In this document: positions 1 through 64,000 of the stretch, one piece after another
Layout: every line of letters begins with the position of its first letter
Position numbering within the stretch: position 1 is the first letter of the stretch
From: Rhizobiaceae bacterium
GTDB taxonomy: Bacteria; Pseudomonadota; Alphaproteobacteria; Rhizobiales; Rhizobiaceae
Assembly: GCA_019635795.1 (NCBI GenBank)
Contig: JAHBYV010000004.1
Span: 62,001 to 126,000 of the forward strand
Direction of reading: 5' to 3'
DNA: 64,000 nt
Translations under genes and position numbers: made by a program
Notes under the pieces: model-generated
The model's input: the letters and a program-made list of their open reading frames with translations, nothing else
Databases searched by the model: none
Told to the model about the DNA's origin: nothing

Positions 1-770
1 TCAACAGCCTGGCCGGCCGCAGTGCCATCGTAACAGGAGCCTCCAAGGGAATTGGTCGCGGAATCGCGCAAGCGCTCGCTCGTCAGGGAGCGCGTGTAAC
101 GCTTGTCGCAAAAGGGGCGCAGGCGCTGGAGACAGTAAGGGCAGGGATGGCAGACGCAGGCGGGGAGGTGCGCACCGCAATCTGCGACGTGGCTGACTGG
201 GATCAGGTGCGCGCCAAGACCGACGAGGCGGCGCAGGCGCAGGGCGGGCTTTCCATATTATGCGCAAACGCTGGGATATATCCGCAGACCGCGATGGCGG
301 ATATGGACCCCGGTGAGTGGGATCACGTCATGGCTGTCAATCTCCGATCGGCCTTCTTGTGCGTCAAGGCAGCGATACCGCATTTCAAGAAAAATGGCGG
401 CGGCAGGATAATTTTGACATCATCGATAACCGGTCCAGTCACTGGTTATCGGGGCTGGACACATTACGGGGCATCCAAAGCTGCCCAGTTGGGTTTCATG
501 CGATCTGCCGCGATGGAGCTCGCCAAAGATAATGTTACGATTAATGCTGTGCTTCCGGGCAACATTCTGACTGAGGGCTTTGAGGGCAATGGCCCTGAAT
601 ACCTCGCTGCAATGGAGGCGTCTGTGCCGCTTGGCCGGCTAGGTACGGTGGATGATGTCGCCAATGCGGTGTTGTTCCTGGCCTCCGACGAAGCGGGGTA
701 CATAACGGCTCAGCAGATTATCGTGGATGGTGGACAGGTCGTGCCAGAATCGCTCGACGCGATGGCCTGA
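1..770 (+). CDS. Short-chain dehydrogenase/reductase (5' end outside window)
   Basis: NAD(P)-dependent oxidoreductase of the SDR family. The reading frame is open from base 3 and already contains the cofactor glycine motif TGASKGIG, so only a few N-terminal residues lie outside the window. The NAG motif (ANAGIY), the catalytic Ser (TSSITG) and the YxxxK pair (YGASK) are all present, and it ends with the usual C-terminal IIVDGG. It sits 25 bases upstream of the diol dehydratase gene on the same strand, so it probably acts on the substrate or product of that enzyme (inference). The substrate cannot be read from the sequence. Confidence 0.9.
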   Translation, partial: NSLAGRSAIVTGASKGIGRGIAQALARQGARVTLVAKGAQALETVRAGMADAGGEVRTAICDVADWDQVRAKTDEAAQAQGGLSILCANAGIYPQTAMADMDPGEWDHVMAVNLRSAFLCVKAAIPHFKKNGGGRIILTSSITGPVTGYRGWTHYGASKAAQLGFMRSAAMELAKDNVTINAVLPGNILTEGFEGNGPEYLAAMEASVPLGRLGTVDDVANAVLFLASDEAGYITAQQIIVDGGQVVPESLDAMA

Positions 771-795
771 GCGAGCGGATGGGCAGGAGTCTGCT

Positions 796-3069
796 ATGGA
801 AAAAGTGACCCCTCCCAATAGATGGCGTCGCTATTCCGATTGGGATGACCGGCCCCTCAGGCTCGACCAGTTTGCAAGGAACGATCCTGCTAACGGATTT
901 TCTGCGTTCAAGAGTCCCGCTGATCCTGCTCCCGGCTTTCAGGTGGAGAACGGACGCATTGCAAGTATGGACGGCGTACTTGCGCATGAATTCGATATGA
1001 TTGACGCATTCATCGCGGCATATCACCTCGACCCGGAGGTCGCGCCTGAAGCTATGGCGATGGATTCTTCCGAAGTGGCGCGGATGCTGGTGGACATGAA
1101 TGTGCCGCGCGAGAAACTCGTTCGTTTGGCGCATGGCATGACGCCAGCGAAGCTGGCGGATGTCGTTTCGCGGCTGAATGCGCTGGAAATCGCCTTTGCT
1201 TACTCCAAGATGCGACCGCGAAAGACGCCAGGTAATCAGGCGCATGTCACGAACGCTAAAGATGATCCGCTGCAATTGGCAGCAGATGCGGCTGTTGCCG
1301 CGGGCTTTGGCTTTGACGAACTTGAAACAACGATGCGCGTTGCGCGCACGGCCTGGTCGAATGCGCTGGCTTGCCTTGTGGGTTCCTGTGTTGGCGATTG
1401 GGGGACCCTGTTTCAATGTTCATCCGAGGAAGCAGAAGAGTTGAAGATCGGTATGGCTGGGTTCACCTCCTATGCGGAGACCGTTTCGGTGTATGGAACT
1501 GAGCGCAGCTTTATCGATGGTGATGACACGCCGTGGTCAAAGGCGTTTCTGGTCGCCGCTTACGCCTCGCGCGGCATCAAGGCGCGTTGCACTTCGGGAG
1601 GCGGGGCGGAACTCCTCATGGGATATCACGAGGCAAAGTCGTTGCTCTATCTTGAAGCGCGCTGTCTTTGCCTGCAGCGCGGTATGGGTGTTCAGGGTAC
1701 GCAGAATGGCGGCATAGACGGTGCTCCCATCACGGCGAGCCTTGCAGGCGGTATGCGCGAAATGATGGCTGAAAATCTGCTCGCGGTTTGGCTCGATCTT
1801 GAATGCGCTTCCGGTAATGATGCTCGTCCCACGGAATCGGAAATTCGTGTGGGAGCAAAAATACTACCCTATCTTATTGCTGGTTCCGATCTCATCTGCT
1901 CGGGGTTCGGCTCGATCCTGAAATATGACAACTCCTTCAACCCTTCGCTTTTCAACGGTGAAGAAATGGAGGATTTTTTGATCCTCCAACGAGATTTCGA
2001 GGCAGATGGCGGGATCACACCATTGCCCGAGTCCAGAGCGCTGGAATTGAGAACGCGCGCCGTCGAAGCGATTAGCGCAGTGCTCGAAGAACTGGATTTG
2101 GCGGTGGCAACCCCTCAGATGAAGGCGAGCGTCATTTCGGCGTCAGGTTCTTTGGAAACGACCACTTTCTCTACGGGGGAAACAGCCAGTATCAGCGAAA
2201 AGATTCAACAGCGCGTCACCGTCATTGATGTGATCAGAGCGTTGCACAAGCAAGGCTTCGCGCGGGAAGCTGAGAACCTTTTAAAAATGGTCAAGCTTCG
2301 TGTGAGTGGTGATTATCTCCAGACATCTTCCATCGTAAGAAATGGCCGCATCCTCTCCGCTGTCAATGACCCTAATGACTACGCTGGCCCCGGCACCGGC
2401 TACCGTATGAGTCCCGAACGAAGCGAAGCTGTCTCGAACATTCGCGATGTGTTGGGGCGCGCGGAGGTCGTGCGCGCGCAATCGATGCATCGACGCAATG
2501 AAGGTCAGCACATTTCCTATTCATCTGCAGGCGAGGCGAGGCACGGATCACACCCTAACGAAGTGGTGATCGGCATCAGCCCCGCATTCGGGCTTCAGAT
2601 CTACCAAACGACTGGTGGAATTGGTCTATCTGAAGTCCTGCGTGCATTGATACGGGGCGTTGAGGCAGGAGGCTCATCGGCGAGAATTGTGCGGATGTAT
2701 CATTCTGCCGATACATCTTTCATCGGCTTGAAGGCAGCGGAGTTGTCAGGTTCGGGAATTGGCATAGGAATTCAGGCCAAAGGTACCGCGGTTATCCATC
2801 AGAAGGGCCGGATGCCTCATAACAATCTGGAATTGTTCTCCAATTCGCCCATAACGACCTTGGAGCATTACGAGGCTATGGGACGCAATGCAGCGCAATG
2901 GACGTTCGGCCTTAGGCCGGAGCCTGTGATCGTGCCTACCGAGGGGCAGGCGCTGGGCGCGCGTTATCATACGCAAGTGGCTCTGATACACGCGATAGAA
3001 ACCGCACTCACCGTTCCCGGGCAGGCACCCGAGGAGACCGTTGTGCGGTTCTTGAAAGGGGCATTGTGA
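796..3069 (+). CDS. B12-dependent diol/glycerol dehydratase, fused large and medium subunits
   Basis: Adenosylcobalamin-dependent dehydratase that converts a 1,2-diol or glycerol to an aldehyde. Residues 1 to about 545 match the alpha (PduC/DhaB) subunit: GxxxTTxRVARTA, YAETxSVYGTE, DGDDTPWSK, ASRG, LEARC, LDLECAS-ND, and the C-terminal SAVNDxNDYAGPxTGYR. From about residue 590 the chain continues without a stop into a beta (PduD) subunit: VVIGISPAFG, SGSGIGIGIQAKGT, VIHQKG, NLELF. ATG 796 is preferred because GCAGGAG lies 6 bases upstream; the frame stays open further back to 727. Typical Pdu proteins have separate alpha (about 554 aa) and beta (about 224 aa) chains, so this 757-aa form is a fusion. 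It overlaps the small subunit start. Confidence 0.92.
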   Translation: MEKVTPPNRWRRYSDWDDRPLRLDQFARNDPANGFSAFKSPADPAPGFQVENGRIASMDGVLAHEFDMIDAFIAAYHLDPEVAPEAMAMDSSEVARMLVDMNVPREKLVRLAHGMTPAKLADVVSRLNALEIAFAYSKMRPRKTPGNQAHVTNAKDDPLQLAADAAVAAGFGFDELETTMRVARTAWSNALACLVGSCVGDWGTLFQCSSEEAEELKIGMAGFTSYAETVSVYGTERSFIDGDDTPWSKAFLVAAYASRGIKARCTSGGGAELLMGYHEAKSLLYLEARCLCLQRGMGVQGTQNGGIDGAPITASLAGGMREMMAENLLAVWLDLECASGNDARPTESEIRVGAKILPYLIAGSDLICSGFGSILKYDNSFNPSLFNGEEMEDFLILQRDFEADGGITPLPESRALELRTRAVEAISAVLEELDLAVATPQMKASVISASGSLETTTFSTGETASISEKIQQRVTVIDVIRALHKQGFAREAENLLKMVKLRVSGDYLQTSSIVRNGRILSAVNDPNDYAGPGTGYRMSPERSEAVSNIRDVLGRAEVVRAQSMHRRNEGQHISYSSAGEARHGSHPNEVVIGISPAFGLQIYQTTGGIGLSEVLRALIRGVEAGGSSARIVRMYHSADTSFIGLKAAELSGSGIGIGIQAKGTAVIHQKGRMPHNNLELFSNSPITTLEHYEAMGRNAAQWTFGLRPEPVIVPTEGQALGARYHTQVALIHAIETALTVPGQAPEETVVRFLKGAL

Positions 3070-3488
3070 TGGACCGGATTACCCGAGTTCAAGATTACCC
3101 TTTGTCGGAACGGGCGCCAGAGCGGATTCTCAGTGCACGAGGCAAACCGCTCAACGCCTTGACACTGGAGGCTGTTCTTTTCGGCGAAGTTTCGATCGAG
3201 GATTTGCGAATAACGCCGGAGGCCCTGAGAGCGCAGGCGGATATAGCAAGGCTGGCAGGTCGGCCGGCCCTTGCTGATAATTTTGAACGCGGCGCAGAGC
3301 TGGTCCACGTTCCTCAGGATCTGATTATGGACACTTATGAACTGCTTCGACCGGGCAGGGCGAAAACACGCTGCGAACTCGTTGAGAGAGCGCGACTGCT
3401 GCGAACCGAATATCGCGCTTTGCGCCTTGCGGAATTCATCGAAGAGGCCGCAGAACAATACAAAAGACGCGGACTCGTGACAGACTGA
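3069..3488 (+). CDS. Diol/glycerol dehydratase small subunit
   Basis: Gamma (PduE/DhaE-like) subunit that completes the B12-dependent dehydratase. Recognised by the block DYPL, LTLExVL, DLRITPExLRxQA, IARxAGRxxLAxNFERxAEL, VPxDxIxxxYxxLRPxR. At 139 aa it lacks about 30 residues that precede the DYPL motif in enterobacterial PduE. That extension helps direct PduE into microcompartments (established for the family). Its ATG overlaps the upstream stop (TGATG), which indicates translational coupling and one operon. No microcompartment shell gene is visible, consistent with a free cytosolic enzyme. Confidence 0.92.
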   Translation: MDRITRVQDYPLSERAPERILSARGKPLNALTLEAVLFGEVSIEDLRITPEALRAQADIARLAGRPALADNFERGAELVHVPQDLIMDTYELLRPGRAKTRCELVERARLLRTEYRALRLAEFIEEAAEQYKRRGLVTD

Positions 3489-3502
3489 ATAGGGAGATTT
3501 TG

Positions 3503-4261
3503 ATGCGGCTCGATGGCAAAGTGGCATTTGTGACGGGTGGCGGATCGGGCATAGGCAAGGCCGGAGCCAAGGCGATGGCAGCGGCAGGGGCCTTCGTCAT
3601 CGTAAGTGATCGCGACGGTGCAACGGCGACGCAAACTGCTGAAGAAATCCATGATGGCGGGGGCCGTGCGAGCAGCGTTGCGCTGGATATGACGGACAGT
3701 GGAGCCGTGGAGGAATCGTTGCGGGCAGCAATTTCGCACCACGGGAGGCTGGACATTTTGCACTCGCACGCCGGAATTCAAATCGAAGGCAGGCTGGAAC
3801 AAGTAACGCCTGAACAAATGGATGCTTCTTGGGTGTTGAATGTGCGTTCGCATTTTGTAGCGGCGCGCGCGGTTGTCCCTCAAATGCGTACGCAAGGCGG
3901 CGGCTCCATCATAATCACTGCTTCCAATTCTGGCGTGCAGTACGACGCTGATATGATTGCCTATGCTACCACGAAACATGCTGCGGTTGCGATGGTTCGG
4001 CAGATTGCCAAGGACTATGCGCGCGATAATATTCGCGTTAATGCCCTGTGCCCCGGCTTCATTGACACGCCTTTTAATGCAGGGTTCGAAAGGCAAATGG
4101 GCGGTCGCGAAAAGCTTGAAGCATATGTTTCGCATGCGATCCCGATGGGGCGTTTCGGCTCCACGGATGAAATCGCTGCTGCGATCGTTTACTTGGCGTC
4201 AGACGCCTCGCGGTTCATGACGGGCACTGCCTTCGTAATTGATGGCGGTGAATGCCTTTAG
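3503..4261 (+). CDS. Short-chain dehydrogenase/reductase
   Basis: Second SDR of the dehydratase operon, 252 aa. Cofactor motif TGGGSGIG near residue 11, acidic VSDRD after beta-2 (suggests NAD preference), SHAG in place of the usual NNAG, catalytic region SNSGVQ and YATTK, and the C-terminal VIDGG. ATG 3503 follows AGGGAGA at good spacing; a TTG one codon earlier is possible. It starts 14 bases after the small subunit, so it is probably co-transcribed. Likely oxidises or reduces a pathway alcohol or aldehyde (inference); substrate unknown. Confidence 0.9.
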   Translation: MRLDGKVAFVTGGGSGIGKAGAKAMAAAGAFVIVSDRDGATATQTAEEIHDGGGRASSVALDMTDSGAVEESLRAAISHHGRLDILHSHAGIQIEGRLEQVTPEQMDASWVLNVRSHFVAARAVVPQMRTQGGGSIIITASNSGVQYDADMIAYATTKHAAVAMVRQIAKDYARDNIRVNALCPGFIDTPFNAGFERQMGGREKLEAYVSHAIPMGRFGSTDEIAAAIVYLASDASRFMTGTAFVIDGGECL

Positions 4262-4269
4262 CAGTAATG

Positions 4270-5292
4270 TCATCCGTTTTTCTGGCGACAACGATTAAGC
4301 GTTCTTGACGGGACTTCACCAAACATAGCCTGATAATCCCTTGCGAAATAGCCAAGGTGCCAGAAGCCGTATTGGGTCGCAACTTCTGTAACCGAATTCG
4401 AACGCTCCATCATTCTGCGCGCCTCGCTGAGCCGCAAAGCTCTCAAATATTGCACCGGCGTCAGGCCAACCAACTCAAGGCATGCATTCTGCAGCGTGCG
4501 ACGTGAAAGCCCAAGTTCCACCGTCAGTTCTGCCACAGAAACTGGGCAGCAGGGAGATTCCCGCACCAGCGTGCGAATGGCCGAAATCGCATCCCAATGA
4601 CGCATCGGGCGACTGTCCGTGCCCGAATCTGAGCTTTGCAGCATGTCCAGAAGCCAGCCCACAAGACCGCGGTTGAAGGCTACTGCATGATCGGGCGAGT
4701 CGATTATGCGCTCGGCGATGCCTTCTTCCGACAGCGTAGCGTTGAGCAACCTGCCCAATTTCGCCGCTCTGCGAGGTGCAAGCGGAATGGAACGCCTTCC
4801 GCAAGCGATCAGCGATTCCAATGTTTGCGTCATCGTCTGCAATGTGGGGTCGGCAGCGGTATCAATGTCGATTTCTACGCCGAAAAATTCAAACTCGTCG
4901 GGTGAAAAAAACTCGAATCCAGAGCTTCCCGAAAACACCAACAGGCTGTTTTTGTCGCCGTGTTCCCCGCACAGACGGCTGGTGTCTGATGCATAAAGCG
5001 GAAGGCCAAAGGCCAAGCGGTTAGCAGGCAGAGCACCCATCTGAAAGACGGCACGGTTCATTCGTTCCGAGAACAATTTAATTCCGCCGTTGTGAAGGGT
5101 CCGTACGTACCCGTTAAAAACACCCGGACGGAGCTGTGTGTATTCCTGATCCCATGCGCGCAGCAGCGTGGCCTGATGATGAACATCAAGGCTGTGGTCT
5201 ATTGAACGATCTGGTCGTCGCACCGGGATAGCATCTCCGTGACGATCAACAAGCGCTACTCGCGCATCCTTATCAATCAATTCCTCACGCAA
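4270..5292 (-). CDS. AraC-family transcriptional regulator
   Basis: 340-aa regulator with a C-terminal AraC DNA-binding domain: first helix-turn-helix VAELTVELGLSRRTLQNA, second SVTEVATQYGFWHLGYFARDYQAMFGE (shown here in two parts of the same domain). The N-terminal ~220 residues are a sensor-like domain without a recognisable motif. It is convergent with the dehydratase operon, 8 bases from its last gene, which fits a local regulator; AraC proteins such as EutR and PocR control B12-dependent enzymes, so a similar role is plausible but inferred. The longest frame begins at TTG 5292 with only a weak upstream purine run, so the start is uncertain. Confidence 0.85.
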   Translation of the reverse strand: MREELIDKDARVALVDRHGDAIPVRRPDRSIDHSLDVHHQATLLRAWDQEYTQLRPGVFNGYVRTLHNGGIKLFSERMNRAVFQMGALPANRLAFGLPLYASDTSRLCGEHGDKNSLLVFSGSSGFEFFSPDEFEFFGVEIDIDTAADPTLQTMTQTLESLIACGRRSIPLAPRRAAKLGRLLNATLSEEGIAERIIDSPDHAVAFNRGLVGWLLDMLQSSDSGTDSRPMRHWDAISAIRTLVRESPCCPVSVAELTVELGLSRRTLQNACLELVGLTPVQYLRALRLSEARRMMERSNSVTEVATQYGFWHLGYFARDYQAMFGEVPSRTLNRCRQKNG

Positions 5293-5431
5293 CGATATGG
5301 ATAGCTTTCCGGCATTTCAATCCCATTTATTGCTGAATGTTTTCCGGTTGCGTAAACAGCTCAGTTGCTGAACCTTGCCTGTTCTCGTTGAACTTGGATC
5401 AAACAAAGAAAAGTTTCGGCGATACCGGGTG

Positions 5432-5461
5432 TTGACAAGATCAAACCAGCAGATTTAGCCT
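5432..5461 (+). promoter_or_regulatory. Candidate sigma70 promoter for amiC leader
   Basis: A perfect -35 TTGACA at 5432-5437 and a weak -10 TAGCCT at 5456-5461 with an 18-base spacer. Initiation would fall near 5468, just ahead of the first leader hairpin, which is where an attenuation-controlled transcript should start. Inferred from sequence only. Confidence 0.45.
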
Positions 5462-5487
5462 AGCATCACCCAAATGGGACGGGACGC

Positions 5488-5528
5488 GTGGCAACGGTTG
5501 CCACCTTAACTTTGACGGCAATGGAGCC
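5488..5528 (+). promoter_or_regulatory. ANTAR-type paired hairpins in amiC leader
   Basis: First hairpin 5488-5504, stem GTGGC/GCCAC with a seven-base loop AACGGTT (or a five-base loop if A-T closes). Second hairpin 5517-5528, stem GGC, loop AATGGA, stem GCC: a six-base loop with A at position 1 and G at position 4, the signature recognised by ANTAR proteins. The 3' half of hairpin 2 is also the 5' arm of the terminator at 5525-5568, so the two structures are mutually exclusive. AmiR-type binding would favour hairpin 2 and let RNA polymerase read into amiC-amiR: autoregulation (inference). Confidence 0.7.
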
Positions 5529-5568
5529 TCCAGTTTCCGGTGTTGAACCGGCAATGGGGGCTTTTTTT
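5525..5568 (+). terminator. Intrinsic terminator (attenuator 1)
   Basis: Stem AGCCTCC (5525-5531) pairs with GGGGGCT (5556-5562, one G-U), with an inner CCGGT/ACCGG stem, followed by seven T residues. It lies 108 bases upstream of the amiC start, inside the untranslated leader, so it would stop transcription unless antiterminated. Confidence 0.8.
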
Positions 5569-5675
5569 GTGTTCGTGTCAGCGGAAAGCGAGGCTTGTTC
5601 AACAGGCGACCATCATAAAACACACAATACGCACATGGTTGACCCAGCGCTGAGGGGCGCAGAAGGAAAGAACCG

Positions 5676-6836
5676 ATGGGAGTAAGGAAAGGGTACGAAA
5701 AGACCTCGGAGCCTTGGCGTGTCGGGGTTTTATTTTCGCGCACTGGTTTTATGTCTGTGATCGAGGAAACACAGTTGCGCGGGACTTTAATTGCTATCGA
5801 TCAAATCAACGAGCGCGGTGGAATTAATGGCAGGCCGATAGAGCCTGTTATCTATGATCCTGGATCGGACGCGCGTTCTTACGGGCAGTATGCCAAACGG
5901 CTGATGGTGGAAGATGGCGTCAGCACGATTTTCGGCTGTTATACATCTTCCAGTCGTAAGGCCGTTCTGCCAGTTGTCGAGCGTCTGGATGGGTTGCTCT
6001 GGTATCCGACGCTTTACGAAGGCTTCGAGTTTTCGCCGAATGTAATTTACACAGGGGCGACCCCGAACCAAAATTCGGTGCAGCTTTGCCGGGTGCTTAT
6101 GGAGCAGTTTGGCAAGCGCTTCTTCTTCGTCGGATCGGACTATATCTATCCACGCGAATCCAATCGCGTCATGCGGGAATTGGTTCGCAACAGTGGAGGG
6201 TCAGTCGTCGGCGAACGATATGTTCGGCTTGAGGCGGATCGAAGCGAATTCTTACCTCTGCTCAGGGATATAAAGAGAGCCCAACCGGACGTGATATTCT
6301 CAACGGTTGTGGGTGAATCCACTACCTTCCTTTATCAGGCCTATCACGATCTTGGTTTGAACCCGAAAGTTGTCCCTATTGCCAGTCTCACCACCACTGA
6401 GGCTGAGGTCCGCGCCATGGGTAGCGATGTCGGCGAGGGGCACCTAACAGCTGCTTCCTATTTCCAGGGCATCGAGACGGAGCGCAATCAGGATTTTGTA
6501 GCGCACTACCACAAGCGCTTTGGAGATGATGAGCCCACTAATATGTGCCTGGAGTCGTCCTATTTTCAGGTGAACCTTTTTGCGCGCACGCTTGAGCAAA
6601 CCAATTCGCTCGATACGAAGTTGCTCAGAAACTCAGTCATGGGTGTTGAGTTCGAAGCCCCGCAAGGGTGTGTCTCGATCAATCCGGTATGGGGACATGC
6701 AGATGTCTGGACCCGAATTGGCCGCGCCAACGCCGATGGCCAATTCGACATCGTGTTTGAATCTCAGGCTAACGTCGCCTCGGATCCTTATATGATCAGC
6801 TACGGGCGTTGTTTCGAGTTCGCAGAATGTGCCTAG
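5676..6836 (+). CDS. amiC: AmiC-like amide sensor / negative regulator
   Basis: Cytoplasmic ligand-sensing protein of the periplasmic-binding-protein fold that holds the antiterminator AmiR inactive until a short-chain amide binds. 386 aa, no signal peptide (starts directly into the core WRVGVLFSRTGF). It shares LLWYPTLYEG, VIYTGATPNQN, FFVGSDYIYPRE and VIFSTVVGES with the transporter binding protein encoded at 7748, i.e. the two are paralogues, one cytoplasmic and one exported. ATG 5676 follows AAGGAAAG. amiR begins 29 bases downstream. The leader carries an ANTAR-type attenuator, so AmiCR probably controls its own transcription. Confidence 0.88.
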   Translation: MGVRKGYEKTSEPWRVGVLFSRTGFMSVIEETQLRGTLIAIDQINERGGINGRPIEPVIYDPGSDARSYGQYAKRLMVEDGVSTIFGCYTSSSRKAVLPVVERLDGLLWYPTLYEGFEFSPNVIYTGATPNQNSVQLCRVLMEQFGKRFFFVGSDYIYPRESNRVMRELVRNSGGSVVGERYVRLEADRSEFLPLLRDIKRAQPDVIFSTVVGESTTFLYQAYHDLGLNPKVVPIASLTTTEAEVRAMGSDVGEGHLTAASYFQGIETERNQDFVAHYHKRFGDDEPTNMCLESSYFQVNLFARTLEQTNSLDTKLLRNSVMGVEFEAPQGCVSINPVWGHADVWTRIGRANADGQFDIVFESQANVASDPYMISYGRCFEFAECA

Positions 6837-6865
6837 CTTAGGACGTTGTTTCTGGAGGAAATCAG

Positions 6866-7522
6866 GTGAGGCTGGATTACGGACATGATCGTTGGCTGTC
6901 TGGCCGTCGGCGTGACGAGGTTCACCTGCCGGGCAATGATCGTCAGGCAAAACATACGCAGCGAACGGGCGAACTCAACCTGGCGGTTATTGTCGAGCGC
7001 GATGACAATGGCGAGTTCCTTATACGGGAGTTGCAGCGTATGCGCGCGAACGTCAGGCATGTATGGCCCGCGCCGGCTCAAGTTCCACTGCAATATGATG
7101 CGATTTTCTGCACTATCTCGAATGACTTGCCGCAGCGTATACCATGGGTGCCGGGAGAGCCTTCTTCCGCGCTCATTCTGGTCGACGATGGAAAAGCGCC
7201 GCTTAATCTGAATCTGATACATAACTGCGCTGCCCATGGTTTGCTGCACTATCCGGCGACATCGCGCATGATTCAGTCTGTGCTCATGCTTGCGCGTGAG
7301 CACTTCTAGTATGAAAGGCGGCTACGCAGTCGCATAGAAAAGCTGGATGAAAACTTGCGCACGACCCGTCTCGTGGAGCGGGCCAAGGTGTTGCTGATAC
7401 AGTTTAAAAAGCTCAGCGAAGAAGAAGCGTATAACTTCCTGCGCAAGCAGGCGATGGAGAAAAGAGTGACTATCGGAGCAGTGGCTTCTGCAATTATTGA
7501 CTCGCATGAGCTTCTGAGTTAG
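6866..7522 (+). pseudogene. amiR: AmiR-like ANTAR antiterminator interrupted by an in-frame TAG
   Basis: RNA-binding antitermination regulator partnered with AmiC. GTG 6866 follows TCTGGAGGAAATCAG. The first 147 codons form the receiver-like pseudo-domain (ALILVDDGK region) and the start of the coiled coil (VLMLAREHF); then comes TAG at 7307-7309. The same frame continues without a gap from TAT 7310 to a stop at 7522: YERRLRSRIEKLDENL, then a complete ANTAR helix bundle (VERAKVLLIQFKKLSEEEA, FLRKQAMEKR). The whole would be 218 aa, close to AmiR of Pseudomonas (196 aa), and aligns across the stop without an insertion or deletion. So a single nonsense codon, readthrough or a sequencing error separates the sensor-contact part from the RNA-binding part. 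No convincing in-frame restart with a ribosome site is visible before the ANTAR domain. Confidence 0.82.
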
Positions 7523-7538
7523 CTTTTTGATGCTTCGT

Positions 7539-7578
7539 CGCGGCAAAGATGCCGCGCACATAGTGGGTAATGCAACCC
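7539..7578 (+). promoter_or_regulatory. ANTAR-type paired hairpins downstream of amiR (leader 2)
   Basis: Hairpin 1 at 7539-7556: perfect six-pair stem CGCGGC/GCCGCG with hexaloop AAAGAT. Hairpin 2 at 7565-7578: stem GGGT/ACCC with hexaloop AATGCA. Both loops have A1 and G4. They are separated by 8 bases, and hairpin 2 shares AACCC with the 5' arm of the following terminator. This is the clearest ANTAR target in the window, placed between amiR and the amide transporter genes. Confidence 0.85.
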
Positions 7579-7619
7579 TGCGGGTCCGCTGATGCGGAAC
7601 GCGGGGTTTTTTTGTTTTT
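7574..7619 (+). terminator. Intrinsic terminator (attenuator 2)
   Basis: Nine-pair stem AACCCTGCG (7574-7582) with CGCGGGGTT (7600-7608), an apical CCGC/GCGG stem and a run of seven T then five more T. The 5' arm overlaps ANTAR hairpin 2, so the two folds exclude each other. It closely resembles the minus-strand terminator at 19376-19421. Confidence 0.88.
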
Positions 7620-7639
7620 GCCCATGCGAATGCGCATTG

Positions 7640-7681
7640 CGGCTAAGTCGCCGTCAGAAAAGTTTTAGAGGCAATGAGGCC
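7640..7681 (+). promoter_or_regulatory. Second ANTAR-like hairpin pair before the transporter (leader 3)
   Basis: Hairpin 1 at 7640-7653, stem CGGC/GCCG, hexaloop TAAGTC (G4 kept, A1 replaced by T). Hairpin 2 at 7670-7681, stem GGC/GCC, hexaloop AATGAG (A1, G4). Hairpin 2 overlaps the 5' arm of the terminator at 7677-7732, as in leader 1. Together with leader 2 this gives two attenuators in series ahead of one operon. Confidence 0.65.
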
Positions 7682-7732
7682 CCGGTACGGACCATCCCAT
7701 TTGGGTTGGCGCGTTCCGGGGCCTTTGTTTTT
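7677..7732 (+). terminator. Intrinsic terminator (attenuator 3)
   Basis: Nine perfect pairs, AGGCCCCGG (7677-7685) with CCGGGGCCT (7716-7724), followed by TTTGTTTTT. It ends only 16 bases before the GTG start of the binding-protein gene, so readthrough is required for expression of the operon from upstream promoters. Confidence 0.85.
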
Positions 7733-7747
7733 CAAGGGAGACAGAGG

Positions 7748-8995
7748 GTGAACAAGAGCAGACGTACATTTCTCAAGTTGGGCGCCGCTGCAGGCGCCTT
7801 CACGGTGACCGGGTTTCCGCACATCTGGTCGAAGAATTCGTCATTCGCATATGCGCAGGGCGGTGAGATCAAGGTCGGAGTTCTTTTCTCGCTAACTGGA
7901 ACTACCGCTATCATTGAAGAGTCGCTGAACAAGGCGACGATCATGGCGATCGAAGAGATCAATGCGGCAGGTGGTATCAACGGCATGAAAATTGTGCCTG
8001 TGATCGAAGATCCTGCGTCCGATCCTGCAACATTTGCTGAAAAAGCGCGCAAGCTTGTCATGAGTGACAAGTGCGTGTCGGTATTCGGCTCTTACACTTC
8101 GGCAAGCCGCAAAGCAGTGCTTCCCGTATTTGAAAAGCAGGAAAACCTGTTCTGGTACCCAACGCTTTATGAAGGACGGGAATGCTCGAAAAACGTGATC
8201 TACACCGGCGCTGTGCCAAATCAGCAGCAGGACGATTTCGTCCCCTGGCTGGTCGAAAAATTCGGCAAGCGCTGGTACCTGATCGGCTCCAACTACATCT
8301 ATCCCAAGGAAGAAAACAATTATTGCAAGAAATTGCTGGAGGGTCTTGGGGCGGAGGTCATTGCCGAGGAATATGTTCCACTAGGCCATTCTGAATTTTC
8401 TTCCGTAATCAACAAGTTCCGTTCAGAAAAGCCGAACGTAATATTCTCCACCGTGGTGGGTGACTCTGTTGTCGCGCTGCATCGTCAGTATCGGGCTGCC
8501 GGTCTCGATCCAGCCACCATGCCAATGGCGAGCCTTACGACATCCGAGAACGAAGTGGCAGCAATGGGAGGGGATGCGGCGGCAGGCCACTTTACGTCTG
8601 CGCCCTATTTCATGGTTTTCGATTCCCCTGAAAACAAGAAGTTTGTGGAGGCCTACAAAGCGCGCTGGGGCGGTGACAAGGTCACGCACTTTGTTTCGGA
8701 GTCTTCATATTTCCAGATCCATCTTTTCGCTCAGGCAGTGGCCAAACTCGCGCCAAGTGACATAGGCCCATTGGGCATTCGCGATGCAGTGAAGGGCGAG
8801 GAATACAAGGCACCGCAAGGGCTGGTGAAGGTTGAGCCGGATAATCTGCATTGTTGGCTGCGTCCGAAAATCGGTCAGTGCAAAGCCGACGGGCAGTTCG
8901 AGATATTGCAACAGTCCGCGGACTGGCTCGAACCTAATCCCTACAGTGCCTATCCCGACCAGAAGTGCACTTCTGAAGGTCTAAAGCAAATCTAG
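7748..8995 (+). CDS. Amide/urea-type ABC transporter substrate-binding protein (Tat-exported)
   Basis: Periplasmic receptor of a branched-chain-type ABC importer, closest by motif to short-chain amide (FmdD) and urea (UrtA) binding proteins. GTG 7748 is preceded by AAGGGAG; an in-frame ATG at 7592 would start inside a terminator and was rejected. N-terminus NKSRRTFLKLG is a twin-arginine signal, followed by a hydrophobic stretch and AQG near the cleavage site. Core: VGVLFSLTGTTAIIEES, FWYPTLYEG, VIYTGAVPNQ, IGSNYIYPKEEN. 415 aa. Paralogue of the cytosolic sensor AmiC in the same locus. Confidence 0.9.
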   Translation: MNKSRRTFLKLGAAAGAFTVTGFPHIWSKNSSFAYAQGGEIKVGVLFSLTGTTAIIEESLNKATIMAIEEINAAGGINGMKIVPVIEDPASDPATFAEKARKLVMSDKCVSVFGSYTSASRKAVLPVFEKQENLFWYPTLYEGRECSKNVIYTGAVPNQQQDDFVPWLVEKFGKRWYLIGSNYIYPKEENNYCKKLLEGLGAEVIAEEYVPLGHSEFSSVINKFRSEKPNVIFSTVVGDSVVALHRQYRAAGLDPATMPMASLTTSENEVAAMGGDAAAGHFTSAPYFMVFDSPENKKFVEAYKARWGGDKVTHFVSESSYFQIHLFAQAVAKLAPSDIGPLGIRDAVKGEEYKAPQGLVKVEPDNLHCWLRPKIGQCKADGQFEILQQSADWLEPNPYSAYPDQKCTSEGLKQI

Positions 8996-9059
8996 GTCTG
9001 TCCAGGATAGCCGGTGGCCAGCCGTCTGGTCACCGGCCCAGCTTGCGGTGACATTGGCA

Positions 9060-9929
9060 ATGGATTTTATTGTTTCACAGATACTGACAGGTCTCAGCCT
9101 GTCTTCCATCCTGCTCCTCGTGGCGCTCGGCCTCGCCGTTATTTATGGGGTTACAGGCGTCATCAATCTGGCACACGGCGAATTCGTGATGCTGGGTGCA
9201 TACGGAGCTTGGCTGCTTCAAACCCAACTGGGATTGGGCCTGATAGTAAGCCTTATTCCAATATTTCTGCTGGTGGCGGCTCTCGGCTGGGTCATTGAAG
9301 TCGTCGTTATTCGACATCTCTACGACCGACCGCTTGATACGATTTTGGCCACTTGGGGTCTTGGCGTGATGATTCAGCAAATCGTTCGCCTGACTGCGGG
9401 CGGTGAACTGCGTTATGTCCAGATGCCACCTTCGCTATCCGGCAGCGTCAATATTCTCGGGGCGACCGACTCGGCCTATCGCCTTTTTGTGCTGGGTGTT
9501 GCTCTTGCGATGTTTTGCCTGATCTGGGTCATCTATCGCTACACATCATTCGGCCTGAAACTGCGCGCCATCACCCAGAACAGCGGTATCGCTTCCTGCT
9601 TCGGCATTAATTCTGCGCTTGCATACAGGGTGACATTCGCCTTCGGGGCAGGCGTCGCCGGTCTGGCCGGTGCTTTGATCTCTCCTCTCAAGAGCGTTTC
9701 GCCGGAAATGGGTACGACCTACGTGGTCGATGCCTTCATGGTCGTCGTTCTTGGTGGGGTGCAAAGCCTTCTCGGCACGTTGGCGAGCTCCGGTCTTCTT
9801 GGAGAGATATCCGGCGTTCTCGCCTACTACAGCAACGACACTATCGCCAAAGCGCTCGTGCTGCTCGCCATCGTCATCATCATCCGCTTCCGTCCGCAGG
9901 GCCTGTTCGCCCCGCGAGTGCGCGCATAG
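9060..9929 (+). CDS. Branched-chain/urea-type ABC transporter permease 1 (LivH/UrtB family)
   Basis: Inner-membrane permease of the amide importer, 289 aa, with about eight hydrophobic segments. Family motifs: GLAVIYGVTGVINLAHGEFVM (split by the membrane), LGVMIQQIV, GLKLRAITQN, FGAGVAGLAGAL, VLGGVQSLLGT near the C-terminus. ATG 9060 is chosen over GTG 9048 in the same frame; neither has a strong ribosome site. Follows the binding protein and precedes permease 2 by 27 bases. Confidence 0.9.
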   Translation: MDFIVSQILTGLSLSSILLLVALGLAVIYGVTGVINLAHGEFVMLGAYGAWLLQTQLGLGLIVSLIPIFLLVAALGWVIEVVVIRHLYDRPLDTILATWGLGVMIQQIVRLTAGGELRYVQMPPSLSGSVNILGATDSAYRLFVLGVALAMFCLIWVIYRYTSFGLKLRAITQNSGIASCFGINSALAYRVTFAFGAGVAGLAGALISPLKSVSPEMGTTYVVDAFMVVVLGGVQSLLGTLASSGLLGEISGVLAYYSNDTIAKALVLLAIVIIIRFRPQGLFAPRVRA

Positions 9930-9956
9930 CGAAGAACGTAAAGAGAGGTGCATCCG

Positions 9957-11081
9957 GTGTCCGGAAAAGTTTCCTTCCAGATCCTCACCTATGGCGTCGT
10001 CTGCCTGGCGATACTGTTGTTGCCGATCGTCGTGGACGACGCCTTCCTCCTCAATAAATACTCGCGCTATCTTGTATCGGGGATGCTTGCGATCGCGCTT
10101 TCCCTTTCATGGGGCTACGCGGGCATTCTCAATCTCGGCCAAGCCACTACCTTCGGTCTCGGCTCATACTGCATGGCCATGTATCTGAAGCTGAAGACCG
10201 TGCCAATTCATACGGGCAGCGACGGGCTTCCAGACTTCATGGTCTGGAACAATGTTACGGAATTGCCCTGGATATGGGTGCCGTTCCATTCCACGGCCTT
10301 CGCATTGGCGGCGGGCATACTCGTTCCTGCGCTGTTTGCTGCTCTTTTGGGCTGGTTCATGTTTGGCGGCCGCGTGACCGGTGTATATGCCGCGATCATT
10401 ACGCTCGCTGTCATGGTGGTCGTTAACCTGATTATCATTGACCAGCAGAGCTACACCGGCGGGTTCAATGGCCTGACCGATCTCGCACAGTTCGAATTGT
10501 TCGGCTTCGAGTTCGATGCCTACTCTGCCTCGACATATTATCTCGTGGCTATCGGCCTTACCATTTCGTTGTTCCTGTCGCTTGCTGTGACGCGCAGCAA
10601 AACGGGACTGATCCTGCAAGCTGTTCGAGACCAGGAAGAGCGTGTGCGCTTTTTTGGGTACGATGTGGCGCTCTACAAAACGTTCGTGTTTGCATTCTCT
10701 GCTGCAATCGCGGGCTTTGCAGGCATGTTCTATACGATTGTGATGGAATTCGCCTCGCCGACATTCCTTGGTGTGCCGCTTAGCCTTTCCATTGTGATCT
10801 GGGTCGCTGTCGGAGGCCGACAAAGCCTGCTCGGCGCGATGTTGGGGGCGTTGCTGGTTACCGGCGTTCAAGGCGCGCTTTCAGAATCCGAGACGTTCCT
10901 TGAAACCTGGACGCTCATCATGGGCGCGCTGTTCGTTCTGATCGTTCTCTTCCTGCCCAAGGGTCTGGCGGGCGCTTTCTCAGCATTGATTGATCGGCTC
11001 GCGCCGGCGTCGCGGGCGCCCATATCACAAGCTGTCGAGAACTCCCCGAAAGCGGAAGCGCATATTGGAGGGGCAGCATGA
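9957..11081 (+). CDS. Branched-chain/urea-type ABC transporter permease 2 (LivM/UrtC family)
   Basis: Second membrane subunit, 374 aa. Motifs: SLSWGYAGILNLGQA, TGLILQAVRDQEERVRFFGYD (two halves of one motif), FSAAIAGFAGMFY, IVIWVAVGGRQSLLGAMLGA (cytoplasmic EAA-like loop) and LFLPKGLAG. GTG 9957 is preferred because AGAGAGG lies 8 bases upstream; GTG 9948 is in frame. Its stop overlaps the start of the first ATPase gene, indicating tight coupling. Confidence 0.9.
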   Translation: MSGKVSFQILTYGVVCLAILLLPIVVDDAFLLNKYSRYLVSGMLAIALSLSWGYAGILNLGQATTFGLGSYCMAMYLKLKTVPIHTGSDGLPDFMVWNNVTELPWIWVPFHSTAFALAAGILVPALFAALLGWFMFGGRVTGVYAAIITLAVMVVVNLIIIDQQSYTGGFNGLTDLAQFELFGFEFDAYSASTYYLVAIGLTISLFLSLAVTRSKTGLILQAVRDQEERVRFFGYDVALYKTFVFAFSAAIAGFAGMFYTIVMEFASPTFLGVPLSLSIVIWVAVGGRQSLLGAMLGALLVTGVQGALSESETFLETWTLIMGALFVLIVLFLPKGLAGAFSALIDRLAPASRAPISQAVENSPKAEAHIGGAA

Positions 11082-11842
11082 ATACGTCACGCGAACCGCT
11101 GCTCTCGCTCAGAGAAGCAACCGTATCTTTCCAGGGCTTCATAGCTGTCGATCATCTTGATCTTGATGTTGGCAAAGGTGAGCTTCGCTGCCTGATTGGG
11201 CCGAACGGCGCGGGCAAGACAACCACTCTTGATCTCATATGCGGCAAATCACGGATTACATCCGGCGAAATATCATTCAAGGGCGTGCCAATACACGCCT
11301 TGAAAGAGTTTCAGATTGCGCGAGCGGGAATAGGGCGGAAGTTTCAGGTTCCCAGCGTTTTCCGTCAGCTCACGGTTCGAGAAAACCTCAGCATTGGCCA
11401 GTCGCGTGCAACCGGGGTTTTGCACAATCTGCTGAAATTTGGCTCAAATGACGACCGCTCCAGACTTGAAGAGATCGCGGTTCTGGTGGGCTTGCGGGAT
11501 GAAATGGAGACGCTTGCGGCCCATCTGTCGCATGGTCAAACTCAGTGGCTGGAAATCGCGCTGATACTGGCCCAGGACCCAGCCTTGATCCTGATGGACG
11601 AGCCAACTGCTGGCATGACGGCGCACGAAACTGCCAAAACCGCAACTCTGTTCAACCGACTTCGCGGCAAGCACACGCTGATTGTCGTCGAACACGATAT
11701 GGGGTTCGTGCGCGACATAGCGGAAACAATTTCGGTGATGCACCAGGGCAGATTGCTCGCTCAGGGCACAACCGATGAAGTCGCAAACGACCCTCGTGTG
11801 CGTGAGGCCTATCTCGGCTCAGGAGGTATCGGTCATGCTTGA
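11078..11842 (+). CDS. ABC transporter ATP-binding protein (LivG/UrtD family)
   Basis: First ATPase of the amide importer, 254 aa. Walker A GPNGAGKTT, Q-loop GIGRKFQVPSVF, signature LSHGQTQWLEIA (a variant of LSGGQ typical of UrtD), Walker B LILMDEPTAGM, switch His in VVEHDM. Starts inside the stop of permease 2 (ATGA) and overlaps the next ATPase by 8 bases. Confidence 0.93.
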   Translation: MNTSREPLLSLREATVSFQGFIAVDHLDLDVGKGELRCLIGPNGAGKTTTLDLICGKSRITSGEISFKGVPIHALKEFQIARAGIGRKFQVPSVFRQLTVRENLSIGQSRATGVLHNLLKFGSNDDRSRLEEIAVLVGLRDEMETLAAHLSHGQTQWLEIALILAQDPALILMDEPTAGMTAHETAKTATLFNRLRGKHTLIVVEHDMGFVRDIAETISVMHQGRLLAQGTTDEVANDPRVREAYLGSGGIGHA

Positions 11843-12530
11843 GCTAGCCAATCTCGACGGCTTCTATGGAACAAGCCGCGCGCTGCAATCGGTGAACTTG
11901 TCAGTCAAGCAGGGCGAGTTTCTCTCTGTCCTTGGCCGCAATGGTGTAGGCAAAACAACATTGCTGCGCGCGATACTCGGGCTGATGTCGCGCACCAGCG
12001 GCTCGGTCGTTCTGGATGGGGCCGAGATAAACACGCTTCCCACGCACAAGCGGGCAATCGCCGGGTTGGGTTATGTCCCGCAAGGGCGCGGAATTATGCC
12101 CGCCTTTACCGTCAAGGAAACGTTGATGCTGGGGACGTGCGCTTCGGCCAGTCCGATGAAGGAAATCCCGGAGCATATCTTTCAGCTGTTTCCCATGCTC
12201 AAGGAATTTCTGGGCAGGCGCGGCGGCAATCTTTCTGGCGGCCAACAGCAACAGTTGGCCATTGCGCGCGCCCTTTTATCCGAACCGAAGATTCTGCTGT
12301 TGGACGAACCAACGGAAGGGATTCAGCCCAACATTGTCGAACAGATCGAAGATGTGCTCATCGATCTGAACCGTAAGCACGGGCTTACCATCATTCTGGT
12401 CGAACAGAATATCAAATTTGCACGGCGTGCCTCTGATCGCTTTGCAATTCTCAATCGCGGCAGCGTGGCGGTGTCAGGCGACATTGCATCGCTCAGCGAT
12501 GAGCTCATCCACCAACACCTTGTTGTTTAA
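11835..12530 (+). CDS. ABC transporter ATP-binding protein (LivF/UrtE family)
   Basis: Second ATPase, 231 aa. Walker A GRNGVGKTT, Q-loop YVPQGRGI, signature LSGGQQQQ, Walker B ILLLDEPTEGI, H-loop VEQN (Gln in place of His, as usual in LivF/UrtE proteins). ATG 11835 follows AGGAGGT at 11821-11827; the longer frame from 11775 lies within the preceding gene and was not used. amiE begins 21 bases later. Confidence 0.93.
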   Translation: MLELANLDGFYGTSRALQSVNLSVKQGEFLSVLGRNGVGKTTLLRAILGLMSRTSGSVVLDGAEINTLPTHKRAIAGLGYVPQGRGIMPAFTVKETLMLGTCASASPMKEIPEHIFQLFPMLKEFLGRRGGNLSGGQQQQLAIARALLSEPKILLLDEPTEGIQPNIVEQIEDVLIDLNRKHGLTIILVEQNIKFARRASDRFAILNRGSVAVSGDIASLSDELIHQHLVV

Positions 12531-12551
12531 GACTGCAAAAGGAGAACGGGA

Positions 12552-13586
12552 ATGTACCACGGCGATATTACCAGCAGCAAAGACACGGTTGGCGTAGCTG
12601 TCGTGAACTACAAGATGCCAAGAATGCACACAAAGGCCGAAGTGCTGGAGAACTCCCGCAAGATAGCTGACATGATAGAAGGAATGAAAGTGGGCCTTCC
12701 GGGTCTGGATCTTGTAATCTTTCCTGAATACTCGACCCACGGCATCATGTACGATTCCAAGGAAATGTATGAGACTGCCTCGCAGATTCCGGGCGAAGAG
12801 ACGGCTATCTTTGCCGAAGCTTGCAAGAAGGCAAATGTTTGGGGCGTGTTCTCGCTGACGGGGGAAAGGCACGAGGAGCACCCGAACAAGGCCCCCTACA
12901 ACACCTTGATCTTGATGAACAGCAAGGGCGAGATCGTGCAGAAATATCGCAAGATCATGCCTTGGGTGCCTATCGAGGGATGGTATCCCGGAGATTGTAC
13001 TTATGTATCGGAAGGCCCCAAAGGGCTGAAAATCAGCCTTATTATCTGCGACGACGGCAATTATCCGGAAATCTGGCGCGATTGCGCGATGCGTGGCGCA
13101 GAACTCATCATTCGTTGCCAAGGCTACATGTACCCGGCAAAGGAACAGCAGGTTATGATTTCCAAGTCCATGGCATGGGCGAACAACGTTTACGTTGCCG
13201 TCGCCAACGCTGCGGGATTTGACGGCGTCTATTCCTACTTTGGGCATTCAGCGATTATCGGTTTCGACGGTCGTACTTTGGGTGAATGCGGCGAGGAAGA
13301 GTATGGAATCCAATATGCGCAGCTATCTGTCTCCGCAATACGCGATGCTCGCAAGAACGGGCAATCACAGAACCACCTCTTCAAGCTTCTGCACCGTGGT
13401 TATACCGGCATGATCAATTCGGGCGAGGGCGACCGCGGCGTCGCATCCTGCCCCTATAATTTCTACTCGAAATGGGTGAACGATCCTGACGGCACGCGTG
13501 AAATGGTCGAGGCCTTCACGCGCAACACGGTTGGAACGGAGGAGTGCCCGATAGACGGGATACCCAGCAAAGCGTCGCATCGCTGA
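12552..13586 (+). CDS. amiE: Aliphatic amidase
   Basis: Hydrolyses short-chain aliphatic amides to the carboxylic acid and ammonia in the cytosol; nitrilase superfamily. 344 aa and collinear with Pseudomonas AmiE from the first residues ([17 protein letters not shown]). The catalytic triad is intact: Glu59 (FPEY), Lys134 (KYRK) and Cys166 (IICDDGN). [15 protein letters not shown] and [20 protein letters not shown] (family blocks) are unchanged. Strong ribosome site AAAAGGAGAA. It is the last-but-two gene of the transporter operon, so uptake and hydrolysis are coupled. Expression is expected to depend on AmiR antitermination upstream. Confidence 0.96.
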
Positions 13587-13594
13587 CGTTCATC

Positions 13595-13622
13595 TGCGCT
13601 CCGTGGCTTGCCACGGGGCGCA
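13595..13622 (+). other. Strong hairpin between amiE and the AAA+ gene
   Basis: Thirteen-pair stem (one G-U) TGCGC-T-CCGTGGC / GCCACGG-G-GCGCA with a two-base TT gap that must open to a small loop. No T run follows on either strand, so it is not a standard terminator. It may stabilise the 3' end of the upstream transporter-amiE message or reduce expression of the downstream pair (inference). Confidence 0.55.
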
Positions 13623-13650
13623 AGTCTCACGGTAATATTACGGGAATGAT

Positions 13651-14481
13651 ATGACGCAGACTCGACGCGGAGCCGATGCGGCCAACCCTCTTGCTGATTT
13701 TATGATCACCAGCGAGCCTTATTTCAGGCCGGTAGGGCGTGAGATTGAGCTCTATGAAGCGGCCTACAAGGCACGAATGCCCATTATGCTGAAAGGCCCT
13801 ACGGGTTGCGGCAAGACCCGTTTTGTAGAGCATATGGCGTGGCGTCTTGGAAAGCCCCTTATTACAGTTTCCTGCCATGAAGACATGACGGCTTCCGATC
13901 TTGTGGGGCGTTATCTGCTCGATGCCGGCGGTACGGTATGGCACGACGGCCCACTCACTTTGGCAGTTCGGTATGGGGCGATCTGCTATCTGGACGAGAT
14001 TGTGGAGGCACGGCAGGATACGACGGTTGTTATTCACTCTCTGACGGATGACAGGCGAATTCTTCCACTTGAGAAGAAGAACGAGGTTGTTCGCGCTCAC
14101 CCGGATTTTCAGGTCGTGATCTCGTACAATCCGGGATATCAGAGCGTTTTGAAAGATCTGAAAGAGTCAACCAAACAACGTTTTGGTGCGATCGCATTTT
14201 CCTACCCGTCCAGCAATGTGGAAGCGGAAATCGTGATGCGCGAGGCCGGGGTTGATCGACGTGTCGCAGATACGCTGGTGCGTATTGCAGAACGTTCGCG
14301 CAATCTGAGAGGGCAGGGCCTTGAGGAAGGTGCTTCCACACGAATGCTGGTGAATGCGGGACTTCTGGTCGCGGGCGGAATACCGATTGAGGAGGCAAGC
14401 CAAGTCGCGATGGTCGTTCCAATAACGGATGATCCGGATTTACGCGAAGCACTCACGGGCGCTATCGCGGCTTGCATTTAA
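13651..14481 (+). CDS. MoxR/CbbQ/NorQ-type AAA+ ATPase
   Basis: 276-aa AAA+ chaperone-like ATPase. Walker A GPTGCGKT at residues 49-56, Walker [11 protein letters not shown], sensor region [10 protein letters not shown] and arginine-rich C-terminal lid. It matches the CbbQ/NorQ/NirQ group, which works with a von Willebrand A partner to remodel metal or cofactor enzymes (established for Rubisco and nitric oxide reductase). AmiB in the Pseudomonas amidase operon is also an AAA ATPase, but the partner gene next door here argues for a CbbQ/CbbO-type pair. Probable target: the amidase or transporter (inference). Confidence 0.85.
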
Positions 14482-14502
14482 TGCGTTGCCAGGGGCGCGT
14501 TG

Positions 14503-16695
14503 ATGACTGGCTTGAAGACTGAATTTCCCGCAGATTGGCATGATCGATGGCGCGAAGCCCATCAAAGGATCGATCATGCCGGATATGGCGAATTGGTCGC
14601 TTCCGCTTATCGAAAATGCGGGCCGGTTCTGGCCGGAAGGGTCGGCCCGGATTTTGCCGTGCGCCTTGGCAGAACCGTTTCCACTGTGGCGATCAAAAGC
14701 GGACGCAGGGCAGCATTGGTTCTCATAGAGGCTGCCTGGGAAATTTCAGGACTAGCTACAGATTCGGCGCAAACCCGATCGTGGCTTGATGCGGTAGATA
14801 GTGTTGCCCGGCAGGCACCGGATGCTCTTTCAGCGATGCTTTCCAATACAACTCGGATTGTCCGGGAATTAGGGTTTGACGGGTTCCAGACCTTTGTCCG
14901 CATGGGGCTCGCTCTAAGTCTGGATGATCGTGGCCGCAGACGAGCTTTCTTTGCACTCGAGAGCGGGGAAGCCCGGCAGGCCCTGGAGTATCGCAGCGGT
15001 TCGCAGTCGCTTTCCGAAAAGATTCCACAACTAAAGCATTACTACACAGCGTTATGGGGATTTAGTCCGCCAGTTGCCGCCGCGCCTGCGGACGCCCCGG
15101 AGCCAATGCGTCGACGGGCAGGATTTGGTGGTGGCGGTATTCGCTTGCCTGTCGCATTCGCCGGCTTCACTGACACTGATCAAAAAGCGCTATACCGTGC
15201 TGCGCTGGCACATATTGGCGCTCACCATAGATATTCAAGGGAAAAGTTTGCGGCAAAAGGGCTGAAACCGCTCCAGATTGCGTTGGTTTCGTTGATTGAG
15301 GACGCGCGGGTCGAGCGCCTTGCAACGGCCGCGATGCCGGGTCTCCAAAGCCTTTGGGGTCGTTTTCATATAGCGCGCGCTGAAGGTGCGCCAATCGCAA
15401 TAAATTTGATGGCGCGGCTTTCACGTGCACTCAATGATCCGTCCTATTCGGATTCACATGGCTGGGTCGAGAAAGGTTGCAGCCTGTTCTCTGAAGCAAT
15501 GTCTACCGACATCACCGACCAGTTATTGAGCCGCAGAATCGGAGGGCTGCTTGGCAATGACCTCGGGCAGATGCGCCTGCAGTTTGACGCCAAGACCTAT
15601 GTAGTCCAGCCGGCCTATCGCGACGACAATCTTGCGCTGTGGGATTTCGGTGAAGAGCAGGAGAATGCGATTGAAATCGAGGCGATGGCCGAAGGTGCCC
15701 GTATCGACAAGCGCGATGAAGCGGACGGTCGACGTGAGGAGGGAGCTGGCGAAGAGGAGAAGGCGGGAAAACTGTCTGAAGCAAGGCCGGACGAGGGTGT
15801 GATCGTCGCTCGCTATCATGAGTATGATTATGTAACAGGAAGTTTGCGCCCAAACTGGTGCACTGTGCGGGAAGTGTCAGGCAAGTTGGCAAGTGAAAAG
15901 TCACTGGCAGCGCTCCGCGACTCCCGATCTGACGTTGTGGAACGGATTACCGCTCTAATTAACGCCTCCCGTGTCAGTCGTCAGGAGCGCACAAGACGGC
16001 AACCGGAAGGCGAGTTTCTGGATACTGACGCTGCTATTTCGGCCATGATCGCTTTCAGAAATGGCGAGGCCCCCGATACGCGGATTTACGGACGATACGA
16101 ACGCCGTTCGCGCGATATGTCCGTGCTTGTCTTAATAGATGCCTCATACTCGACCAATGATCTTGTTCGCGAAGGCGGAAAATCGGTGCTGTCCACTGAG
16201 AAGCTCGCTGGTGCTTTTCTTGCGCGGGCTATGGCCGGATTGGGCGATCCATTTGCAATGGCTGCCTTTTGTTCGGACACACGCGAAGACGTACGATATC
16301 TGCGCATCAAGGACTTTCAATCACCTTTCAATGACTATTCGCTCGCGCGCTTGGCTGGTCTCGAAGGGGCGCTATCTACAAGACTGGGCGCGGTCATTCG
16401 CCATGCGGGTCAGGAAATCGCAGGACAAAGCACTTATAGAAGGCTGGTTCTGGTTATTACGGATGGTGAACCATCCGATGTGGACGTTGAGGACAAGCGG
16501 TTCCTTGTTGAGGATGCCAGAGCCGCTGTGCATGAGCTCAATAGAGAGGGCATAGACGTGTTTGGTGTCTTGCTGGATTCGGAAGCGGAATCTTATGCCT
16601 CCCGCATTTTCGGCAAGCGGAATTCGGTTTTAATTGGTTCTGCAGAAAAGCTACCGGAGGCATTGCCCCTCATCTATCTGCGTCTTGCACGGTAA
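14503..16695 (+). CDS. CbbO/NorD-type von Willebrand factor A protein
   Basis: 730-aa partner of the preceding AAA+ ATPase. The C-terminal domain is a VWA fold with an intact metal-binding (MIDAS) motif DASYS at residue 546 onward, plus ITDGEPSD later. The N-terminal half is helical, with the CbbO/NorD features VSLIEDARVER and LYRAALAHIGAH, and an acidic low-complexity linker around residues 400-430 (EADGRREEGAGEEE). ATG 14503; a TTG one codon earlier is possible. It begins 21 bases after the ATPase gene and is the last gene of the amide operon. Confidence 0.85.
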   Translation: MTGLKTEFPADWHDRWREAHQRIDHAGYGELVASAYRKCGPVLAGRVGPDFAVRLGRTVSTVAIKSGRRAALVLIEAAWEISGLATDSAQTRSWLDAVDSVARQAPDALSAMLSNTTRIVRELGFDGFQTFVRMGLALSLDDRGRRRAFFALESGEARQALEYRSGSQSLSEKIPQLKHYYTALWGFSPPVAAAPADAPEPMRRRAGFGGGGIRLPVAFAGFTDTDQKALYRAALAHIGAHHRYSREKFAAKGLKPLQIALVSLIEDARVERLATAAMPGLQSLWGRFHIARAEGAPIAINLMARLSRALNDPSYSDSHGWVEKGCSLFSEAMSTDITDQLLSRRIGGLLGNDLGQMRLQFDAKTYVVQPAYRDDNLALWDFGEEQENAIEIEAMAEGARIDKRDEADGRREEGAGEEEKAGKLSEARPDEGVIVARYHEYDYVTGSLRPNWCTVREVSGKLASEKSLAALRDSRSDVVERITALINASRVSRQERTRRQPEGEFLDTDAAISAMIAFRNGEAPDTRIYGRYERRSRDMSVLVLIDASYSTNDLVREGGKSVLSTEKLAGAFLARAMAGLGDPFAMAAFCSDTREDVRYLRIKDFQSPFNDYSLARLAGLEGALSTRLGAVIRHAGQEIAGQSTYRRLVLVITDGEPSDVDVEDKRFLVEDARAAVHELNREGIDVFGVLLDSEAESYASRIFGKRNSVLIGSAEKLPEALPLIYLRLAR

Positions 16696-16701
16696 AGAGG
16701 G

Positions 16702-16741
16702 CGGCGGCCGGAAAACGTTATGGGCGATTTGCCGGCCGCCG
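16702..16741. terminator. Hairpin between convergent operons
   Basis: Ten-pair stem CGGCGGCCGG (16702-16711) with CCGGCCGCCG (16732-16741) in the 56-base gap between the convergent amide operon and the hydrolase operon. GC-rich and symmetric but with no T run on either side, so a bidirectional terminator is likely but not certain. Confidence 0.5.
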
Positions 16742-16751
16742 GAACTTCTGG

Positions 16752-17771
16752 TCAGGAAGCCAGAAGTTCTTTCAACTTTTCGTCGAGGAACTTCACGTCG
16801 ACAGGGTTCGTGCCGGGTCCACCGGCAAAATGACCCCAGATTGACGGCAATGGGATCAGCTCAGCGTTGGGCATGTTTGCAACTTCATTCGCGCTGTCCG
16901 CCACAGGGAAATAGAGGTCAGTTTCGCCGGGCATCACGTAGGTTTTTGCCTTTATTGCGCCCAGCGCCTTCTTGAAGTCGCCATTGAAAATTTCATTGGC
17001 GGCAATATCTCCGTTTTGCCAGGTCCAGAGCATTGCCAGGAGATTGTTAGGGTCTTTGGGAAGAAAGAAGCCTTCCCAGAACTCGACAAGGAAATCTTCC
17101 AGAGACGAATAGCCCATGGCCTTCAGATCAAGTTCTTCCCGATAGAACGATTGCGAAAAGCCCCATCCCGCATAGACACGAGCAGCAGCCCTCAGCCCGA
17201 TTTGTGGCTTCTCTTTATACCATCCGCCCTGGAATGCTGCGTCAGCGGTCAGTGCCGCCTTCACGCCCTCCAGAAAAACGAAATTGTGCCGGGAACATTT
17301 GGCCGAGCCGCAGAACGGCAAGAGCAAATCCATCATGTCCGGGTACATTGCGCCCCAATGGAACGTCTGCAAAGCGCCCATCGACCACCCTGTGACCAAG
17401 CGAACATGCTCGATGCCAAGATGCTCTGTGATCAGTCTGTGCTGCGCCTTCACATTGTCATAGGCGGTAACACGCGGAAAGCGAGCCGCATTGTAAGGCT
17501 CAGGCGTGTTGCTGGGTGAAGAGGACAGGCCATTTCCGAACATATTCGGAATGACAATAAAGTATTTGTCGGGATCCAGTGCCATTCCTTTACCGACAAG
17601 CCATTCATTGTCGTAGTGCTGGCCGGAATACCATGTGGGATAGACAATGACATTGTCCTTAGCCGCATTCAGTTTTCCGAACGTTTTGTAAGCCAGCTTG
17701 GCATTGCGAATAGTCGCCCCGCTTTGAAGCTTGAGATCCCCATAGTCATAAATTTTGTAGTCGAGCGTCAT
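16752..17771 (-). CDS. Alpha/beta hydrolase of the MetX (homoserine acetyltransferase) fold
   Basis: 339-aa alpha/beta-fold enzyme. Nucleophile elbow GWSMGALQT, acid residue in PGETDLYFP, catalytic His in WGHFAGG. The N-terminal blocks (LAYKTFGKLN, DNVIVYPTWYSG) match MetX-like proteins, but the context is not methionine synthesis. It lies 58 bases downstream of an NCS1 permease gene and is on the same transcript, headed by an ANTAR-type leader, so a role in releasing nitrogen from an amide, ester or ureide-like substrate is plausible (inference). Substrate unknown. Confidence 0.85.
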   Translation of the reverse strand: MTLDYKIYDYGDLKLQSGATIRNAKLAYKTFGKLNAAKDNVIVYPTWYSGQHYDNEWLVGKGMALDPDKYFIVIPNMFGNGLSSSPSNTPEPYNAARFPRVTAYDNVKAQHRLITEHLGIEHVRLVTGWSMGALQTFHWGAMYPDMMDLLLPFCGSAKCSRHNFVFLEGVKAALTADAAFQGGWYKEKPQIGLRAAARVYAGWGFSQSFYREELDLKAMGYSSLEDFLVEFWEGFFLPKDPNNLLAMLWTWQNGDIAANEIFNGDFKKALGAIKAKTYVMPGETDLYFPVADSANEVANMPNAELIPLPSIWGHFAGGPGTNPVDVKFLDEKLKELLAS

Positions 17772-17829
17772 GACTGCTTTCCCTCTGTTGAAAAGTTGCA
17801 GGCGCTATGCCGCGCCTGCATGTCTGATT

Positions 17830-19161
17830 TCAGCGGTTGCCCTGTGATGCAGGTTCGCGTTGCACCAGTGATGACAAAATCAGGTGAGCTACACCCGCGA
17901 CGATGCCCGCCGAGAGCGCCGTGGACAGGTGCGGTGCGTTGAACTCCACGAGGAAGCCGACCGCAGAGCCGATCGCCCATGAGATGAAAGGTAGTTTGCG
18001 CCATTCATGCGAGGTGGTACCGCTTCTTTTCAGCACGTAAGCTTCAATAAGAAGAATGGCCCCGATAGGCGGCACAAGGATACCAAGAAGCGAAAGCCAT
18101 TGAATAAAGAAGGCCCAGATGTTTCCAGCGGCGATGGCGATGCCGATCAAGCCCAAAACGATCGCCATTATCCGCATCTTTGATCCAAGTATGCGCGACC
18201 AGCCCGTTGCTGCATTGTAGAGGCAGTGCGAACACACCGACCCGAGATTGATGTAAAGAAACAGGAAGGCGAGTAGGCTGAGCCATCCGATTTGCAATGA
18301 GTTGAGGTAGCCGAACATGTTGTCTGCCCCGAACGGATTAGCATTTGGAACAGCAAGTGCAGCCGTCATGACGCCACCCACGAGCATGGCAATCAGGTTA
18401 GAAACGGGAAATGCCGAGAAGGTCGCAATGAGAGAATGCGTGCGGTTTTGCGCCCACCGGTTAAAATCGGCGGTCACTGTGCCTGCATCGATGAAAAGCG
18501 CAATGACAACCGTCAAACCCGCGCCCATGCTCATCGTTGCTACGCCATTGTTCCCGGCATAGTTCCAGATCGCGTCAAACGTGGTCGTTGAAGCGGAATG
18601 CAGTGCCACAAAAATCCCGAGGATCAGGAAAAGAGGTACGGATACCAGTCCGATCAGGTGCAGCCCGCGCACACCAATAAAGGTGATGCCTATATAAAGC
18701 AGGCCCGCAATGATGGTCATTGCCACATAGTTCAGGCCGTATGTGCTCGAAATCAGTGCGCCCGTGATGCCGGTTTGAACTGCATACCAGCCAAGAAGCA
18801 AAGTCGAGAGAAGACCCGACGCCAGTGCATATCCTCTGGTTCCAAAAACATTAGATGCAATCAGGGCGAAGTTCATGCCGCTTTTCGTTGCTGACACACC
18901 CAGCGCGCCAACATAGGCGAACATGATAAGGTTGCCGATTATCATTGCGGCAAGTGCGTTCGAAAAGCCCATGCCAAGGACGAGTATTGAACCCGTCATC
19001 GCCCCCGTTATGATCATGGGAAAGCCAGCCCAAACCGTTGCGATTGAAAAAAGACTGTGTCGCGCCGCGAGCGGCACGGGTCGATGTTCGTATTCTTCGC
19101 CGAGTACGTGGTCTATTTCTGACTCGACATCTGCTAAGGGATGTTCCGGTTTCCGTGTCAT
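17830..19161 (-). CDS. NCS1-family permease (cytosine/purine/hydantoin type)
   Basis: 443-aa inner-membrane symporter with about twelve hydrophobic segments. N-terminal cytosolic part with PLAARHSLFSIATVWAGFPM, then FNRWAQNRTHS, both typical of CodB-like NCS1 carriers. ATG 19161 is chosen because the upstream frame extension (to 19320) runs through leader RNA and looks non-coding; GGGGAACAC precedes the ATG. It is the first gene of a two-gene operon with the hydrolase. The long leader holds ANTAR-type hairpins and a terminator, so induction by the AmiC/AmiR system is predicted. The substrate is probably a nitrogenous compound related to those handled by AmiE (inference). Confidence 0.88.
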   Translation of the reverse strand: MTRKPEHPLADVESEIDHVLGEEYEHRPVPLAARHSLFSIATVWAGFPMIITGAMTGSILVLGMGFSNALAAMIIGNLIMFAYVGALGVSATKSGMNFALIASNVFGTRGYALASGLLSTLLLGWYAVQTGITGALISSTYGLNYVAMTIIAGLLYIGITFIGVRGLHLIGLVSVPLFLILGIFVALHSASTTTFDAIWNYAGNNGVATMSMGAGLTVVIALFIDAGTVTADFNRWAQNRTHSLIATFSAFPVSNLIAMLVGGVMTAALAVPNANPFGADNMFGYLNSLQIGWLSLLAFLFLYINLGSVCSHCLYNAATGWSRILGSKMRIMAIVLGLIGIAIAAGNIWAFFIQWLSLLGILVPPIGAILLIEAYVLKRSGTTSHEWRKLPFISWAIGSAVGFLVEFNAPHLSTALSAGIVAGVAHLILSSLVQREPASQGNR

Positions 19162-19302
19162 GTGTTCCCCATCTTTCGAGCGTTGAATGCTGGGTAGGGA
19201 GGTCGAGGCGCACACTGGCCTGCCCCCTACCGGCGAAACGACTCGATGGCAAACCGCGTAATATGATCGTTGGGAACACCTCGAATATTTCCGCCCATCC
19301 AG

Positions 19303-19356
19303 GCAGACCATCTGCGGCAATCATGCCTTGCAATTGTGCGCGGCGACCTTGCCGCG
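19303..19356 (-). promoter_or_regulatory. Downstream ANTAR-like hairpins in NCS1 leader
   Basis: On the minus strand, 19356-19339 folds into stem CGCGGC/GCCGCG with hexaloop AAGGTC (A1, G4); the stem is identical to hairpin 1 of leader 2 at 7539. Further on, 19315-19303 gives GCAG/CTGC around ATGGT. Unlike the other leaders, no T-tract terminator overlaps the second hairpin, so its mode of action is open (perhaps translational, or decayed). Confidence 0.55.
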
Positions 19357-19375
19357 GGCGAGTCTTCACTGCGCC

Positions 19376-19421
19376 AAAAAACAAAAACCCCCACGTTCCG
19401 CTTGCACGGAGCCGCAGGGGT
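19376..19421 (-). terminator. Intrinsic terminator (NCS1 leader attenuator)
   Basis: Minus strand: ACCCCTGCG pairs over nine positions (two G-U) with CGTGGGGGT, followed by TTTTTGTTTTTT. The stem and apical GCTCCG/CGGAAC-like region are clearly similar to the amide-operon terminator at 7574-7619, pointing to common descent or shared selection by one regulator. Confidence 0.85.
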
Positions 19422-19455
19422 ACCATACCCGTTATTATCGCAGCACCATTGCTGC
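19418..19455 (-). promoter_or_regulatory. ANTAR-type paired hairpins in NCS1 leader
   Basis: Minus strand hairpin 1 (19455-19440): stem GCAGC/GCTGC, hexaloop AATGGT (A1, G4). Hairpin 2 (19430-19418): GGG/CCC around TATGGTA, or GGGT/ACCC around ATGGT. Nine bases separate them. Hairpin 2 overlaps the 5' arm of the terminator 19376-19421. Same arrangement as leader 2 of the amide operon, on the opposite strand. Confidence 0.78.
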
Positions 19456-19468
19456 AATGAACGTGAAA

Positions 19469-19497
19469 AAGTTAACTTGGATAAAGAAAAGAGTCAA
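19469..19497 (-). promoter_or_regulatory. Candidate sigma70 promoter for NCS1 operon
   Basis: Minus strand -35 TTGACT (19497-19492), 17-base spacer, -10 TAACTT (19474-19469). Initiation near 19461 would place the first ANTAR hairpin at the very 5' end of the transcript. Confidence 0.55.
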
Positions 19498-19537
19498 CAA
19501 TATACAATTTCGCCATGTTGCATGGCCTTGCAAGGAG

Positions 19538-20575
19538 TCAGCGCTTTCTGACGGAAGATCGCAACCTAACGCTTGTCTGAAAATGGGTGATGACAGGCGG
19601 TTCTTGTCGAACACCTGTCCGGTAAAGAAGCATCTCTGCGGCTGCTTTCCCCATCTCCCGACCGGGCTGGGCCACCGTGGTCAGGGCGGGCTGTAGAAAT
19701 TCCGCAGCCGGAATGTCATCGAATCCGGTAATGCTCACGGTCGAAGGGATCGAAATCCCGCGTTCCCGACAATAGCGCATCGCGCCCATTGCCATGAGAT
19801 CGTTCGCGCAAAGTATAGCGGTAGGCCAAGTCTGTTGATCGCCGGACAATAGTTCAACTGCCGCCAGATAGCCTGAGTGTTCACTATAATCGCCGGTAAT
19901 GCAGGGGATACCATCCGGATCTAACCCGAATGAGGCGATGGATTCACGGAACCCCGCCAGCCGCTGCTCGCTCGTCCAAAGCCGTTGGGGCCCACCGACG
20001 ATAGCAAGGCGACGATGGCCGGAACCCAGCACATGTTGGGCGACGGATCGTGCTCCCGCGAGATTGTTTGAGCCTACAAACGGCACGTCAAGACCCGGCA
20101 GAACTTCGTCGACAAAAACCACCAACCCTGAACGGGCAAGTTCAAGTAGCGATGGACTGGGAAGTCCCGTGCCGGAAAGGTATATCACGCCGCCCAAGCG
20201 CTCCGTGCGCAAAATCCGGGCGAAATATTCTTCTCGTTCCATATTTGACCAAGTGGCGCACAGGACAAGGAGAATATCGTGATCACCGATTCCACGCTGA
20301 ACACCATCAGCAACTGCGGCAAAAAAAGGATTCTCGAGGTCTGGCACCACAAAGCCGATAGAGGAGATATGTCCGTGCTTCAGGCTGCGAGCCGCATTGT
20401 TCGGCTCGAAACCTAGCTCGGCAATGAGCCGCAGAACGTGACGTTTCGTGTCATCCGCAACCTGACCGCGGTCATTGATTACGGCGCTCACAGTTCCGAT
20501 CGAAACGCCAGCCTCGCGCGCAACGTCGCGGATCGTTGGACGGCGCTTGCGCGTGCTTTTCACGCTATCTTCCAT
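19538..20575 (-). CDS. LacI-family transcriptional repressor
   Basis: 345-aa LacI/GalR regulator. N-terminal helix-turn-helix TIRDVAREAGVSIGTVSAVI and hinge NNAARSLKHG, followed by a periplasmic-binding-protein-like effector domain (IGFVVPDLENPFFA, GHRRLAIVGG, PTAILCANDLMAMG, SITGFDDIPAAEFLQPALTT as successive blocks). Divergent from the ABC sugar operon, with two palindromic operators between them, so it most likely represses that operon and itself. Effector unknown. Confidence 0.93.
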   Translation of the reverse strand: MEDSVKSTRKRRPTIRDVAREAGVSIGTVSAVINDRGQVADDTKRHVLRLIAELGFEPNNAARSLKHGHISSIGFVVPDLENPFFAAVADGVQRGIGDHDILLVLCATWSNMEREEYFARILRTERLGGVIYLSGTGLPSPSLLELARSGLVVFVDEVLPGLDVPFVGSNNLAGARSVAQHVLGSGHRRLAIVGGPQRLWTSEQRLAGFRESIASFGLDPDGIPCITGDYSEHSGYLAAVELLSGDQQTWPTAILCANDLMAMGAMRYCRERGISIPSTVSITGFDDIPAAEFLQPALTTVAQPGREMGKAAAEMLLYRTGVRQEPPVITHFQTSVRLRSSVRKR

Positions 20576-20788
20576 TGTTTCGCATCATATGCGGTTAGTG
20601 GTCCAAATCAGGCCGAAGCAAAGCTACAATGACGGCTTCCTGTGCATGACACGCGTTATCAGATAGCCCACTTCTGCTACAAGGATAAAGGTTGCTGTTT
20701 CGCCCTGAGCGGCAAGCCGCCGATGTTCTGTCACTTCACTTAGATTAGCCAAAAGAGCCATCCTCACGAGGGTACCGTCGAGACGATG

Positions 20789-20890
20789 TTGAACCGGTTC
20801 AATACTTCTTGTCAATGCAGAGGGATTTTTTCAAAAAGCTCTTGTCATCTTCAAAAAAATGCGTCAAGTTTTGATAAATGAACCGGTTCA
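20789..20890. promoter_or_regulatory. Twin LacI-type operators
   Basis: TTGAACCGGTTCAA at 20789-20802 and TGAACCGGTTCA at 20879-20890, perfect palindromes with the central CG step typical of LacI/GalR sites. Their centres are about 89 bases apart, roughly 8.5 helical turns. They lie between the divergent repressor gene and the ABC operon. The remainder of 20576-20943 shows only AT-rich promoter-like sequence. Confidence 0.8.
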
Positions 20891-20943
20891 GTTGCGACTG
20901 ACGCTGTCAGTTGCTGCGTCTGGAGCAGGAAGGAGAGTGAGGC

Positions 20944-21723
20944 TTGTCGATGGATAGGAAGAAAGTTCTTTTGGTCGGCGAAACCTGGATGAGTTCGTCA
21001 ACCCATTTCAAGGGTTTCGACCAGTTTGGGAGCGTGACTTTTCACTCCGGCGCTGGTCCGCTGCAAAAGGCGCTTGAGGGCAGCCGATTTGAGCTGATTC
21101 ACATGCCTGCCCATGAAGCTGTTGAGAAGCTTCCTTTCGATCTGGATGGCCTCAATCAGTACGACGCTATTCTGTTGTCCGACATAGGTGCGAACTCGTT
21201 GCTTTTGCACCCTGATGTTTGGCTCAACGGCAAAACAGTGCCTAACCGCCTCAAGCTTTTGAAGGAGTGGACGGCGCGTGGCGGCGGGCTTGCAATGATC
21301 GGCGGCTATCTCACATTCCAGGGCATCGACGGCCGAGGACGTTGGCGGCGCACGCCGGTAGAGGATGTTCTGCCGGTAAGCTGCCTTCCTTATGATGACC
21401 GCATCGAAGCGCCGGAGGGGTTCAAGCCTGTTCTGACCGCAGGTGCTGACCATCCAATCGTTGAAGGTCTGGATGGTGATTGGCCGGTGCTGCTCGGCGC
21501 TAATGAGGTTACTCTCAAGGATCGCCCTGACGTAGAAGTGCTTGCCACCTTGCCGCAGGAGCAGGGAGGTCATCCGCTTCTTGTCGTCGGGAATTATGAA
21601 AAAGGGCGGACGCTGGCATGGATGTCCGACCTTAGTCCGCACTGGTTGCCAACTTCCTTTTCGGACTGGCCAGGCTATTCCACCCTTTGGCGCAACGCAC
21701 TTGGGTGGCTCACGAAAAGCTGA
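20944..21723 (+). CDS. GATase1-like protein (COG5426/STM3548 type)
   Basis: 259-aa protein of the class I glutamine-amidotransferase-like fold, without an obvious Cys-His-Glu triad (the nucleophile-elbow region reads LAMIGGYLTFQG, no Cys). Conserved blocks: VLLVGETWMSS, YDAILLSDIGANSLLL, WTARGGGLAMIGG, WMSDLSPHW. First gene of the LacI-controlled operon. TTG 20944 has AGGAGAG 7 bases upstream; ATG 20950 is the alternative. Members of this group are found next to sugar ABC transporters; the activity is not known. It may process or sense the imported compound (inference). Confidence 0.75.
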   Translation: MSMDRKKVLLVGETWMSSSTHFKGFDQFGSVTFHSGAGPLQKALEGSRFELIHMPAHEAVEKLPFDLDGLNQYDAILLSDIGANSLLLHPDVWLNGKTVPNRLKLLKEWTARGGGLAMIGGYLTFQGIDGRGRWRRTPVEDVLPVSCLPYDDRIEAPEGFKPVLTAGADHPIVEGLDGDWPVLLGANEVTLKDRPDVEVLATLPQEQGGHPLLVVGNYEKGRTLAWMSDLSPHWLPTSFSDWPGYSTLWRNALGWLTKS

Positions 21724-21747
21724 GGGCTGGGAAGAGGACGCCACACA

Positions 21748-22518
21748 ATGAACAACGATTTCCTCGTTGCAAAGGGCGTAACCAAGCGCTTCGGTGCGCT
21801 AACTGCGCTTTCCGGCATTGACCTTACCATACGCAGCGGAGAGGTCCTTGCGTTGCTGGGTGACAACGGGGCAGGCAAATCAACTTTCATCAAGGTCGTT
21901 TCCGGTGCACATCCTCCCAGTGACGGAACGATCTTGATTGAAGGTCAGCCGGTGAGCTTCAATTCGCCGAAGGATGCAGCCGACGCAGGTATTGCGACGA
22001 TTTTTCAGGAGCTTGCATTGTCGGAAAATCTGTCGATCTCCGAGAATGTGTTCCTTGGGCGTGAACTGACCAACACGGTTCTTGGCGTGCCGTTCCTGAG
22101 GCGAAACGAGATGAAGCAGCGCGTTGCCGGTCTGCTTGACGAGCTTGACGCAGATATTTCCGACGCGGAAGCGCCTGTTGGTAGCTTGTCGGGTGGGCAA
22201 CGTCAGGCGGTAGCGATCTGTCGCGCATTAAATCTCAATGCGCGGCTTGTCATCATGGATGAACCGACCGCAGCGCTCGCTGTAGCCGAGACGCGCAAGG
22301 TGCTTGGGTTGACACGCAGATTGGCGGAACGCGGCTGCGCCGTAGTGCTCATAAGTCACAACATTTCTGACGTCTTTGAAGTAGCTGACCGGATGGTTGT
22401 GTTCCGGCGCGGTCGCAAGGTGGCCGAGCGTTTGCGCAACGAGACAACACCGGAAGAAATCGTGGCTCTCATAACAGGTGCCCATCCCGACGTGCGGGCA
22501 CTTGAAAAAGCATCATAA
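21748..22518 (+). CDS. Sugar-type ABC transporter ATP-binding protein, single-domain
   Basis: 256-aa ATPase of the ribose/xylose (CUT2) group. Walker A GDNGAGKST, Q-loop IFQELAL, signature LSGGQRQAV, Walker B LVIMDEPTAAL, switch LISHN. Classic RbsA proteins have two ATPase domains (about 500 aa); this is the half-size version seen in FrcA-like systems, and presumably works as a homodimer. It is followed by the binding protein and two permeases. Confidence 0.92.
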   Translation: MNNDFLVAKGVTKRFGALTALSGIDLTIRSGEVLALLGDNGAGKSTFIKVVSGAHPPSDGTILIEGQPVSFNSPKDAADAGIATIFQELALSENLSISENVFLGRELTNTVLGVPFLRRNEMKQRVAGLLDELDADISDAEAPVGSLSGGQRQAVAICRALNLNARLVIMDEPTAALAVAETRKVLGLTRRLAERGCAVVLISHNISDVFEVADRMVVFRRGRKVAERLRNETTPEEIVALITGAHPDVRALEKAS

Positions 22519-22544
22519 ACGCACGCAAAACCAGAGAGGATCAC

Positions 22545-23528
22545 ATGTTTAAATTCGCAAAGCAGTTACTTGCAGCAACGGTTCTGACCGCGGCTGCGAC
22601 TGCGGCATTCGCCCAGGACAAGCCGAAAGTCGCGTTCGTTCCCCAGCTTATCGGCATTCCTTACTTCAATGCTATGGAAGCGGGTGGCAAGAAAGCGGCG
22701 GAGGATCTTGGTGTAGAATTTATCTATACCGGTCCCGTCGATACAAATCCGGTTGATCAGCTCCAGATTGTCCAGACCCTTATTGATCAGGGCGTCAATG
22801 CGGTTTCTGTCAGCGTGCTTGATGCATCCAGCATTGCGCCTGTCGTTGAGGCAGCTAAAGCCAAAAACGTCAAGCTGTTCACCAGCGATAGCGACGCACC
22901 GGATAGCGGTCGCGCTGTTTACGTTGCGCAGGCGACTGATGAAGGTCTTGGGTTTGCCATCATTGATGAACTCGTGAGGCGCGTCGGCGAAGATGCCAAG
23001 ATCGGCATTGTTTCAGGTGAAGCTACAGCGTCCAACCTCAATGCGTGGATTGGCTTTATGAAGGCGCGTGCAGCGGAAAAATATCCGAAATTGCAGCTTC
23101 TCGAACCGCAGTTTGCGGGCGGAACCGCACAGCGCGCGACTCAGATCGCAGGCGATTTGATTGCCGCCAATCCTGATCTGAAGGGTTTGATTGCAGTCGC
23201 TTCGAGCACTTGCCCCGGCGTCGCACAAGCTATCGAAACGGCTGGCAAGATCGGCCAGGTTGTAGGTACCGGGTATTGCAGCCCCAACACCGCGCGCTCC
23301 TATCTGAAGAGTGGTGCATTTGGCTTCACCGTCTTATGGGACCCGGCTCAGCTTGGATACCTGACCGTCTGGGCCGGCAAGCAGTTGATCGATGGGAAGC
23401 AATTTGAGGCTTCAAACACGATCCAGGGTCTCCAAAGCCCTGCAACCTACGATGCCACAAAGGGTATCTTGCTGCTCGGACCTCCCGCCATCTTTACGGC
23501 GGACAATGTCGATCAGTTCGATTTCTGA
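22545..23528 (+). CDS. Sugar-type ABC transporter periplasmic binding protein
   Basis: 327-aa RbsB-like receptor. N-terminal Sec signal peptide (KFAKQLLAATVLTAAAT, cleavage after AFA), then VAFVPQLIGIPYFNAMEAGG, the ribose-type LYTGP-like YTGPVDTN and SVSVLDASSIAPVVEAAK. ATG 22545 follows GAGAGGATC. The substrate cannot be assigned; the neighbouring M20 hydrolase suggests an N-acylated or amide-linked compound rather than a free sugar (inference). Confidence 0.9.
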   Translation: MFKFAKQLLAATVLTAAATAAFAQDKPKVAFVPQLIGIPYFNAMEAGGKKAAEDLGVEFIYTGPVDTNPVDQLQIVQTLIDQGVNAVSVSVLDASSIAPVVEAAKAKNVKLFTSDSDAPDSGRAVYVAQATDEGLGFAIIDELVRRVGEDAKIGIVSGEATASNLNAWIGFMKARAAEKYPKLQLLEPQFAGGTAQRATQIAGDLIAANPDLKGLIAVASSTCPGVAQAIETAGKIGQVVGTGYCSPNTARSYLKSGAFGFTVLWDPAQLGYLTVWAGKQLIDGKQFEASNTIQGLQSPATYDATKGILLLGPPAIFTADNVDQFDF

Positions 23529-23541
23529 GGCAGGTGACACA

Positions 23542-24516
23542 ATGAACGCCAGCGTGCGGACCATAGGTCTGAATGGCCGTGAGTTATTACTTCTTGCGGC
23601 CTGCGCGCTGGCGATTGTCGTATTCTCAATCGCCGCCCCGGCTTTCGGAACGCCAGCAAATGCGGCGACCATATTGAGGAACAGCGTCGAACTGCTGCTC
23701 ATCGGGCTAGGAATGACTTTCATTCTGGCGATGGGTGGCATCGACGTTTCCATTGGAATTGTGATGGGGCTTGCTGCGATTGCAGTTGGGAAGCTGCTGG
23801 AGGGCGGCGCGCCAGTACCCATAGCTGCACTGGCCGGACCGCTTGCCGGAATGGCACTGGGTTTGATAACGGCTGCTGTGGTTGTGTTGGGTCGCATTCC
23901 AGCGATTGTTGGAACGTTGGGGCTTCTTGGCGTTTATCGTACCGCAATTTTTGTTGCTTTGGGCGGACAGTGGCTTTCGGGCCTTCCGACCGGCCTGACC
24001 GAGCTTCTTTATGCACGGCCACTAGGTATTCCTGTTTCAGCCTGGATTATTGCTATCGCATATCTGGCTGCTTGGCTCGCATTGCGCAGGACACCCTATG
24101 GTCCGCATTTGCTGGCGATAGGCAATGCTGAAGAGAAGGCGCGGCTATCCGGCATAGCGGTGACGCGTGTGCGGTTCGCTACCTTTGTAGCGAGTGGATT
24201 TTTGGCTGGTGTTGCCGCGACGTTTTATGTTGCGACCTATCGCAACGTCGAAATGAGTATTGGCAGCACGCTGGCACTTGATGCGATCGCAGCGGTGGTG
24301 CTGGGGGGTACGAGCATTCTGGGAGGACGGTGCAGTTTGATAGGGACTGTGCTTGGCGTTCTGCTGCTGCGTATCCTGCAAAACGGCTTGCTTCTGATCG
24401 GTGTGCCATCGCTTTGGCAAACGGTTGTAACCGGCGCGTTGCTGATCGGTGTCCTGGGCATGGAAGCCGCAGCCGGACGGCTCAAGTTCAGCTCAATCGG
24501 GCAGGCTGCACGATGA
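23542..24516 (+). CDS. Sugar-type ABC transporter permease 1 (RbsC family)
   Basis: 324-aa inner-membrane permease. Motifs: LLLIGLGMTFILAMGGIDVS, VAAVVLGGTSILGG-like AIAAVVLGGTSILGGRCSLI near the C-terminus, and IPAIVGTLGLLGVYR. Predicted nine to ten hydrophobic segments. ATG 23542 after CAGGTGACACA; the longer frame from 23392 lies within the binding-protein gene. Overlaps permease 2 by 4 bases. Confidence 0.9.
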   Translation: MNASVRTIGLNGRELLLLAACALAIVVFSIAAPAFGTPANAATILRNSVELLLIGLGMTFILAMGGIDVSIGIVMGLAAIAVGKLLEGGAPVPIAALAGPLAGMALGLITAAVVVLGRIPAIVGTLGLLGVYRTAIFVALGGQWLSGLPTGLTELLYARPLGIPVSAWIIAIAYLAAWLALRRTPYGPHLLAIGNAEEKARLSGIAVTRVRFATFVASGFLAGVAATFYVATYRNVEMSIGSTLALDAIAAVVLGGTSILGGRCSLIGTVLGVLLLRILQNGLLLIGVPSLWQTVVTGALLIGVLGMEAAAGRLKFSSIGQAAR

Positions 24517-25469
24517 ACAAAGTCCTGAGATTGGATAGCAGGTCAGTTTCTCTGCTGATCCTCGTTTGCCTTTGGGTTCTGGTGATTGCTGGCCTTGCAA
24601 TCCTTAAGCCTGCGGCTCTGGGCGGCGCCATGCTGACCAGTGTTCTGCAATTCTCCACTATTCTCGCCCTGGTCGCGCTTGGTCAATCCCTGGTCATTCT
24701 TGCAGGCGGCGCGGGAATTGATCTTTCTGTTGGAGGGGCAGTTTCCCTTTCCGCTATTGTCGCGATGCTGCTGTTAAAGGCCGGGATGCCCAGCGTCCTC
24801 TTGCCCTTTGCCTGCATGGGAGCAGGGCTTCTTCTTGGACTGTTCAATGGGTATCTCGTGACGCGATTGCGCATTCTGCCGCTGATTGCAACGCTGGGCA
24901 CCTTCTTTGTCTTTTCTGGTCTTGCGCTGGCGTTGACTGGTGGTGCTGCGCAATCAGGGGTGCCGCAGTGGATGCTGTCATGGGGTAGGGGCGTTTGGTT
25001 TTCGATACCCGTGCCCTTTTTAACGGCAACGATACCCGTGTTCGTGCTAGCGGCGGTTGTGCTGGGCTATACGGCGTGGGGCCGGTGGATTTATGCAATG
25101 GGGCACAACGAGACCTCCGCGCGTCTGGTCGGCATACCGGTCGATCGCACCCGAATGATCCTTTACGCTTTAAGCGGTTTGCTGGCTGGAGTGGCGGGAT
25201 TGGTATCTCTTGCCTGGCTTGGTAGTGGCAGACCGAATATCGGCCAGAATCTTGAGCTCGAATCTCTCACTGCTGCGATGCTCGGAGGCATAGGCATTTT
25301 CGGTGGACGCGGCGGCGTGGGTGGCGTGTTCGCAGCCGTAGTGCTGCTGATTACACTGAAGACCGGTCTGCTTCAGCTTAATGTCAATACGGTGTGGCAG
25401 GTCGGTATCGTCGGCGCATTGCTGATTGTCGTACTGCTTGCCGACCGCTTCTATCAAAATCGGAGATAA
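24513..25469 (+). CDS. Sugar-type ABC transporter permease 2 (RbsC family)
   Basis: 318-aa permease, paralogue of the preceding gene: LALVALGQSLVILAGGAGID, LPLIATLGTFFVFSG, LTAAMLGGIGIFGGRGGV. The ATGA overlap with permease 1 and the 3-base gap to the M20 gene indicate one transcript. Two different RbsC subunits imply a heterodimeric pore. Confidence 0.9.
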   Translation: MNKVLRLDSRSVSLLILVCLWVLVIAGLAILKPAALGGAMLTSVLQFSTILALVALGQSLVILAGGAGIDLSVGGAVSLSAIVAMLLLKAGMPSVLLPFACMGAGLLLGLFNGYLVTRLRILPLIATLGTFFVFSGLALALTGGAAQSGVPQWMLSWGRGVWFSIPVPFLTATIPVFVLAAVVLGYTAWGRWIYAMGHNETSARLVGIPVDRTRMILYALSGLLAGVAGLVSLAWLGSGRPNIGQNLELESLTAAMLGGIGIFGGRGGVGGVFAAVVLLITLKTGLLQLNVNTVWQVGIVGALLIVVLLADRFYQNRR

Positions 25470-25472
25470 GTG

Positions 25473-26789
25473 ATGGCGTCCCTTGAGCAAATCATCGCTG
25501 AGCGCGTGGAAGCGCGCGCTGAACGGATTGTCGAAACACTGTCTGATCTGGTTTCGTTTCCCTCAATCGTCTTAGCCGACCCCACCAAGGCTGGTCCGGG
25601 CGAGCGTGACTGTCAGCTATATCTTCAAAAGCGGCTTGAAGCGTTGGGATTCACCACGGATTTGTGGGATCCCGATGGCCCCGCTCTCTACGAAAAATAT
25701 AAGGGCAGACCGGGCGCTAACAAAGGCCGCACGTTCGAAGGCAGGCCCAATCTGGGCGGCACCCTGAAGGGCACGGGCGGCGGTAAGTCGATCATGTTGA
25801 CCGGCCATGTTGATGTCGTCCCGCCGGGAGCATTGGAACATTGGTCAACCGATCCGTTCAAGCCGGTGGTAAAGGACGGCTTTGTCCACGGACGCGGCAC
25901 TGTTGACATGAAGGGCGGCGTTGCCAGCATGTTGATGGCGGTGGAAGTTCTGAAAGAGCTCGACATTGCGCTGGCAGGGGACGTGGTTTTCACCACCGTA
26001 GTTGATGAAGAGATTGGCGGTATGGGTTCGCTAGCCATGGTGGATCGTGGCTTCAGGGCTGATGCCGGCATTATGACCGAGCCGACTGCTAACCGCATTG
26101 CTCCACTTTGCCATGGCATATTGTGGGGCAAGATCATCATCGACGGTATAGGAGGACACGCTGAGCTCAAGCCGAATGCGTGGTATTCCAGTGGTCCGGT
26201 TGATGCGGTGCAGCTTTGCCGCCAGATCATGGACGGTATCGATATTCTCAATAGGCGCTGGATGTTCGATCCCAGGAAGACACATCCGTTGATGGACATG
26301 CCGAACCAGATCATGATCACGCAGATCAATGCAGGTGAGCACCCATCATCAACGGCTGGACGTGCAGAGATCATCATCGATGCTCAGTATCTGCCAAGCG
26401 AAAAAGACGAGTTCGCGCTGGGCGGCAATGTGAAGCGCGAAATCGAAGAACACATTGCGAATGTATGTCAGGCAGATCCCTATCTGAGGGCACATCCGGC
26501 GCGTGTGGAATGGATACTTGACGCAGATTGCGCGGAAGTTCCCGCAGACCATCCTTTCGTCAAGACGTTCCAGAGCGCCGTTGCAAACGCGAGCCTTTCG
26601 CCTGCGCTTTCAGGCTTTGGCGCGCATAGCGACATAGGTTTGCCGAACGGTCTGGGGCAAACGCCGACGGTTAATTTCGGCCCCGGAGATCCTGCTCAGT
26701 CGCATCAGCCCAATGAGCGGGTTTCGGTGCGTGATCTGGTAGATTGCACCAAGGCCATTGCTCTTACTGTTGCCTCTTGGTGCCGTTGA
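25473..26789 (+). CDS. M20-family metallopeptidase (ArgE/DapE/ACY1 type)
   Basis: 438-aa zinc-dependent deacylase/peptidase. Metal ligands: His in TGHVDVVPPG, Asp in GTVDMKGG, the Glu pair in VVDEEIGG, a Glu in MTEPTANR, and the C-terminal His in FGAHSDIGLP. The central lid domain contains LCHGILWGKIIIDG. ATG 25473 (GTG 25470 in frame). Last gene of the ABC operon; it probably hydrolyses the imported compound in the cytosol (inference). Substrate unknown. Confidence 0.92.
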   Translation: MASLEQIIAERVEARAERIVETLSDLVSFPSIVLADPTKAGPGERDCQLYLQKRLEALGFTTDLWDPDGPALYEKYKGRPGANKGRTFEGRPNLGGTLKGTGGGKSIMLTGHVDVVPPGALEHWSTDPFKPVVKDGFVHGRGTVDMKGGVASMLMAVEVLKELDIALAGDVVFTTVVDEEIGGMGSLAMVDRGFRADAGIMTEPTANRIAPLCHGILWGKIIIDGIGGHAELKPNAWYSSGPVDAVQLCRQIMDGIDILNRRWMFDPRKTHPLMDMPNQIMITQINAGEHPSSTAGRAEIIIDAQYLPSEKDEFALGGNVKREIEEHIANVCQADPYLRAHPARVEWILDADCAEVPADHPFVKTFQSAVANASLSPALSGFGAHSDIGLPNGLGQTPTVNFGPGDPAQSHQPNERVSVRDLVDCTKAIALTVASWCR

Positions 26790-26806
26790 GATTGGAATTG
26801 CGAGAT

Positions 26807-27394
26807 CTACTCAATTGTAGCGACGAGCGCTGAGCAGGGACCGGGGCTCTCACGCTGGTAGCTGTGCGGCAGGCCTGAATCGAACGCCAAGGCATCGCCA
26901 GCTTCCAGCACAACCCGTTCATCTCCCACGACGACTGCGAGCCTGCCTTCCAGTACATAGAGAAACTCTTCCGTTCCGTGCTGGTGAGGTTCGCTAGCGG
27001 GACCATCTGAGGGGAAAACAGCCAGAAAAGTCTCCATTTTCCGGTCCGCTAGCGCGTAGTTCAGGCTCTCGAACACATAAGCACCGGGAGAGGTGCCGGC
27101 GGGAATGGGCAGGCGCACGCGCTCGCTTTTTCGGGTCACGGCCATTCTTGGACCACCCTTGTTGAAAAAGTGGTCAAGCTCGACCCCGAACACGAGCGAA
27201 ATGCGAACCAGCGTCGGCAAGGTGGGAAACATCTGACCGCGTTCAATCTTGGACAACATGGCCGGCGAAAGACCAGTGTGCTCGCCAAGCTGAACGAGTC
27301 CCAGCTTCTTTTTGAGTCTTAAATCCCTGATCCGCGGTCCGATCCGGTATTGCTCAAGTTCATTTGTCAGCGTGTCCGAGAGCACTTTTTCCAT
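26807..27394 (-). CDS. XRE-family regulator with C-terminal cupin domain
   Basis: 195 aa from ATG 27394 (AGGAAAACAGG upstream); an in-frame ATG at 27457 would add 21 residues. N-terminal XRE helix-turn-helix IRDLRLKKKLGLVQLGEHTG and SPAMLSKIERG; C-terminal cupin_2 with HQHGTEEFLYVLEGRL and ALAFDSGLPHSY carrying the metal/ligand His residues. Convergent with the M20 gene, 17 bases away. Such regulators usually sense a small metabolite and control nearby amine or amino-acid catabolic genes; target here unknown. Confidence 0.88.
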   Translation of the reverse strand: MEKVLSDTLTNELEQYRIGPRIRDLRLKKKLGLVQLGEHTGLSPAMLSKIERGQMFPTLPTLVRISLVFGVELDHFFNKGGPRMAVTRKSERVRLPIPAGTSPGAYVFESLNYALADRKMETFLAVFPSDGPASEPHQHGTEEFLYVLEGRLAVVVGDERVVLEAGDALAFDSGLPHSYQRESPGPCSALVATIE

Positions 27395-27549
27395 CCTGTT
27401 TTCCTGAGGGAACAATGTTGCAGCATCGTTTTTCGTGTCAAGAGAAAGTATATTCATATCACGAAAATATTATTGGCAAGAAAAGAATTTTGCTTCAGAA
27501 GAAAACTTATCCGCTCAGCAACGACGGATTGTTCAACTGAGGAGTGACG

Positions 27550-28038
27550 ATGATGAGAATTAAGCACACACTGGCAGTTGCCTTGATCGGTCTGACGGCG
27601 GCATGGCCCGCATGGTCAGGGCAGAAGGACATTGTTGAGACGGCTGTTGAGGCTGGGAATTTCAAGGTTCTGGCAACCGCGCTGCAAGCTGCAGACCTTG
27701 TTTCGACCCTCAAGGGCGAGGGCCCGTTCACAGTTTTCGCGCCGACTGATGCGGCGTTTGAAAAGCTCCCGGCCGGAACCGTCGAGACTTTGCTCAAGCC
27801 GGAAAACAAGCAGAAGTTGGTCGATATTCTCACCTACCACGTTGTTCCGGGTAAGGTCATGGCGGCTGATGTCGTTGGTCTTGATGAGGCCAAGACTGTC
27901 AATGGCAAGATGATCGACATCGAAGTTAACGGTAAGGCTGTGACGGTCAACAAGGCCAATGTCACTGCAACGGACGTAGGCGCAAGCAATGGCGTTATCC
28001 ACGTTATCGATCAGGTAATCCTGCCGCCGGAAGGCTGA
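27550..28038 (+). CDS. Fasciclin-domain protein, exported
   Basis: 162-aa single FAS1 domain behind a signal peptide ([19 protein letters not shown]). H1 motif [15 protein letters not shown] and H2-like [14 protein letters not shown] are intact. ATG 27550 follows CTGAGGAGTGACG. Function is likely adhesion or cell-surface interaction in the periplasm; no specific partner can be named. Ends at an intrinsic terminator. Confidence 0.92.
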
Positions 28039-28050
28039 TGTTCAACCATT

Positions 28051-28076
28051 GCCGGCGCTTCGCGCGCCGGCTTTTT
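28051..28076 (+). terminator. Intrinsic terminator after the fasciclin gene
   Basis: Eight perfect pairs GCCGGCGC (28051-28058) and GCGCCGGC (28064-28071), five-base loop, then TTTTT. Confidence 0.9.
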
Positions 28077-28102
28077 AATTGTAGAGGATCGGGAGAATAG
28101 AA

Positions 28103-28327
28103 ATGAAAGCGATAAATATTCTAACGCTCGCGCTCATCATTGTCGGTGGCCTGAACTGGGGCCTTGTCGGCCTTTTGAACTTCGATCTTGTAGCAACGCT
28201 ATTCGGGGCCGGTTCTGCCCTGTCCCGACTGGTTTATGTGCTGGTTGGCGCGTCTGCGGCCTGGCAGCTCATTCCGCTATTGTCCTCCATCGGGTCAGGC
28301 GAACTTTCCACGAGCAAGGCCCACTAA
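28103..28327 (+). CDS. DUF378 family small membrane protein
   Basis: 74 aa with two hydrophobic segments. LTLALIIVGGLNWGLVGL and NFDLVATLFG are the DUF378 hallmark. Good ribosome site (GATCGGGAGAA). Inner-membrane protein of unknown function; next to TspO and the fasciclin protein, so possibly part of an envelope-stress group (inference). Confidence 0.9.
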   Translation: MKAINILTLALIIVGGLNWGLVGLLNFDLVATLFGAGSALSRLVYVLVGASAAWQLIPLLSSIGSGELSTSKAH

Positions 28328-28387
28328 GCGGGCGTGGCGGGTTGGTGATGATTTGGAACAAAACTTAGGTTCATCGGTTTTGGCGTC

Positions 28388-28870
28388 ATGAGCATGATAT
28401 CTGATAGCAAAAATCCGCAATCTGGTTTGGCTTCGGCGATGGCTTTCATAGCCATCGTCGTGGCAGTTGGTTTGTTGATCGGATACATGACGCCTCCGGG
28501 CCAATGGTATGAGGGCTTGCAAAAGCCGTTTTTCAACCCACCCGGATGGGTGTTTGGTCCTGTCTGGACTGTTCTTTATGTGCTTATCGGCATCGCAGGA
28601 TGGCGGATCTGGAGCATCGCACCGCGCAGCACGGCAATGATGTTGTGGGGCGCACAAATGGTGCTGAACTGGCTATGGTCCCCAGCGTTTTTCGCGCTTC
28701 AGTCTCCAGCTCTGGCGCTCGCAATCATTATTGCAATGCTCGCGCTGGTACTGCTGTTCATAGTCAATGCGTGGAAGCTTGATCGATTGGCGGCATGGCT
28801 TTTTGTTCCTTATGCCGCTTGGGTTTCATTCGCGACTGCGCTGAACGCCTCTATAGTATATTTGAACTGA
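28388..28870 (+). CDS. tspO: TspO/MBR-family tryptophan-rich sensory protein
   Basis: 160-aa five-helix membrane protein that binds porphyrins and modulates tetrapyrrole/stress responses. The family features are present: PPGQWYEGLQKPFFNPPGWVFG (split block), PVWTVLYVLIGIAGW, LNWLWSPAFF and a final NASIVYLN. Probably co-directional with DUF378; separate from the downstream TetR gene, which is convergent. Confidence 0.93.
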   Translation: MSMISDSKNPQSGLASAMAFIAIVVAVGLLIGYMTPPGQWYEGLQKPFFNPPGWVFGPVWTVLYVLIGIAGWRIWSIAPRSTAMMLWGAQMVLNWLWSPAFFALQSPALALAIIIAMLALVLLFIVNAWKLDRLAAWLFVPYAAWVSFATALNASIVYLN

Positions 28871-28881
28871 AAGCGGACCGG

Positions 28882-29580
28882 TTATGTGGCCGCATTCACA
28901 CTCAGCGCTTTTTCAACGAAATTTTTGACGCGCGTGGAGTATTCCTTTGCATTTATTCCTCTGCGCCGCCATTTGGAGCGCTTCACATACCAATCCTGCA
29001 GCAATGGTTTCACCAATGCAGCAGCGAAGGCGGGATCTTCAACGACGAAGCAAGCCTGCTGGACCCCTTTCTCTATAACCTCTCGAAATATTCTCTCGCT
29101 TGCTTCTTCACTTTCGATAGCGGCTTTACGTCCAAAACGTGGAAAAGACTTGGCTTCGAGGAATGCGAAGTTGAACCAGGGAAGCATCGCATCCGTCAGC
29201 TCAACGTGAGTTTCTATCAACCATCGCAGGTGGTTCAGAGGTTTAGCAAGAACTTCCTCCGGTGGGTTGCCGAGTATGTTCGTTGTGGTGGTGGCAACTT
29301 GATCCAATATCATCAGCAGTAGTGTGTCTTTGCTATCGAAATACGAGTAAAGGCTGCCCATGCTGACGCCTGACTCTTCAGAAATCTGGCGCAGCGAAGT
29401 GGCGTGAAAACTCTGGCGGCTGGAGAGCTTAAGAGTAGCCTCAATGATTAGCACGAGCTTGGAGATTGCAATGTGTGGCTTTTGCACGCGAACCGTTTCA
29501 CGATGGCGCTCAAGGATAGAGCCGCACAGCCCTTCCATTGAAACATCGCTCAGTTTCTTGAGCGCCTCCGTTGCATTCAT
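28882..29580 (-). CDS. TetR-family transcriptional regulator
   Basis: 232 aa. HTH block SLRQISEESGVSMGSLYSYFDSKDTLLLMI near residues 60-95 is typical TetR/AcrR. ATG 29580 is preferred over the longer frame from 29673 because GGAGGATATCAAG sits directly upstream. Divergent from the alpha/beta hydrolase gene; a palindrome between them (29691-29710) is a candidate operator, so it likely represses that gene. Confidence 0.9.
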   Translation of the reverse strand: MNATEALKKLSDVSMEGLCGSILERHRETVRVQKPHIAISKLVLIIEATLKLSSRQSFHATSLRQISEESGVSMGSLYSYFDSKDTLLLMILDQVATTTTNILGNPPEEVLAKPLNHLRWLIETHVELTDAMLPWFNFAFLEAKSFPRFGRKAAIESEEASERIFREVIEKGVQQACFVVEDPAFAAALVKPLLQDWYVKRSKWRRRGINAKEYSTRVKNFVEKALSVNAAT

Positions 29581-29690
29581 CTTGATATCCTCCGTATAGC
29601 CCTTGGTGCTTTGGCCTAATCTCAGTAGTACTCTCACTGTCCGTGATGATAGAACAGGAAAAAATCTGGACACTCGGTTTTACATAAAAA

Positions 29691-29710
29691 AATCGAGCGT
29701 TCGCTCAATT
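29691..29710. promoter_or_regulatory. Candidate TetR operator palindrome
   Basis: GAGCG-TT-CGCTC core with AA/TT flanks, imperfect only at one pair over 20 bases. It lies 111 bases from the TetR start and 129 from the hydrolase start, within the divergent promoter region 29581-29838. Confidence 0.6.
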
Positions 29711-29838
29711 GTGACATGCCGAAGATATCGGAGCTACCAGAACAGGGGGTAATCGCGCCTTCGGTTGCCGATCCGAAGGTCGGGCAATTGCCAACACGCC
29801 GAGTTCTCGTTAGACGGCAAGACTTGCGGAGATGACAA

Positions 29839-30660
29839 GTGTCTATTTTTAACCTGTTCCTGGCGGGGATAGTTGCCATTGCTCTAGCAGTGGTTGGCTT
29901 TGTGTGGGCATTTCAAAACTATGGAATCTATACTTTTCCAGTAGCGAGCTTAGATAAGCCGATTGTTGTTTCCGAAGGTGTCGAGGCGGTTCAGTTTCGA
30001 TCTGGTGATGGCACAATGATCGGGGCGCGTGTGATTCAACCGGCGCCTGGACGCCCTTTGATCTTCAGCTTCTATGGCAATGGTGCGGACGTTGATGAAT
30101 CATTGCTGCGTCTTAGCGGACTTACCGCGAAAGGTTATGGCATTGCCATGATGGAATATCGCGGGGCTGGCGCAACGCCAGGTAAGTCAAGCGAAGAGAG
30201 TTTCGCGCGGGATGCTCTGGCATTTTACGACGCGATGGATGGCCTGATAGGAAAGGAGTTTCCTGCTTCTGAGCGTGTGCTTCACGGCTTCAGCCTGGGC
30301 TCGGGAGTGGGGAGCCGGTTGGCAGTCTCGCGCCCGTTCGCAGCGGTCGTGTTCGAAGCCGCTCCTTATCGGACGTGTCTTTACTATCAGGACCGTTATA
30401 AAGGCTTTCCGTTCTGCTCACTTATGTGGGCGGAACGATATGATATTGTTGACTATGTGAAGCAGATTGAAGCTCCCAAGCTATTCATTCATGGCAAGCT
30501 TGATGAAGCCTTGCCTGTTGAACGTGCACGCCGGCTCTTTGAGGAAGCTCCGCAGCCCAAGGAATATCTGGAAGTCGCGGAAGGACATCATGCCGATCTC
30601 GACAGGTTCGGACTTGCGGAAGCCATAGACAATTTCTTGTCTCGCAACGTCGATCCTTGA
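29839..30660 (+). CDS. Alpha/beta hydrolase, membrane-anchored (BEM46-like)
   Basis: 273 aa. N-terminal hydrophobic anchor (LFLAGIVAIALAVVGFVWAF), then the oxyanion segment FSFYGNGADVD, nucleophile elbow HGFSLGSGVG, acid Asp in IHGKLDEALP and His in EGHHADLDRF. GTG 29839 follows GGAGATGACAA. Its last 73 bases overlap the 3' end of the PKS-NRPS gene on the other strand. Acts probably on a membrane or periplasmic ester; substrate unknown. Confidence 0.85.
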   Translation: MSIFNLFLAGIVAIALAVVGFVWAFQNYGIYTFPVASLDKPIVVSEGVEAVQFRSGDGTMIGARVIQPAPGRPLIFSFYGNGADVDESLLRLSGLTAKGYGIAMMEYRGAGATPGKSSEESFARDALAFYDAMDGLIGKEFPASERVLHGFSLGSGVGSRLAVSRPFAAVVFEAAPYRTCLYYQDRYKGFPFCSLMWAERYDIVDYVKQIEAPKLFIHGKLDEALPVERARRLFEEAPQPKEYLEVAEGHHADLDRFGLAEAIDNFLSRNVDP

Positions 30661-33600
30661 TGGTCAGACTCTAGGCGCTGCTCAATCATTGCTGCAAGCA
30701 AGGTCGCGTTCTCGCCAATGAGCATGTCTATATGATTGCCGTTTGCCCAAGGCGTATCGACCTTGGACGGATCTGTAACGCTTGCCCAGCCAAGCGTAGG
30801 GTCAAGTTCAAGGGTACGTGCCTGTAGCAAGCGCTTTGGACGCGTTCGGAACAACGTGACCGGGGCTGTTATCTTGCCGCCTTGATATTTATGAGCAGCG
30901 CTCATCCACAATTCCTGCATGATCTCATATCGGAAATGCGAAAGGCTTGCTGACTTGACCAGCCGCAGCATAGGGCCGCGTATGAGACGTCCGCGGAGGG
31001 TGTTCTTGAGCCTGTCCACAAAAAGGGGCAGGCCTTCGTTGCGCAACAGTTGGATTTCGTCAATCAGCCGCTCTTTGGCGCTAAGCCTGACTGGAGGCCG
31101 GAAATCCTTGGAGAAGCCGGGTGCATATGTGTCCAGCACGAATAGCCTCTCAACCTTCTCACCATTCTCCTCAAGTTGACGCGCCATTTCAAATGCAGTC
31201 AGTGCGCCACCGGAGTAGCCCGCTAGTATGTACGGGCCTTTGGGCTGGTGCTGGCGCATAAAACCTATGTTTGCAGCAGCCATCTCTTCGATTGTTTCGT
31301 GCGGCCTGTGACCCTGTACACCGCGCGTCTGGAAGCCGATCACCGGCCTGTTTTCGCCTAGGCGCGCGCCAAGTTCCACCAGGTTGTTTACGTTGCCGCC
31401 GACACCTCCGACGATGAAAAGCGGGCGCGCATCGGTCGCAGGCCCGGGATTGATAATGGTGCTTGTGTCCCAGTCTGCATCTGGATCCAGGTCAACGCTT
31501 GGAATTTCGTGCGTATCAAGTAATTCCGCCAGTTCCCGAATAGTCTGGTTCCGGAAAAGGGTCGAGATGGGCAGGTCATGGCCAAACTCTTTCCTGATCC
31601 TGTCAAACAGGCGCACCGCAAGGAGCGAATGTCCGCCGAGTTGGAAGAAATTCGCTTGAGGCGAGTTCACACTCGTTCCGAGAATTGCTGACCAGATGTC
31701 AGCAAGCCGTTGTTCTGTGGGGCCAGTAAGTTCCGCTGCCGTTTCTTTTGCTGCCGTCTGAGCTCGCAACACAGGCAAGCGACGCCTGTCGGCCTTTCCA
31801 TTGGAGTTGAGAGGAATTTCGTCAACTGCAATGAAGTAAGAAGGCATAGCGAAATCGGGCAGGCGTGAAGTCAGGAAGCCTCTCAATTCGGCAGCATCCG
31901 GTGCGCTGCCATGCGCTACATAATAGGCTGCCAGAACTTTGTCAGACTGGCCTTCTGGCACAGCCGCAACTGCAACCGCCTGTCTGATGGCGGGGTGGGC
32001 TTCAAGCGCCTGCTCAATTTCGGTCAGCTCAATCCGGAACCCGCGCACTTTTACTTGCGTATCTGCGCGCCCAAAAAAGCGAAGAACTCCGTTGCCCGGA
32101 TTCATTGCAAGGTCGCCTGATCGGTACAGGCGAAGCGTAGGGTCCCACGGTGCGGGGACAAATTTTTCTGCGGTCAACTCAGGCCTGTTCCAGTAACCAT
32201 GGGCAAGGCCGCGACCCGCAATGCAAAGTTCGCCGACGATGCCGTCGGGCAGGGGGCGTAGCTGTTCGTCTAGAATATAAATTTGTGTCCCGGCAATCGC
32301 AGGGCCGATCGGGAGCGCCATTCCGCTCTTCAAGTCTGCATGTGTGATCTTGTGTGCGTTGGTGACGTTGCTTTCGGTCGGACCATAGCCGTTTATCACC
32401 GTCACTTTCGGGCAGACAGCCATCACGCGCGCCACATGGGCCGGTGAAACGACATCACCGCCAACGATCACTTGTTCAGCATTCACAAAGGTTTCAGGCC
32501 GGCTGTCGGCGACAGCATGGAAAAGACCAGAAGTCAGCCAAAGCGTATTCACACCACTGCCCTGTATGGCATCGGCCAACTGCGTGATGCTCAATGTCCC
32601 ATCAGGTGGAACGATTACAGTGCCGCCATGCAAGAGAGCGGCGAATATGTCGATAATCGAGGTGTCAAAGGCAAAGGCAGAGGAATGCAATGTCACGGTT
32701 CGGTCCGAGAGCTCGAGCCAATGATTGTCGCACAGCATCCGGATAATCGAACGATGAGGAAGGACAACCCCCTTTGGTACGCCGGTCGTACCTGATGTGA
32801 ACATCACATATGCGATGGACTCGCCTGATATTTCGGCGAGTACCGGTGATGGCGCGTCCTGCGGAAAATCGCTCCAGTTTACGATCCGCACTTCGCTGTG
32901 AACCAATGCCGGACAATTGCCGAGCAGCAGCTTAATGCCGGTGTCACGCGCCATGAATTGTTGCCGCTCGGCGGGCAAGTTTACGTCGAACGGAACATAG
33001 CCTGCGCCTGACTTGAGGACACCGAGGACAGCCACCAGCAAGGACAATGAGCGCTCGGAGGATATTCCAACAAGGTCGCCCGGCCGCACTCCTTCGGACA
33101 CGAGCAGCGCTGCGAGGGCCTCGGAGCGACGGTCAAGCTCGGCATAGGTCATGCTGAGCGTACCGTACCGCTGAGCTACCTTGTCTGCATACTGGCTCGC
33201 AATCTGGCGGAAAACTTCTGTAACTGTTTGTGGTCCGGAAGCTCCCGGGTCGTTGTGTGTGCCACTTGCCGGTTTTATCTGTCGCCCAATCGCGAGCAGG
33301 TCGCCTACGCGTCGGTTAAGCGCCTCAGGTTCATTCGCTATTGTCTTTAGAAGGTGCAGCAAGTTATCGGCGTGGCGGCTGATAGTTGCTTCCTCGAATA
33401 GCGAGGTCTTGTAATTCCATGTCAGTTCAACTCGCCCTGGCGTGTCGAACTGGTTGAAGAACAGGTCAAAGAATTCATGCCCTGTCGAATTGACCTCAAT
33501 ATGAACTGGATTTGAGCCAAGCTTGAGGTGATCCAGATCGGCAAGCCCATCAATATTTACAACGACCGGTGCCAAAAGGTGCCTGGCCGAGTCGCGCGCA

Positions 33601-36600
33601 ACGTGCAGGTCGCGCAAAAGCGAGCCATGCGTGTAATTCTGGTGCTCGACGGATTCCAGAATGTCCCGGCGGGCCTGCTCCATAAGTTCCCGCAAAGTGC
33701 AATTGCGGTCAATTGTCGAGCGAATTGGCAGAAGGCTGACGCCATGACCCACGACATTCTCAAGCCCATGGCCGACTTGACCTGCAACCGGCATCCCGAC
33801 AACAACGTCGTTGGTACCCGCCATCAATGACAAATAAAATCTGAACGTCGAGAATATCAGATTGCGCAGGCTCGTGTTGCCCTGCTGGGCTACATGCCGC
33901 AATCCAACTTCAAGCTTATCGTCAAGTGCTGTCACGATGCGCGCAGCTTCCGTACGCGGCATCGGTGGGTGTGGCTTGTCCAGTGTCAGATCCATAGCCG
34001 GAAGCGGTCCGGCATACTTATCCAGCCAGAACTTACGATGGATTTCGGCATCGGCGCTTTCACGCCACCGCTCTTCGGTCGCGACAAGTTCGCTTATGCC
34101 TTGTGCTGGTGGGAGCTTGGGCGCACGGTGCTCGACCACTGCTGAATAGAGCTCAGCAAGATCGCGCATCAGGACACCGGCGGACCATCCGTCACAGACA
34201 ATGTGGTGAACGATCAGCACAATTTCTGCTCTGCTATTCGGGAGATGCAACAAAAGCACCCGCAAGAGTGGGCCGTTCGTAAGGTCAAATGGACGCGCTG
34301 CTGCATCGCGAAGTATGGATTCGCGTTGTCTGACAGTGTTCTCCGTACCAATCTCATGCGCAGAAAGGTCGAACGAGCCTTGGGGATGGATGGTTAGCCT
34401 GGAACCTTCAAGATCGAATGAAGCACGTAACACTTCGTGGCGCGCCACGAGATGTTCCAGGGCAGTGGTCAGGGCAGGCTGATCAATTTGACCGTCAACC
34501 TGCATACTGAATGATAAATTGTACGCAATGTGTGTCGCATGATCGACCAGTAGGCCGCCCGCGATTTCTCTCTGTCCTTCGGTCATGGCAACATGGCGTG
34601 TTTCCGTCGCCACCGTTGCAGGTTGGTGCACTGGTTCGTTGGTCTGAACCTTGCTGGGCGTCGCCTGTGCTCCGATCAGCGCAGCGAATTTGTCGAGGTG
34701 CGGTGCTTCGAACAATTTTCCGAGTGGCAATGATACGGCGAATTCCTTGCGCACCCGTGCGAGCATCCTGACGGCGTTGAGCGAATGGCCGCCCAGCGCG
34801 AAGAAATCGTCTTCCGGGGCGACGCCGCTAATACCTAGAATGTCGCCCCAAATGGCGGCGAGCTGGGCTGTGAGAGGGTCGGCAATCTCAGGAACAGCTC
34901 TGCTATTTTCGCGCTTTGCTGTCGCAGGCTTCTCAACCATCGCAAGGCGGATCAGGTCTACCGGAACAGGGGAAACCACGATTTGCTTTGCCGAGTGGTT
35001 AAACACACGTGCGAACAGATCAGGCGCTTCCGCCCGGCGTATCCCGGTTGCCATGATCTGGGTAGCGACCCCTTGTGTTTTCCGGCTCGCTTCAAAGCCT
35101 CCCGGAGCTATCGCGCGCATCGCAAGATCGTCGAGCTTGACGAGCGGTCTACCCTGATTGTCAGTTATGATGACATTGAACGACGCATAACGGTCAGGCT
35201 CGCCGGAAATTTTCGTCGCGTGGGCAAATATTTCCGAGGGTAATGGCCCGAATACCTGCATTCGACCGATCGACATTGGCGCATAGACATTGCCGTTGAG
35301 CGGCACGGCAGCCATTCCGATCGTTGCAGCCATGTCGAGCATTGCCGGATGGAGAGGATGCCTCTCAAGGTCATTTCTGAAGCCATCCGGCAAGCGGAAC
35401 TTTGCAATAACCTGATCCTGCGCGACCTGAACCTCGCCGACATTCGCCCAACGTGGGCCGAAGTCGATCAACTTGCCTTGCACTGGCTGGCCACTGAATG
35501 CGGAAACCGGCAAATCTGGAACGATGAGCGGTTCGCTTCCTGAGCTGAATTCCGAGAGAGCAACAATGCGTGCACGCATGTGCTCAATCTGTTCGCCATG
35601 AGCGCTCGATCCGCTTTCAATGACGAGTTCGAACCCATCGTTGGACGGCGTCAGGCGCGTTGTAACCCGGCGCGGCATCCCTTCAAAAACCATAGGGGAA
35701 GCAAACTGCAATGCTTCAATGGCAAAATGGTCGTCTTTGAAAACCGCATCGGCTGCGGCCTGAGCCAACTCCATATAGGCGGTGCCGGGAAAGACCGGCG
35801 CGCCGCCAACGACATGTTCGCTAACGCGCCAGTCGGTATCCGGGTCGATTACAAGCTCAAACACTACCGCGCCGTCAGTGTGGTCGGTGCGGCTCCCAAG
35901 TACCGGGTTGCTGGTTTCGACCGAGCCGGCCCCGTAGGCTTTGGCGGCCATGCCTATGTCGCGCCATGCGCCCCATGCAATGGAGATACCGTCTTTCCGA
36001 GTGGTCGCCAACGCTTCCAGCGCCGCATTCGCGCCCGCATAAGAGGTTTGACCCGCGCCGCCAAGCAAGACCGAAGTCGAGGAGATAACGGCAAAAAAAT
36101 CAAGGCTGCCATCAGGGTAGAGCCTGTCGAGCGTTTGAGCGCCGATCAGTTTTGGGTACATAACCGCAAGCGCCGCATCGAGTGGCTGGAGCGCTAGCGG
36201 CACGTCATCAAGCAGACCGGCAGCGTGAATGACGCCGTTCAGTTTAGCAATGCGGCCTTCCAATCGTTGAAGAGCCTCTGCTGTGTCGACAGGGTCTGAG
36301 AGATCAGCTCTAACGAATATAACTTCACCGCCAAGCTCTTCAATTTCGCACCGGAGCTTTGGATCGTCTTCGGTGTTCCGGGATACAAGGATCAGACGTG
36401 CCTTCGCTGTTTCGGCAAGCCAGCGAGCCATCTCCCGCCCAATCCCGCCGGTTCCGCCGGTAATCAGATAAGTCCCATTTGTACGCAAACGCTGGGGTAA
36501 ACCCGTTGGTGAGTAGGCGGGGGCCGGTCGGCGATTGCGTACAAGCCTGCGCGACCGAAGCGCAACGTGATCTTCCTCGCCGGGGGCCGAAACCTCGGCC

Positions 36601-39600
36601 AGCAACATGTCCAGATCGACGTTCGCATCAATATCTATCAAAGCGCTCGTCAGGCCGGGGATTTCACGCGGGGCAACTCGCACTGGCCCCAATAGGGCTC
36701 CAAGCTGGTAGTTGGTTGCTGGTGTTCCGTCGACACTTGTCGCATCCCGAGAAACTATAGCCAGATGCACCCTATGCTGGCTGTCGGCCTGTTGCAGGAG
36801 GCGGCAAAGCAAATAAGCCCCCTCAAAAGCTTTGCTCGCAAGCGCGGGATCAAGCCCCCAAAGATAAAGGACGCGCGCCGGGATGGTGGTTAGTGCGCCA
36901 CCCAGCGCATCGAAGTCAGATTGTGATTCAGGTTTTACCCCGAAGCCCTTGTTGGAGCTTTCAAATCTTTCGCTCGCGAAAACAGTGGTTACCTTGGCAC
37001 CTCTTGTCTGCAGCCTTGCCAGGATTGAGTCTGAAACGGGATCACTGCCCGCGAAAACCAGCCATTCGCTCTCAAGGCTTGCTGCTTGACCGTTGCGAGG
37101 CTGTTCTGACCAACCCAGTTCCTCAAACCATTCGGCGGGGTCCTGCAGTCGGGCTAGAAGAGGAGCCTCTTCCGATTCTTCACGAATAGCTCCGCGCCCA
37201 GGCTCAACCCAGTGACGCTCTTTGGCGAAGGCGTATGTGGGCAAGGAAACGCGGTGGCCATGCGTGTTGACAGCACGCGCCCAATCAACATCTATCCCAT
37301 TTGCCCAAAGTGCTCCAAAAGCGGCGAGAGCAATGCCGAATTCGTTTGCTTCGTCCTTGGGTCGTGGTGCTGAATATAGAACCGCGCGCGGACGTACCGG
37401 CGGATTGCAGGCGTCAAGCAGCGGCCCCAGCGTCTGGCTTGGCCCTACCTCAATGACAATGCTTTGTTCATTGCTGAGAACGGTTCGAACTGCATCGGCA
37501 AATCGAACTGTTCGGCGCAAATGGTTGACCCAGTAATCAGCGGAACAAAGATCATCATCCTTTGCCCAATTCCCGCGCATGGAGGAGGCCATGGGGATTG
37601 CCGGTTTGGAAAACTGGATTCCAGCGAAGCCTGAACGAAATGGTTCGAGTTGCGCGTCCAGTTGGCGCGAGTGCGCAGCAACTTCAATATGTATGCGTCG
37701 GGCTTCTATTCCTGCCTTTTCAAGATCGGCTTCGAGCCTCGCGATGTCTGCCGACTGGCCGGACACCACCGTCGTTTCACCTGTATTTATGGCCGCTATA
37801 TCGAGATGATCGCCGAGATAAGGTTGAACTCCTTCGACAGAAAGTGGGACAGAGGTCATTGCACCTTGCGGCGCGTCATCCATGACCATGCCGCGCAAGG
37901 TGACGATTGACAATGCGTCGCCAAGGCTGATCGCTCCCGCCGCGACTGCACCAGCATATTCGCCAACGCTATGCGCAAGGATCGCGTCAGGTTTGATGCC
38001 CCATGATGCCCATAGCTTTGTGTAAGCGTATTCGAGGATAAAGAGTGCTGGTATTGCGTAGCCAGAACGCTCCAGCTTTGCTTTTGCATCAGCATCGGTT
38101 CGATCGCGCCGGAACATCACCTCATACAGGTCAGCTGGTGCTGATTTCGGCAAGGCCGAAAAGCATTCACGTACCGCCTCGGCAAAAAAAGGTGAGGAGC
38201 TGAGCATTCCCGCTCCAGCGCCCGGATATTGTGCTCCGCCACCCGGATAGAGGAATATGATGCGCGGCTGAGTATCGGATGAGCTTCCCTGAACCCGGTA
38301 AGGACTGTTGCGTGCGCTTATAGCTGCCTGCAACTCTTCCTCGGTGCGCGCGGCAATTGCAAATCGCTCTGCAAATGCACGCCGGCCCTCGCGCAAGGTG
38401 AATGCTATATCATTCGCGGGCGGTGTTTCACCGCCTAGCCAGCCTGACCAACGCTCACGTGTCCTATCAAGAGCGTCCCTTGTGCGCGCACTGAATGGGA
38501 ATAGCTTCCAACCGTTATCACTTGCTTCTTGTGAGCGGCGCGGGGCTTCCTCCACGATGATATGAGCGTTAGTGCCGCCGACGCCCAACGAATTCACTGC
38601 GGCGCGAAGGGGTGCGCGGTTCTCCCAAGCCTTCGCCCGTGCAACGACTTGAAATGGGCTGGTGGCAAAATCGAACCTGCTGTTCGGTCTCTTGAAATTA
38701 AGGCTAGCAGGTATCTCACGATGCCGCAGAGCCTCGACAACCTTGATGAGACTTGCACTCCCTGCCGCCGTATCAAGATGGCCAATATTAGTTTTAACCG
38801 AGCCTATTCCAATACTTGCCTTTGGCGCGCTTCCGTACACCTGTTGAAGTGCCGCCAATTCGATCGGATCGCCGATTGGCGTTCCAGTCCCATGCGTCTC
38901 GATATAAGAAATATCGCTGGCTGATACGCCGGAAAGTGCGAGTGCTTCCGCTGCGGCTTCCGCTTGCCCATCGACTGAGGGTGCCAGATAGCTGGCCTTG
39001 CCAGAGCCGTCATTGTTTATGGCGCTTGCCAATATGACTGCTTTGATGTCATCGCCATCGGCAACTGCATCCTCATAGCGACGCAGCACGACGAGGGCTA
39101 CTCCGGAGCCGAAAACTGTCCCCTTACTGTCATCGTCGAATGCGCGGCAAAGGCCGTCTGGCGAAAGTATCTCGCCTTCGCTGTATTTGTATCCAACGCC
39201 ATGCGGCAATTCGATGGTAACGCCGCCAGCGATGGCCATATCGCACTCCATGTTCAGGAGTGAGGAAATGGCTGTATGAACTGCGACAAGCGATGTTGAG
39301 CACGCCGTCTGTACTGCTATCGAAGGCCCTGTAAGGTTCAGCAGATAGGAAAGACGGGTAGGCAGAAAATCCTTGTCATTCCCTGTGTGACGCAGCAGGA
39401 AGAGGCCCACTTCTTCTGCTAAATCGGGATTGCTAAGCAGGTTGAACGGCAGGTAGGCCTGCATACCCGAACCGGCAAAGACACCAATTCGGCCATCGAA
39501 CTTTTCAGGCACGTAACCGGCATCTTCCAGCGCTTCCCAGCCGCATTCAAGGAAATGGCGATGCTGTGGATCAAGGATGGATGCTTCCTTGGGCGAAAAG

Positions 39601-39854
39601 CCGAAAAAACTCGCGTCGAAACACTCCATGTCGGGCAGAATGTTGGCCACCCGTATATAGTTTGGGTCAGCAAGTTGCTTGCGGCTGACCCCTCTTGCCA
39701 ACAGCTCGGAGTCGGTCAAACGACGGGAAGCAACGCGCGCCTCTCGTAGCATGTCCCAAAACTCATCAACATTTCGCGCTGAAGGAAACCGTCCTGCGCG
39801 TCCAACAATCGCAATGCGGTTGCCGGGCGCAGACTCCGCCCCGTTTTCGCTCAT
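30588..39854 (-). CDS. Hybrid polyketide synthase / nonribosomal peptide synthetase (KS-AT-KR-DH-ACP-C-A-T-TE)
   Basis: 3088-aa multimodular enzyme that accepts an acyl or aminoacyl starter, extends it with one acyl unit, condenses an amino acid and releases the product. Domains by residue: KS 10-435 (Cys185 in TACSTS, HGTGT, NIGH); AT 530-830 (Ser629 in AHSVGE); KR 1125-1300 (TGGTGGIG, Tyr1272); DH 1330-1590 (His1347 in HVVGGAPVFP, Asp1507 in HPAMLDMA); carrier 1665-1730 (Ser1691); condensation 1755-2190 (HHIVCDG at 1883); adenylation 2210-2695 (FTSGTTGVPKG, NGYGPTE); carrier 2710-2780 (Ser2742); thioesterase 2810-3060 (Ser2881 in GYSGG, His3041). All catalytic residues look intact. The order KR before DH is not the common DH-KR order. 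It follows the formyltransferase-NRPS by 20 bases. Confidence 0.93.
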   Translation of the reverse strand: MSENGAESAPGNRIAIVGRAGRFPSARNVDEFWDMLREARVASRRLTDSELLARGVSRKQLADPNYIRVANILPDMECFDASFFGFSPKEASILDPQHRHFLECGWEALEDAGYVPEKFDGRIGVFAGSGMQAYLPFNLLSNPDLAEEVGLFLLRHTGNDKDFLPTRLSYLLNLTGPSIAVQTACSTSLVAVHTAISSLLNMECDMAIAGGVTIELPHGVGYKYSEGEILSPDGLCRAFDDDSKGTVFGSGVALVVLRRYEDAVADGDDIKAVILASAINNDGSGKASYLAPSVDGQAEAAAEALALSGVSASDISYIETHGTGTPIGDPIELAALQQVYGSAPKASIGIGSVKTNIGHLDTAAGSASLIKVVEALRHREIPASLNFKRPNSRFDFATSPFQVVARAKAWENRAPLRAAVNSLGVGGTNAHIIVEEAPRRSQEASDNGWKLFPFSARTRDALDRTRERWSGWLGGETPPANDIAFTLREGRRAFAERFAIAARTEEELQAAISARNSPYRVQGSSSDTQPRIIFLYPGGGAQYPGAGAGMLSSSPFFAEAVRECFSALPKSAPADLYEVMFRRDRTDADAKAKLERSGYAIPALFILEYAYTKLWASWGIKPDAILAHSVGEYAGAVAAGAISLGDALSIVTLRGMVMDDAPQGAMTSVPLSVEGVQPYLGDHLDIAAINTGETTVVSGQSADIARLEADLEKAGIEARRIHIEVAAHSRQLDAQLEPFRSGFAGIQFSKPAIPMASSMRGNWAKDDDLCSADYWVNHLRRTVRFADAVRTVLSNEQSIVIEVGPSQTLGPLLDACNPPVRPRAVLYSAPRPKDEANEFGIALAAFGALWANGIDVDWARAVNTHGHRVSLPTYAFAKERHWVEPGRGAIREESEEAPLLARLQDPAEWFEELGWSEQPRNGQAASLESEWLVFAGSDPVSDSILARLQTRGAKVTTVFASERFESSNKGFGVKPESQSDFDALGGALTTIPARVLYLWGLDPALASKAFEGAYLLCRLLQQADSQHRVHLAIVSRDATSVDGTPATNYQLGALLGPVRVAPREIPGLTSALIDIDANVDLDMLLAEVSAPGEEDHVALRSRRLVRNRRPAPAYSPTGLPQRLRTNGTYLITGGTGGIGREMARWLAETAKARLILVSRNTEDDPKLRCEIEELGGEVIFVRADLSDPVDTAEALQRLEGRIAKLNGVIHAAGLLDDVPLALQPLDAALAVMYPKLIGAQTLDRLYPDGSLDFFAVISSTSVLLGGAGQTSYAGANAALEALATTRKDGISIAWGAWRDIGMAAKAYGAGSVETSNPVLGSRTDHTDGAVVFELVIDPDTDWRVSEHVVGGAPVFPGTAYMELAQAAADAVFKDDHFAIEALQFASPMVFEGMPRRVTTRLTPSNDGFELVIESGSSAHGEQIEHMRARIVALSEFSSGSEPLIVPDLPVSAFSGQPVQGKLIDFGPRWANVGEVQVAQDQVIAKFRLPDGFRNDLERHPLHPAMLDMAATIGMAAVPLNGNVYAPMSIGRMQVFGPLPSEIFAHATKISGEPDRYASFNVIITDNQGRPLVKLDDLAMRAIAPGGFEASRKTQGVATQIMATGIRRAEAPDLFARVFNHSAKQIVVSPVPVDLIRLAMVEKPATAKRENSRAVPEIADPLTAQLAAIWGDILGISGVAPEDDFFALGGHSLNAVRMLARVRKEFAVSLPLGKLFEAPHLDKFAALIGAQATPSKVQTNEPVHQPATVATETRHVAMTEGQREIAGGLLVDHATHIAYNLSFSMQVDGQIDQPALTTALEHLVARHEVLRASFDLEGSRLTIHPQGSFDLSAHEIGTENTVRQRESILRDAAARPFDLTNGPLLRVLLLHLPNSRAEIVLIVHHIVCDGWSAGVLMRDLAELYSAVVEHRAPKLPPAQGISELVATEERWRESADAEIHRKFWLDKYAGPLPAMDLTLDKPHPPMPRTEAARIVTALDDKLEVGLRHVAQQGNTSLRNLIFSTFRFYLSLMAGTNDVVVGMPVAGQVGHGLENVVGHGVSLLPIRSTIDRNCTLRELMEQARRDILESVEHQNYTHGSLLRDLHVARDSARHLLAPVVVNIDGLADLDHLKLGSNPVHIEVNSTGHEFFDLFFNQFDTPGRVELTWNYKTSLFEEATISRHADNLLHLLKTIANEPEALNRRVGDLLAIGRQIKPASGTHNDPGASGPQTVTEVFRQIASQYADKVAQRYGTLSMTYAELDRRSEALAALLVSEGVRPGDLVGISSERSLSLLVAVLGVLKSGAGYVPFDVNLPAERQQFMARDTGIKLLLGNCPALVHSEVRIVNWSDFPQDAPSPVLAEISGESIAYVMFTSGTTGVPKGVVLPHRSIIRMLCDNHWLELSDRTVTLHSSAFAFDTSIIDIFAALLHGGTVIVPPDGTLSITQLADAIQGSGVNTLWLTSGLFHAVADSRPETFVNAEQVIVGGDVVSPAHVARVMAVCPKVTVINGYGPTESNVTNAHKITHADLKSGMALPIGPAIAGTQIYILDEQLRPLPDGIVGELCIAGRGLAHGYWNRPELTAEKFVPAPWDPTLRLYRSGDLAMNPGNGVLRFFGRADTQVKVRGFRIELTEIEQALEAHPAIRQAVAVAAVPEGQSDKVLAAYYVAHGSAPDAAELRGFLTSRLPDFAMPSYFIAVDEIPLNSNGKADRRRLPVLRAQTAAKETAAELTGPTEQRLADIWSAILGTSVNSPQANFFQLGGHSLLAVRLFDRIRKEFGHDLPISTLFRNQTIRELAELLDTHEIPSVDLDPDADWDTSTIINPGPATDARPLFIVGGVGGNVNNLVELGARLGENRPVIGFQTRGVQGHRPHETIEEMAAANIGFMRQHQPKGPYILAGYSGGALTAFEMARQLEENGEKVERLFVLDTYAPGFSKDFRPPVRLSAKERLIDEIQLLRNEGLPLFVDRLKNTLRGRLIRGPMLRLVKSASLSHFRYEIMQELWMSAAHKYQGGKITAPVTLFRTRPKRLLQARTLELDPTLGWASVTDPSKVDTPWANGNHIDMLIGENATLLAAMIEQRLESDHQGSTLRDKKLSMASASPNLSRSA

Positions 39855-39874
39855 CCCCCGCCCCGTCCTCGTCT

Positions 39875-42800
39875 CTATCTCCTGCCCATTCGGGCAAGAC
39901 GCGCCGCCGCGCGCGCTGCACCCCTGTCTGCTGCATTATTGGCGGGTGCCGCGTCATTTGAAAGATGCGCTGAAATTGCGCGTACGGTAGGATAACGGAA
40001 TATATCTGTAATTCCGATATCCCGACCGAATTCTTCCTTCATACGCCTCTGAACTTGAACAACAAGTAGTGAATGGCCTCCAAGGTCGAAGAAGTTTTCT
40101 GTTACAGAAATATCTTCCAGCCCCAGTGCCTGCTTCCAGATAGCCGCGACCTTTGCCTCAATGTCCCCACTCGCAGCAACCATTTCTACCCGATCAGTCG
40201 CGGTTTTCGGCAGAGGCAAGGCTTTCCTGTCGATCTTGCCGTTCGGCGTCATTGGCATTCTGTCCAGAACGACAATTTGTGAAGGGCGCATGAATTCAGG
40301 CAGTTTTTCAGCCAGATTTGCCTGAATTTCGCTAACTGACGGCTGCCTGTCACCGGCCGTCACATATGCAATCAGGCGAAGATCGTTGGCTCCCATCTCA
40401 GCCATTTTAACTGCAACCTGCCGCACCTGACCTGACTCTGCGATCAGTGATTCAATCTCACCCAGTTCTATACGATGGCCACGCACCTTGACCTGATTGT
40501 CTATGCGACCAAGGAATTCGAGCGTACCATCTTGTAGCATCCGGGCCAGATCGCCTGTGCGATACCAGCGTTCTCCGTCTCGCGTTATGAAGCGCTCGGC
40601 AGTGAGATCCTGGCGTTTCCAGTATCCGGGCGAAACACCGGCGCCCGATATCCAAAGCTCTCCTTCAACCATCCTTGGCGCAATTTGGCCGCCCGGGGTT
40701 CGTATGGTGAGGCCAGTATTCGTTATGGGCTCCCCAAGCGGCACGCATTCGCTCACGGCTTCCAGATTCGCCACGGAAGACCAGATCGTGGTTTCTGTGG
40801 GGCCGTACATGTTGAGAAGACGCCCTTTCAGATTTGCCCTCAACTCTCGGGCAAGCTCGGGCGGCAGCGCTTCTCCGCCGACCATCAGACACTCAAGCTG
40901 ATGAAGTGCGTCTTTGCCGCTGACATCTGCTGTAAGATATGTAGCCATTGATGGGGTACATTGCAGATGGGTAATCCGATTTTGAACGATATCCTGCGAA
41001 ACTGAACCCTTGTGCCCGACGCCGCCACTGGTTTCCAACTCTGTCATCAACGTGCGGATGTACTTCAGATTTGACAGAACCGTCTCAGATTCTATGCCGA
41101 AATCGATCAGGCAGGCGATTTCATCAACGCCGATAGCTGCCACTTCCCGAACTATTTCCTTTGCCGTTTCCGGTGTGCCAAAGAGTCCGGATTGCCTGTA
41201 GTAGCGTTCAAATGCGTGGTCGAGCAGCGCGTCCAGTTCCTCTGGCTTGAGGTCCTCGCTTTCAAAAATCTCCTGTGGGCTGCGGCCGGTTGCATCTGCT
41301 CGGGAAACGAATGTCGGGAAAGTCCATGAGGCGCGTCGAACAAGGTCAACAGCGCTTTTCAAATAGGACTTCATAGGCTGGCGAGCGGTTTGCAGTACCG
41401 TTTCTTCATCGTCGGAGACGAATGTGTGCAGCATGAGGACGACATGGCCATTGCCCGGATGGCCGGCCTTCGCCCGAGCGTGTCGGTAGGCGGCAATCTT
41501 CTGTTCAAGCTCATCCATGGTTTGACCAAGGAGGTGGGTGAGAACGCCACAACCCAGTCGACCGGCCTCAATGAACGTGTCCACATTGCCTGCCGCCGTA
41601 ATCCAGATTGGAATTTCCTTCTGAACAGGTCTCGGGTGGATGCTTGCAGATACCGGCTTGCCATCGTGGCCCGGGAATTCCAGCGCTTCGCCAGCCCACA
41701 ATTTGCGCAACGTTTCGACGGTGCCAAGCGCGATTGACTTGCGGTCTGCGAAATTTTCCGGGCGAAGGATAAAGTCGTTAGGTTGCCAGCCAGCGGCAAT
41801 GGCAATTCCTGCCCGCCCGCCGGAAAGGTTGTCCACCAGCGACCAGCTTTCTGCGACAGAGATCGGGTGATGGAGCGGCGCGACGACTGAACCGGCGCGC
41901 AGCTTGACGTTTTTCGTCACGCCTGCGAGCGCGGCGGAACTGATTGCCGGATTTGGATAGAGGCCACCGAAGGCATGGAAATGGCGTTCAGGCGTCCAGA
42001 TTGCTTCAAAGCCATTCTCATCTGCAAAGCGCGCGCCTTCAAACAGAACCTTATAAGCGTCAGCGCCGGCCGGCCCTGATTGGGAGGCAAAATAGAAAAG
42101 CGAGAAGGCTGGTATATCGCCTTTGCCCCCCTGATTTTGCAAGACTATCGTTACCCCGCGGGTGAGCGTCCACAGAAGCTCCAACACGGAAATGTCGAAC
42201 GACATGGAGGTGACAGCGAGCAGGCGAGCGCCCTGTTTGAGCGGCACAATATTATCCATGCCGTCAAAGAAGTTTGTCACGTTCCGATGTTCGATCATCA
42301 CGCCTTTCGGCTTGCCGGTCGAGCCTGACGTGTAGATCAGGTAAGCCAGATCGCTCGGCGACCCCAAGGCCTCGCCAAACTCACCTTCGTCACGAAATGA
42401 AACCGTGCGCGAGCTGTCCAAAAAATCGGGCAGGGAGGCGTTTGTATCCGCGACGATCAACAGTGCACCTGAATCCTCGACCATAAAAGCGATGCGGTCA
42501 GCCGGGTAGGAGGGATCCAGCGGGAGATAGGCCGCGCCCGTTTTCAGGATGGCCAGAATGGAGATAATGAGATCGGCACTGCGATTGAGGTAGAGCCCAA
42601 TTACTTTTCCCGGCGCAGCACCCCGCTTGGCGAGTGCGCCGGCCAAACGGGCCGATTTTTGCTCAAGCTCCTGATAGGTTATCGTGCGGCCAGCTTCTTC
42701 AATCGCAATTGCCTGCGGTGCGGCTTTTGCTGCTCGCGCGATCATTGCATGAATTGTCTCGGCGGTTCCTCTGCCACCTTCTGCAAAAACTGATGCGCTG

Positions 42801-44374
42801 TTCCGGCCAAGCGGCAAGGAACTTAGCCCTGCTTCGGTGTTGCTGAGAAACGCTTTACAGAACACACTGAAATCGTCCGCGATTGATTTCAATGTTGCAT
42901 GAGAAAAAAGGCCAGGACGGACGCCGATTGAGGCAGGATCGGTGTTGAGCGTAATATCGGCATCAACATTCTCGCCATTCGAACAAATTACGGTTCCGAG
43001 AACTCCCAAGGCACTTTGAATTGCCTGTTCGCCTTCCAGCCGGATGGGTAGGTCCGCGGCCATTGGCGCATTGCTCAATGCTTTGCGAGACGCTTCGGTA
43101 AACGCAGCCAGGATGGGTCCAGTGTTGGCGGTAGGGTCTATCTGGACTGTGACAGGGTACAAAGGCGAAAGAGCCGGCGAAGACACGTCAGTCTGCTGGC
43201 AGACAGTGACGCGGTGTTGGCCTGAAAGGGCAGACAGCCAGGCGCACCAGGCTGCGCCGAGCGCATCGGCGGATACCTTGCCAATATCAAGGCTCACATG
43301 TGCCGATGGAGCGGTGTGGTCGCGTGGATAAGGTGGAAGCAGCGGGCAGCCTTCCGTTAATGCTGCTTCCCAATGTTCCTCATGTGCGCCGACTTTATGC
43401 AATAGCACGTTGTCGAGTGGCACCGGTGTTGGCAATATGTCGCCCACATTGACGCCCAGCGACTGAGGGATTGCGACTTTGCCATCCATGGTCGAAAGAC
43501 CGGACAGAATTACCGCGCCATCAGCGGCCATCACGGTAATGGAGTGCTCATCCAGTCCGAGAACCTGCCCCGGTGTTGCGCCAGCCGCAGACATGCTCTC
43601 CAGTTTGCGCGTGGCGATTAATTGAGAGCCAAGCATCAGCTTGGGCAGGGTGAGCGGATTGCGTCTTGTGCCAAAATCAAGCGCTCGCACTGTGCGGCAC
43701 AAATTTGCAACCGGTTGCGAAAAATCGAGCATACCCAGATTGGTCGGGCGCTTGGCCCTGGCGAACCATCCCCGTTCGCCAATCATGGGAATGGGATTGA
43801 CGTTTCCGGTCGCGAGATCTTCGAGAAGCTCGCGGAAGGTCTCTTCTCCAGCCTCATAGCAGCGCAAATTCAAGCTGAATGCTGTATCGACGCTTGAAAT
43901 GGGAAAGCTGCGCGTTTTCAGGACGCGACCAGCGTCAACCTTTTCTTCCATTTCATGCCAGGTGACGGCGTGTTCTTGGGCACCGCCAAGAATGGCCCAT
44001 GCGGGCACATTGAGTCCGGCGCGTGCAGGAAGTGGACCGTCGTGGAAATTGATCGCCATTAAACGCGCTGCGCAAAGTGTCTGGGTCCCCAACACTGTGA
44101 GATTTGCAACGCTGAAGAGATAGTCTGCCGAACCAGCACTCAGATTCGGAGTTTCGGGAGAGCCAAGCAAAGGAAAACCGTGGCTGTCTGCCCAATCAAT
44201 TATCTGCTGGTCGCTTGAAACAATACCGTAGATTGACCCACCGGCCTGAATGAATGCCTCTGCGCACCGTATGAGCAGAGTTCCATTCCCTATAAAAATT
44301 GCACTTCTGTTCAACATTTCACCATCCGGGAGTTCCTCCGATGACGCCGCACGCATCATTGAAGGCTTACGCAT
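39875..44374 (-). CDS. Formyltransferase-NRPS with luciferase-like monooxygenase inserted in the adenylation domain
   Basis: 1499-aa initiation module. Residues 25-300: formyltransferase fold (Asn109, His111, Asp147 in the spacing of the GART/Fmt catalytic triad; block NFHDGPLPARAG). Residues 350-520: region without HHxxxDG, perhaps a degenerate condensation domain. Residues 545-745: adenylation core up to motif A4 (YTSGSTGKPKG, SFDISVLELLW). Residues 755-1110: luciferase-like FMN monooxygenase of the MupA/Atu3671 type (FSLFYFAS, WTPERHFHAFGGLYPNPA, IWITAAGN). Residues 1120-1395: adenylation resumes (A5 NMYGPTE, YRTGDLAR, NGKIDRKAL). Residues 1405-1475: carrier, Ser1435 in GGHSL. It is first in the operon and probably loads, formylates and oxidises a starter amino acid. 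Confidence 0.92.
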   Translation of the reverse strand: MRKPSMMRAASSEELPDGEMLNRSAIFIGNGTLLIRCAEAFIQAGGSIYGIVSSDQQIIDWADSHGFPLLGSPETPNLSAGSADYLFSVANLTVLGTQTLCAARLMAINFHDGPLPARAGLNVPAWAILGGAQEHAVTWHEMEEKVDAGRVLKTRSFPISSVDTAFSLNLRCYEAGEETFRELLEDLATGNVNPIPMIGERGWFARAKRPTNLGMLDFSQPVANLCRTVRALDFGTRRNPLTLPKLMLGSQLIATRKLESMSAAGATPGQVLGLDEHSITVMAADGAVILSGLSTMDGKVAIPQSLGVNVGDILPTPVPLDNVLLHKVGAHEEHWEAALTEGCPLLPPYPRDHTAPSAHVSLDIGKVSADALGAAWCAWLSALSGQHRVTVCQQTDVSSPALSPLYPVTVQIDPTANTGPILAAFTEASRKALSNAPMAADLPIRLEGEQAIQSALGVLGTVICSNGENVDADITLNTDPASIGVRPGLFSHATLKSIADDFSVFCKAFLSNTEAGLSSLPLGRNSASVFAEGGRGTAETIHAMIARAAKAAPQAIAIEEAGRTITYQELEQKSARLAGALAKRGAAPGKVIGLYLNRSADLIISILAILKTGAAYLPLDPSYPADRIAFMVEDSGALLIVADTNASLPDFLDSSRTVSFRDEGEFGEALGSPSDLAYLIYTSGSTGKPKGVMIEHRNVTNFFDGMDNIVPLKQGARLLAVTSMSFDISVLELLWTLTRGVTIVLQNQGGKGDIPAFSLFYFASQSGPAGADAYKVLFEGARFADENGFEAIWTPERHFHAFGGLYPNPAISSAALAGVTKNVKLRAGSVVAPLHHPISVAESWSLVDNLSGGRAGIAIAAGWQPNDFILRPENFADRKSIALGTVETLRKLWAGEALEFPGHDGKPVSASIHPRPVQKEIPIWITAAGNVDTFIEAGRLGCGVLTHLLGQTMDELEQKIAAYRHARAKAGHPGNGHVVLMLHTFVSDDEETVLQTARQPMKSYLKSAVDLVRRASWTFPTFVSRADATGRSPQEIFESEDLKPEELDALLDHAFERYYRQSGLFGTPETAKEIVREVAAIGVDEIACLIDFGIESETVLSNLKYIRTLMTELETSGGVGHKGSVSQDIVQNRITHLQCTPSMATYLTADVSGKDALHQLECLMVGGEALPPELARELRANLKGRLLNMYGPTETTIWSSVANLEAVSECVPLGEPITNTGLTIRTPGGQIAPRMVEGELWISGAGVSPGYWKRQDLTAERFITRDGERWYRTGDLARMLQDGTLEFLGRIDNQVKVRGHRIELGEIESLIAESGQVRQVAVKMAEMGANDLRLIAYVTAGDRQPSVSEIQANLAEKLPEFMRPSQIVVLDRMPMTPNGKIDRKALPLPKTATDRVEMVAASGDIEAKVAAIWKQALGLEDISVTENFFDLGGHSLLVVQVQRRMKEEFGRDIGITDIFRYPTVRAISAHLSNDAAPANNAADRGAARAAARLARMGRR

Positions 44375-44524
44375 GATCTGGACGAACTGACGTATCGTAA
44401 ACTAGATCGATGCAACTAAGCCATCGTGCGTAATAAGGTAGACGGTTTAGACCGCGCGCGACAACGCGCTTGTCAGACGATGGTTACTGTTTCTTTGGTT
44501 GCGAAGTTGAATTGCGGGGTTAAT

Positions 44525-44560
44525 GTTAGTAGCGAATGTATGAGCCAGGTAAGTACTAAC
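44525..44560. promoter_or_regulatory. Inverted repeat in the divergent biosynthetic promoter
   Basis: GTTAGTA (44525-44531) and TACTAAC (44554-44560), seven perfect pairs 22 bases apart, in the 244-base region between the NRPS and the phosphopantetheinyl transferase. Could be a regulator site or part of the transferase leader; the sequence fits no operator I recognise. Confidence 0.4.
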
Positions 44561-44618
44561 ATATCCTAAAGGAGTAATATCCGAACCGTGTTTTGGATAT
44601 TTTTGAGAAAGGGCGCGT

Positions 44619-45317
44619 TTGCTGGAAATAGTTGAAATTGAAATGGAACATGAGTTCTTGGCTGCGTCTTCAGTATTTTTATCGGAAGCAGAAACGGCAA
44701 GAGCAAATTTATTCAAGTTTGAACTACTTCGTGAGCGCTATCTAATTTGCCATGCTGCATTGCGCATAATTCTTTCGCAAAGGCTTCAATTAGAGCCTGA
44801 AGATATTTCGTACATGGTAAACGATTGGGGTAAGCCCCGGCTATCGGAAGGGCTTTATTTCAATATTTCTCATTCAGATGAATGGGCGGTCGTGGCAATG
44901 GAGAGCAACCACGAGGTAGGAGTTGACATAGAAACAGGCTCGTTAAAGCTGAACCTTTCTGAGATGGAGCATGTCCTTTCTCAAGCCGAGTTGAAGGAAA
45001 TCGGCGAGCGCGAACACGATCCTTCGGCATTGTTGCGGCTGTGGGTGCGCAAGGAAGCTGTGCTCAAGGCGCTGGGGAAGGGCGTCAGCTACGATCCGCG
45101 TCAGATTACGATCGGGTTTCCTCAGCCTGACTCCAAGCAATGGCGGCGGGTGCAAATCGTGGATGGTGAGGAACTGACATTTCAGCTCATCGACATAGAA
45201 CTTGAAGGTGATCGGTGCTGCGCGGTCGCGTTGCGTTGCGACAATGCTCCACCCTATATGCCGGTCGTCAGCCGTTACTCGGTGAAATCGAATCGATCAA
45301 CATCAACAATGCCTTGA
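44619..45317 (+). CDS. Sfp-type 4'-phosphopantetheinyl transferase
   Basis: 232 aa; converts apo carrier domains to holo form using coenzyme A. Conserved GVDIE (Mg binding) and [14 protein letters not shown] are present, with [13 protein letters not shown] upstream as in Sfp-like enzymes. The three carrier domains of the adjacent PKS-NRPS are the evident targets. TTG 44619 follows AGAAAGGG; ATG 44643 is an alternative but lacks a ribosome site. Divergent from the synthetase genes; its 3' end overlaps the adenine deaminase gene by 43 bases. Confidence 0.92.
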
Positions 45318-46969
45318 TCGGTAATCTTCAAATGTGGAATCACCGGCAAGGGCAGGAAGGCAATTTGCAGGAAAGGTTCCTCAACAGTCGCGCCCAAATG
45401 CCTGGCTGCTGCTCGTAGCGGACCAAGCTTCCGACGTACTTCGTCATATGTCTCGAGGCTCATGAGACCGGCCACGGGAAGTGCAATTTCTGCGAGTACT
45501 TCGCCATTTTCGACCACGACGAAGCCGCCTTCGATTTTTGACAGCCGCGTGACCGCCGCAGCCATGTCGGCTTCACTGGTGCCAACGACGCATATATTGT
45601 GACAATCATGTCCAACGGTGGAAGCAATTGCGCCGCGCTTCAGGCCGAAGCCTTGCACAAACCCGACTGAAACGTTCCCATTTCGGCCATGGCGCTCCAC
45701 CACGGCCACCTTGATAACGTCGCGGTCAAGGTCGATTAGCGTCTGGTTTTCACCTTGAGGAAGGCTAATGCGAAGGTGTTCGGTGATAATCTTTCCCGGA
45801 AGTATACCGATAACCGGACTCTCGTCTGAAGCAGTTGCGACAAAATCTGTTGCTTCTACAGCTCGAATGGTGACGCTGTTTCGTCCCACGGGCACAACTT
45901 TCTTTCTGCTGTCAAACAATGCGCTATTCACGACGCGTCCTGCAGAAATAACATGTTCTGCGTTGCAGCTTTCGAGACTGTCCAGCACTGCAATATCTGC
46001 TCGCCAACCGGGCGCGATCAGCCCGCGATCGCGCAGGCCAAATGCTTTCGCGCCCGAAATGCTTGCTGCACGGTAAATTGCCAGCGGTTCCACGCCTTTG
46101 GAAATCGCATGGCGGATCATGTAGTCAAGGTGGCCATGCTCGGCGATGTCCAGCGGGTTCCTGTCATCGGTGCATAGCGCAATGAAGGGCGAGTTGCGCT
46201 CGGTGATAACAGGAATCAGAGCATCAAGGTCTTTTGATACCGACCCTTCGCGAACAAGAATATGCATCCCTTTGGTCAGCTTCTCGCGAGCCTCCTGCTC
46301 GCTCGTCGTTTCGTGGTCAGTGCGGATGCCTGCAGACAGATATCCGTTCAAGGACTTTCCGCGCAGTAGTGGCGCGTGCCCGTCAATATGACCTGATTGG
46401 AATGCTTCCAGCTTTGCCATGCAAACCGGATCCTTTGCGAGCACGCCAGGATAGTTCATGAATTCGGCAAGTCCGATCACTTTTGGATGGCTGGCAAAGG
46501 GCAGGAGGTCCTCGATATCCAACCTCGCGCCCGAAGTCTCAAGATGGGTAGCGGGAACACAACTCGATAGCTGGACGCGTACGTCCATAATAGTTTGTGC
46601 TGCACAATCAAGAAAGTAACGAATTCCTTCCGCCCCCAGTACATTGGCGATTTCGTGCGGATCGCAAATCGCGGTGGTGATGCCTCGAGGAAGAACGCAG
46701 CGATCGAATTCGAATGGTGTGACCATTGAGGATTCGATGTGTAAATGCGCGTCGATAAAGCCCGGAACAATCACCTTGCCGGAGACATCGATTTCCTGCT
46801 TGCCGTGGTATTCGTCGCAGGTGCCTACGATGCGGTCATCGCAAATGGCAATGTCGCCCGCTACAAGCTCACCTGAAACGAGATCGAAAAACCGCCCGCC
46901 TTTCAGAACAAGATCTGCGGGTTCACGGCCTGTGCCCTGATCGATACGCTGCTCAAGATTGCTGCTCAC
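45275..46969 (-). CDS. ade: Adenine deaminase
   Basis: 564-aa amidohydrolase-superfamily enzyme converting adenine to hypoxanthine and ammonia. Metal-binding blocks [14 protein letters not shown] and [11 protein letters not shown], then [19 protein letters not shown] and the C-terminal [12 protein letters not shown] are those of bacterial Ade. GTG start at 46969. Purine salvage/catabolism; not operonic with the neighbours. Confidence 0.93.
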
Positions 46970-47038
46970 TGCGTGGCTTCCTGCATTCGGTGTTCTGCAT
47001 CAGTCAGCACGAACAAGGACCAAGCGCAATGAAATGAA

Positions 47039-48328
47039 TCAGTAGTTAGACGCCATTCGTACCCCGGCCGCACGTCCCCCGCTGGATACCACAACAATCT
47101 GCTTCACCTTGCCCTGTTTGAAGGCCTTCAAAAACCGATTGTAGTCCTTGAATGCGACGCATCCATGAGACTCGGCGCGACCACCGCGCAGCAAATAGCT
47201 GTGCGTCAGAAAGCCGTCGCGGCCGAACTTGTTCTTTCCGTCCACTGGCAACATGCGGATCGCTTCAACGCCATGGAAAAGTCGTTCGCGCATTTTCAGG
47301 TTGTAAACGTGTGGCGGAGTCGCTCCCCCCATTTTTACGTTCACATAACGCGGATTGTCGGCCATTTTCCCGATGCCGGAATGAGCTTCGAGTACCGTTC
47401 CGTCAGGCATGTAAACCTTGGCTGCGCTGATATCATAAACGGCAACACCGTTGCCCGCTTTCGCACCGCCGAACAGATTTCGAAATGATTGGCCGAATGT
47501 GCCACGTTCTGGCGCGTCGGGGCGGGCATATGCCAGTGCTTGGGGCTTTGCCTCCGGCTTTGTCGAACTATCGTCTTTTGCACCTTCGATCTGCCGTGCA
47601 GAGCCCAGGGGCTTCAATGGTGGTTGAACGTTAGACCGCAACTGCGGGAGAGGTGCCTCGGATGGGGTAGGGTCAAATGCGCCATCCTCACCCTCCTGCG
47701 CGCCGACATTATCATCTGACAAAGAAGCTGTGTTTTCTGCTTCGTCCTCCGCCAGCAAAGCCGAAAATGCATCGACGGCTGAGTGTTCCTGACCCGGCGC
47801 GGCAAAGGCCATAAGGACCGGATTTTGCGAAGTCGTCACAATCGGCGGCATTGTGGCAAAACGTTCTTCTGCGGGAACCTTATCGATTGCAACGGGGCGG
47901 TCAGATTTGCGGGTGACAGGCTTCGGGAAGAGGCTGGCCAACTTTTCGCGCGTCAAATTGGCCTTGGCTCGTGCTGCGTCAAAGCGGTCGGGAAACGACT
48001 TCTCCTGGCTCGTTTGGGCTAAGCTGAATTTACGAGCGATTTTCTCGCCATCGAAGTGAAAACTTGCTGTGGCGATATTCTGTGAAGCGGGCGGGACGAC
48101 CAATATCCGCTGCGCGGCATTAACCTTATCGAGCGGTAAACCGGGAAGAATCGTCTCAATTACAGCGCGAGCTGGTTTGGGCAGCGGAATTTCCGAGACC
48201 TTCTCCAACGGGCTGGGAAAGCCAAGCATAGTTGTGATGGCCAGAGCTGCGACGCCCGAAAAAATTGTTGCAATACAGGCAACTAGCAGGCGACCTTTAG
48301 ATTTTGAATCTACGCTGATATTCACCAA
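47039..48328 (-). CDS. DUF2778 (Tlde1-like) protein with N-terminal membrane anchor
   Basis: 429 aa. One hydrophobic segment near the N-terminus (LLVACIATIFSGVAALAITT), a long Pro/Ala/Glu-rich middle, and a C-terminal DUF2778 domain: GKMADNPRYVNVKMGGATPP, LFHGVEAIRMLP, LTHSYLLRGGR, ESHGCVAFKDY. The His and Cys in HS-GCV are those of L,D-transpeptidase-like catalysis; DUF2778 is the domain of the Tlde1 effectors that cut or exchange peptidoglycan stems. No immunity gene or secretion locus is adjacent, so an own cell-wall role is more likely (inference). TTG 48328 or GTG 48325. Confidence 0.8.
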   Translation of the reverse strand: MVNISVDSKSKGRLLVACIATIFSGVAALAITTMLGFPSPLEKVSEIPLPKPARAVIETILPGLPLDKVNAAQRILVVPPASQNIATASFHFDGEKIARKFSLAQTSQEKSFPDRFDAARAKANLTREKLASLFPKPVTRKSDRPVAIDKVPAEERFATMPPIVTTSQNPVLMAFAAPGQEHSAVDAFSALLAEDEAENTASLSDDNVGAQEGEDGAFDPTPSEAPLPQLRSNVQPPLKPLGSARQIEGAKDDSSTKPEAKPQALAYARPDAPERGTFGQSFRNLFGGAKAGNGVAVYDISAAKVYMPDGTVLEAHSGIGKMADNPRYVNVKMGGATPPHVYNLKMRERLFHGVEAIRMLPVDGKNKFGRDGFLTHSYLLRGGRAESHGCVAFKDYNRFLKAFKQGKVKQIVVVSSGGRAAGVRMASNY

Positions 48329-48514
48329 TGTAACCCAATCACTCTACGGCGCGGTTACACTCAAGGAGCGAACCGCGTACGCTAACGCCACGATTTGATT
48401 GTCCCCAGTTCGTACAATCACTCGAGCAAAGATGGAGAACTATGGTTAAATTTTGCTTTGCGACAACCCGGGTTTTTCACACGGGCGTTTAGAAATAGGA
48501 GAATGGTACTAGAC

Positions 48515-48538
48515 GCATGACCGCATTTGCGGCCATGC
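48515..48538 (-). other. Hairpin downstream of the DJ-1 gene
   Basis: GCATG-A-CCGC / GCGG-C-CATGC with an ATTT loop and one mismatch, 10 bases past the stop of the DJ-1 gene. No T run, so a weak terminator candidate. The rest of 48329-48547 shows nothing recognisable. Confidence 0.35.
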
Positions 48539-48547
48539 GCCCAGAGT

Positions 48548-49141
48548 TCATGCGTGCCGGATTTCTGTTCCCAACACCTTCAGACATTCGCGAATGAACG
48601 CGGCGAGAGCGGTCCATCCTTTCGCGGATACCATAGTTCCGTCGACATAGGCCTCTGTCGGGGAAAGATCGATGTAGGTGCCGCCGGCGAGGGTCACTTC
48701 AGGTTCGCAAGCGCCAAGTGCACCTACTTTTTTGCCTCGAACAACACCATCAACCGCTACCAAAATCTGGACGCCGTGGCAGATTGTAAAGATTGGCTTC
48801 TTTGCCTCATGGAAATGGCGAATGATGGCCTGCACTCGCTTGTCGGTGCGAATGTATTCTGGCCCGCGTCCTCCCGCGCAATAGACCGCGTGGTATTGAT
48901 CCACCTGCTTTTCGGCCTCTGAAAATGTCTTATTGATCAGAGCGTAGTGACCCAGCTTTTCAGTGTAGGTTTGGTCTCCCTCAAAATCGTGCAATGAAGT
49001 CTTGATAAGGTCCCCCGCATTCTTGTCGGGGCAGACAACATGAACAGTGTGTCCAACGGCTTCCATTGCCTGCTGATAGACAAAAATTTCATATTCTTCG
49101 GTGAACTCACCGGTTAGCATCAGGATTTTTTTTCCAGACAT
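48548..49141 (-). CDS. DJ-1/PfpI family protein
   Basis: 197-aa class I GATase-like fold. Catalytic Cys121 in FTICHGVQ with the adjacent His, and an acidic residue in GEFTEEYEI as in PfpI proteins. Ribosome site GGAGGAGGAG is very strong. The family comprises stress chaperones, deglycases and intracellular proteases; which applies here cannot be said. It is followed (upstream on this strand, 19 bases) by a GntR regulator, probably in one operon. Confidence 0.88.
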   Translation of the reverse strand: MSGKKILMLTGEFTEEYEIFVYQQAMEAVGHTVHVVCPDKNAGDLIKTSLHDFEGDQTYTEKLGHYALINKTFSEAEKQVDQYHAVYCAGGRGPEYIRTDKRVQAIIRHFHEAKKPIFTICHGVQILVAVDGVVRGKKVGALGACEPEVTLAGGTYIDLSPTEAYVDGTMVSAKGWTALAAFIRECLKVLGTEIRHA

Positions 49142-49160
49142 TTATTTCTCCTCCTCCGGT

Positions 49161-49850
49161 TTATTTGAATGCTGGTATCAACCGATCACGCGACCTTTCG
49201 ATATGGATTTTCATGGCGTTCCTTGCTCGCTCGCCGTCTGCATCTGCCAAGGCGGACAAAATTGCTTCGTGCTCTTCCAATGCTTCTTCTGTTACGCGTT
49301 CATGGAACATCAGCCGAAAGATGTGGAAATGCGCGTGCTGGAAAGAAATCGTCGAGCGGATCACTTCATTGCCCGCAAATTCCATGATCCGGTCGTGAAA
49401 CAGCGCGTCCTGCCGGGCAAAGGTTGAATAGCGCAGATGTTCGTCACTACGGTCAATCCCGCGCATCGCAACAGTAGCCTTTCGCAGAACCGCAGCTTTG
49501 GATTGGTTCATGGCAAGTGCGGCTTTCGCTGCACCATGCGGCTCCAGTAGCAAGCGCAACTCGTAGAGCTCATCAAATTGGCGACGCGTGATTTGGGGCG
49601 CCGCGCGATAGCCGATCAGGTGTGTCTTGACCACCAGACCTTCGCCTTCAAGGCGGCCAAGAGCTTCCCGGATAGGAGTGTGCGACACATTGAATTCCCG
49701 CACCAGATTATCGACTGTAATCCGCGCCCCGGGTTCAATCTTCAAAGAGATCAACCGCTGGAAGATCGCTTCATAGACATCGTCGGCCAAGCTGTTGGGG
49801 CGCACTATTCCTGCACTGTGTTGATCGGCAGTCGTCTCAGGCTGGCTCAT
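49161..49850 (-). CDS. GntR-family regulator (FCD domain)
   Basis: 229 aa. N-terminal winged helix (SLADDVYEAIFQRLISLKI, FNVSHTPIREALGRLEGEGL) and an FCD effector domain with the metal-binding pattern ELRLLLEPHGA, DALFHDRI, HAHFHIFRL, EHEAILSAL. ATG 49850 with GGGAG upstream; a TTG two codons earlier is in frame. Probably co-transcribed with the DJ-1 gene and autoregulated through the repeat at 49887-49912. Confidence 0.92.
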   Translation of the reverse strand: MSQPETTADQHSAGIVRPNSLADDVYEAIFQRLISLKIEPGARITVDNLVREFNVSHTPIREALGRLEGEGLVVKTHLIGYRAAPQITRRQFDELYELRLLLEPHGAAKAALAMNQSKAAVLRKATVAMRGIDRSDEHLRYSTFARQDALFHDRIMEFAGNEVIRSTISFQHAHFHIFRLMFHERVTEEALEEHEAILSALADADGERARNAMKIHIERSRDRLIPAFK

Positions 49851-49886
49851 TAGCAACTCCCCACACGAACGCTAACACGTAGAACG

Positions 49887-49912
49887 GTATAGAACAATCC
49901 TATATCCTATAC
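49887..49912. promoter_or_regulatory. Inverted repeat, candidate GntR operator
   Basis: GTATAG (49887-49892) and CTATAC (49907-49912) around 14 AT-rich bases, 37 bases upstream of the GntR start and ahead of the divergent membrane hydrolase gene. Confidence 0.45.
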
Positions 49913-50050
49913 GATTTATCCATTGCGGCACAGACGTTTTGAGGGTGAATTGTCGGGCATGGAAGGCTACTGTCTGTTTGAAACCGGTCGAAGAAGTGGC
50001 GTTCCAAACTCAGCATATTCGCTTGCCTGCCGCCCCACGTCTCGCTACCC

Positions 50051-51718
50051 ATGTTAGAAACGTTGAGGGTCACAATGCAGCTTATGCGCGATTTTTGGCA
50101 CTCGCTGACCGCGATCGGCCTTGTTGTGGGCACGATCTTTTTTGCATTTTCGCTCACGCCTAGCCTGCTACCGCGCGATTTTATTCTCCAGGGAATTCTG
50201 TCTGGCGCCTGTCTGACCTCGGGCTACGCGGTGGGAACAATTCTTATCTGGTTGTGGCGATATCTGGAGTTGCCGTCGTTGCCAGTATGGATAGCCCGGA
50301 CTTCGCTTCGAATTGCCGGGGTTTTGTGCGCGTGCATAGCTGTTATATTCCTATGGAAATTCGCTGAATGGCAAAACGTAACGCGTTCACTTATGGGCAT
50401 GGCTCCAATTGAGGGCGGTAGGCCATTTGAGGTGGGGTTGATTGCGGCTGTCGTTTTCATCGTCCTGCTCTTTCTGGGTCGCGCTATAAGAGGTGCTTTC
50501 ACAGCGACGGCAAATCGACTTCAGGGGCTGTTGCCGCGCCGTGTAGCCATGCTCGCGGGACTTTTCATCGTCGGTTGGGCGATATGGGCGGCGGTTGATG
50601 GGCTGCTGTTTCGCGTGGCTCTGAAAATGGCGGACTCGTCTTTGCAGCGACTCGATACGCTGATCGAACCCGAAATTGCGCGGCCAGTCAGTCCGCTGCG
50701 GACTGGTGGACCCTCGACTTTGGTCGATTGGGAAAGTCTTGGGCGGATGGGCAGGGCGTTCGTCGCAACAGGACCTGACACGAAAACGATAAGTCAACTT
50801 GCTGACAGTGAGGCGGTGGAGCCAATCCGGATCTATGTCGGACTAAATTCGGCAAAGACAGTTGAGGAACGTGCGAGACTGGCGCTTGAGGAACTGAAGC
50901 GGACAGGCGCATTTAACCGCTCGGTACTGGTCATCATTACCCCGACCGGGACAGGCTGGGTGGACCCGGCAGCTATGGACACTCTGGAAATCTTGCATCG
51001 CGGCGATGTCGCCAGCGTGGCAGTTCAATATTCATATCTGTTGAGTTGGCTTTCGTTGTTGATAGAGCCTCAATACGGTGCGGATACAGCACGTGCGCTT
51101 TTCAACGAAGTTTATGACTACTGGACCGCGCTTCCGAAAAGACAGCGTCCGCGGCTTTATCTGTACGGCTTGAGTCTCGGCGCGCTTAACTCTGATGCAT
51201 CGATAGACATTTACGATGTGGTTGGTGATCCTATTCAGGGCGCTTTGTGGAGTGGGCCGCCATATTCCAGTAGCACGTGGAAGAAGGTCACGGCCGAGCG
51301 TAATCAAGGAACTCCCGCGTGGCTGCCAAGTTTCCGCGACGGTTCTGTGATCCGGTTCTATAACCAACATGGCGCGGCCGGCGGGACTTATGCGCCTTGG
51401 GGACCTATTCGCATTGCTTATCTTCAATATGCGAGTGATCCAGTGGTTTTTTTCGATCCGCTTGCATCCTATCGCGAGCCTGCTTGGATGAAGCAGCCGC
51501 GAGGTCCGGATGTTTCACCAGCGCTGAGATGGTTTCCAATTGTAACCCAATTGCAGATTGGCCTCGACATGGCTATCGCGACGAGCGCTCCAATGGGCTT
51601 CGGCCATGTTTACGCACCAGAAGACCATATTGTCCCGTGGATAGAGGTGACGCAGCCGCAAGGCTGGACAGAAGCCAAACTCCAAGAATTGAAGGCAAAG
51701 CTTAAGTCTGAACGCTAG
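50051..51718 (+). CDS. Membrane protein with C-terminal alpha/beta hydrolase domain (Abhydrolase_9)
   Basis: 555 aa. Five hydrophobic segments in the first ~200 residues, beginning with a LTPSLLPRDFILQG motif characteristic of the family, then a hydrolase-like domain with LYLYGLSLGALNSD (nucleophile elbow GLSLG), LWSGPPYSS, YLQYASDPVVFF and GFGHVYAPEDH. The start could also be the internal ATG at 50075 (MQLMRDFW). Membrane-associated lipase or esterase is the usual guess; activity unproven. Confidence 0.85.
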   Translation: MLETLRVTMQLMRDFWHSLTAIGLVVGTIFFAFSLTPSLLPRDFILQGILSGACLTSGYAVGTILIWLWRYLELPSLPVWIARTSLRIAGVLCACIAVIFLWKFAEWQNVTRSLMGMAPIEGGRPFEVGLIAAVVFIVLLFLGRAIRGAFTATANRLQGLLPRRVAMLAGLFIVGWAIWAAVDGLLFRVALKMADSSLQRLDTLIEPEIARPVSPLRTGGPSTLVDWESLGRMGRAFVATGPDTKTISQLADSEAVEPIRIYVGLNSAKTVEERARLALEELKRTGAFNRSVLVIITPTGTGWVDPAAMDTLEILHRGDVASVAVQYSYLLSWLSLLIEPQYGADTARALFNEVYDYWTALPKRQRPRLYLYGLSLGALNSDASIDIYDVVGDPIQGALWSGPPYSSSTWKKVTAERNQGTPAWLPSFRDGSVIRFYNQHGAAGGTYAPWGPIRIAYLQYASDPVVFFDPLASYREPAWMKQPRGPDVSPALRWFPIVTQLQIGLDMAIATSAPMGFGHVYAPEDHIVPWIEVTQPQGWTEAKLQELKAKLKSER

Positions 51719-52257
51719 GCTGTTCCTGCAGTATTTACGATAGGGGCTGCGATTGTCAGTGCGAATACATGTTCGCGCTCAAATGCGATATGCCTTCGCA
51801 CACTATCGAAAAAGGCGCGTAGCATGAACCCGAGCGCTTCCGGGTTCTGAATTTGGCCGCCACGCCCTATCCCTTGCAACTGCTCGCATATCTCCTCTGC
51901 GGCCCCTTCATCGTAAACGTGTTCTGTTTTGAGTCTCAGAACCGTTGCCCCACGGGTAGGGTGCTGCTTAACGTCGCGCTCAAATATAGGAAATAGGACT
52001 TTTTCCTCATAGCCATGTGCTTCATGCAGCAGAGGCAGAAGCCTTGATGCAACCCGAATGCAAGTGTCTTTATCGACATGATGTGGCAGGCTATCAGCTA
52101 TCGACTCGAGCTGGTCGCAAATCTGCATTTTCTCTGCATAAACAAGAGCTAATTGAACGCAGGGCGCCTGATCTTCCTGCTTGCAAACATCGCTGGCTGC
52201 GCATTGGTCAACGCAGTTGCATTCAAGGACTGTTTTAGATCTCGCAGCCGCCTTCAC
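51715..52257 (-). CDS. Hemerythrin-domain protein
   Basis: 180 aa, helical with His/Glu iron-ligand pattern: LPHHVDKDTCI, LLHEAHGYEEKVLFPIFE, TEHVYDEGAAEE, RRHIAFEREHVFAL. An unusual Cys-rich N-terminus (ECNCVDQCAASDVC). GTG 52257 with GGGGAGAAG upstream. Divergent from the cbb3 oxidase operon; the shared intergenic region carries an FNR box, so low-oxygen control of both is likely. Possible role in O2 or NO sensing or iron-sulfur repair (inference). Its stop overlaps the previous gene's stop by 4 bases. Confidence 0.85.
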   Translation of the reverse strand: MKAAARSKTVLECNCVDQCAASDVCKQEDQAPCVQLALVYAEKMQICDQLESIADSLPHHVDKDTCIRVASRLLPLLHEAHGYEEKVLFPIFERDVKQHPTRGATVLRLKTEHVYDEGAAEEICEQLQGIGRGGQIQNPEALGFMLRAFFDSVRRHIAFEREHVFALTIAAPIVNTAGTA

Positions 52258-52310
52258 TGCCTTCTCCCCGTTTTGAGCAGATAAGCTATGCCTAATTGAC
52301 GCAGTTGGTT

Positions 52311-52324
52311 TTGATCTGGATCAA
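52311..52324. promoter_or_regulatory. FNR/FixK-type box upstream of ccoN
   Basis: TTGATCTGGATCAA, a perfect match to the TTGAT-N4-ATCAA consensus, 62 bases before ccoN and 54 bases before the hemerythrin start on the other strand. Confidence 0.88.
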
Positions 52325-52386
52325 GGCAATTAATGGCGCGCGATTCTAAGCGTCGCTCCAAGCCCGGAAATCCATGAGAGGGGTCG

Positions 52387-53997
52387 ATGAGGTACGGTAA
52401 AGAAGTTGCACTTATTGTGCTATTCGCGTTCCTGGCATTGCTAGGCGCGGCGTTTGCTGCGGACGATCTGTTCCGCCAGCACATGTGGGTCCTGTTTTTT
52501 GTGTTGTCAGCGGGTACGGTTGCCTTGCTGCGGAACACAAGCTTTGCGCCAGCGGCTCCGGTTGATCCTGACGCCTATTTGGATGGTCCAATCCGCTATG
52601 GTGCGATTGCGACGGTCTTCTGGGGTGTTGTTGGATTCCTTGTGGGTGTGATTGCTGCCTTGCAGCTCGCATATCCAGACCTGAATTTCGGACCTTGGTT
52701 CAATTTTGGTCGCGTAAGGCCCCTGCACACTTCTGCTGTCATCTTCGCATTTGGTGGCAATGCTTTGATTTCCACCTCATTATACGTGGTGCAAAGGACA
52801 AGCCGCGCGCGTTTGTTCGGGGGAAATCTCGCGTGGTTCGTGTTCTGGGGCTACCAGCTGTTCATCGTTATGGCTGCGACCGGCTACTTGCTCGGGATCA
52901 CACAAAGCCGCGAATATGCAGAACCGGAATGGTATGTTGACCTCTGGCTTACGGTGGTCTGGGTTGCCTATCTGATTGTCTTCCTTGGAACGATCTTCAA
53001 GCGCAAAGAGCCGCATATTTATGTGGCGAACTGGTTCTACCTGTCCTTCATCATTACGATTGCGATGCTGCATGTGGTGAACAACCTGTCCATGCCGGTT
53101 TCGCTGTTGGGATCACGCAGCTACTCGCTGTTCTCCGGCGTGCAGGATGCGTTGACGCAGTGGTGGTATGGACATAACGCGGTAGGTTTCTTCCTGACTG
53201 CCGGCTTCCTTGGAATGATGTACTATTTCGTTCCCAAGCAGGCTGAGCGCCCTGTCTATTCATATCGCCTGTCGATCATTCACTTCTGGGCGCTGATCTT
53301 CCTGTATATCTGGGCAGGTCCGCACCATCTGCATTACACGGCGTTGCCGGATTGGGCGCAAACCCTTGGCATGGTGTTTTCAATCATGCTCTGGATGCCG
53401 TCTTGGGGTGGTATGATTAACGGCCTGATGACTCTGTCTGGTGCCTGGGACAAAATCCGTACCGATCCGATTATCCGCATGATGGTGACCGCTATCGCTT
53501 TCTACGGCATGTCGACCTTTGAAGGGCCGATGATGTCGATAAAGGCGGTCAACTCGCTTAGCCACTATACAGATTGGACGATTGGTCACGTGCACTCGGG
53601 CGCGCTTGGCTGGGTCGGTATGATCTCATTCGGTGCAGTTTATTACATGGTTCCGAAGCTCTGGAATCGTGAACGGTTGTATTCTTTGCGGATGGTAACC
53701 TGGCACTTCTGGTTGGCCACTTTGGGGATTGTAGTTTACGCAGCCGTCATGTGGGTGTCGGGTATCATGCAGGGCCTGATGTGGCGTGAATACGACGATC
53801 AGGGCTTCCTTGTTTACTCGTTCGCCGAAACTGTAGCGGCCATGCATCCATACTATGTCATGCGTGCGATCGGTGGTGCGATGTACCTCGTTGGTGGTTT
53901 GATCATGGCCTACAACATCACCATGACAATCCTCGGCTATCAGCGCGACGAAGCTCCTGTTGACGGACGCGCGCCGGCCCTCCAGCCCGCAGAATAA
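52387..53997 (+). CDS. ccoN: cbb3-type cytochrome c oxidase subunit I
   Basis: 536-aa catalytic heme-copper oxidase subunit with 12 predicted helices. Low-spin heme His in [14 protein letters not shown] and the partner in HVHSGALGW; CuB ligands in [10 protein letters not shown] and GPHHLHYT. High-affinity terminal oxidase of the microaerobic respiratory chain. First gene of ccoNOQP, directly downstream of an FNR box. Confidence 0.97.
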
Positions 53998-54008
53998 GGA
54001 CTGTTGTC

Positions 54009-54740
54009 ATGTCTTTGATGGATAAGCACGTAATACTTGAGAAGAACGCGACGCTGCTGCTGGTTGGCTCGTTGCTGGTGGTAACGGTGGGTGGTCTCGT
54101 TGAGATCACCCCGCTGTTCTACCTTGAGAACACTATCGAGAAGGTCGAGGGTATGCGGCCTTACTCACCGCTGGAGCTGGCAGGTCGCAATATCTACATT
54201 CGAGAAGGCTGCTACGTCTGCCATAGCCAGATGATCCGACCTTTCCGCGACGAAGTTGAGCGCTACGGCCACTACAGCCTTGCTGCGGAATCCATGTATG
54301 ATCATCCGTTCCAGTGGGGATCGAAACGTACAGGGCCAGATCTGGCTCGTGTTGGTGATCGCTATTCGAACGCCTGGCATGTCCAGCATCTTGCCGATCC
54401 ACGCTCGGTTGTTCCTGAGTCGGTGATGCCTGCTTATGCCTTTCTCAAAAACAAGCCGCTCGATGTGAAGAATTTCTCTACACATCTTGTCGCGAACGCG
54501 CGTGTAGGTGTCCCTTATACGCAAGAGATGATCGATAACGCGAATATGGATTTGGTCGCGCAGGCTGACCCAAACGCCGACACCACCGGCTTGGAAGCCC
54601 GTTATCCCAAGGCGAAGTTGGGGGATTTTGATGGCAATCCGGCAGCGCTGACCGAGATGGATGCGCTTGTCGCTTATCTACAGATGCTTGGCACGTTGGT
54701 CGATTTCAAGACCTACGATGAAGTCAAAAATCAGCGCTAG
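54009..54740 (+). CDS. ccoO: cbb3-type oxidase subunit II (monoheme cytochrome c)
   Basis: 243 aa. One N-terminal membrane helix, a single heme c site CYVCH, followed by [18 protein letters not shown] and a distal Met for heme ([12 protein letters not shown]). Accepts electrons and passes them to CcoN. Confidence 0.97.
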
Positions 54741-54749
54741 GAGGTTGTT

Positions 54750-54902
54750 ATGGAAACTTATACCGCCATGCGCCACTTTGCTGACAGTTGGGGCCTGCTG
54801 GGCATGGCCATCTTCTTTGTCGGTGTAGCTGTGTTTGCATTCCGTCCGGGCAGTAAGAAGTCTGCGCGCGACGCCGCGAATATTCCTTTCAAGGAAGATT
54901 GA
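54750..54902 (+). CDS. ccoQ: cbb3-type oxidase subunit CcoQ/FixQ
   Basis: 50 aa, too short for many gene callers. ATG 54750 follows AGGAGGTTGTT. One transmembrane segment (LLGMAIFFVGVAVFAF) and a charged C-terminus ending in IPFKED. Small assembly or stability subunit, sited exactly between ccoO and ccoP. Confidence 0.93.
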   Translation: METYTAMRHFADSWGLLGMAIFFVGVAVFAFRPGSKKSARDAANIPFKED

Positions 54903-54903
54903 G

Positions 54904-55767
54904 ATGAGCGAGAAGCATATTGACGAAATCTCCGGTGTGGCCACGACGGGCCATGAATGGGACGGCATAAGGGAATTGAATAACCCATTGCCGCGCTGGT
55001 GGGTGTGGACATTCTATCTCACCATCCTATGGGCTATTGGCTATACGATCGCTTATCCGGCATGGCCTCTGCTCAATAGCGCTACCCAGGGTGTTCTTGG
55101 CTTTTCAAGTCGAGCTGATGTCAAGAAGGAGCTCGCTGCTGCACAAGAGGCGAAGGCGAGCTATGTGTCCGCGATTGCTTCAAAGTCAGTTGAAGAAATC
55201 CAGGCTGACGAGACGCTGCGCACCTTTGCAACGGCTGCTGGTGCAGCCGCATTCAAGGTGAATTGCGTTCAGTGCCACGGGTCTGGCGCGGAAGGGTCCA
55301 AGGGCTTTCCAAACCTCAATGACGATGACTGGTTGTGGGGCGGCAAAATCACCGACATTCAGCAGACCATCGCGCATGGCATACGGTTTGATACTGATGC
55401 GGATACAAGGGTTTCGGAGATGCCTGCATTCAAGGAGATGCTGCAGCCACAGGAGATTAAGGATGTTTCTTCATACGTCGCATCATTGATGGGCTTCACG
55501 GTTGACGAGACGCGCATCGAGCCCGGCAAGGTAGTTTTTGCGGCCAATTGTGCTTCATGCCATGGGGCAAATGCGATGGGTATGCAGGATCTCGGCGCGC
55601 CAAACCTCACCGACAGCATTTCGCTTCTGGTTCACTCCGAAGCTGATATCGAGAGTCAGGTGCGAGCACCGAAGCATGGTGTAATGCCTGCCTGGCAGGC
55701 CCGTCTTGGTGAAAGCACGGTCAAAGAACTTGCAACCTATGTCTATTCGCTGGGCGGTGGCAAGTAA
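54904..55767 (+). CDS. ccoP: cbb3-type oxidase subunit III (diheme cytochrome c)
   Basis: 287 aa. One N-terminal helix (WWVWTFYLTILWAIGYT) and two heme c motifs CVQCH and CASCH. ATG 54904 is one base after the ccoQ stop; an in-frame upstream extension to 54835 lies in ccoQ. Receives electrons from soluble or membrane cytochrome c. Confidence 0.97.
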   Translation: MSEKHIDEISGVATTGHEWDGIRELNNPLPRWWVWTFYLTILWAIGYTIAYPAWPLLNSATQGVLGFSSRADVKKELAAAQEAKASYVSAIASKSVEEIQADETLRTFATAAGAAAFKVNCVQCHGSGAEGSKGFPNLNDDDWLWGGKITDIQQTIAHGIRFDTDADTRVSEMPAFKEMLQPQEIKDVSSYVASLMGFTVDETRIEPGKVVFAANCASCHGANAMGMQDLGAPNLTDSISLLVHSEADIESQVRAPKHGVMPAWQARLGESTVKELATYVYSLGGGK

Positions 55768-55787
55768 GCCCGAGGCAGCGTGAACAC

Positions 55788-55808
55788 GGGTCCGGCAATG
55801 CCGGGCCC
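55788..55808 (+). terminator. Hairpin after ccoP
   Basis: Nine-pair stem GGGTCCGGC / GCCGGGCCC (one G-U) with an AAT loop. No T run follows, so it may attenuate or stabilise rather than terminate. Confidence 0.5.
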
Positions 55809-55825
55809 GGCCAACTTTCAAGTGT

Positions 55826-55839
55826 TTGACGTAGGTCAA
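55826..55839 (+). promoter_or_regulatory. FNR/FixK-like box upstream of ccoG
   Basis: TTGACGTAGGTCAA, palindromic and one base per half different from the TTGAT consensus, 70 bases before ccoG. Suggests oxygen control of the maturation operon. Confidence 0.65.
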
Positions 55840-55908
55840 CGCACCGTGCGCCGTGGTGTGATTTATGGCGTCGGTATCGCCCGGGACTAAACGGGCAGGA
55901 GTGAGATA

Positions 55909-57468
55909 ATGTTGGATACGGGCGAAGTCGAAAGACTTGAGGTGAGCGCGGTAAACTCCGCGCAGTTGCGCCAGCCGCTCTACGCCAAACGGACAAAAAT
56001 TTTTCCCAAGCGTGCGGTTGGGCGTTTCCGTAGCTTCAAGTGGATCGTCATGTTCGTGACACTTGGAATCTACTACCTCGTTCCTTGGTTGCGTTGGGAC
56101 CGAGGACCCTACGCGCCCGATCAAGCGGTTTTGGTCGATCTTGCGAACCGCAGGTTCTATTTTTTCTTCATCGAAATCTGGCCGCAGGAGTTTTACTTCG
56201 TCGCCGGCCTTCTTGTTATGGCCGGGTTCGGCCTGTTCCTGGTTACCTCAAGCGTCGGTCGCGCATGGTGTGGATACACCTGTCCCCAGACTGTCTGGGT
56301 TGATCTCTATATCGCGGTCGAGCGCTTTATCGAGGGCGATCGAAATGCTCGCATAAAGTTGGATCAGAGCGGCTGGTCGGCTCGCAAGCTTGCTTTGCGG
56401 ATCACGAAGCACTCCATTTGGCTGGCAATAGGTGTTGCTACCGGTGGTGCATGGATCTTTTATTTTGCCGACGCGCCGACACTTTTCATGGACTTGGTCA
56501 CAGGGCAGGCGGTGCCGATCGCATATATTACGGTCGCTGTTCTTACCGCGACGACGTATGTGTTTGGCGGATTGATGCGGGAACAGGTGTGCACATATAT
56601 GTGCCCATGGCCGCGCATCCAGGCTGCAATGCTCGACGAAAGGTCTCTGACAGTAACCTATAATGATTGGCGCGGAGAACCGCGTACGCGCCATGCCAAG
56701 AAGGCTGCTGCTGCAGGTCAAACCGTCGGCGATTGTGTGGATTGCAACGCCTGTGTCGCCGTTTGCCCGATGGGAATTGACATTCGCGATGGCCAACAAT
56801 TGGAGTGCATCACCTGTGCGCTCTGCATAGATGCTTGCGACAGTGTGATGGACAAGCTGGGCAAGGAGAGAGGCTTGATCGCCTACGCGACGCTTGCTGA
56901 TTACAACCATAACCTTGCAATTGCTACTGGCGGCGGAGCTCAGCCGATCAATCCGGATTTGGTTCGCGACGAGTCGAAGAAGATCAGGCCTGAGTTCCTC
57001 AACTTCAGTCTTCGTGAGTTGCTTCGGGTACGTACCCTCGTTTACTTTGCTGCGTGGTCTGCAGTGGGTATGCTCATCGTTTATGGGCTGCTGACACGTG
57101 ATCGTTTGGAGGTAAATGTCCTGCATGACCGCAATCCGCAATTCGTGCAGTTGTCTGACGGGTCGATTCGCAATGGCTTTACTGTAAAGTTGTTGAATAT
57201 GATCCCAGAGCCGCGGACAGTGATTGTGACTTTGCAGGGCCTGCGGGGCGCGCAAATGAGCGTCGTTGGGTTGGAGCAGCCTGAGGATCGCTCCTTCGCC
57301 GTCCATGTTGAGCCGGATAAGCTCAAGACACTGAAAGTGTATGTTCGGCAACCTGCAGAAAACATCGCGGGGCAGTCGCAATATTTCAATTTCGTTGTTG
57401 AGGACAAGGCGAGTTACGAAACCGACACTTATAGGGCGACGTTCGAAGCTCCGGAGATAGTGAAATGA
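55909..57468 (+). CDS. ccoG: Cytochrome c oxidase accessory protein CcoG (FixG/RdxA)
   Basis: 519-aa membrane iron-sulfur protein needed for cbb3 maturation (copper reduction). Two 4Fe-4S clusters: CVDCNACVAVCP and CITCALCIDACD, plus extra Cys pairs CGYTCPQT and CTYMCPW in the membrane part, and a C-terminal Ig-like domain. Start of ccoGHIS. Confidence 0.96.
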   Translation: MLDTGEVERLEVSAVNSAQLRQPLYAKRTKIFPKRAVGRFRSFKWIVMFVTLGIYYLVPWLRWDRGPYAPDQAVLVDLANRRFYFFFIEIWPQEFYFVAGLLVMAGFGLFLVTSSVGRAWCGYTCPQTVWVDLYIAVERFIEGDRNARIKLDQSGWSARKLALRITKHSIWLAIGVATGGAWIFYFADAPTLFMDLVTGQAVPIAYITVAVLTATTYVFGGLMREQVCTYMCPWPRIQAAMLDERSLTVTYNDWRGEPRTRHAKKAAAAGQTVGDCVDCNACVAVCPMGIDIRDGQQLECITCALCIDACDSVMDKLGKERGLIAYATLADYNHNLAIATGGGAQPINPDLVRDESKKIRPEFLNFSLRELLRVRTLVYFAAWSAVGMLIVYGLLTRDRLEVNVLHDRNPQFVQLSDGSIRNGFTVKLLNMIPEPRTVIVTLQGLRGAQMSVVGLEQPEDRSFAVHVEPDKLKTLKVYVRQPAENIAGQSQYFNFVVEDKASYETDTYRATFEAPEIVK

Positions 57469-57959
57469 GCGCAAGCCAGCGGGTAAAGAGCTTTAATGGT
57501 CGCCATATGCTTGCAATCATGCTTGGCTTCTTTGGCGTGATCATCACCGTTAATATGACCATGGCCTATTTCGCGCGCGCCAGTTGGACCGGCCTCGTAG
57601 TCGAAAATTCGTATGTGGCGAGTCAGCAGTTCAACGCAAAGATGGCTGAGACCCGCGCGCAGGAAGCACTCGGTTGGACTAGCGCACTTACCTTGGAGGG
57701 CGGCAAAGTTCGCTATAATCTGACAGATCGCGCAGGCCATTCGGTCAGCCTGAAAAGCGTTACCCTGAAGTTTATGCATCCGGTGGATGATCGAGAAGAC
57801 ACTGTGGTCGAAATGGTTCGCGGTGGAGACGGGATCTATGAGGCGTTTCATCCGTTAAATGACGGGGTCTGGCTCGCTGAAATATCTGCGGACGCAGGTC
57901 TGGAAAAGCCATACCGGGAATTGTTGCGGCTCCAATTGGAACGGGGAAGCAGGTTATGA
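57465..57959 (+). CDS. ccoH: cbb3 maturation protein CcoH/FixH
   Basis: 164 aa, one N-terminal membrane helix (MLAIMLGFFGVIITVNMTMAY, shown in part) and a periplasmic domain ending in GVWLAEISADAG. Overlaps ccoG and ccoI by 4 bases each. Acts in assembly of the oxidase. Confidence 0.94.
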   Translation: MSASQRVKSFNGRHMLAIMLGFFGVIITVNMTMAYFARASWTGLVVENSYVASQQFNAKMAETRAQEALGWTSALTLEGGKVRYNLTDRAGHSVSLKSVTLKFMHPVDDREDTVVEMVRGGDGIYEAFHPLNDGVWLAEISADAGLEKPYRELLRLQLERGSRL

Positions 57960-60190
57960 GCTGCTGCGCACCTGGTGCCGATATGGCCCTCCAGGTGGCG
58001 GGCGCGTTGCCATCGGATGACGAGGTGTTGCTTTCCTCGCGAGAGCTCGGCAATGACTTGCGGCAGGTTGAGCTTTCGGTTCCCAACGTACATTGCGCCG
58101 CGTGTATTCAATCGGTGGAACGTGCGCTCTGTGCATTGCCGAACGTCGAACGGGCTCGGGTCAATCTTTCAACGAAGCGTGTCACGGTTCAATGGCGCGG
58201 GGGCACATTGCCACCAATCATTAATGCGCTTGCGCAAATTGGCTATGTTCCCAACCTTTTCAGTGCCGACCAGATAGCTAGTGACAAAGCTCTTTCTGAA
58301 TTGTTGAGGGCGGTTGCGGTTTCCGGATTTGCAGCCGCAAACATCATGCTGCTTTCCGTTTCGGTCTGGTCAGGTGCGGAAGGTTCAACCCGGGATCTGT
58401 TTCATTGGGTTTCAGCCCTCATCGCAATACCGGCACTACTTATTGCTGGCCGTGTCTACTATCGTTCAGCCTGGTCTGCGCTTCGGCACGGGCGAATGAA
58501 TATGGATGTGCCAATCGCGATAGGCGTGACGATGGCTTATGCTCTAAGCCTCTATGAGACAATCACGCACGGTGAGTATGCCTATTTCGATGCTTCGGTT
58601 ACCTTGCTTTTCTTTTTGCTGATCGGGCGCACGCTTGATCACATGATGCGCGATCGCGCGCGTTCTGCTGTGCTTGGGCTGGCTCGATTGCAGCCGCAGG
58701 GTGCGGTGGTGGAAGAGCGCGATGGGCGCAGGGAATATCGACCCGTCGCTGAGGTGGTTGAAGGTTCGCGGCTCTTGCTTGCCGCAGGCGAGCGTGTACC
58801 GGTCGATTGTATCGTGGTTGAAGGCACGTCAGATGTGGACGCGGCCATTACGAATGGCGAGAGTGAGCCTGTTCCGGTAGCACAAGGCACTGAGCTCCAG
58901 GCGGGTGTATTGAACCTGACGGGTCCGCTGGTGTTGCGAGCCTTGCGGCCAGCATCCGCTTCATTTCTGGCGGAAATGACGCGACTGATGGAGGCTGCTG
59001 AAGGCGGAAGAGCGCGCTACAAGCGCATCGCCGAGCGTGTTTCAGCTCTCTATGCTCCTGTTGTTCATTTGACCGCCTTGGTGACGTTCATTGGCTGGAT
59101 GGTGGCGACCGGGGATTGGCACCGGTCTGTTACTGTTGCGATTGCAGTTCTTATAATAACTTGCCCTTGCGCCTTAGGTCTGGCGGTTCCAATCGTTCAG
59201 GTCGTAGCCGCACGGCGATTGTTTGAGGGCGGCGTCATGATGAAGGATGGAGCGGCTCTTGAGCGGCTGGTCGGCGTCGATACTGCCCTGTTCGACAAGA
59301 CCGGTACCTTAACGCAAGGCACATTGCAGCTTGTCAATCTTGGAAAGATAGATCCGGCACTGCTGGAGATAGCGCGCTCTCTCGCCGTTCATTCACGGCA
59401 TCCTGTATCGAGGGCGCTCCTTGCAGAGGGGGCGGACAGCTCCGTTCAGTTGACCGATATTGTAGAAGTTCCTGGATGCGGCGTTAAAGGCGTACTGGGT
59501 AAGGACGAGTGGACGCTGGGCAGGGCACAGTGGGCGGCGCCAGCGTCTCCCGATGCGAAGGGGACCGTGCTTGCAAAGAACGGTGTTGAGGTTGAGCGCT
59601 TCACTTTCTCGGACAGAATTCGTCCAGGTGCCAGGCAAATGGTTGCTGACCTCAGACAGGCAGGAATATCAGCATCGATCATTTCCGGGGATGTGAAATC
59701 TCAGTGTGATGCCGTTGCGGCGCAACTTGGGATCAATGATGTATCGTCCGAGTTATTGCCATCTGACAAGGTTGAGCGGGTCAAGCTCCTCGTGGAAAGT
59801 GGCCGAAACGTTTTGATGGTGGGCGACGGGTTGAACGACGCTCCGGCCTTGGCGGCGGCAAATGTCTCGATTGCACCAGCCACGGCTGCCGATATTGGCC
59901 GCAATGCTGCTGATTTCGTTTTCCTTGGGGAAAGTCTGGAAGCGGTGCCCCTTGCGCTAACGGTTGCACGTAAAGCTGATCGATTGGTTAGAGAGAATAT
60001 CGGCCTTGCAATTGTTTATAATATACTGGCCGTGCCCATCGCCATCCTTGGATATGTCACCCCACTGATTGCTGCCATCGCGATGTCCGCTTCCTCGCTG
60101 CTCGTGATTGGTAACGCGATGCGCCTCATGGCGCGCAGGAAACACAGATCGGAAAATCCCGTATATTCGACGAGAGGGGTTGAAGCTTGA
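57956..60190 (+). CDS. ccoI: Copper-exporting P1B-type ATPase for cbb3 assembly (CcoI/FixI)
   Basis: 744 aa. N-terminal metal-binding domain with HCAACIQS (Cys47, Cys50) plus an extra CC near the start; membrane CPC motif at residues 403-405; phosphorylation site DKTGT with Asp447; ATP domain GDGLNDAPAL. The actuator motif reads NGES rather than the usual TGES. Delivers copper to the cbb3 active site from the cytosol. Overlaps ccoH and ccoS. Confidence 0.95.
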   Translation: MSCCAPGADMALQVAGALPSDDEVLLSSRELGNDLRQVELSVPNVHCAACIQSVERALCALPNVERARVNLSTKRVTVQWRGGTLPPIINALAQIGYVPNLFSADQIASDKALSELLRAVAVSGFAAANIMLLSVSVWSGAEGSTRDLFHWVSALIAIPALLIAGRVYYRSAWSALRHGRMNMDVPIAIGVTMAYALSLYETITHGEYAYFDASVTLLFFLLIGRTLDHMMRDRARSAVLGLARLQPQGAVVEERDGRREYRPVAEVVEGSRLLLAAGERVPVDCIVVEGTSDVDAAITNGESEPVPVAQGTELQAGVLNLTGPLVLRALRPASASFLAEMTRLMEAAEGGRARYKRIAERVSALYAPVVHLTALVTFIGWMVATGDWHRSVTVAIAVLIITCPCALGLAVPIVQVVAARRLFEGGVMMKDGAALERLVGVDTALFDKTGTLTQGTLQLVNLGKIDPALLEIARSLAVHSRHPVSRALLAEGADSSVQLTDIVEVPGCGVKGVLGKDEWTLGRAQWAAPASPDAKGTVLAKNGVEVERFTFSDRIRPGARQMVADLRQAGISASIISGDVKSQCDAVAAQLGINDVSSELLPSDKVERVKLLVESGRNVLMVGDGLNDAPALAAANVSIAPATAADIGRNAADFVFLGESLEAVPLALTVARKADRLVRENIGLAIVYNILAVPIAILGYVTPLIAAIAMSASSLLVIGNAMRLMARRKHRSENPVYSTRGVEA

Positions 60191-60369
60191 CCAATCTTGT
60201 CTTCCTCATTCCTGCGGCGCTTTTCCTCGGCGGTATGAGCCTGCTCGGATTTCTATGGGCTTTGCGGAGCGGCCAATATGAGGATTTGGACGGGGCCGCC
60301 CACCGCATTTTGCTTGATGACGACAAAGAAGCGAATTCAGGGAAAGAACGGTCACCTCAAGCGAGATGA
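60187..60369 (+). CDS. ccoS: cbb3-type oxidase assembly protein CcoS
   Basis: 60 aa with one membrane helix (LVFLIPAALFLGGMSLLGFL, in part) followed by the CcoS signature WALRSGQYEDLDGAAHRIL. Starts in the ccoI stop (ATGA overlap region). Completes the ccoGHIS set. Confidence 0.95.
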   Translation: MTNLVFLIPAALFLGGMSLLGFLWALRSGQYEDLDGAAHRILLDDDKEANSGKERSPQAR

Positions 60370-60412
60370 TCGTTCGATCTTTTACGGTCGTGCAGGCTGC
60401 TATTCAGGTTGA

Positions 60413-60766
60413 TCAGTGTTTGGCCAGCCAAGCCTTCAGCTGGGCTATTTCGCGTTCCTGCGCCGCAATAATATCCTCGGACAGTTTTCGAATTTCAGGG
60501 TCCGATCCATATTTAAGCTGGGCTTTTGCCATGTCTATCGCCGCTTGATGATGAGGGATCATACCCCGCGCAAAGTCGATATCTGCGTTTCCGGTCGGCG
60601 TGATGGCGTTCGTGGCCATGTGCATTTCGTCCATTGCAGCCTTGTAGGCTTCTGCCGCCGGGCTTTCCTTGGCGCTCGCCCCATGCCCTGAATGATCTTG
60701 GGCAGCAGCAACTTGCGTGAAGGTGAGTGAGGCTGCGATTGCTGCGAATAGTATCGTACGTTTCAT
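60413..60766 (-). CDS. DUF305 periplasmic protein
   Basis: 117 aa with a signal peptide ([20 protein letters not shown]) and a four-helix ferritin-like DUF305 domain: [20 protein letters not shown] (one motif), [20 protein letters not shown]. The family binds copper in some cases and lies near copper genes; here it is convergent with the cco maturation operon, which fits a copper link (inference). Confidence 0.9.
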
Positions 60767-60828
60767 ATGTAGCTCCTGCTTTGGTACTGAAAGCAGGAAT
60801 CACGATAAGGGTTCCAGCCGATGGAAGC

Positions 60829-62091
60829 TCAAGACCGTTTTTCAGACTTCGCTAAATTTTTTAGTCGGTCAATGTGCTGGCGAATATGCGCGGCTTCCGC
60901 CGGTGTGCGCGCCAAAGCTATAGCCCTGTCGAAACTTTGTCGTGCAGCGCATTCGTCACCTGTTTGTAGAAGATAGGCCCCTCTAACTCCATGAAAATGA
61001 AAATAGCTGTCTAGCGGTTTGGCGAGTGGTTCGATCATGGCAAGAGCCGCCGCAGGACCTTTGGTTTTCGAAACGGCAACCGAGCGGTTTAGCGTGACCA
61101 CAGGAGAAGGTTGAATTACCTCAAGTAGCCCATAAAGACGATCGATTTCAGCCCAGTTCGTGTCGTCCGGCGATGGCGCGCGGGCATGTGCCGTGGCAAT
61201 TGCTGCCTGTATCTGATATACGCCGGGTCGCGCATGGCGTACCGCTTTCTCTATAAGGACAAGGCCCTCGTTGATTAATTCGCGATTCCAAAGCCCTCGA
61301 TCCTGATCTTCAAGCAATATGAGTTCGCCATTGCCGTCGAGCCTGGCCGCCATACGGGAGTGTTGCAAAAGCATCAGCGCCAGAAGCCCCATTATTTCCG
61401 GCTCTGCGGGGAATAGGCGCAAAAGAAGGCGGGTGAGGCGTATAGCTTCCAGGCACAGCTGTCCGCGCAAATGTGTCGTTCCGCCGCTCGCAGAGTAGCC
61501 TTCGTTGAACAAGAGATAGAGCATAGCAGCGACAATGCCGAGTCGTTCGGACCTTTCCACCGCATCGGGTGGTTCGAACTCGCGGCTCGCGCCTGAAATA
61601 GCACGCTTTGCCCGCGTGATGCGCTGCTCCATCGCCGCTTCACTTACCAGAAAGGCGCGCGCTATTTCTTTCACTGAGAGCCCTGAAACAATACGCAATG
61701 CGAGCGCGATTTGCTGCGTTGCAGGCAGATCAGGATGACAGCAGATGAAAAGCAGCCGCAAAACGTCGTCGCGATAGTGCGCATTATCCAGCCGCTCTGC
61801 GATGTCGGATTCCTGGTCTCCTAGATCTGAAAGTTGTTCCTCGTCAGGCAGCGGTGCTTGGCGGCTTGTCTTTCGGATTTGATCGACGCCAAAATTACGA
61901 CCCACAAATATCAACCACGCGGCAGGATCGCGCGGCGGCCCTTTCTCCGGCCAGTTGCGCAAGGCGCGCAGGCAGGCTTCCTGAAAAGCTTCTTCTGCGG
62001 TATCGAGATCGCCAAAATATCGGAGCAGGGCAGCCAGAGCCTGAGGTCGCGCCGAAGTCAGCGCCGCATCTATCCAGCCCAACTCGCTCAT
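60829..62091 (-). CDS. ECF sigma factor of the ECF42 type (with C-terminal extension)
   Basis: 420 aa. Sigma region 2 (LAALLRYFGDLDTAEEAFQEACLRALRNWP, in blocks) and region 4 (LALRIVSGLSVKEIARAFLVSEAAMEQRITRAK), then a long helical TPR-like extension (LLFNEGYSASGG, VVTLNRSVAVSK) that distinguishes ECF42 from ordinary 180-aa ECF sigmas. No anti-sigma gene is next to it; the extension is thought to replace it. Its start overlaps the stop of the DGPF-motif gene. Confidence 0.92.
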   Translation of the reverse strand: MSELGWIDAALTSARPQALAALLRYFGDLDTAEEAFQEACLRALRNWPEKGPPRDPAAWLIFVGRNFGVDQIRKTSRQAPLPDEEQLSDLGDQESDIAERLDNAHYRDDVLRLLFICCHPDLPATQQIALALRIVSGLSVKEIARAFLVSEAAMEQRITRAKRAISGASREFEPPDAVERSERLGIVAAMLYLLFNEGYSASGGTTHLRGQLCLEAIRLTRLLLRLFPAEPEIMGLLALMLLQHSRMAARLDGNGELILLEDQDRGLWNRELINEGLVLIEKAVRHARPGVYQIQAAIATAHARAPSPDDTNWAEIDRLYGLLEVIQPSPVVTLNRSVAVSKTKGPAAALAMIEPLAKPLDSYFHFHGVRGAYLLQTGDECAARQSFDRAIALARTPAEAAHIRQHIDRLKNLAKSEKRS

Positions 62092-62456
62092 TTGGTATTT
62101 GAACCATCCATATACATCAGCACAGGACGCACTTCCATCGAGCCAGTTTCTTTGTGGCTTGCCAGCTCCTGTGCAAGCGCAACCGCTTCCTCATGCGTCT
62201 CGGCATCTATGATCCAGAAACCTAGCAATTGTTCCTTTGTCTCTGCGAAAGGGCCGTCGAGAACGACCGGCTTGTCGCCAGAGCGAACTGTCATGGCAGT
62301 GCTGGTTGGTAACAGCCGCAGCACCGGTCCAAGCTTACCTTGTTCCGCGACCGGTCGGGTTGCCAGCTGATGCCTGCTGATAACTTCGTCGAGTTTTGCG
62401 CGCGGCCAAGCCTCGACTTCCGCCTCATTGTCATAGCAAAGGATGGCATATTGCAT
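62088..62456 (-). CDS. DGPF-motif (YCII-related) protein
   Basis: 122 aa, ferredoxin-like YciI fold with LDGPFAETKEQLLGFWII containing the DGPF signature. First gene of a two-gene operon with the ECF42 sigma factor (4-base overlap), the conserved pairing for this sigma family. Role unknown; often counted as the regulated partner of the sigma. Confidence 0.92.
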   Translation of the reverse strand: MQYAILCYDNEAEVEAWPRAKLDEVISRHQLATRPVAEQGKLGPVLRLLPTSTAMTVRSGDKPVVLDGPFAETKEQLLGFWIIDAETHEEAVALAQELASHKETGSMEVRPVLMYMDGSNTK

Positions 62457-62536
62457 CTGTCAAATCCTCATTCGCAATCAAGACGAGTGAGTATAGCCGA
62501 TGCCGACATAAGTTCCGGGTTTTTTCACGGAAACGG

Positions 62537-63412
62537 TCAAGCTGGAGCGTGTGCAGGGCGGCGCTGCAAATTGACGAGGTTACCGCATAGGATAAGCCCA
62601 GCGCCTAGCGCGGTCATCAGATCAATACTTTCATTATAAAACAGATACCCAATCAACGCAGTTAAAGGCAAACGCATAAAGTCCATCGGGACGACAACAG
62701 TGGCATCTGCGTGAACCAATGCGCGCGCCAAACAATAGTGGCCAAAGCTTCCGCAGAACGCAGCGGTGAGTATCCACGGCCACAGCGCTGCACGCGGCCA
62801 TTCCCAAGTCGCTAACGCTGGTATCAGGCCGATGATCGACTGAATAGCCAGCATCCAGAAAATTATGCAGACAACTGTTTCAGTGCGCGTCAGCGATTTG
62901 ACCAAAACTAACGAGGCCGCAAAAGCAAGGGCGGATGCCAAAACGACCAAATGGCCCGGATCCAGCTCTGTCGCGCCGGGCCGAACAATTATCATCACGC
63001 CGATCAAGCCAAGGACCAACGCGCCCAGTTTCCGCGCATTGAGCCTCTCGCCCAAAAATACAACTGCAAGCGGTGCAGTCCATATAGGTGTCGTGAATTC
63101 GATGGAGATGAGGTGTGCCAGCGGAATAAGCGTCAGCGCATAGAGCCATAGCGCTTGTCCAACATAGTGGGCGATATTTCTGGAAATGTGCGCGCCCATT
63201 CGCTGAGTTTTCATTGCCTTGAAACCACCAGCCAGAAAAACCGGCGGCAAGAACATGAAAAATCCCAGCACCGACCGCAATTCCATGAGTTGCAGTACCG
63301 AAAGCTCGGCGGTTACTTCACGTCCGGCCACTGTCATTCCGAGCATTAGTGCAAGCCACGCTCCCATCCACAGGGCAGCTTTCGTCGTCGAGGTATAAGG
63401 ATTCGCGCTCAT
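62537..63412 (-). CDS. EamA-family drug/metabolite transporter
   Basis: 291 aa with ten hydrophobic segments in two EamA repeats. The first contains LMELRSVLGFFMFLPP and IEFTTPIWTAPLAVVFLGERL, the second SFGHYCLARALVHADATVV and IGYLFYNESID. ATG 63412 is preferred over the longer frame to 63481, which lacks family similarity. Inner-membrane exporter; substrate unknown. The 226-base gap to the next gene holds no recognised feature. Confidence 0.9.
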   Translation of the reverse strand: MSANPYTSTTKAALWMGAWLALMLGMTVAGREVTAELSVLQLMELRSVLGFFMFLPPVFLAGGFKAMKTQRMGAHISRNIAHYVGQALWLYALTLIPLAHLISIEFTTPIWTAPLAVVFLGERLNARKLGALVLGLIGVMIIVRPGATELDPGHLVVLASALAFAASLVLVKSLTRTETVVCIIFWMLAIQSIIGLIPALATWEWPRAALWPWILTAAFCGSFGHYCLARALVHADATVVVPMDFMRLPLTALIGYLFYNESIDLMTALGAGLILCGNLVNLQRRPAHAPA

Positions 63413-63638
63413 ACCTTTCTTTGGCAAGGGTGACGCAGGCGCGCAACAGGCCTTGTCTAAATGACGGGTGGGCCAGCACAACTTTCAGTTGAGAAGGGTT
63501 GTTTAACGGAGTGTCAGCATGATAGGCCAAATTGTTGCGATAAGCCTGAGTTCGGAAGAGGCGAGTTGCAACGCAAATACGCCATCTTTTTGCTGGCATT
63601 GTCAGGATTGTGACCTGGGGGCCGGTCGGAGAGGTTGA

Positions 63639-64000
63639 TTGACGAATTTGCTATTCCGGCGCTGTGCAGTATCCGCCGCCATAGCCCTCGCCAGTGTATT
63701 CGTTGGCGCGCCCGCTTATGGATTCGAAATTTTCGGATTAAAAATTTTTGGCAAGGATGAGCCTGATCCTGCTCAGGACGTCATTGGCGAGCCGCAAAAC
63801 TATTCGGTTACAGTCAATATCAGCGGCGATGATTCCAACCTGAGAAAGGCGATCGAAGGTGCTTCAGGTCTGGTAAAGGATGAGGATAAGCCGGCTTCCG
63901 GGGCTGCGGGCCTGCTTGCCAAGGCGCGAGGCGATTATAAGCGGCTGTTGTCAACGCTTTATGGCGAAGGTCGCTATGGCGGCGTTATTTCGATCAAGGT
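63639..64000 (+). CDS. tamA: TamA-like outer-membrane assembly protein (3' end outside window)
   Basis: N-terminal ~120 residues of an Omp85-type protein. TTG 63639 follows GGAGAGG; the codon immediately before is TGA. Signal peptide (RRCAVSAAIALASVFVGAPAYG, in part), then FEIFGLKIFG, SVTVNISGDDSNLRKAIEGAS and YKRLLSTLYGEGRYGGVISIKV, the start of the first POTRA domains. TamA with TamB works in outer-membrane protein and lipid transport. Cut by the window end. Confidence 0.85.
   Translation, partial: MTNLLFRRCAVSAAIALASVFVGAPAYGFEIFGLKIFGKDEPDPAQDVIGEPQNYSVTVNISGDDSNLRKAIEGASGLVKDEDKPASGAAGLLAKARGDYKRLLSTLYGEGRYGGVISIK

Follow-up and report, generated by a model that had tools for sequence, protein, structure and literature searches.

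The 64,000-base window analysed here very likely encodes an amide-utilisation regulon that is controlled by AmiC and AmiR through transcription antitermination of the ANTAR type. Three transcription units, each with its own promoter-like element, are predicted: amiC-amiR behind leader 1, a UrtA-E-like transporter with amiE and AAA/VWA genes behind the tandem leaders 2 and 3, and, on the other strand, an NCS1 permease and a hydrolase behind leader 4 and the terminator-less leader 5 (Table 1). In the proposed mechanism, AmiR would be held by AmiC when amide is absent, the terminator of each leader would fold and transcription would stop. In the presence of amide, freed AmiR dimers would bind hairpins 1 and 2, hairpin 2 would take the 5' strand of the terminator and the polymerase would read on. 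Leader 1 would place amiCR in a positive loop, two attenuators in series would lower the leakage of the transporter/amidase unit, and the NCS1 unit would have been brought into the regulon when a copy of the segment that spans the amiR end and the tandem leaders was placed in front of it. A recent nonsense codon in amiR would probably leave the regulon locked off or leaky in this strain. The reading draws on sequences, folds, covariation, co-occurrence, the similarity of leader segments and the stop codon in amiR.

Table 1. Features of the locus, in window coordinates; hairpin positions of minus-strand leaders are given in transcript direction.
Feature	Position	Strand	Structure or basis
Candidate amiCR promoter	5432..5460	+	TTGACA, 16-17 nt, TTTAGC/TTAGCC
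Leader 1	5488..5568	+	Heads amiCR; hairpin 1 5488-5504, 7-nt loop AACGGTT; hairpin 2 5517-5528, hexaloop AATGGA at 5520; terminator to U-tract 5562-5568
amiC, amide sensor and AmiR inhibitor (function by family)	5676..6836	+	phmmer, Peripla_BP_5
amiR 5' part, AmiR_N pseudo-receiver	6866..7309	+	AmiR_N, E 2.8e-14; 1qo0_D
amiR 3' part, ANTAR domain, same frame	7310..7522	+	ANTAR PF03861, E 3.6e-16
Candidate promoter in last amiR codons	7497..7524	+	TTGACT, 16 nt, TTAGCT
Leader 2, first of tandem	7540..7613	+	Hairpin 1 7540-7555, hexaloop AAAGAT at 7545; hairpin 2 7565-7578, hexaloop AATGCA at 7569; terminator to U-tract 7607-7613
Leader 3, second of tandem	7639..7732	+	Hairpin 1 7639-7654, loop TAAGTC; hairpin 2 7670-7681, hexaloop AATGAG at 7673; terminator to about 7732
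UrtABCDE-like ABC transporter	7748..12530	+	Frames; family and annotation
Transporter binding protein	7748-8995	+	Family; UrtA below its cut-off
Transporter permeases	9048-9929, 9948-11081	+	Annotation of similar plasmid records
Transporter first ATPase	11078-11842	+	Annotation of similar plasmid records
Transporter last ATPase	11775-12530	+	Family; UrtE above cut-off
amiE, aliphatic amidase	12552..13586	+	NCBIfam NF009802, 721.9 bits vs cut-off 427
CbbQ/NorQ-type AAA ATPase	13651-14481	+	Family
VWA-like protein	14500-16695	+	VWA match below its cut-off
MetX-like alpha/beta hydrolase	16752-17771	-	Family
NCS1 permease	about 17830-19161	-	Family
Leader 5	19316..19355	-	Dual hairpin without U-tract terminator; hairpin 1 GCGGC-AAGGTC-GCCGC; hairpin 2 GGC-ATGATT-GCC
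Leader 4	19383..19455	-	Heads NCS1 unit; hairpin 1 19455-19440, hexaloop AATGGT at 19450; hairpin 2 19430-19418, 5-nt loop ATGGT (or 7-nt reading); terminator to U-tract 19387-19383
Candidate NCS1-unit promoter	19470..19497	-	TTGACT, 16 nt, TTAACT

Architecture of the leaders

Leaders 1 to 4 each combine two small hairpins with a G+C-rich terminator stem and a U-tract, hairpin 2 contributing its 3' strand to the start of the stem. In their minimum-energy folds the terminator is formed and hairpin 2 is excluded (z-scores of the four leaders: -2.14, -3.73, -4.32 and -1.88). The initial annotation, which was made from the sequence alone, had described this arrangement for four leaders, and all of its elements are present, including the five hexaloops that it named. 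Its four leaders exist, but it overlooked the fifth dual hairpin (19355-19316, minus strand), a stretch that folds no better than shuffles. It was also right that every leader it named holds at least one hexaloop with A at position 1 and G at position 4 (A1/G4), though not every hairpin conforms. Both hairpins do so in leader 2 and one does in each of leaders 1, 3 and 4, the partner having a 7-nt loop, a T at position 1 and a 5- or 7-nt loop, respectively; in leader 5, hairpin 1 conforms and hairpin 2 has A at position 4.

The combination of a dual hairpin with a terminator has a published mechanistic precedent in ANTAR systems, and the amiE leader of Pseudomonas aeruginosa is built in this way (PMC3369931). 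The ami system of P. aeruginosa has the same regulator pair, as judged by family and by solved-structure matches, and the same enzyme class, aliphatic amidase. There, however, one leader before amiE serves a single operon that includes amiC and amiR (PMC3795266, PMC3369936), whereas the present locus has a separate amiCR leader, an ABC transporter behind tandem leaders and a unit on the other strand. The claim that the locus is more elaborate than the single-leader case thus holds against Pseudomonas but not against ANTAR systems generally. Multi-leader ANTAR regulons as such are already known: the eut system of Enterococcus faecalis (EutV) has four ANTAR leaders (PMC3369936, PMC3369931) and at least 13 are predicted in six units of Desulfotomaculum acetoxidans (PMC3369931), so that both resemble the present case in having several ANTAR leaders per locus or genome. 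The genes differ, the eut sensor is a kinase, unlike here (PMC3369936), and the excerpts of these accounts mention neither a promoter nested in the regulator gene nor a copied leader segment. In the NasS-NasT systems of Paracoccus and Bradyrhizobium, a binding-protein sensor frees an ANTAR antiterminator (PMC3795266, PMC6759348), which acts, as is proposed here, on the leader RNA of nitrogen genes; the signal is nitrate rather than the amide presumed here, and the terms 'amide' and 'amidase' are absent from PMC6759348. Among the matches listed in the open-licence literature, there is no prior description of this locus. The system is a new example of an ANTAR antitermination regulon with an unusual architecture.

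Identification with covariance models

Two covariance models were used to search for leaders. Model R2 rests on 44 leaders, all taken from other records, and contains no window sequence, and model R1 on 20 seeds picked by eye, among them four of the five window sites; leader 5 is absent from both seed alignments. Over the 64,000 bases and both strands, the top five R2 matches are leaders 1 to 5 (31.5, 36.9, 30.4, 23.7 and 32.7 bits, in this order), the next best site reaching 13.0 bits; the corresponding R1 scores are 34.4, 40.8, 37.6, 32.5 and 30.3 bits. When the whole genome of the strain is searched, the five window sites head the R1 ranking, and the first five R2 matches comprise four of them and an off-locus site (C10:9906), fourth at 31.0 bits. 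Lying within an MFS-transporter gene but antisense to it, and lacking a U-tract, this site was taken as a chance match. Leader 4 is missing from the whole-genome R2 list though its 23.7 bits would be enough, probably because the fast prefilter skipped it. In three plasmid records outside its building set, of R. etli 8C-3, Ciceribacter thiooxidans and Roseibium algicola, R2 likewise detects leaders where they are expected.

Both models additionally yield matches of about 28-36 bits in GC-rich reading frames without terminators, and a score by itself is therefore no proof. Such off-locus matches were dropped for want of a terminator, namely C10:9906, those in 11 of 13 stretches judged by eye and those in nine of 18 genomes judged by script; location in a long open frame did not count against a match, since some true leaders (L170, L173) also lie under one. 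Scanners for a hexaloop plus terminator proved too strict or too loose, one recovering only leaders 1 and 2 and the other only leader 2, and covariance models were used in their place. Rfam gives nothing relevant for the whole window at gathering score or for positions 4000-21000 at E<=10; these leaders add an alphaproteobacterial AmiR leader family that Rfam does not report in the window.

Covariation, loops and co-occurrence with AmiR

Covariation of the stems across relatives, which the initial annotation had put forward as a check, is found: two-sided changes occur in 4 of 8 pairs (shuffle mean 1.7; at least four in 6 of 500 shuffles) and in 17 cells (shuffle mean 2.9; reached in 0 of 500 shuffles), in a test that leans to the favourable side: its rows were collected with a model in which the stems are presupposed, and two ill-fitting leaders were omitted. 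Seven of 54 matches were set aside as off-locus and entered neither the loop counts nor the alignment (L013:19558, L013:17491, L080:5928, L070:12000, L223:6405, L223:4615 and L227:5515); the latter, A3, holds 44 of the remaining 47 leaders. L004:5099 is left out as identical to L003, and L080:4881 (two of three hairpin 2 pairs) and L013:4997 (a three-pair hairpin 1) as poor structural fits; the omission of the latter two flatters the covariation count. Hairpin 2 forms just two of its three pairs in 6 of 51 leaders.

The loops of 49 distinct leaders, window included, are not strictly A1/G4. Four loops are of other length; in the 46 six-base loops of hairpin 1, position 1 is A in 30, G in 14 and T in 2, and position 4 is G in 37 and A in 9, while the 48 of hairpin 2 have A in 36 and G in 12 at position 1, and G in 30 and A in 18 at position 4. 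The loop rule is relaxed in this leader family to a purine at positions 1 and 4. With such loops and with attenuators in series, the family could help to establish the true requirements of ANTAR domains.

The occurrence of the leaders follows that of close AmiR relatives. Among 80 named loci, 39 have an ANTAR match, and an R1 match precedes the transporter in 20/20 loci in which the ANTAR identity is at least 50% vs 0/19 below that value. A search of 297 genomes of the family, run with stricter filters that may lose weak sites, gives an R1 match at E<=0.02 in 18, with a terminator downstream in nine; these nine are the nine genomes with an ANTAR match at E<=2e-27 (next best 4.9e-16), so that a terminator-bearing leader match is present in 9/9 close-AmiR genomes and 0/288 of the others sampled. 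It is scarcely credible, then, that ordinary constitutive intrinsic termination is all that the leaders provide, with the hexaloop hairpins incidental. Leader 2 does lie directly 3' of amiR, where it could simply end the amiCR transcript, and in this region a generic terminator scan finds no more than shuffles do (14 vs 17 expected); against this, the leaders track AmiR-type ANTAR genes, and the dual hairpin that precedes the terminator shows conservation and covariation and forms the 5' leader of amiC and of the NCS1 unit, where no gene ends.

Leader 1 has a homologue in M. denitrificans (L002:2943-2982). Downstream of amiR, the distance from the stop codon to hairpin 1 is 10-31 nt in 23 of 24 loci. 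Relatives have the same genes downstream of leaders of this kind, though differently arranged, and where the NCS1-hydrolase pair heads a unit, a leader with a terminator precedes it in all five AmiR-class relatives examined (Pannonibacter, Mesorhizobium 1M-11, G127, G229 and Roseibium). By eye, Thioclava, which has a divergent AmiR, also shows an NCS1-hydrolase leader with a terminator.

Promoter-like elements and a probable copy of a control segment

Control 'through RNA alone', as the initial annotation put it, is an overstatement, as a TTGAC promoter-like element precedes each of the three units. A TTGAC hexamer lies within 75 nt of the leader start in 34/34 starts, and TTGAC[A/T] in 33/34, the chance of the latter in a random 75-mer of the window being 0.02. 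The -10 elements are weak, and a generic promoter scan of the region listed none of these candidates. The second candidate is nested in amiR, its -10 overlapping the amiR stop codon. At its -35, the [I/V] codon has a wobble T in 27/27 loci and the D codon is GAC in 27/27, window included; elsewhere in this piece of the gene, a wobble T is seen in 24/203 I/V codons and GAC in 43/81 D codons. Transcription of amiCR and the transporter as a single transcript only was rejected, since the conserved TTGAC in the amiR end argues for a promoter of its own; readthrough from amiCR into the transporter unit may occur.

The NCS1 leader region (19292..19501, minus strand) resembles window positions 7493-7711, which comprise the amiR 3' end, the promoter-like element, leader 2 and leader 3. 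The local alignment scores 107, and alignments with the tandem cassettes of eight loci score 52-114, while 80 control comparisons of tandem cassettes with other leader classes average 32.7 (maximum 53). The two promoter-like elements are identical at 6/6 positions of the -35, 5/6 of the -10 and 6/16 of the spacer, and the NCS1 segment is without a second terminator. By this similarity, it appears to be a diverged copy of the amiR-end/tandem-leader segment. On balance, we favour the view that the amiR 3' end is a portable control cassette of promoter and tandem attenuators, that the NCS1-hydrolase operon was enlisted by its copying and that amiR was then hit by a nonsense mutation, giving a five-element RNA regulon whose sole antiterminator is broken. 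The locus would be a testable case of an RNA regulon that grows by copying of promoter-attenuator segments rather than by evolution of new leaders.

The interrupted antiterminator gene

The gene that adjoins amiR encodes an AmiC-type amide sensor, with matches to P. aeruginosa AmiC (1pea/1qo0, E 1.6e-87) and, as best structure match, to an extracellular ligand-binding receptor (8tg1, E 1.8e-88). AmiR had been correctly named as the ANTAR protein: it has the AmiR_N and ANTAR Pfam domains (the latter at 7337-7498, 58.4 bits vs cut-off 27.3), matches 1qo0_D and is the sole ANTAR match in the genome of the strain (E<=0.001). The claim that one antiterminator would control its own gene and two operons is supported as regards the three units on two strands, but amiR has an in-frame TAG at 7307-7309, and its AmiR_N and ANTAR parts are not joined as sequenced. 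A whole ANTAR protein is probably not made from this sequence and, with no other ANTAR protein found, the regulon may not work in the strain. Relatives are open at this position in 78 of 83 rows, for at least 129 codons upstream (several rows per genome), the remaining five rows all being copies of the present genome. Amber suppression was rejected, as four genes of the locus (amiC, amiR and those for the binding protein and the first permease) themselves end in TAG, which terminates 5/27 stop-to-stop frames of at least 300 aa.

We lean towards regarding the system in this genome as a relic: a recent nonsense mutation would have cost it amiR, the copied NCS1 leader region would be incomplete and the main effect of the leaders would now be to silence the genes. 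The stop lies in the sole ANTAR gene found, general suppression of TAG is unlikely given its use in several locus genes, and leader 5 has no terminator. Conversely, the ANTAR piece is under strong purifying selection compared with M. denitrificans (dN 0.026; 0.69 synonymous differences per site), and the locus genes apart from amiR are open frames; the TAG must then be recent, a sequencing or assembly error, or tolerated. An error that hides a functional regulon is rather unlikely. It would fit a sequence that comes from one genome in 30 contigs and a piece downstream of the TAG that is conserved in frame, but a single wrong consensus base outside a homopolymer is uncommon. Quite improbable is the production of the ANTAR domain on its own from an internal re-initiation site, such as the in-frame TTG 7355, with constitutive antitermination free of AmiC control. 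The conserved ANTAR frame would fit, but by eye no clear ribosome site precedes this TTG, and the coiled coil that aids dimerisation would be partly lost. For the AmiC/AmiR regulon favoured here, this natural strain with a broken regulator and its intact relatives provide a ready comparison.

Leader detection and structure

Antitermination by ANTAR proteins through dual hexaloop hairpins, and the use of several leaders by one ANTAR regulator, are already established in work such as PMC3369931, PMC3369936, PMC8934654, PMC3795266 and PMC6759348; what sets the locus in the window apart is a combination of tandem leaders, a nested candidate promoter, a leader segment that was probably copied, and a regulator gene interrupted as sequenced. 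A first covariance model of the leader core, R1, was seeded with 20 cores picked by eye (four from the window, 16 from relatives) and, run without filters, gives five matches of 30-41 bits in the window, the next reaching 13. Because four of these five were in its seed, a second model, R2, was built only from relatives, using an alignment (A3) of 44 leaders from other records without window sequence; the same five sites come out on top, at 36.9 to 23.7 bits, followed by 13.0. The five hexaloops named in the initial annotation are all present and its four leaders are recovered by both models, but a fifth site on the minus strand (leader 5) had been overlooked. This site is absent from both seed alignments and forms a good dual hairpin; no U-tract follows it, and shuffled sequences fold just as well as the stretch itself. 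On the whole own genome, the five window sites head the R1 list, and they fill four of the first five ranks under R2, leader 4 missing from the list. The site ranked fourth by R2 (C10:9906), antisense in an MFS gene and without a U-tract, was rejected.

Features of the locus, with the rank of each leader under R2
Feature	Position	Strand	Remark
AraC-type regulator	4270-5292		transcribed away from leader 1
Leader 1	5488-5528	plus	rank 3
AmiC	5676-6836	plus
amiR frame	6866-7522	plus	TAG at 7307-7309
Tandem segment	7493-7711	plus	end of amiR to hairpin 2 of leader 3
Leader 2	7540-7577	plus	rank 1
Leader 3	7639-7681	plus	rank 4
Transporter (UrtA-E-like), binding protein	7748-8995	plus
Aliphatic amidase		plus
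CbbQ/NorQ-type AAA ATPase, VWA-like protein	13651-16695	plus	3' of amidase
MetX-like hydrolase, NCS1 permease	16752-19161	minus
Probable copied segment	19501-19292	minus	aligns to tandem segment
Leader 5	19355-19316	minus	rank 2
Leader 4	19455-19419	minus	rank 5

The rows of A3 all precede amiC, the transporter or NCS1, off-locus matches having been removed beforehand, and its eight pairs are formed in 98.5% of cells. The check across relatives that had been proposed supports the stems: both-sided changes occur at four of the eight pairs (reached by 6/500 shuffles) and in 17 cells (0/500 shuffles), a count that leans in favour because the stems are already assumed in R1, with which the rows were found, and because two leaders of poor fit were omitted. 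Slid versions give at most three pairs and seven cells. Among 49 distinct leaders, window included, the six-base loops of hairpin 1 carry a purine at position 1 in 44/46 and at position 4 in 46/46, those of hairpin 2 in 48/48 at both; A predominates at position 2, the bases at positions 3, 5 and 6 vary, and four loops have another length. Given these counts, the A1/G4 rule described for ANTAR leaders (PMC3369931) looks relaxed to purines in this set. The stems of the two hairpins lie 9-17 nt apart, a distance reported to matter (PMC8934654, PMC3369931).

Distribution among relatives

Of 80 named loci, chosen for their amidase, 39 contain an ANTAR match, and in 20 of these identity reaches at least 50%; R1 matches before the transporter in all 20 of these and in none of the 19 below. 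Across 297 genomes of the family, searched with stricter filters that may miss weaker leaders, R1 matches 18 at E<=0.02, of which a terminator test leaves nine (G000, the window's own, G001, of the same genus, G127, G177, G199, G224, G229, G263 and G264). The same nine head a search of that sample with the ANTAR piece, at E<=2e-27, before a drop to 4.9e-16. Since 86/297 genomes have some ANTAR match at E<=1e-6, the presence of other ANTAR proteins does not bring this leader.

Genes are rearranged among relatives and the leaders stay with them. In one order, leader-amiC-amiR-tandem-transporter-amiE runs with or without NCS1-hydrolase downstream (L002, L003, L004, L009, L223, L224, L225 and R. 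etli 8C-3, L239), and three matches in an unannotated Ciceribacter stretch (L240) are consistent with it. A second order, leader-NCS1-hydrolase-amiC-amiR-tandem-transporter, is found in Pannonibacter (L013/L164, second tandem site weak at 22.1 bits), Mesorhizobium 1M-11 (L075/L165), L226, L227 and Roseibium algicola (L241); the window's arrangement is a third. Two model sites separate amiR from the transporter in 13/24 loci, plus three plasmid loci, and nine Bradyrhizobium loci (L025, L026, L028, L034, L037, L038, L040, L044, L059) have one leader each before the transporter. By eye, L228 shows a second terminator with hairpin 2 alone. In Thioclava (L056, L058), whose AmiR is distant, NCS1 is likewise by eye preceded by a dual hairpin with a terminator.

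Interspecies exchange of the locus is likely. Plasmids or large secondary replicons carry such loci in Roseibium, Rhizobium etli and Ciceribacter; another is on a record whose label, Roseateles sp. XES5, may be wrong. PLSDB types 14 of 15 similar plasmid records as non-mobilizable. In the stretch 12658-26937 of the Agrobacterium tumefaciens MWF001 plasmid (CP129670.1, L238), AmiC/AmiR with such a leader precede genes for a GTP-binding protein, a ferredoxin-like protein, CbtB/CbtA, tubulin-like, CbbQ and VWA proteins. The plasmid's leader before amiC scores 36.3 bits. After amiR there is a weak one (17.0), and one more match, inside an opposite-strand gene, reaches 28.3. The annotation of that stretch lists neither an amidase nor a urt-type transporter, and the regulon may there have been put on other genes.

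A candidate promoter and a probable copy of a leader segment

In 23 of 24 loci, 10-31 nt separate the stop codon of amiR from the start of hairpin 1 (214 nt in L051). Each of the 34 leader starts examined (one per tandem, that of its first leader; L026, L038, L044 and L051 left out) has a TTGAC hexamer in the 75 nt before it, the probability of TTGAC[A/T] in a random 75-mer of the window being 0.02. That of the transporter leader lies within amiR, where [I/V]-D codons read (A/G)TT-GAC in 27/27 loci with these residues (window and 26 relatives, not independent because related). Elsewhere in the same amiR piece, T ends 24/203 I/V codons, and 43/81 D codons read GAC. The residues are missing from two of 29 amiR ends (L051, L106); L051 has a TTGAC element between amiR and leader, and the Agrobacterium plasmid, whose amiR end also lacks the element, an intergenic TTGACA instead. 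The conserved TTGAC thus reads as part of a candidate promoter, one not listed by a generic promoter scan.

The minus-strand segment aligns to the tandem segment with a score of 107, similarity being weak beyond. Against eight tandem cassettes it scores 94 (window), 106 (L002), 114 (L223), 77, 78, 57, 52 and 72, and 19-38 when compared with ten leaders from other classes. Control comparisons of cassettes with those other leaders, 80 in all, average 32.7 and reach 53 at most, a value that the weakest cassette match stays below. Because the L223 and L002 cassettes are slightly nearer than the window's own, the copy appears to be old or from a related lineage, not a fresh local duplication. Relative to the amiR end, identity is 6/6 at -35, 5/6 at -10 and 6/16 in the spacer, as expected if the promoter was kept and coding sense was not. 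The absence of the second terminator from this segment would explain why leader 5 has none. No further copy turned up when the genome was searched at the DNA level, a search that also misses the diverged minus-strand copy itself.

The interrupted regulator and neighbouring genes

The window spans positions 62001-126000 of contig C25 in a genome of 3.26 Mb and 30 contigs. Its amiR frame, with the only ANTAR match in that genome, is interrupted by the TAG between AmiR_N and ANTAR. In a comparison with several rows per genome, 78 of 83 rows have an open frame reaching 129 codons or more upstream from their ANTAR match; the other five all come from this genome. Compared with Mesorhizobium denitrificans LA-28 (L002), the nearest named relative at the locus (AmiC 91%, AmiE 94%), dN is 0.026 for the ANTAR piece, 0.040 for AmiE and 0.139 for AmiR_N; because the ANTAR piece differs so little, the TAG would be recent, an error or tolerated.

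The AmiC sensor and the transporter's binding protein share 46% identity, so the sensor probably descends from a urea/amide binding protein. The AraC-type regulator could add control of initiation. For the AAA member of the AAA/VWA pair, 36/80 named loci have a same-strand match no more than 4 kb downstream of amiE; the amidase itself is not known to need a metal. The NCS1 permease and MetX-like hydrolase (NCBIfam PRK07581) are paired in several loci, their substrate being perhaps an amide or nucleobase derivative.
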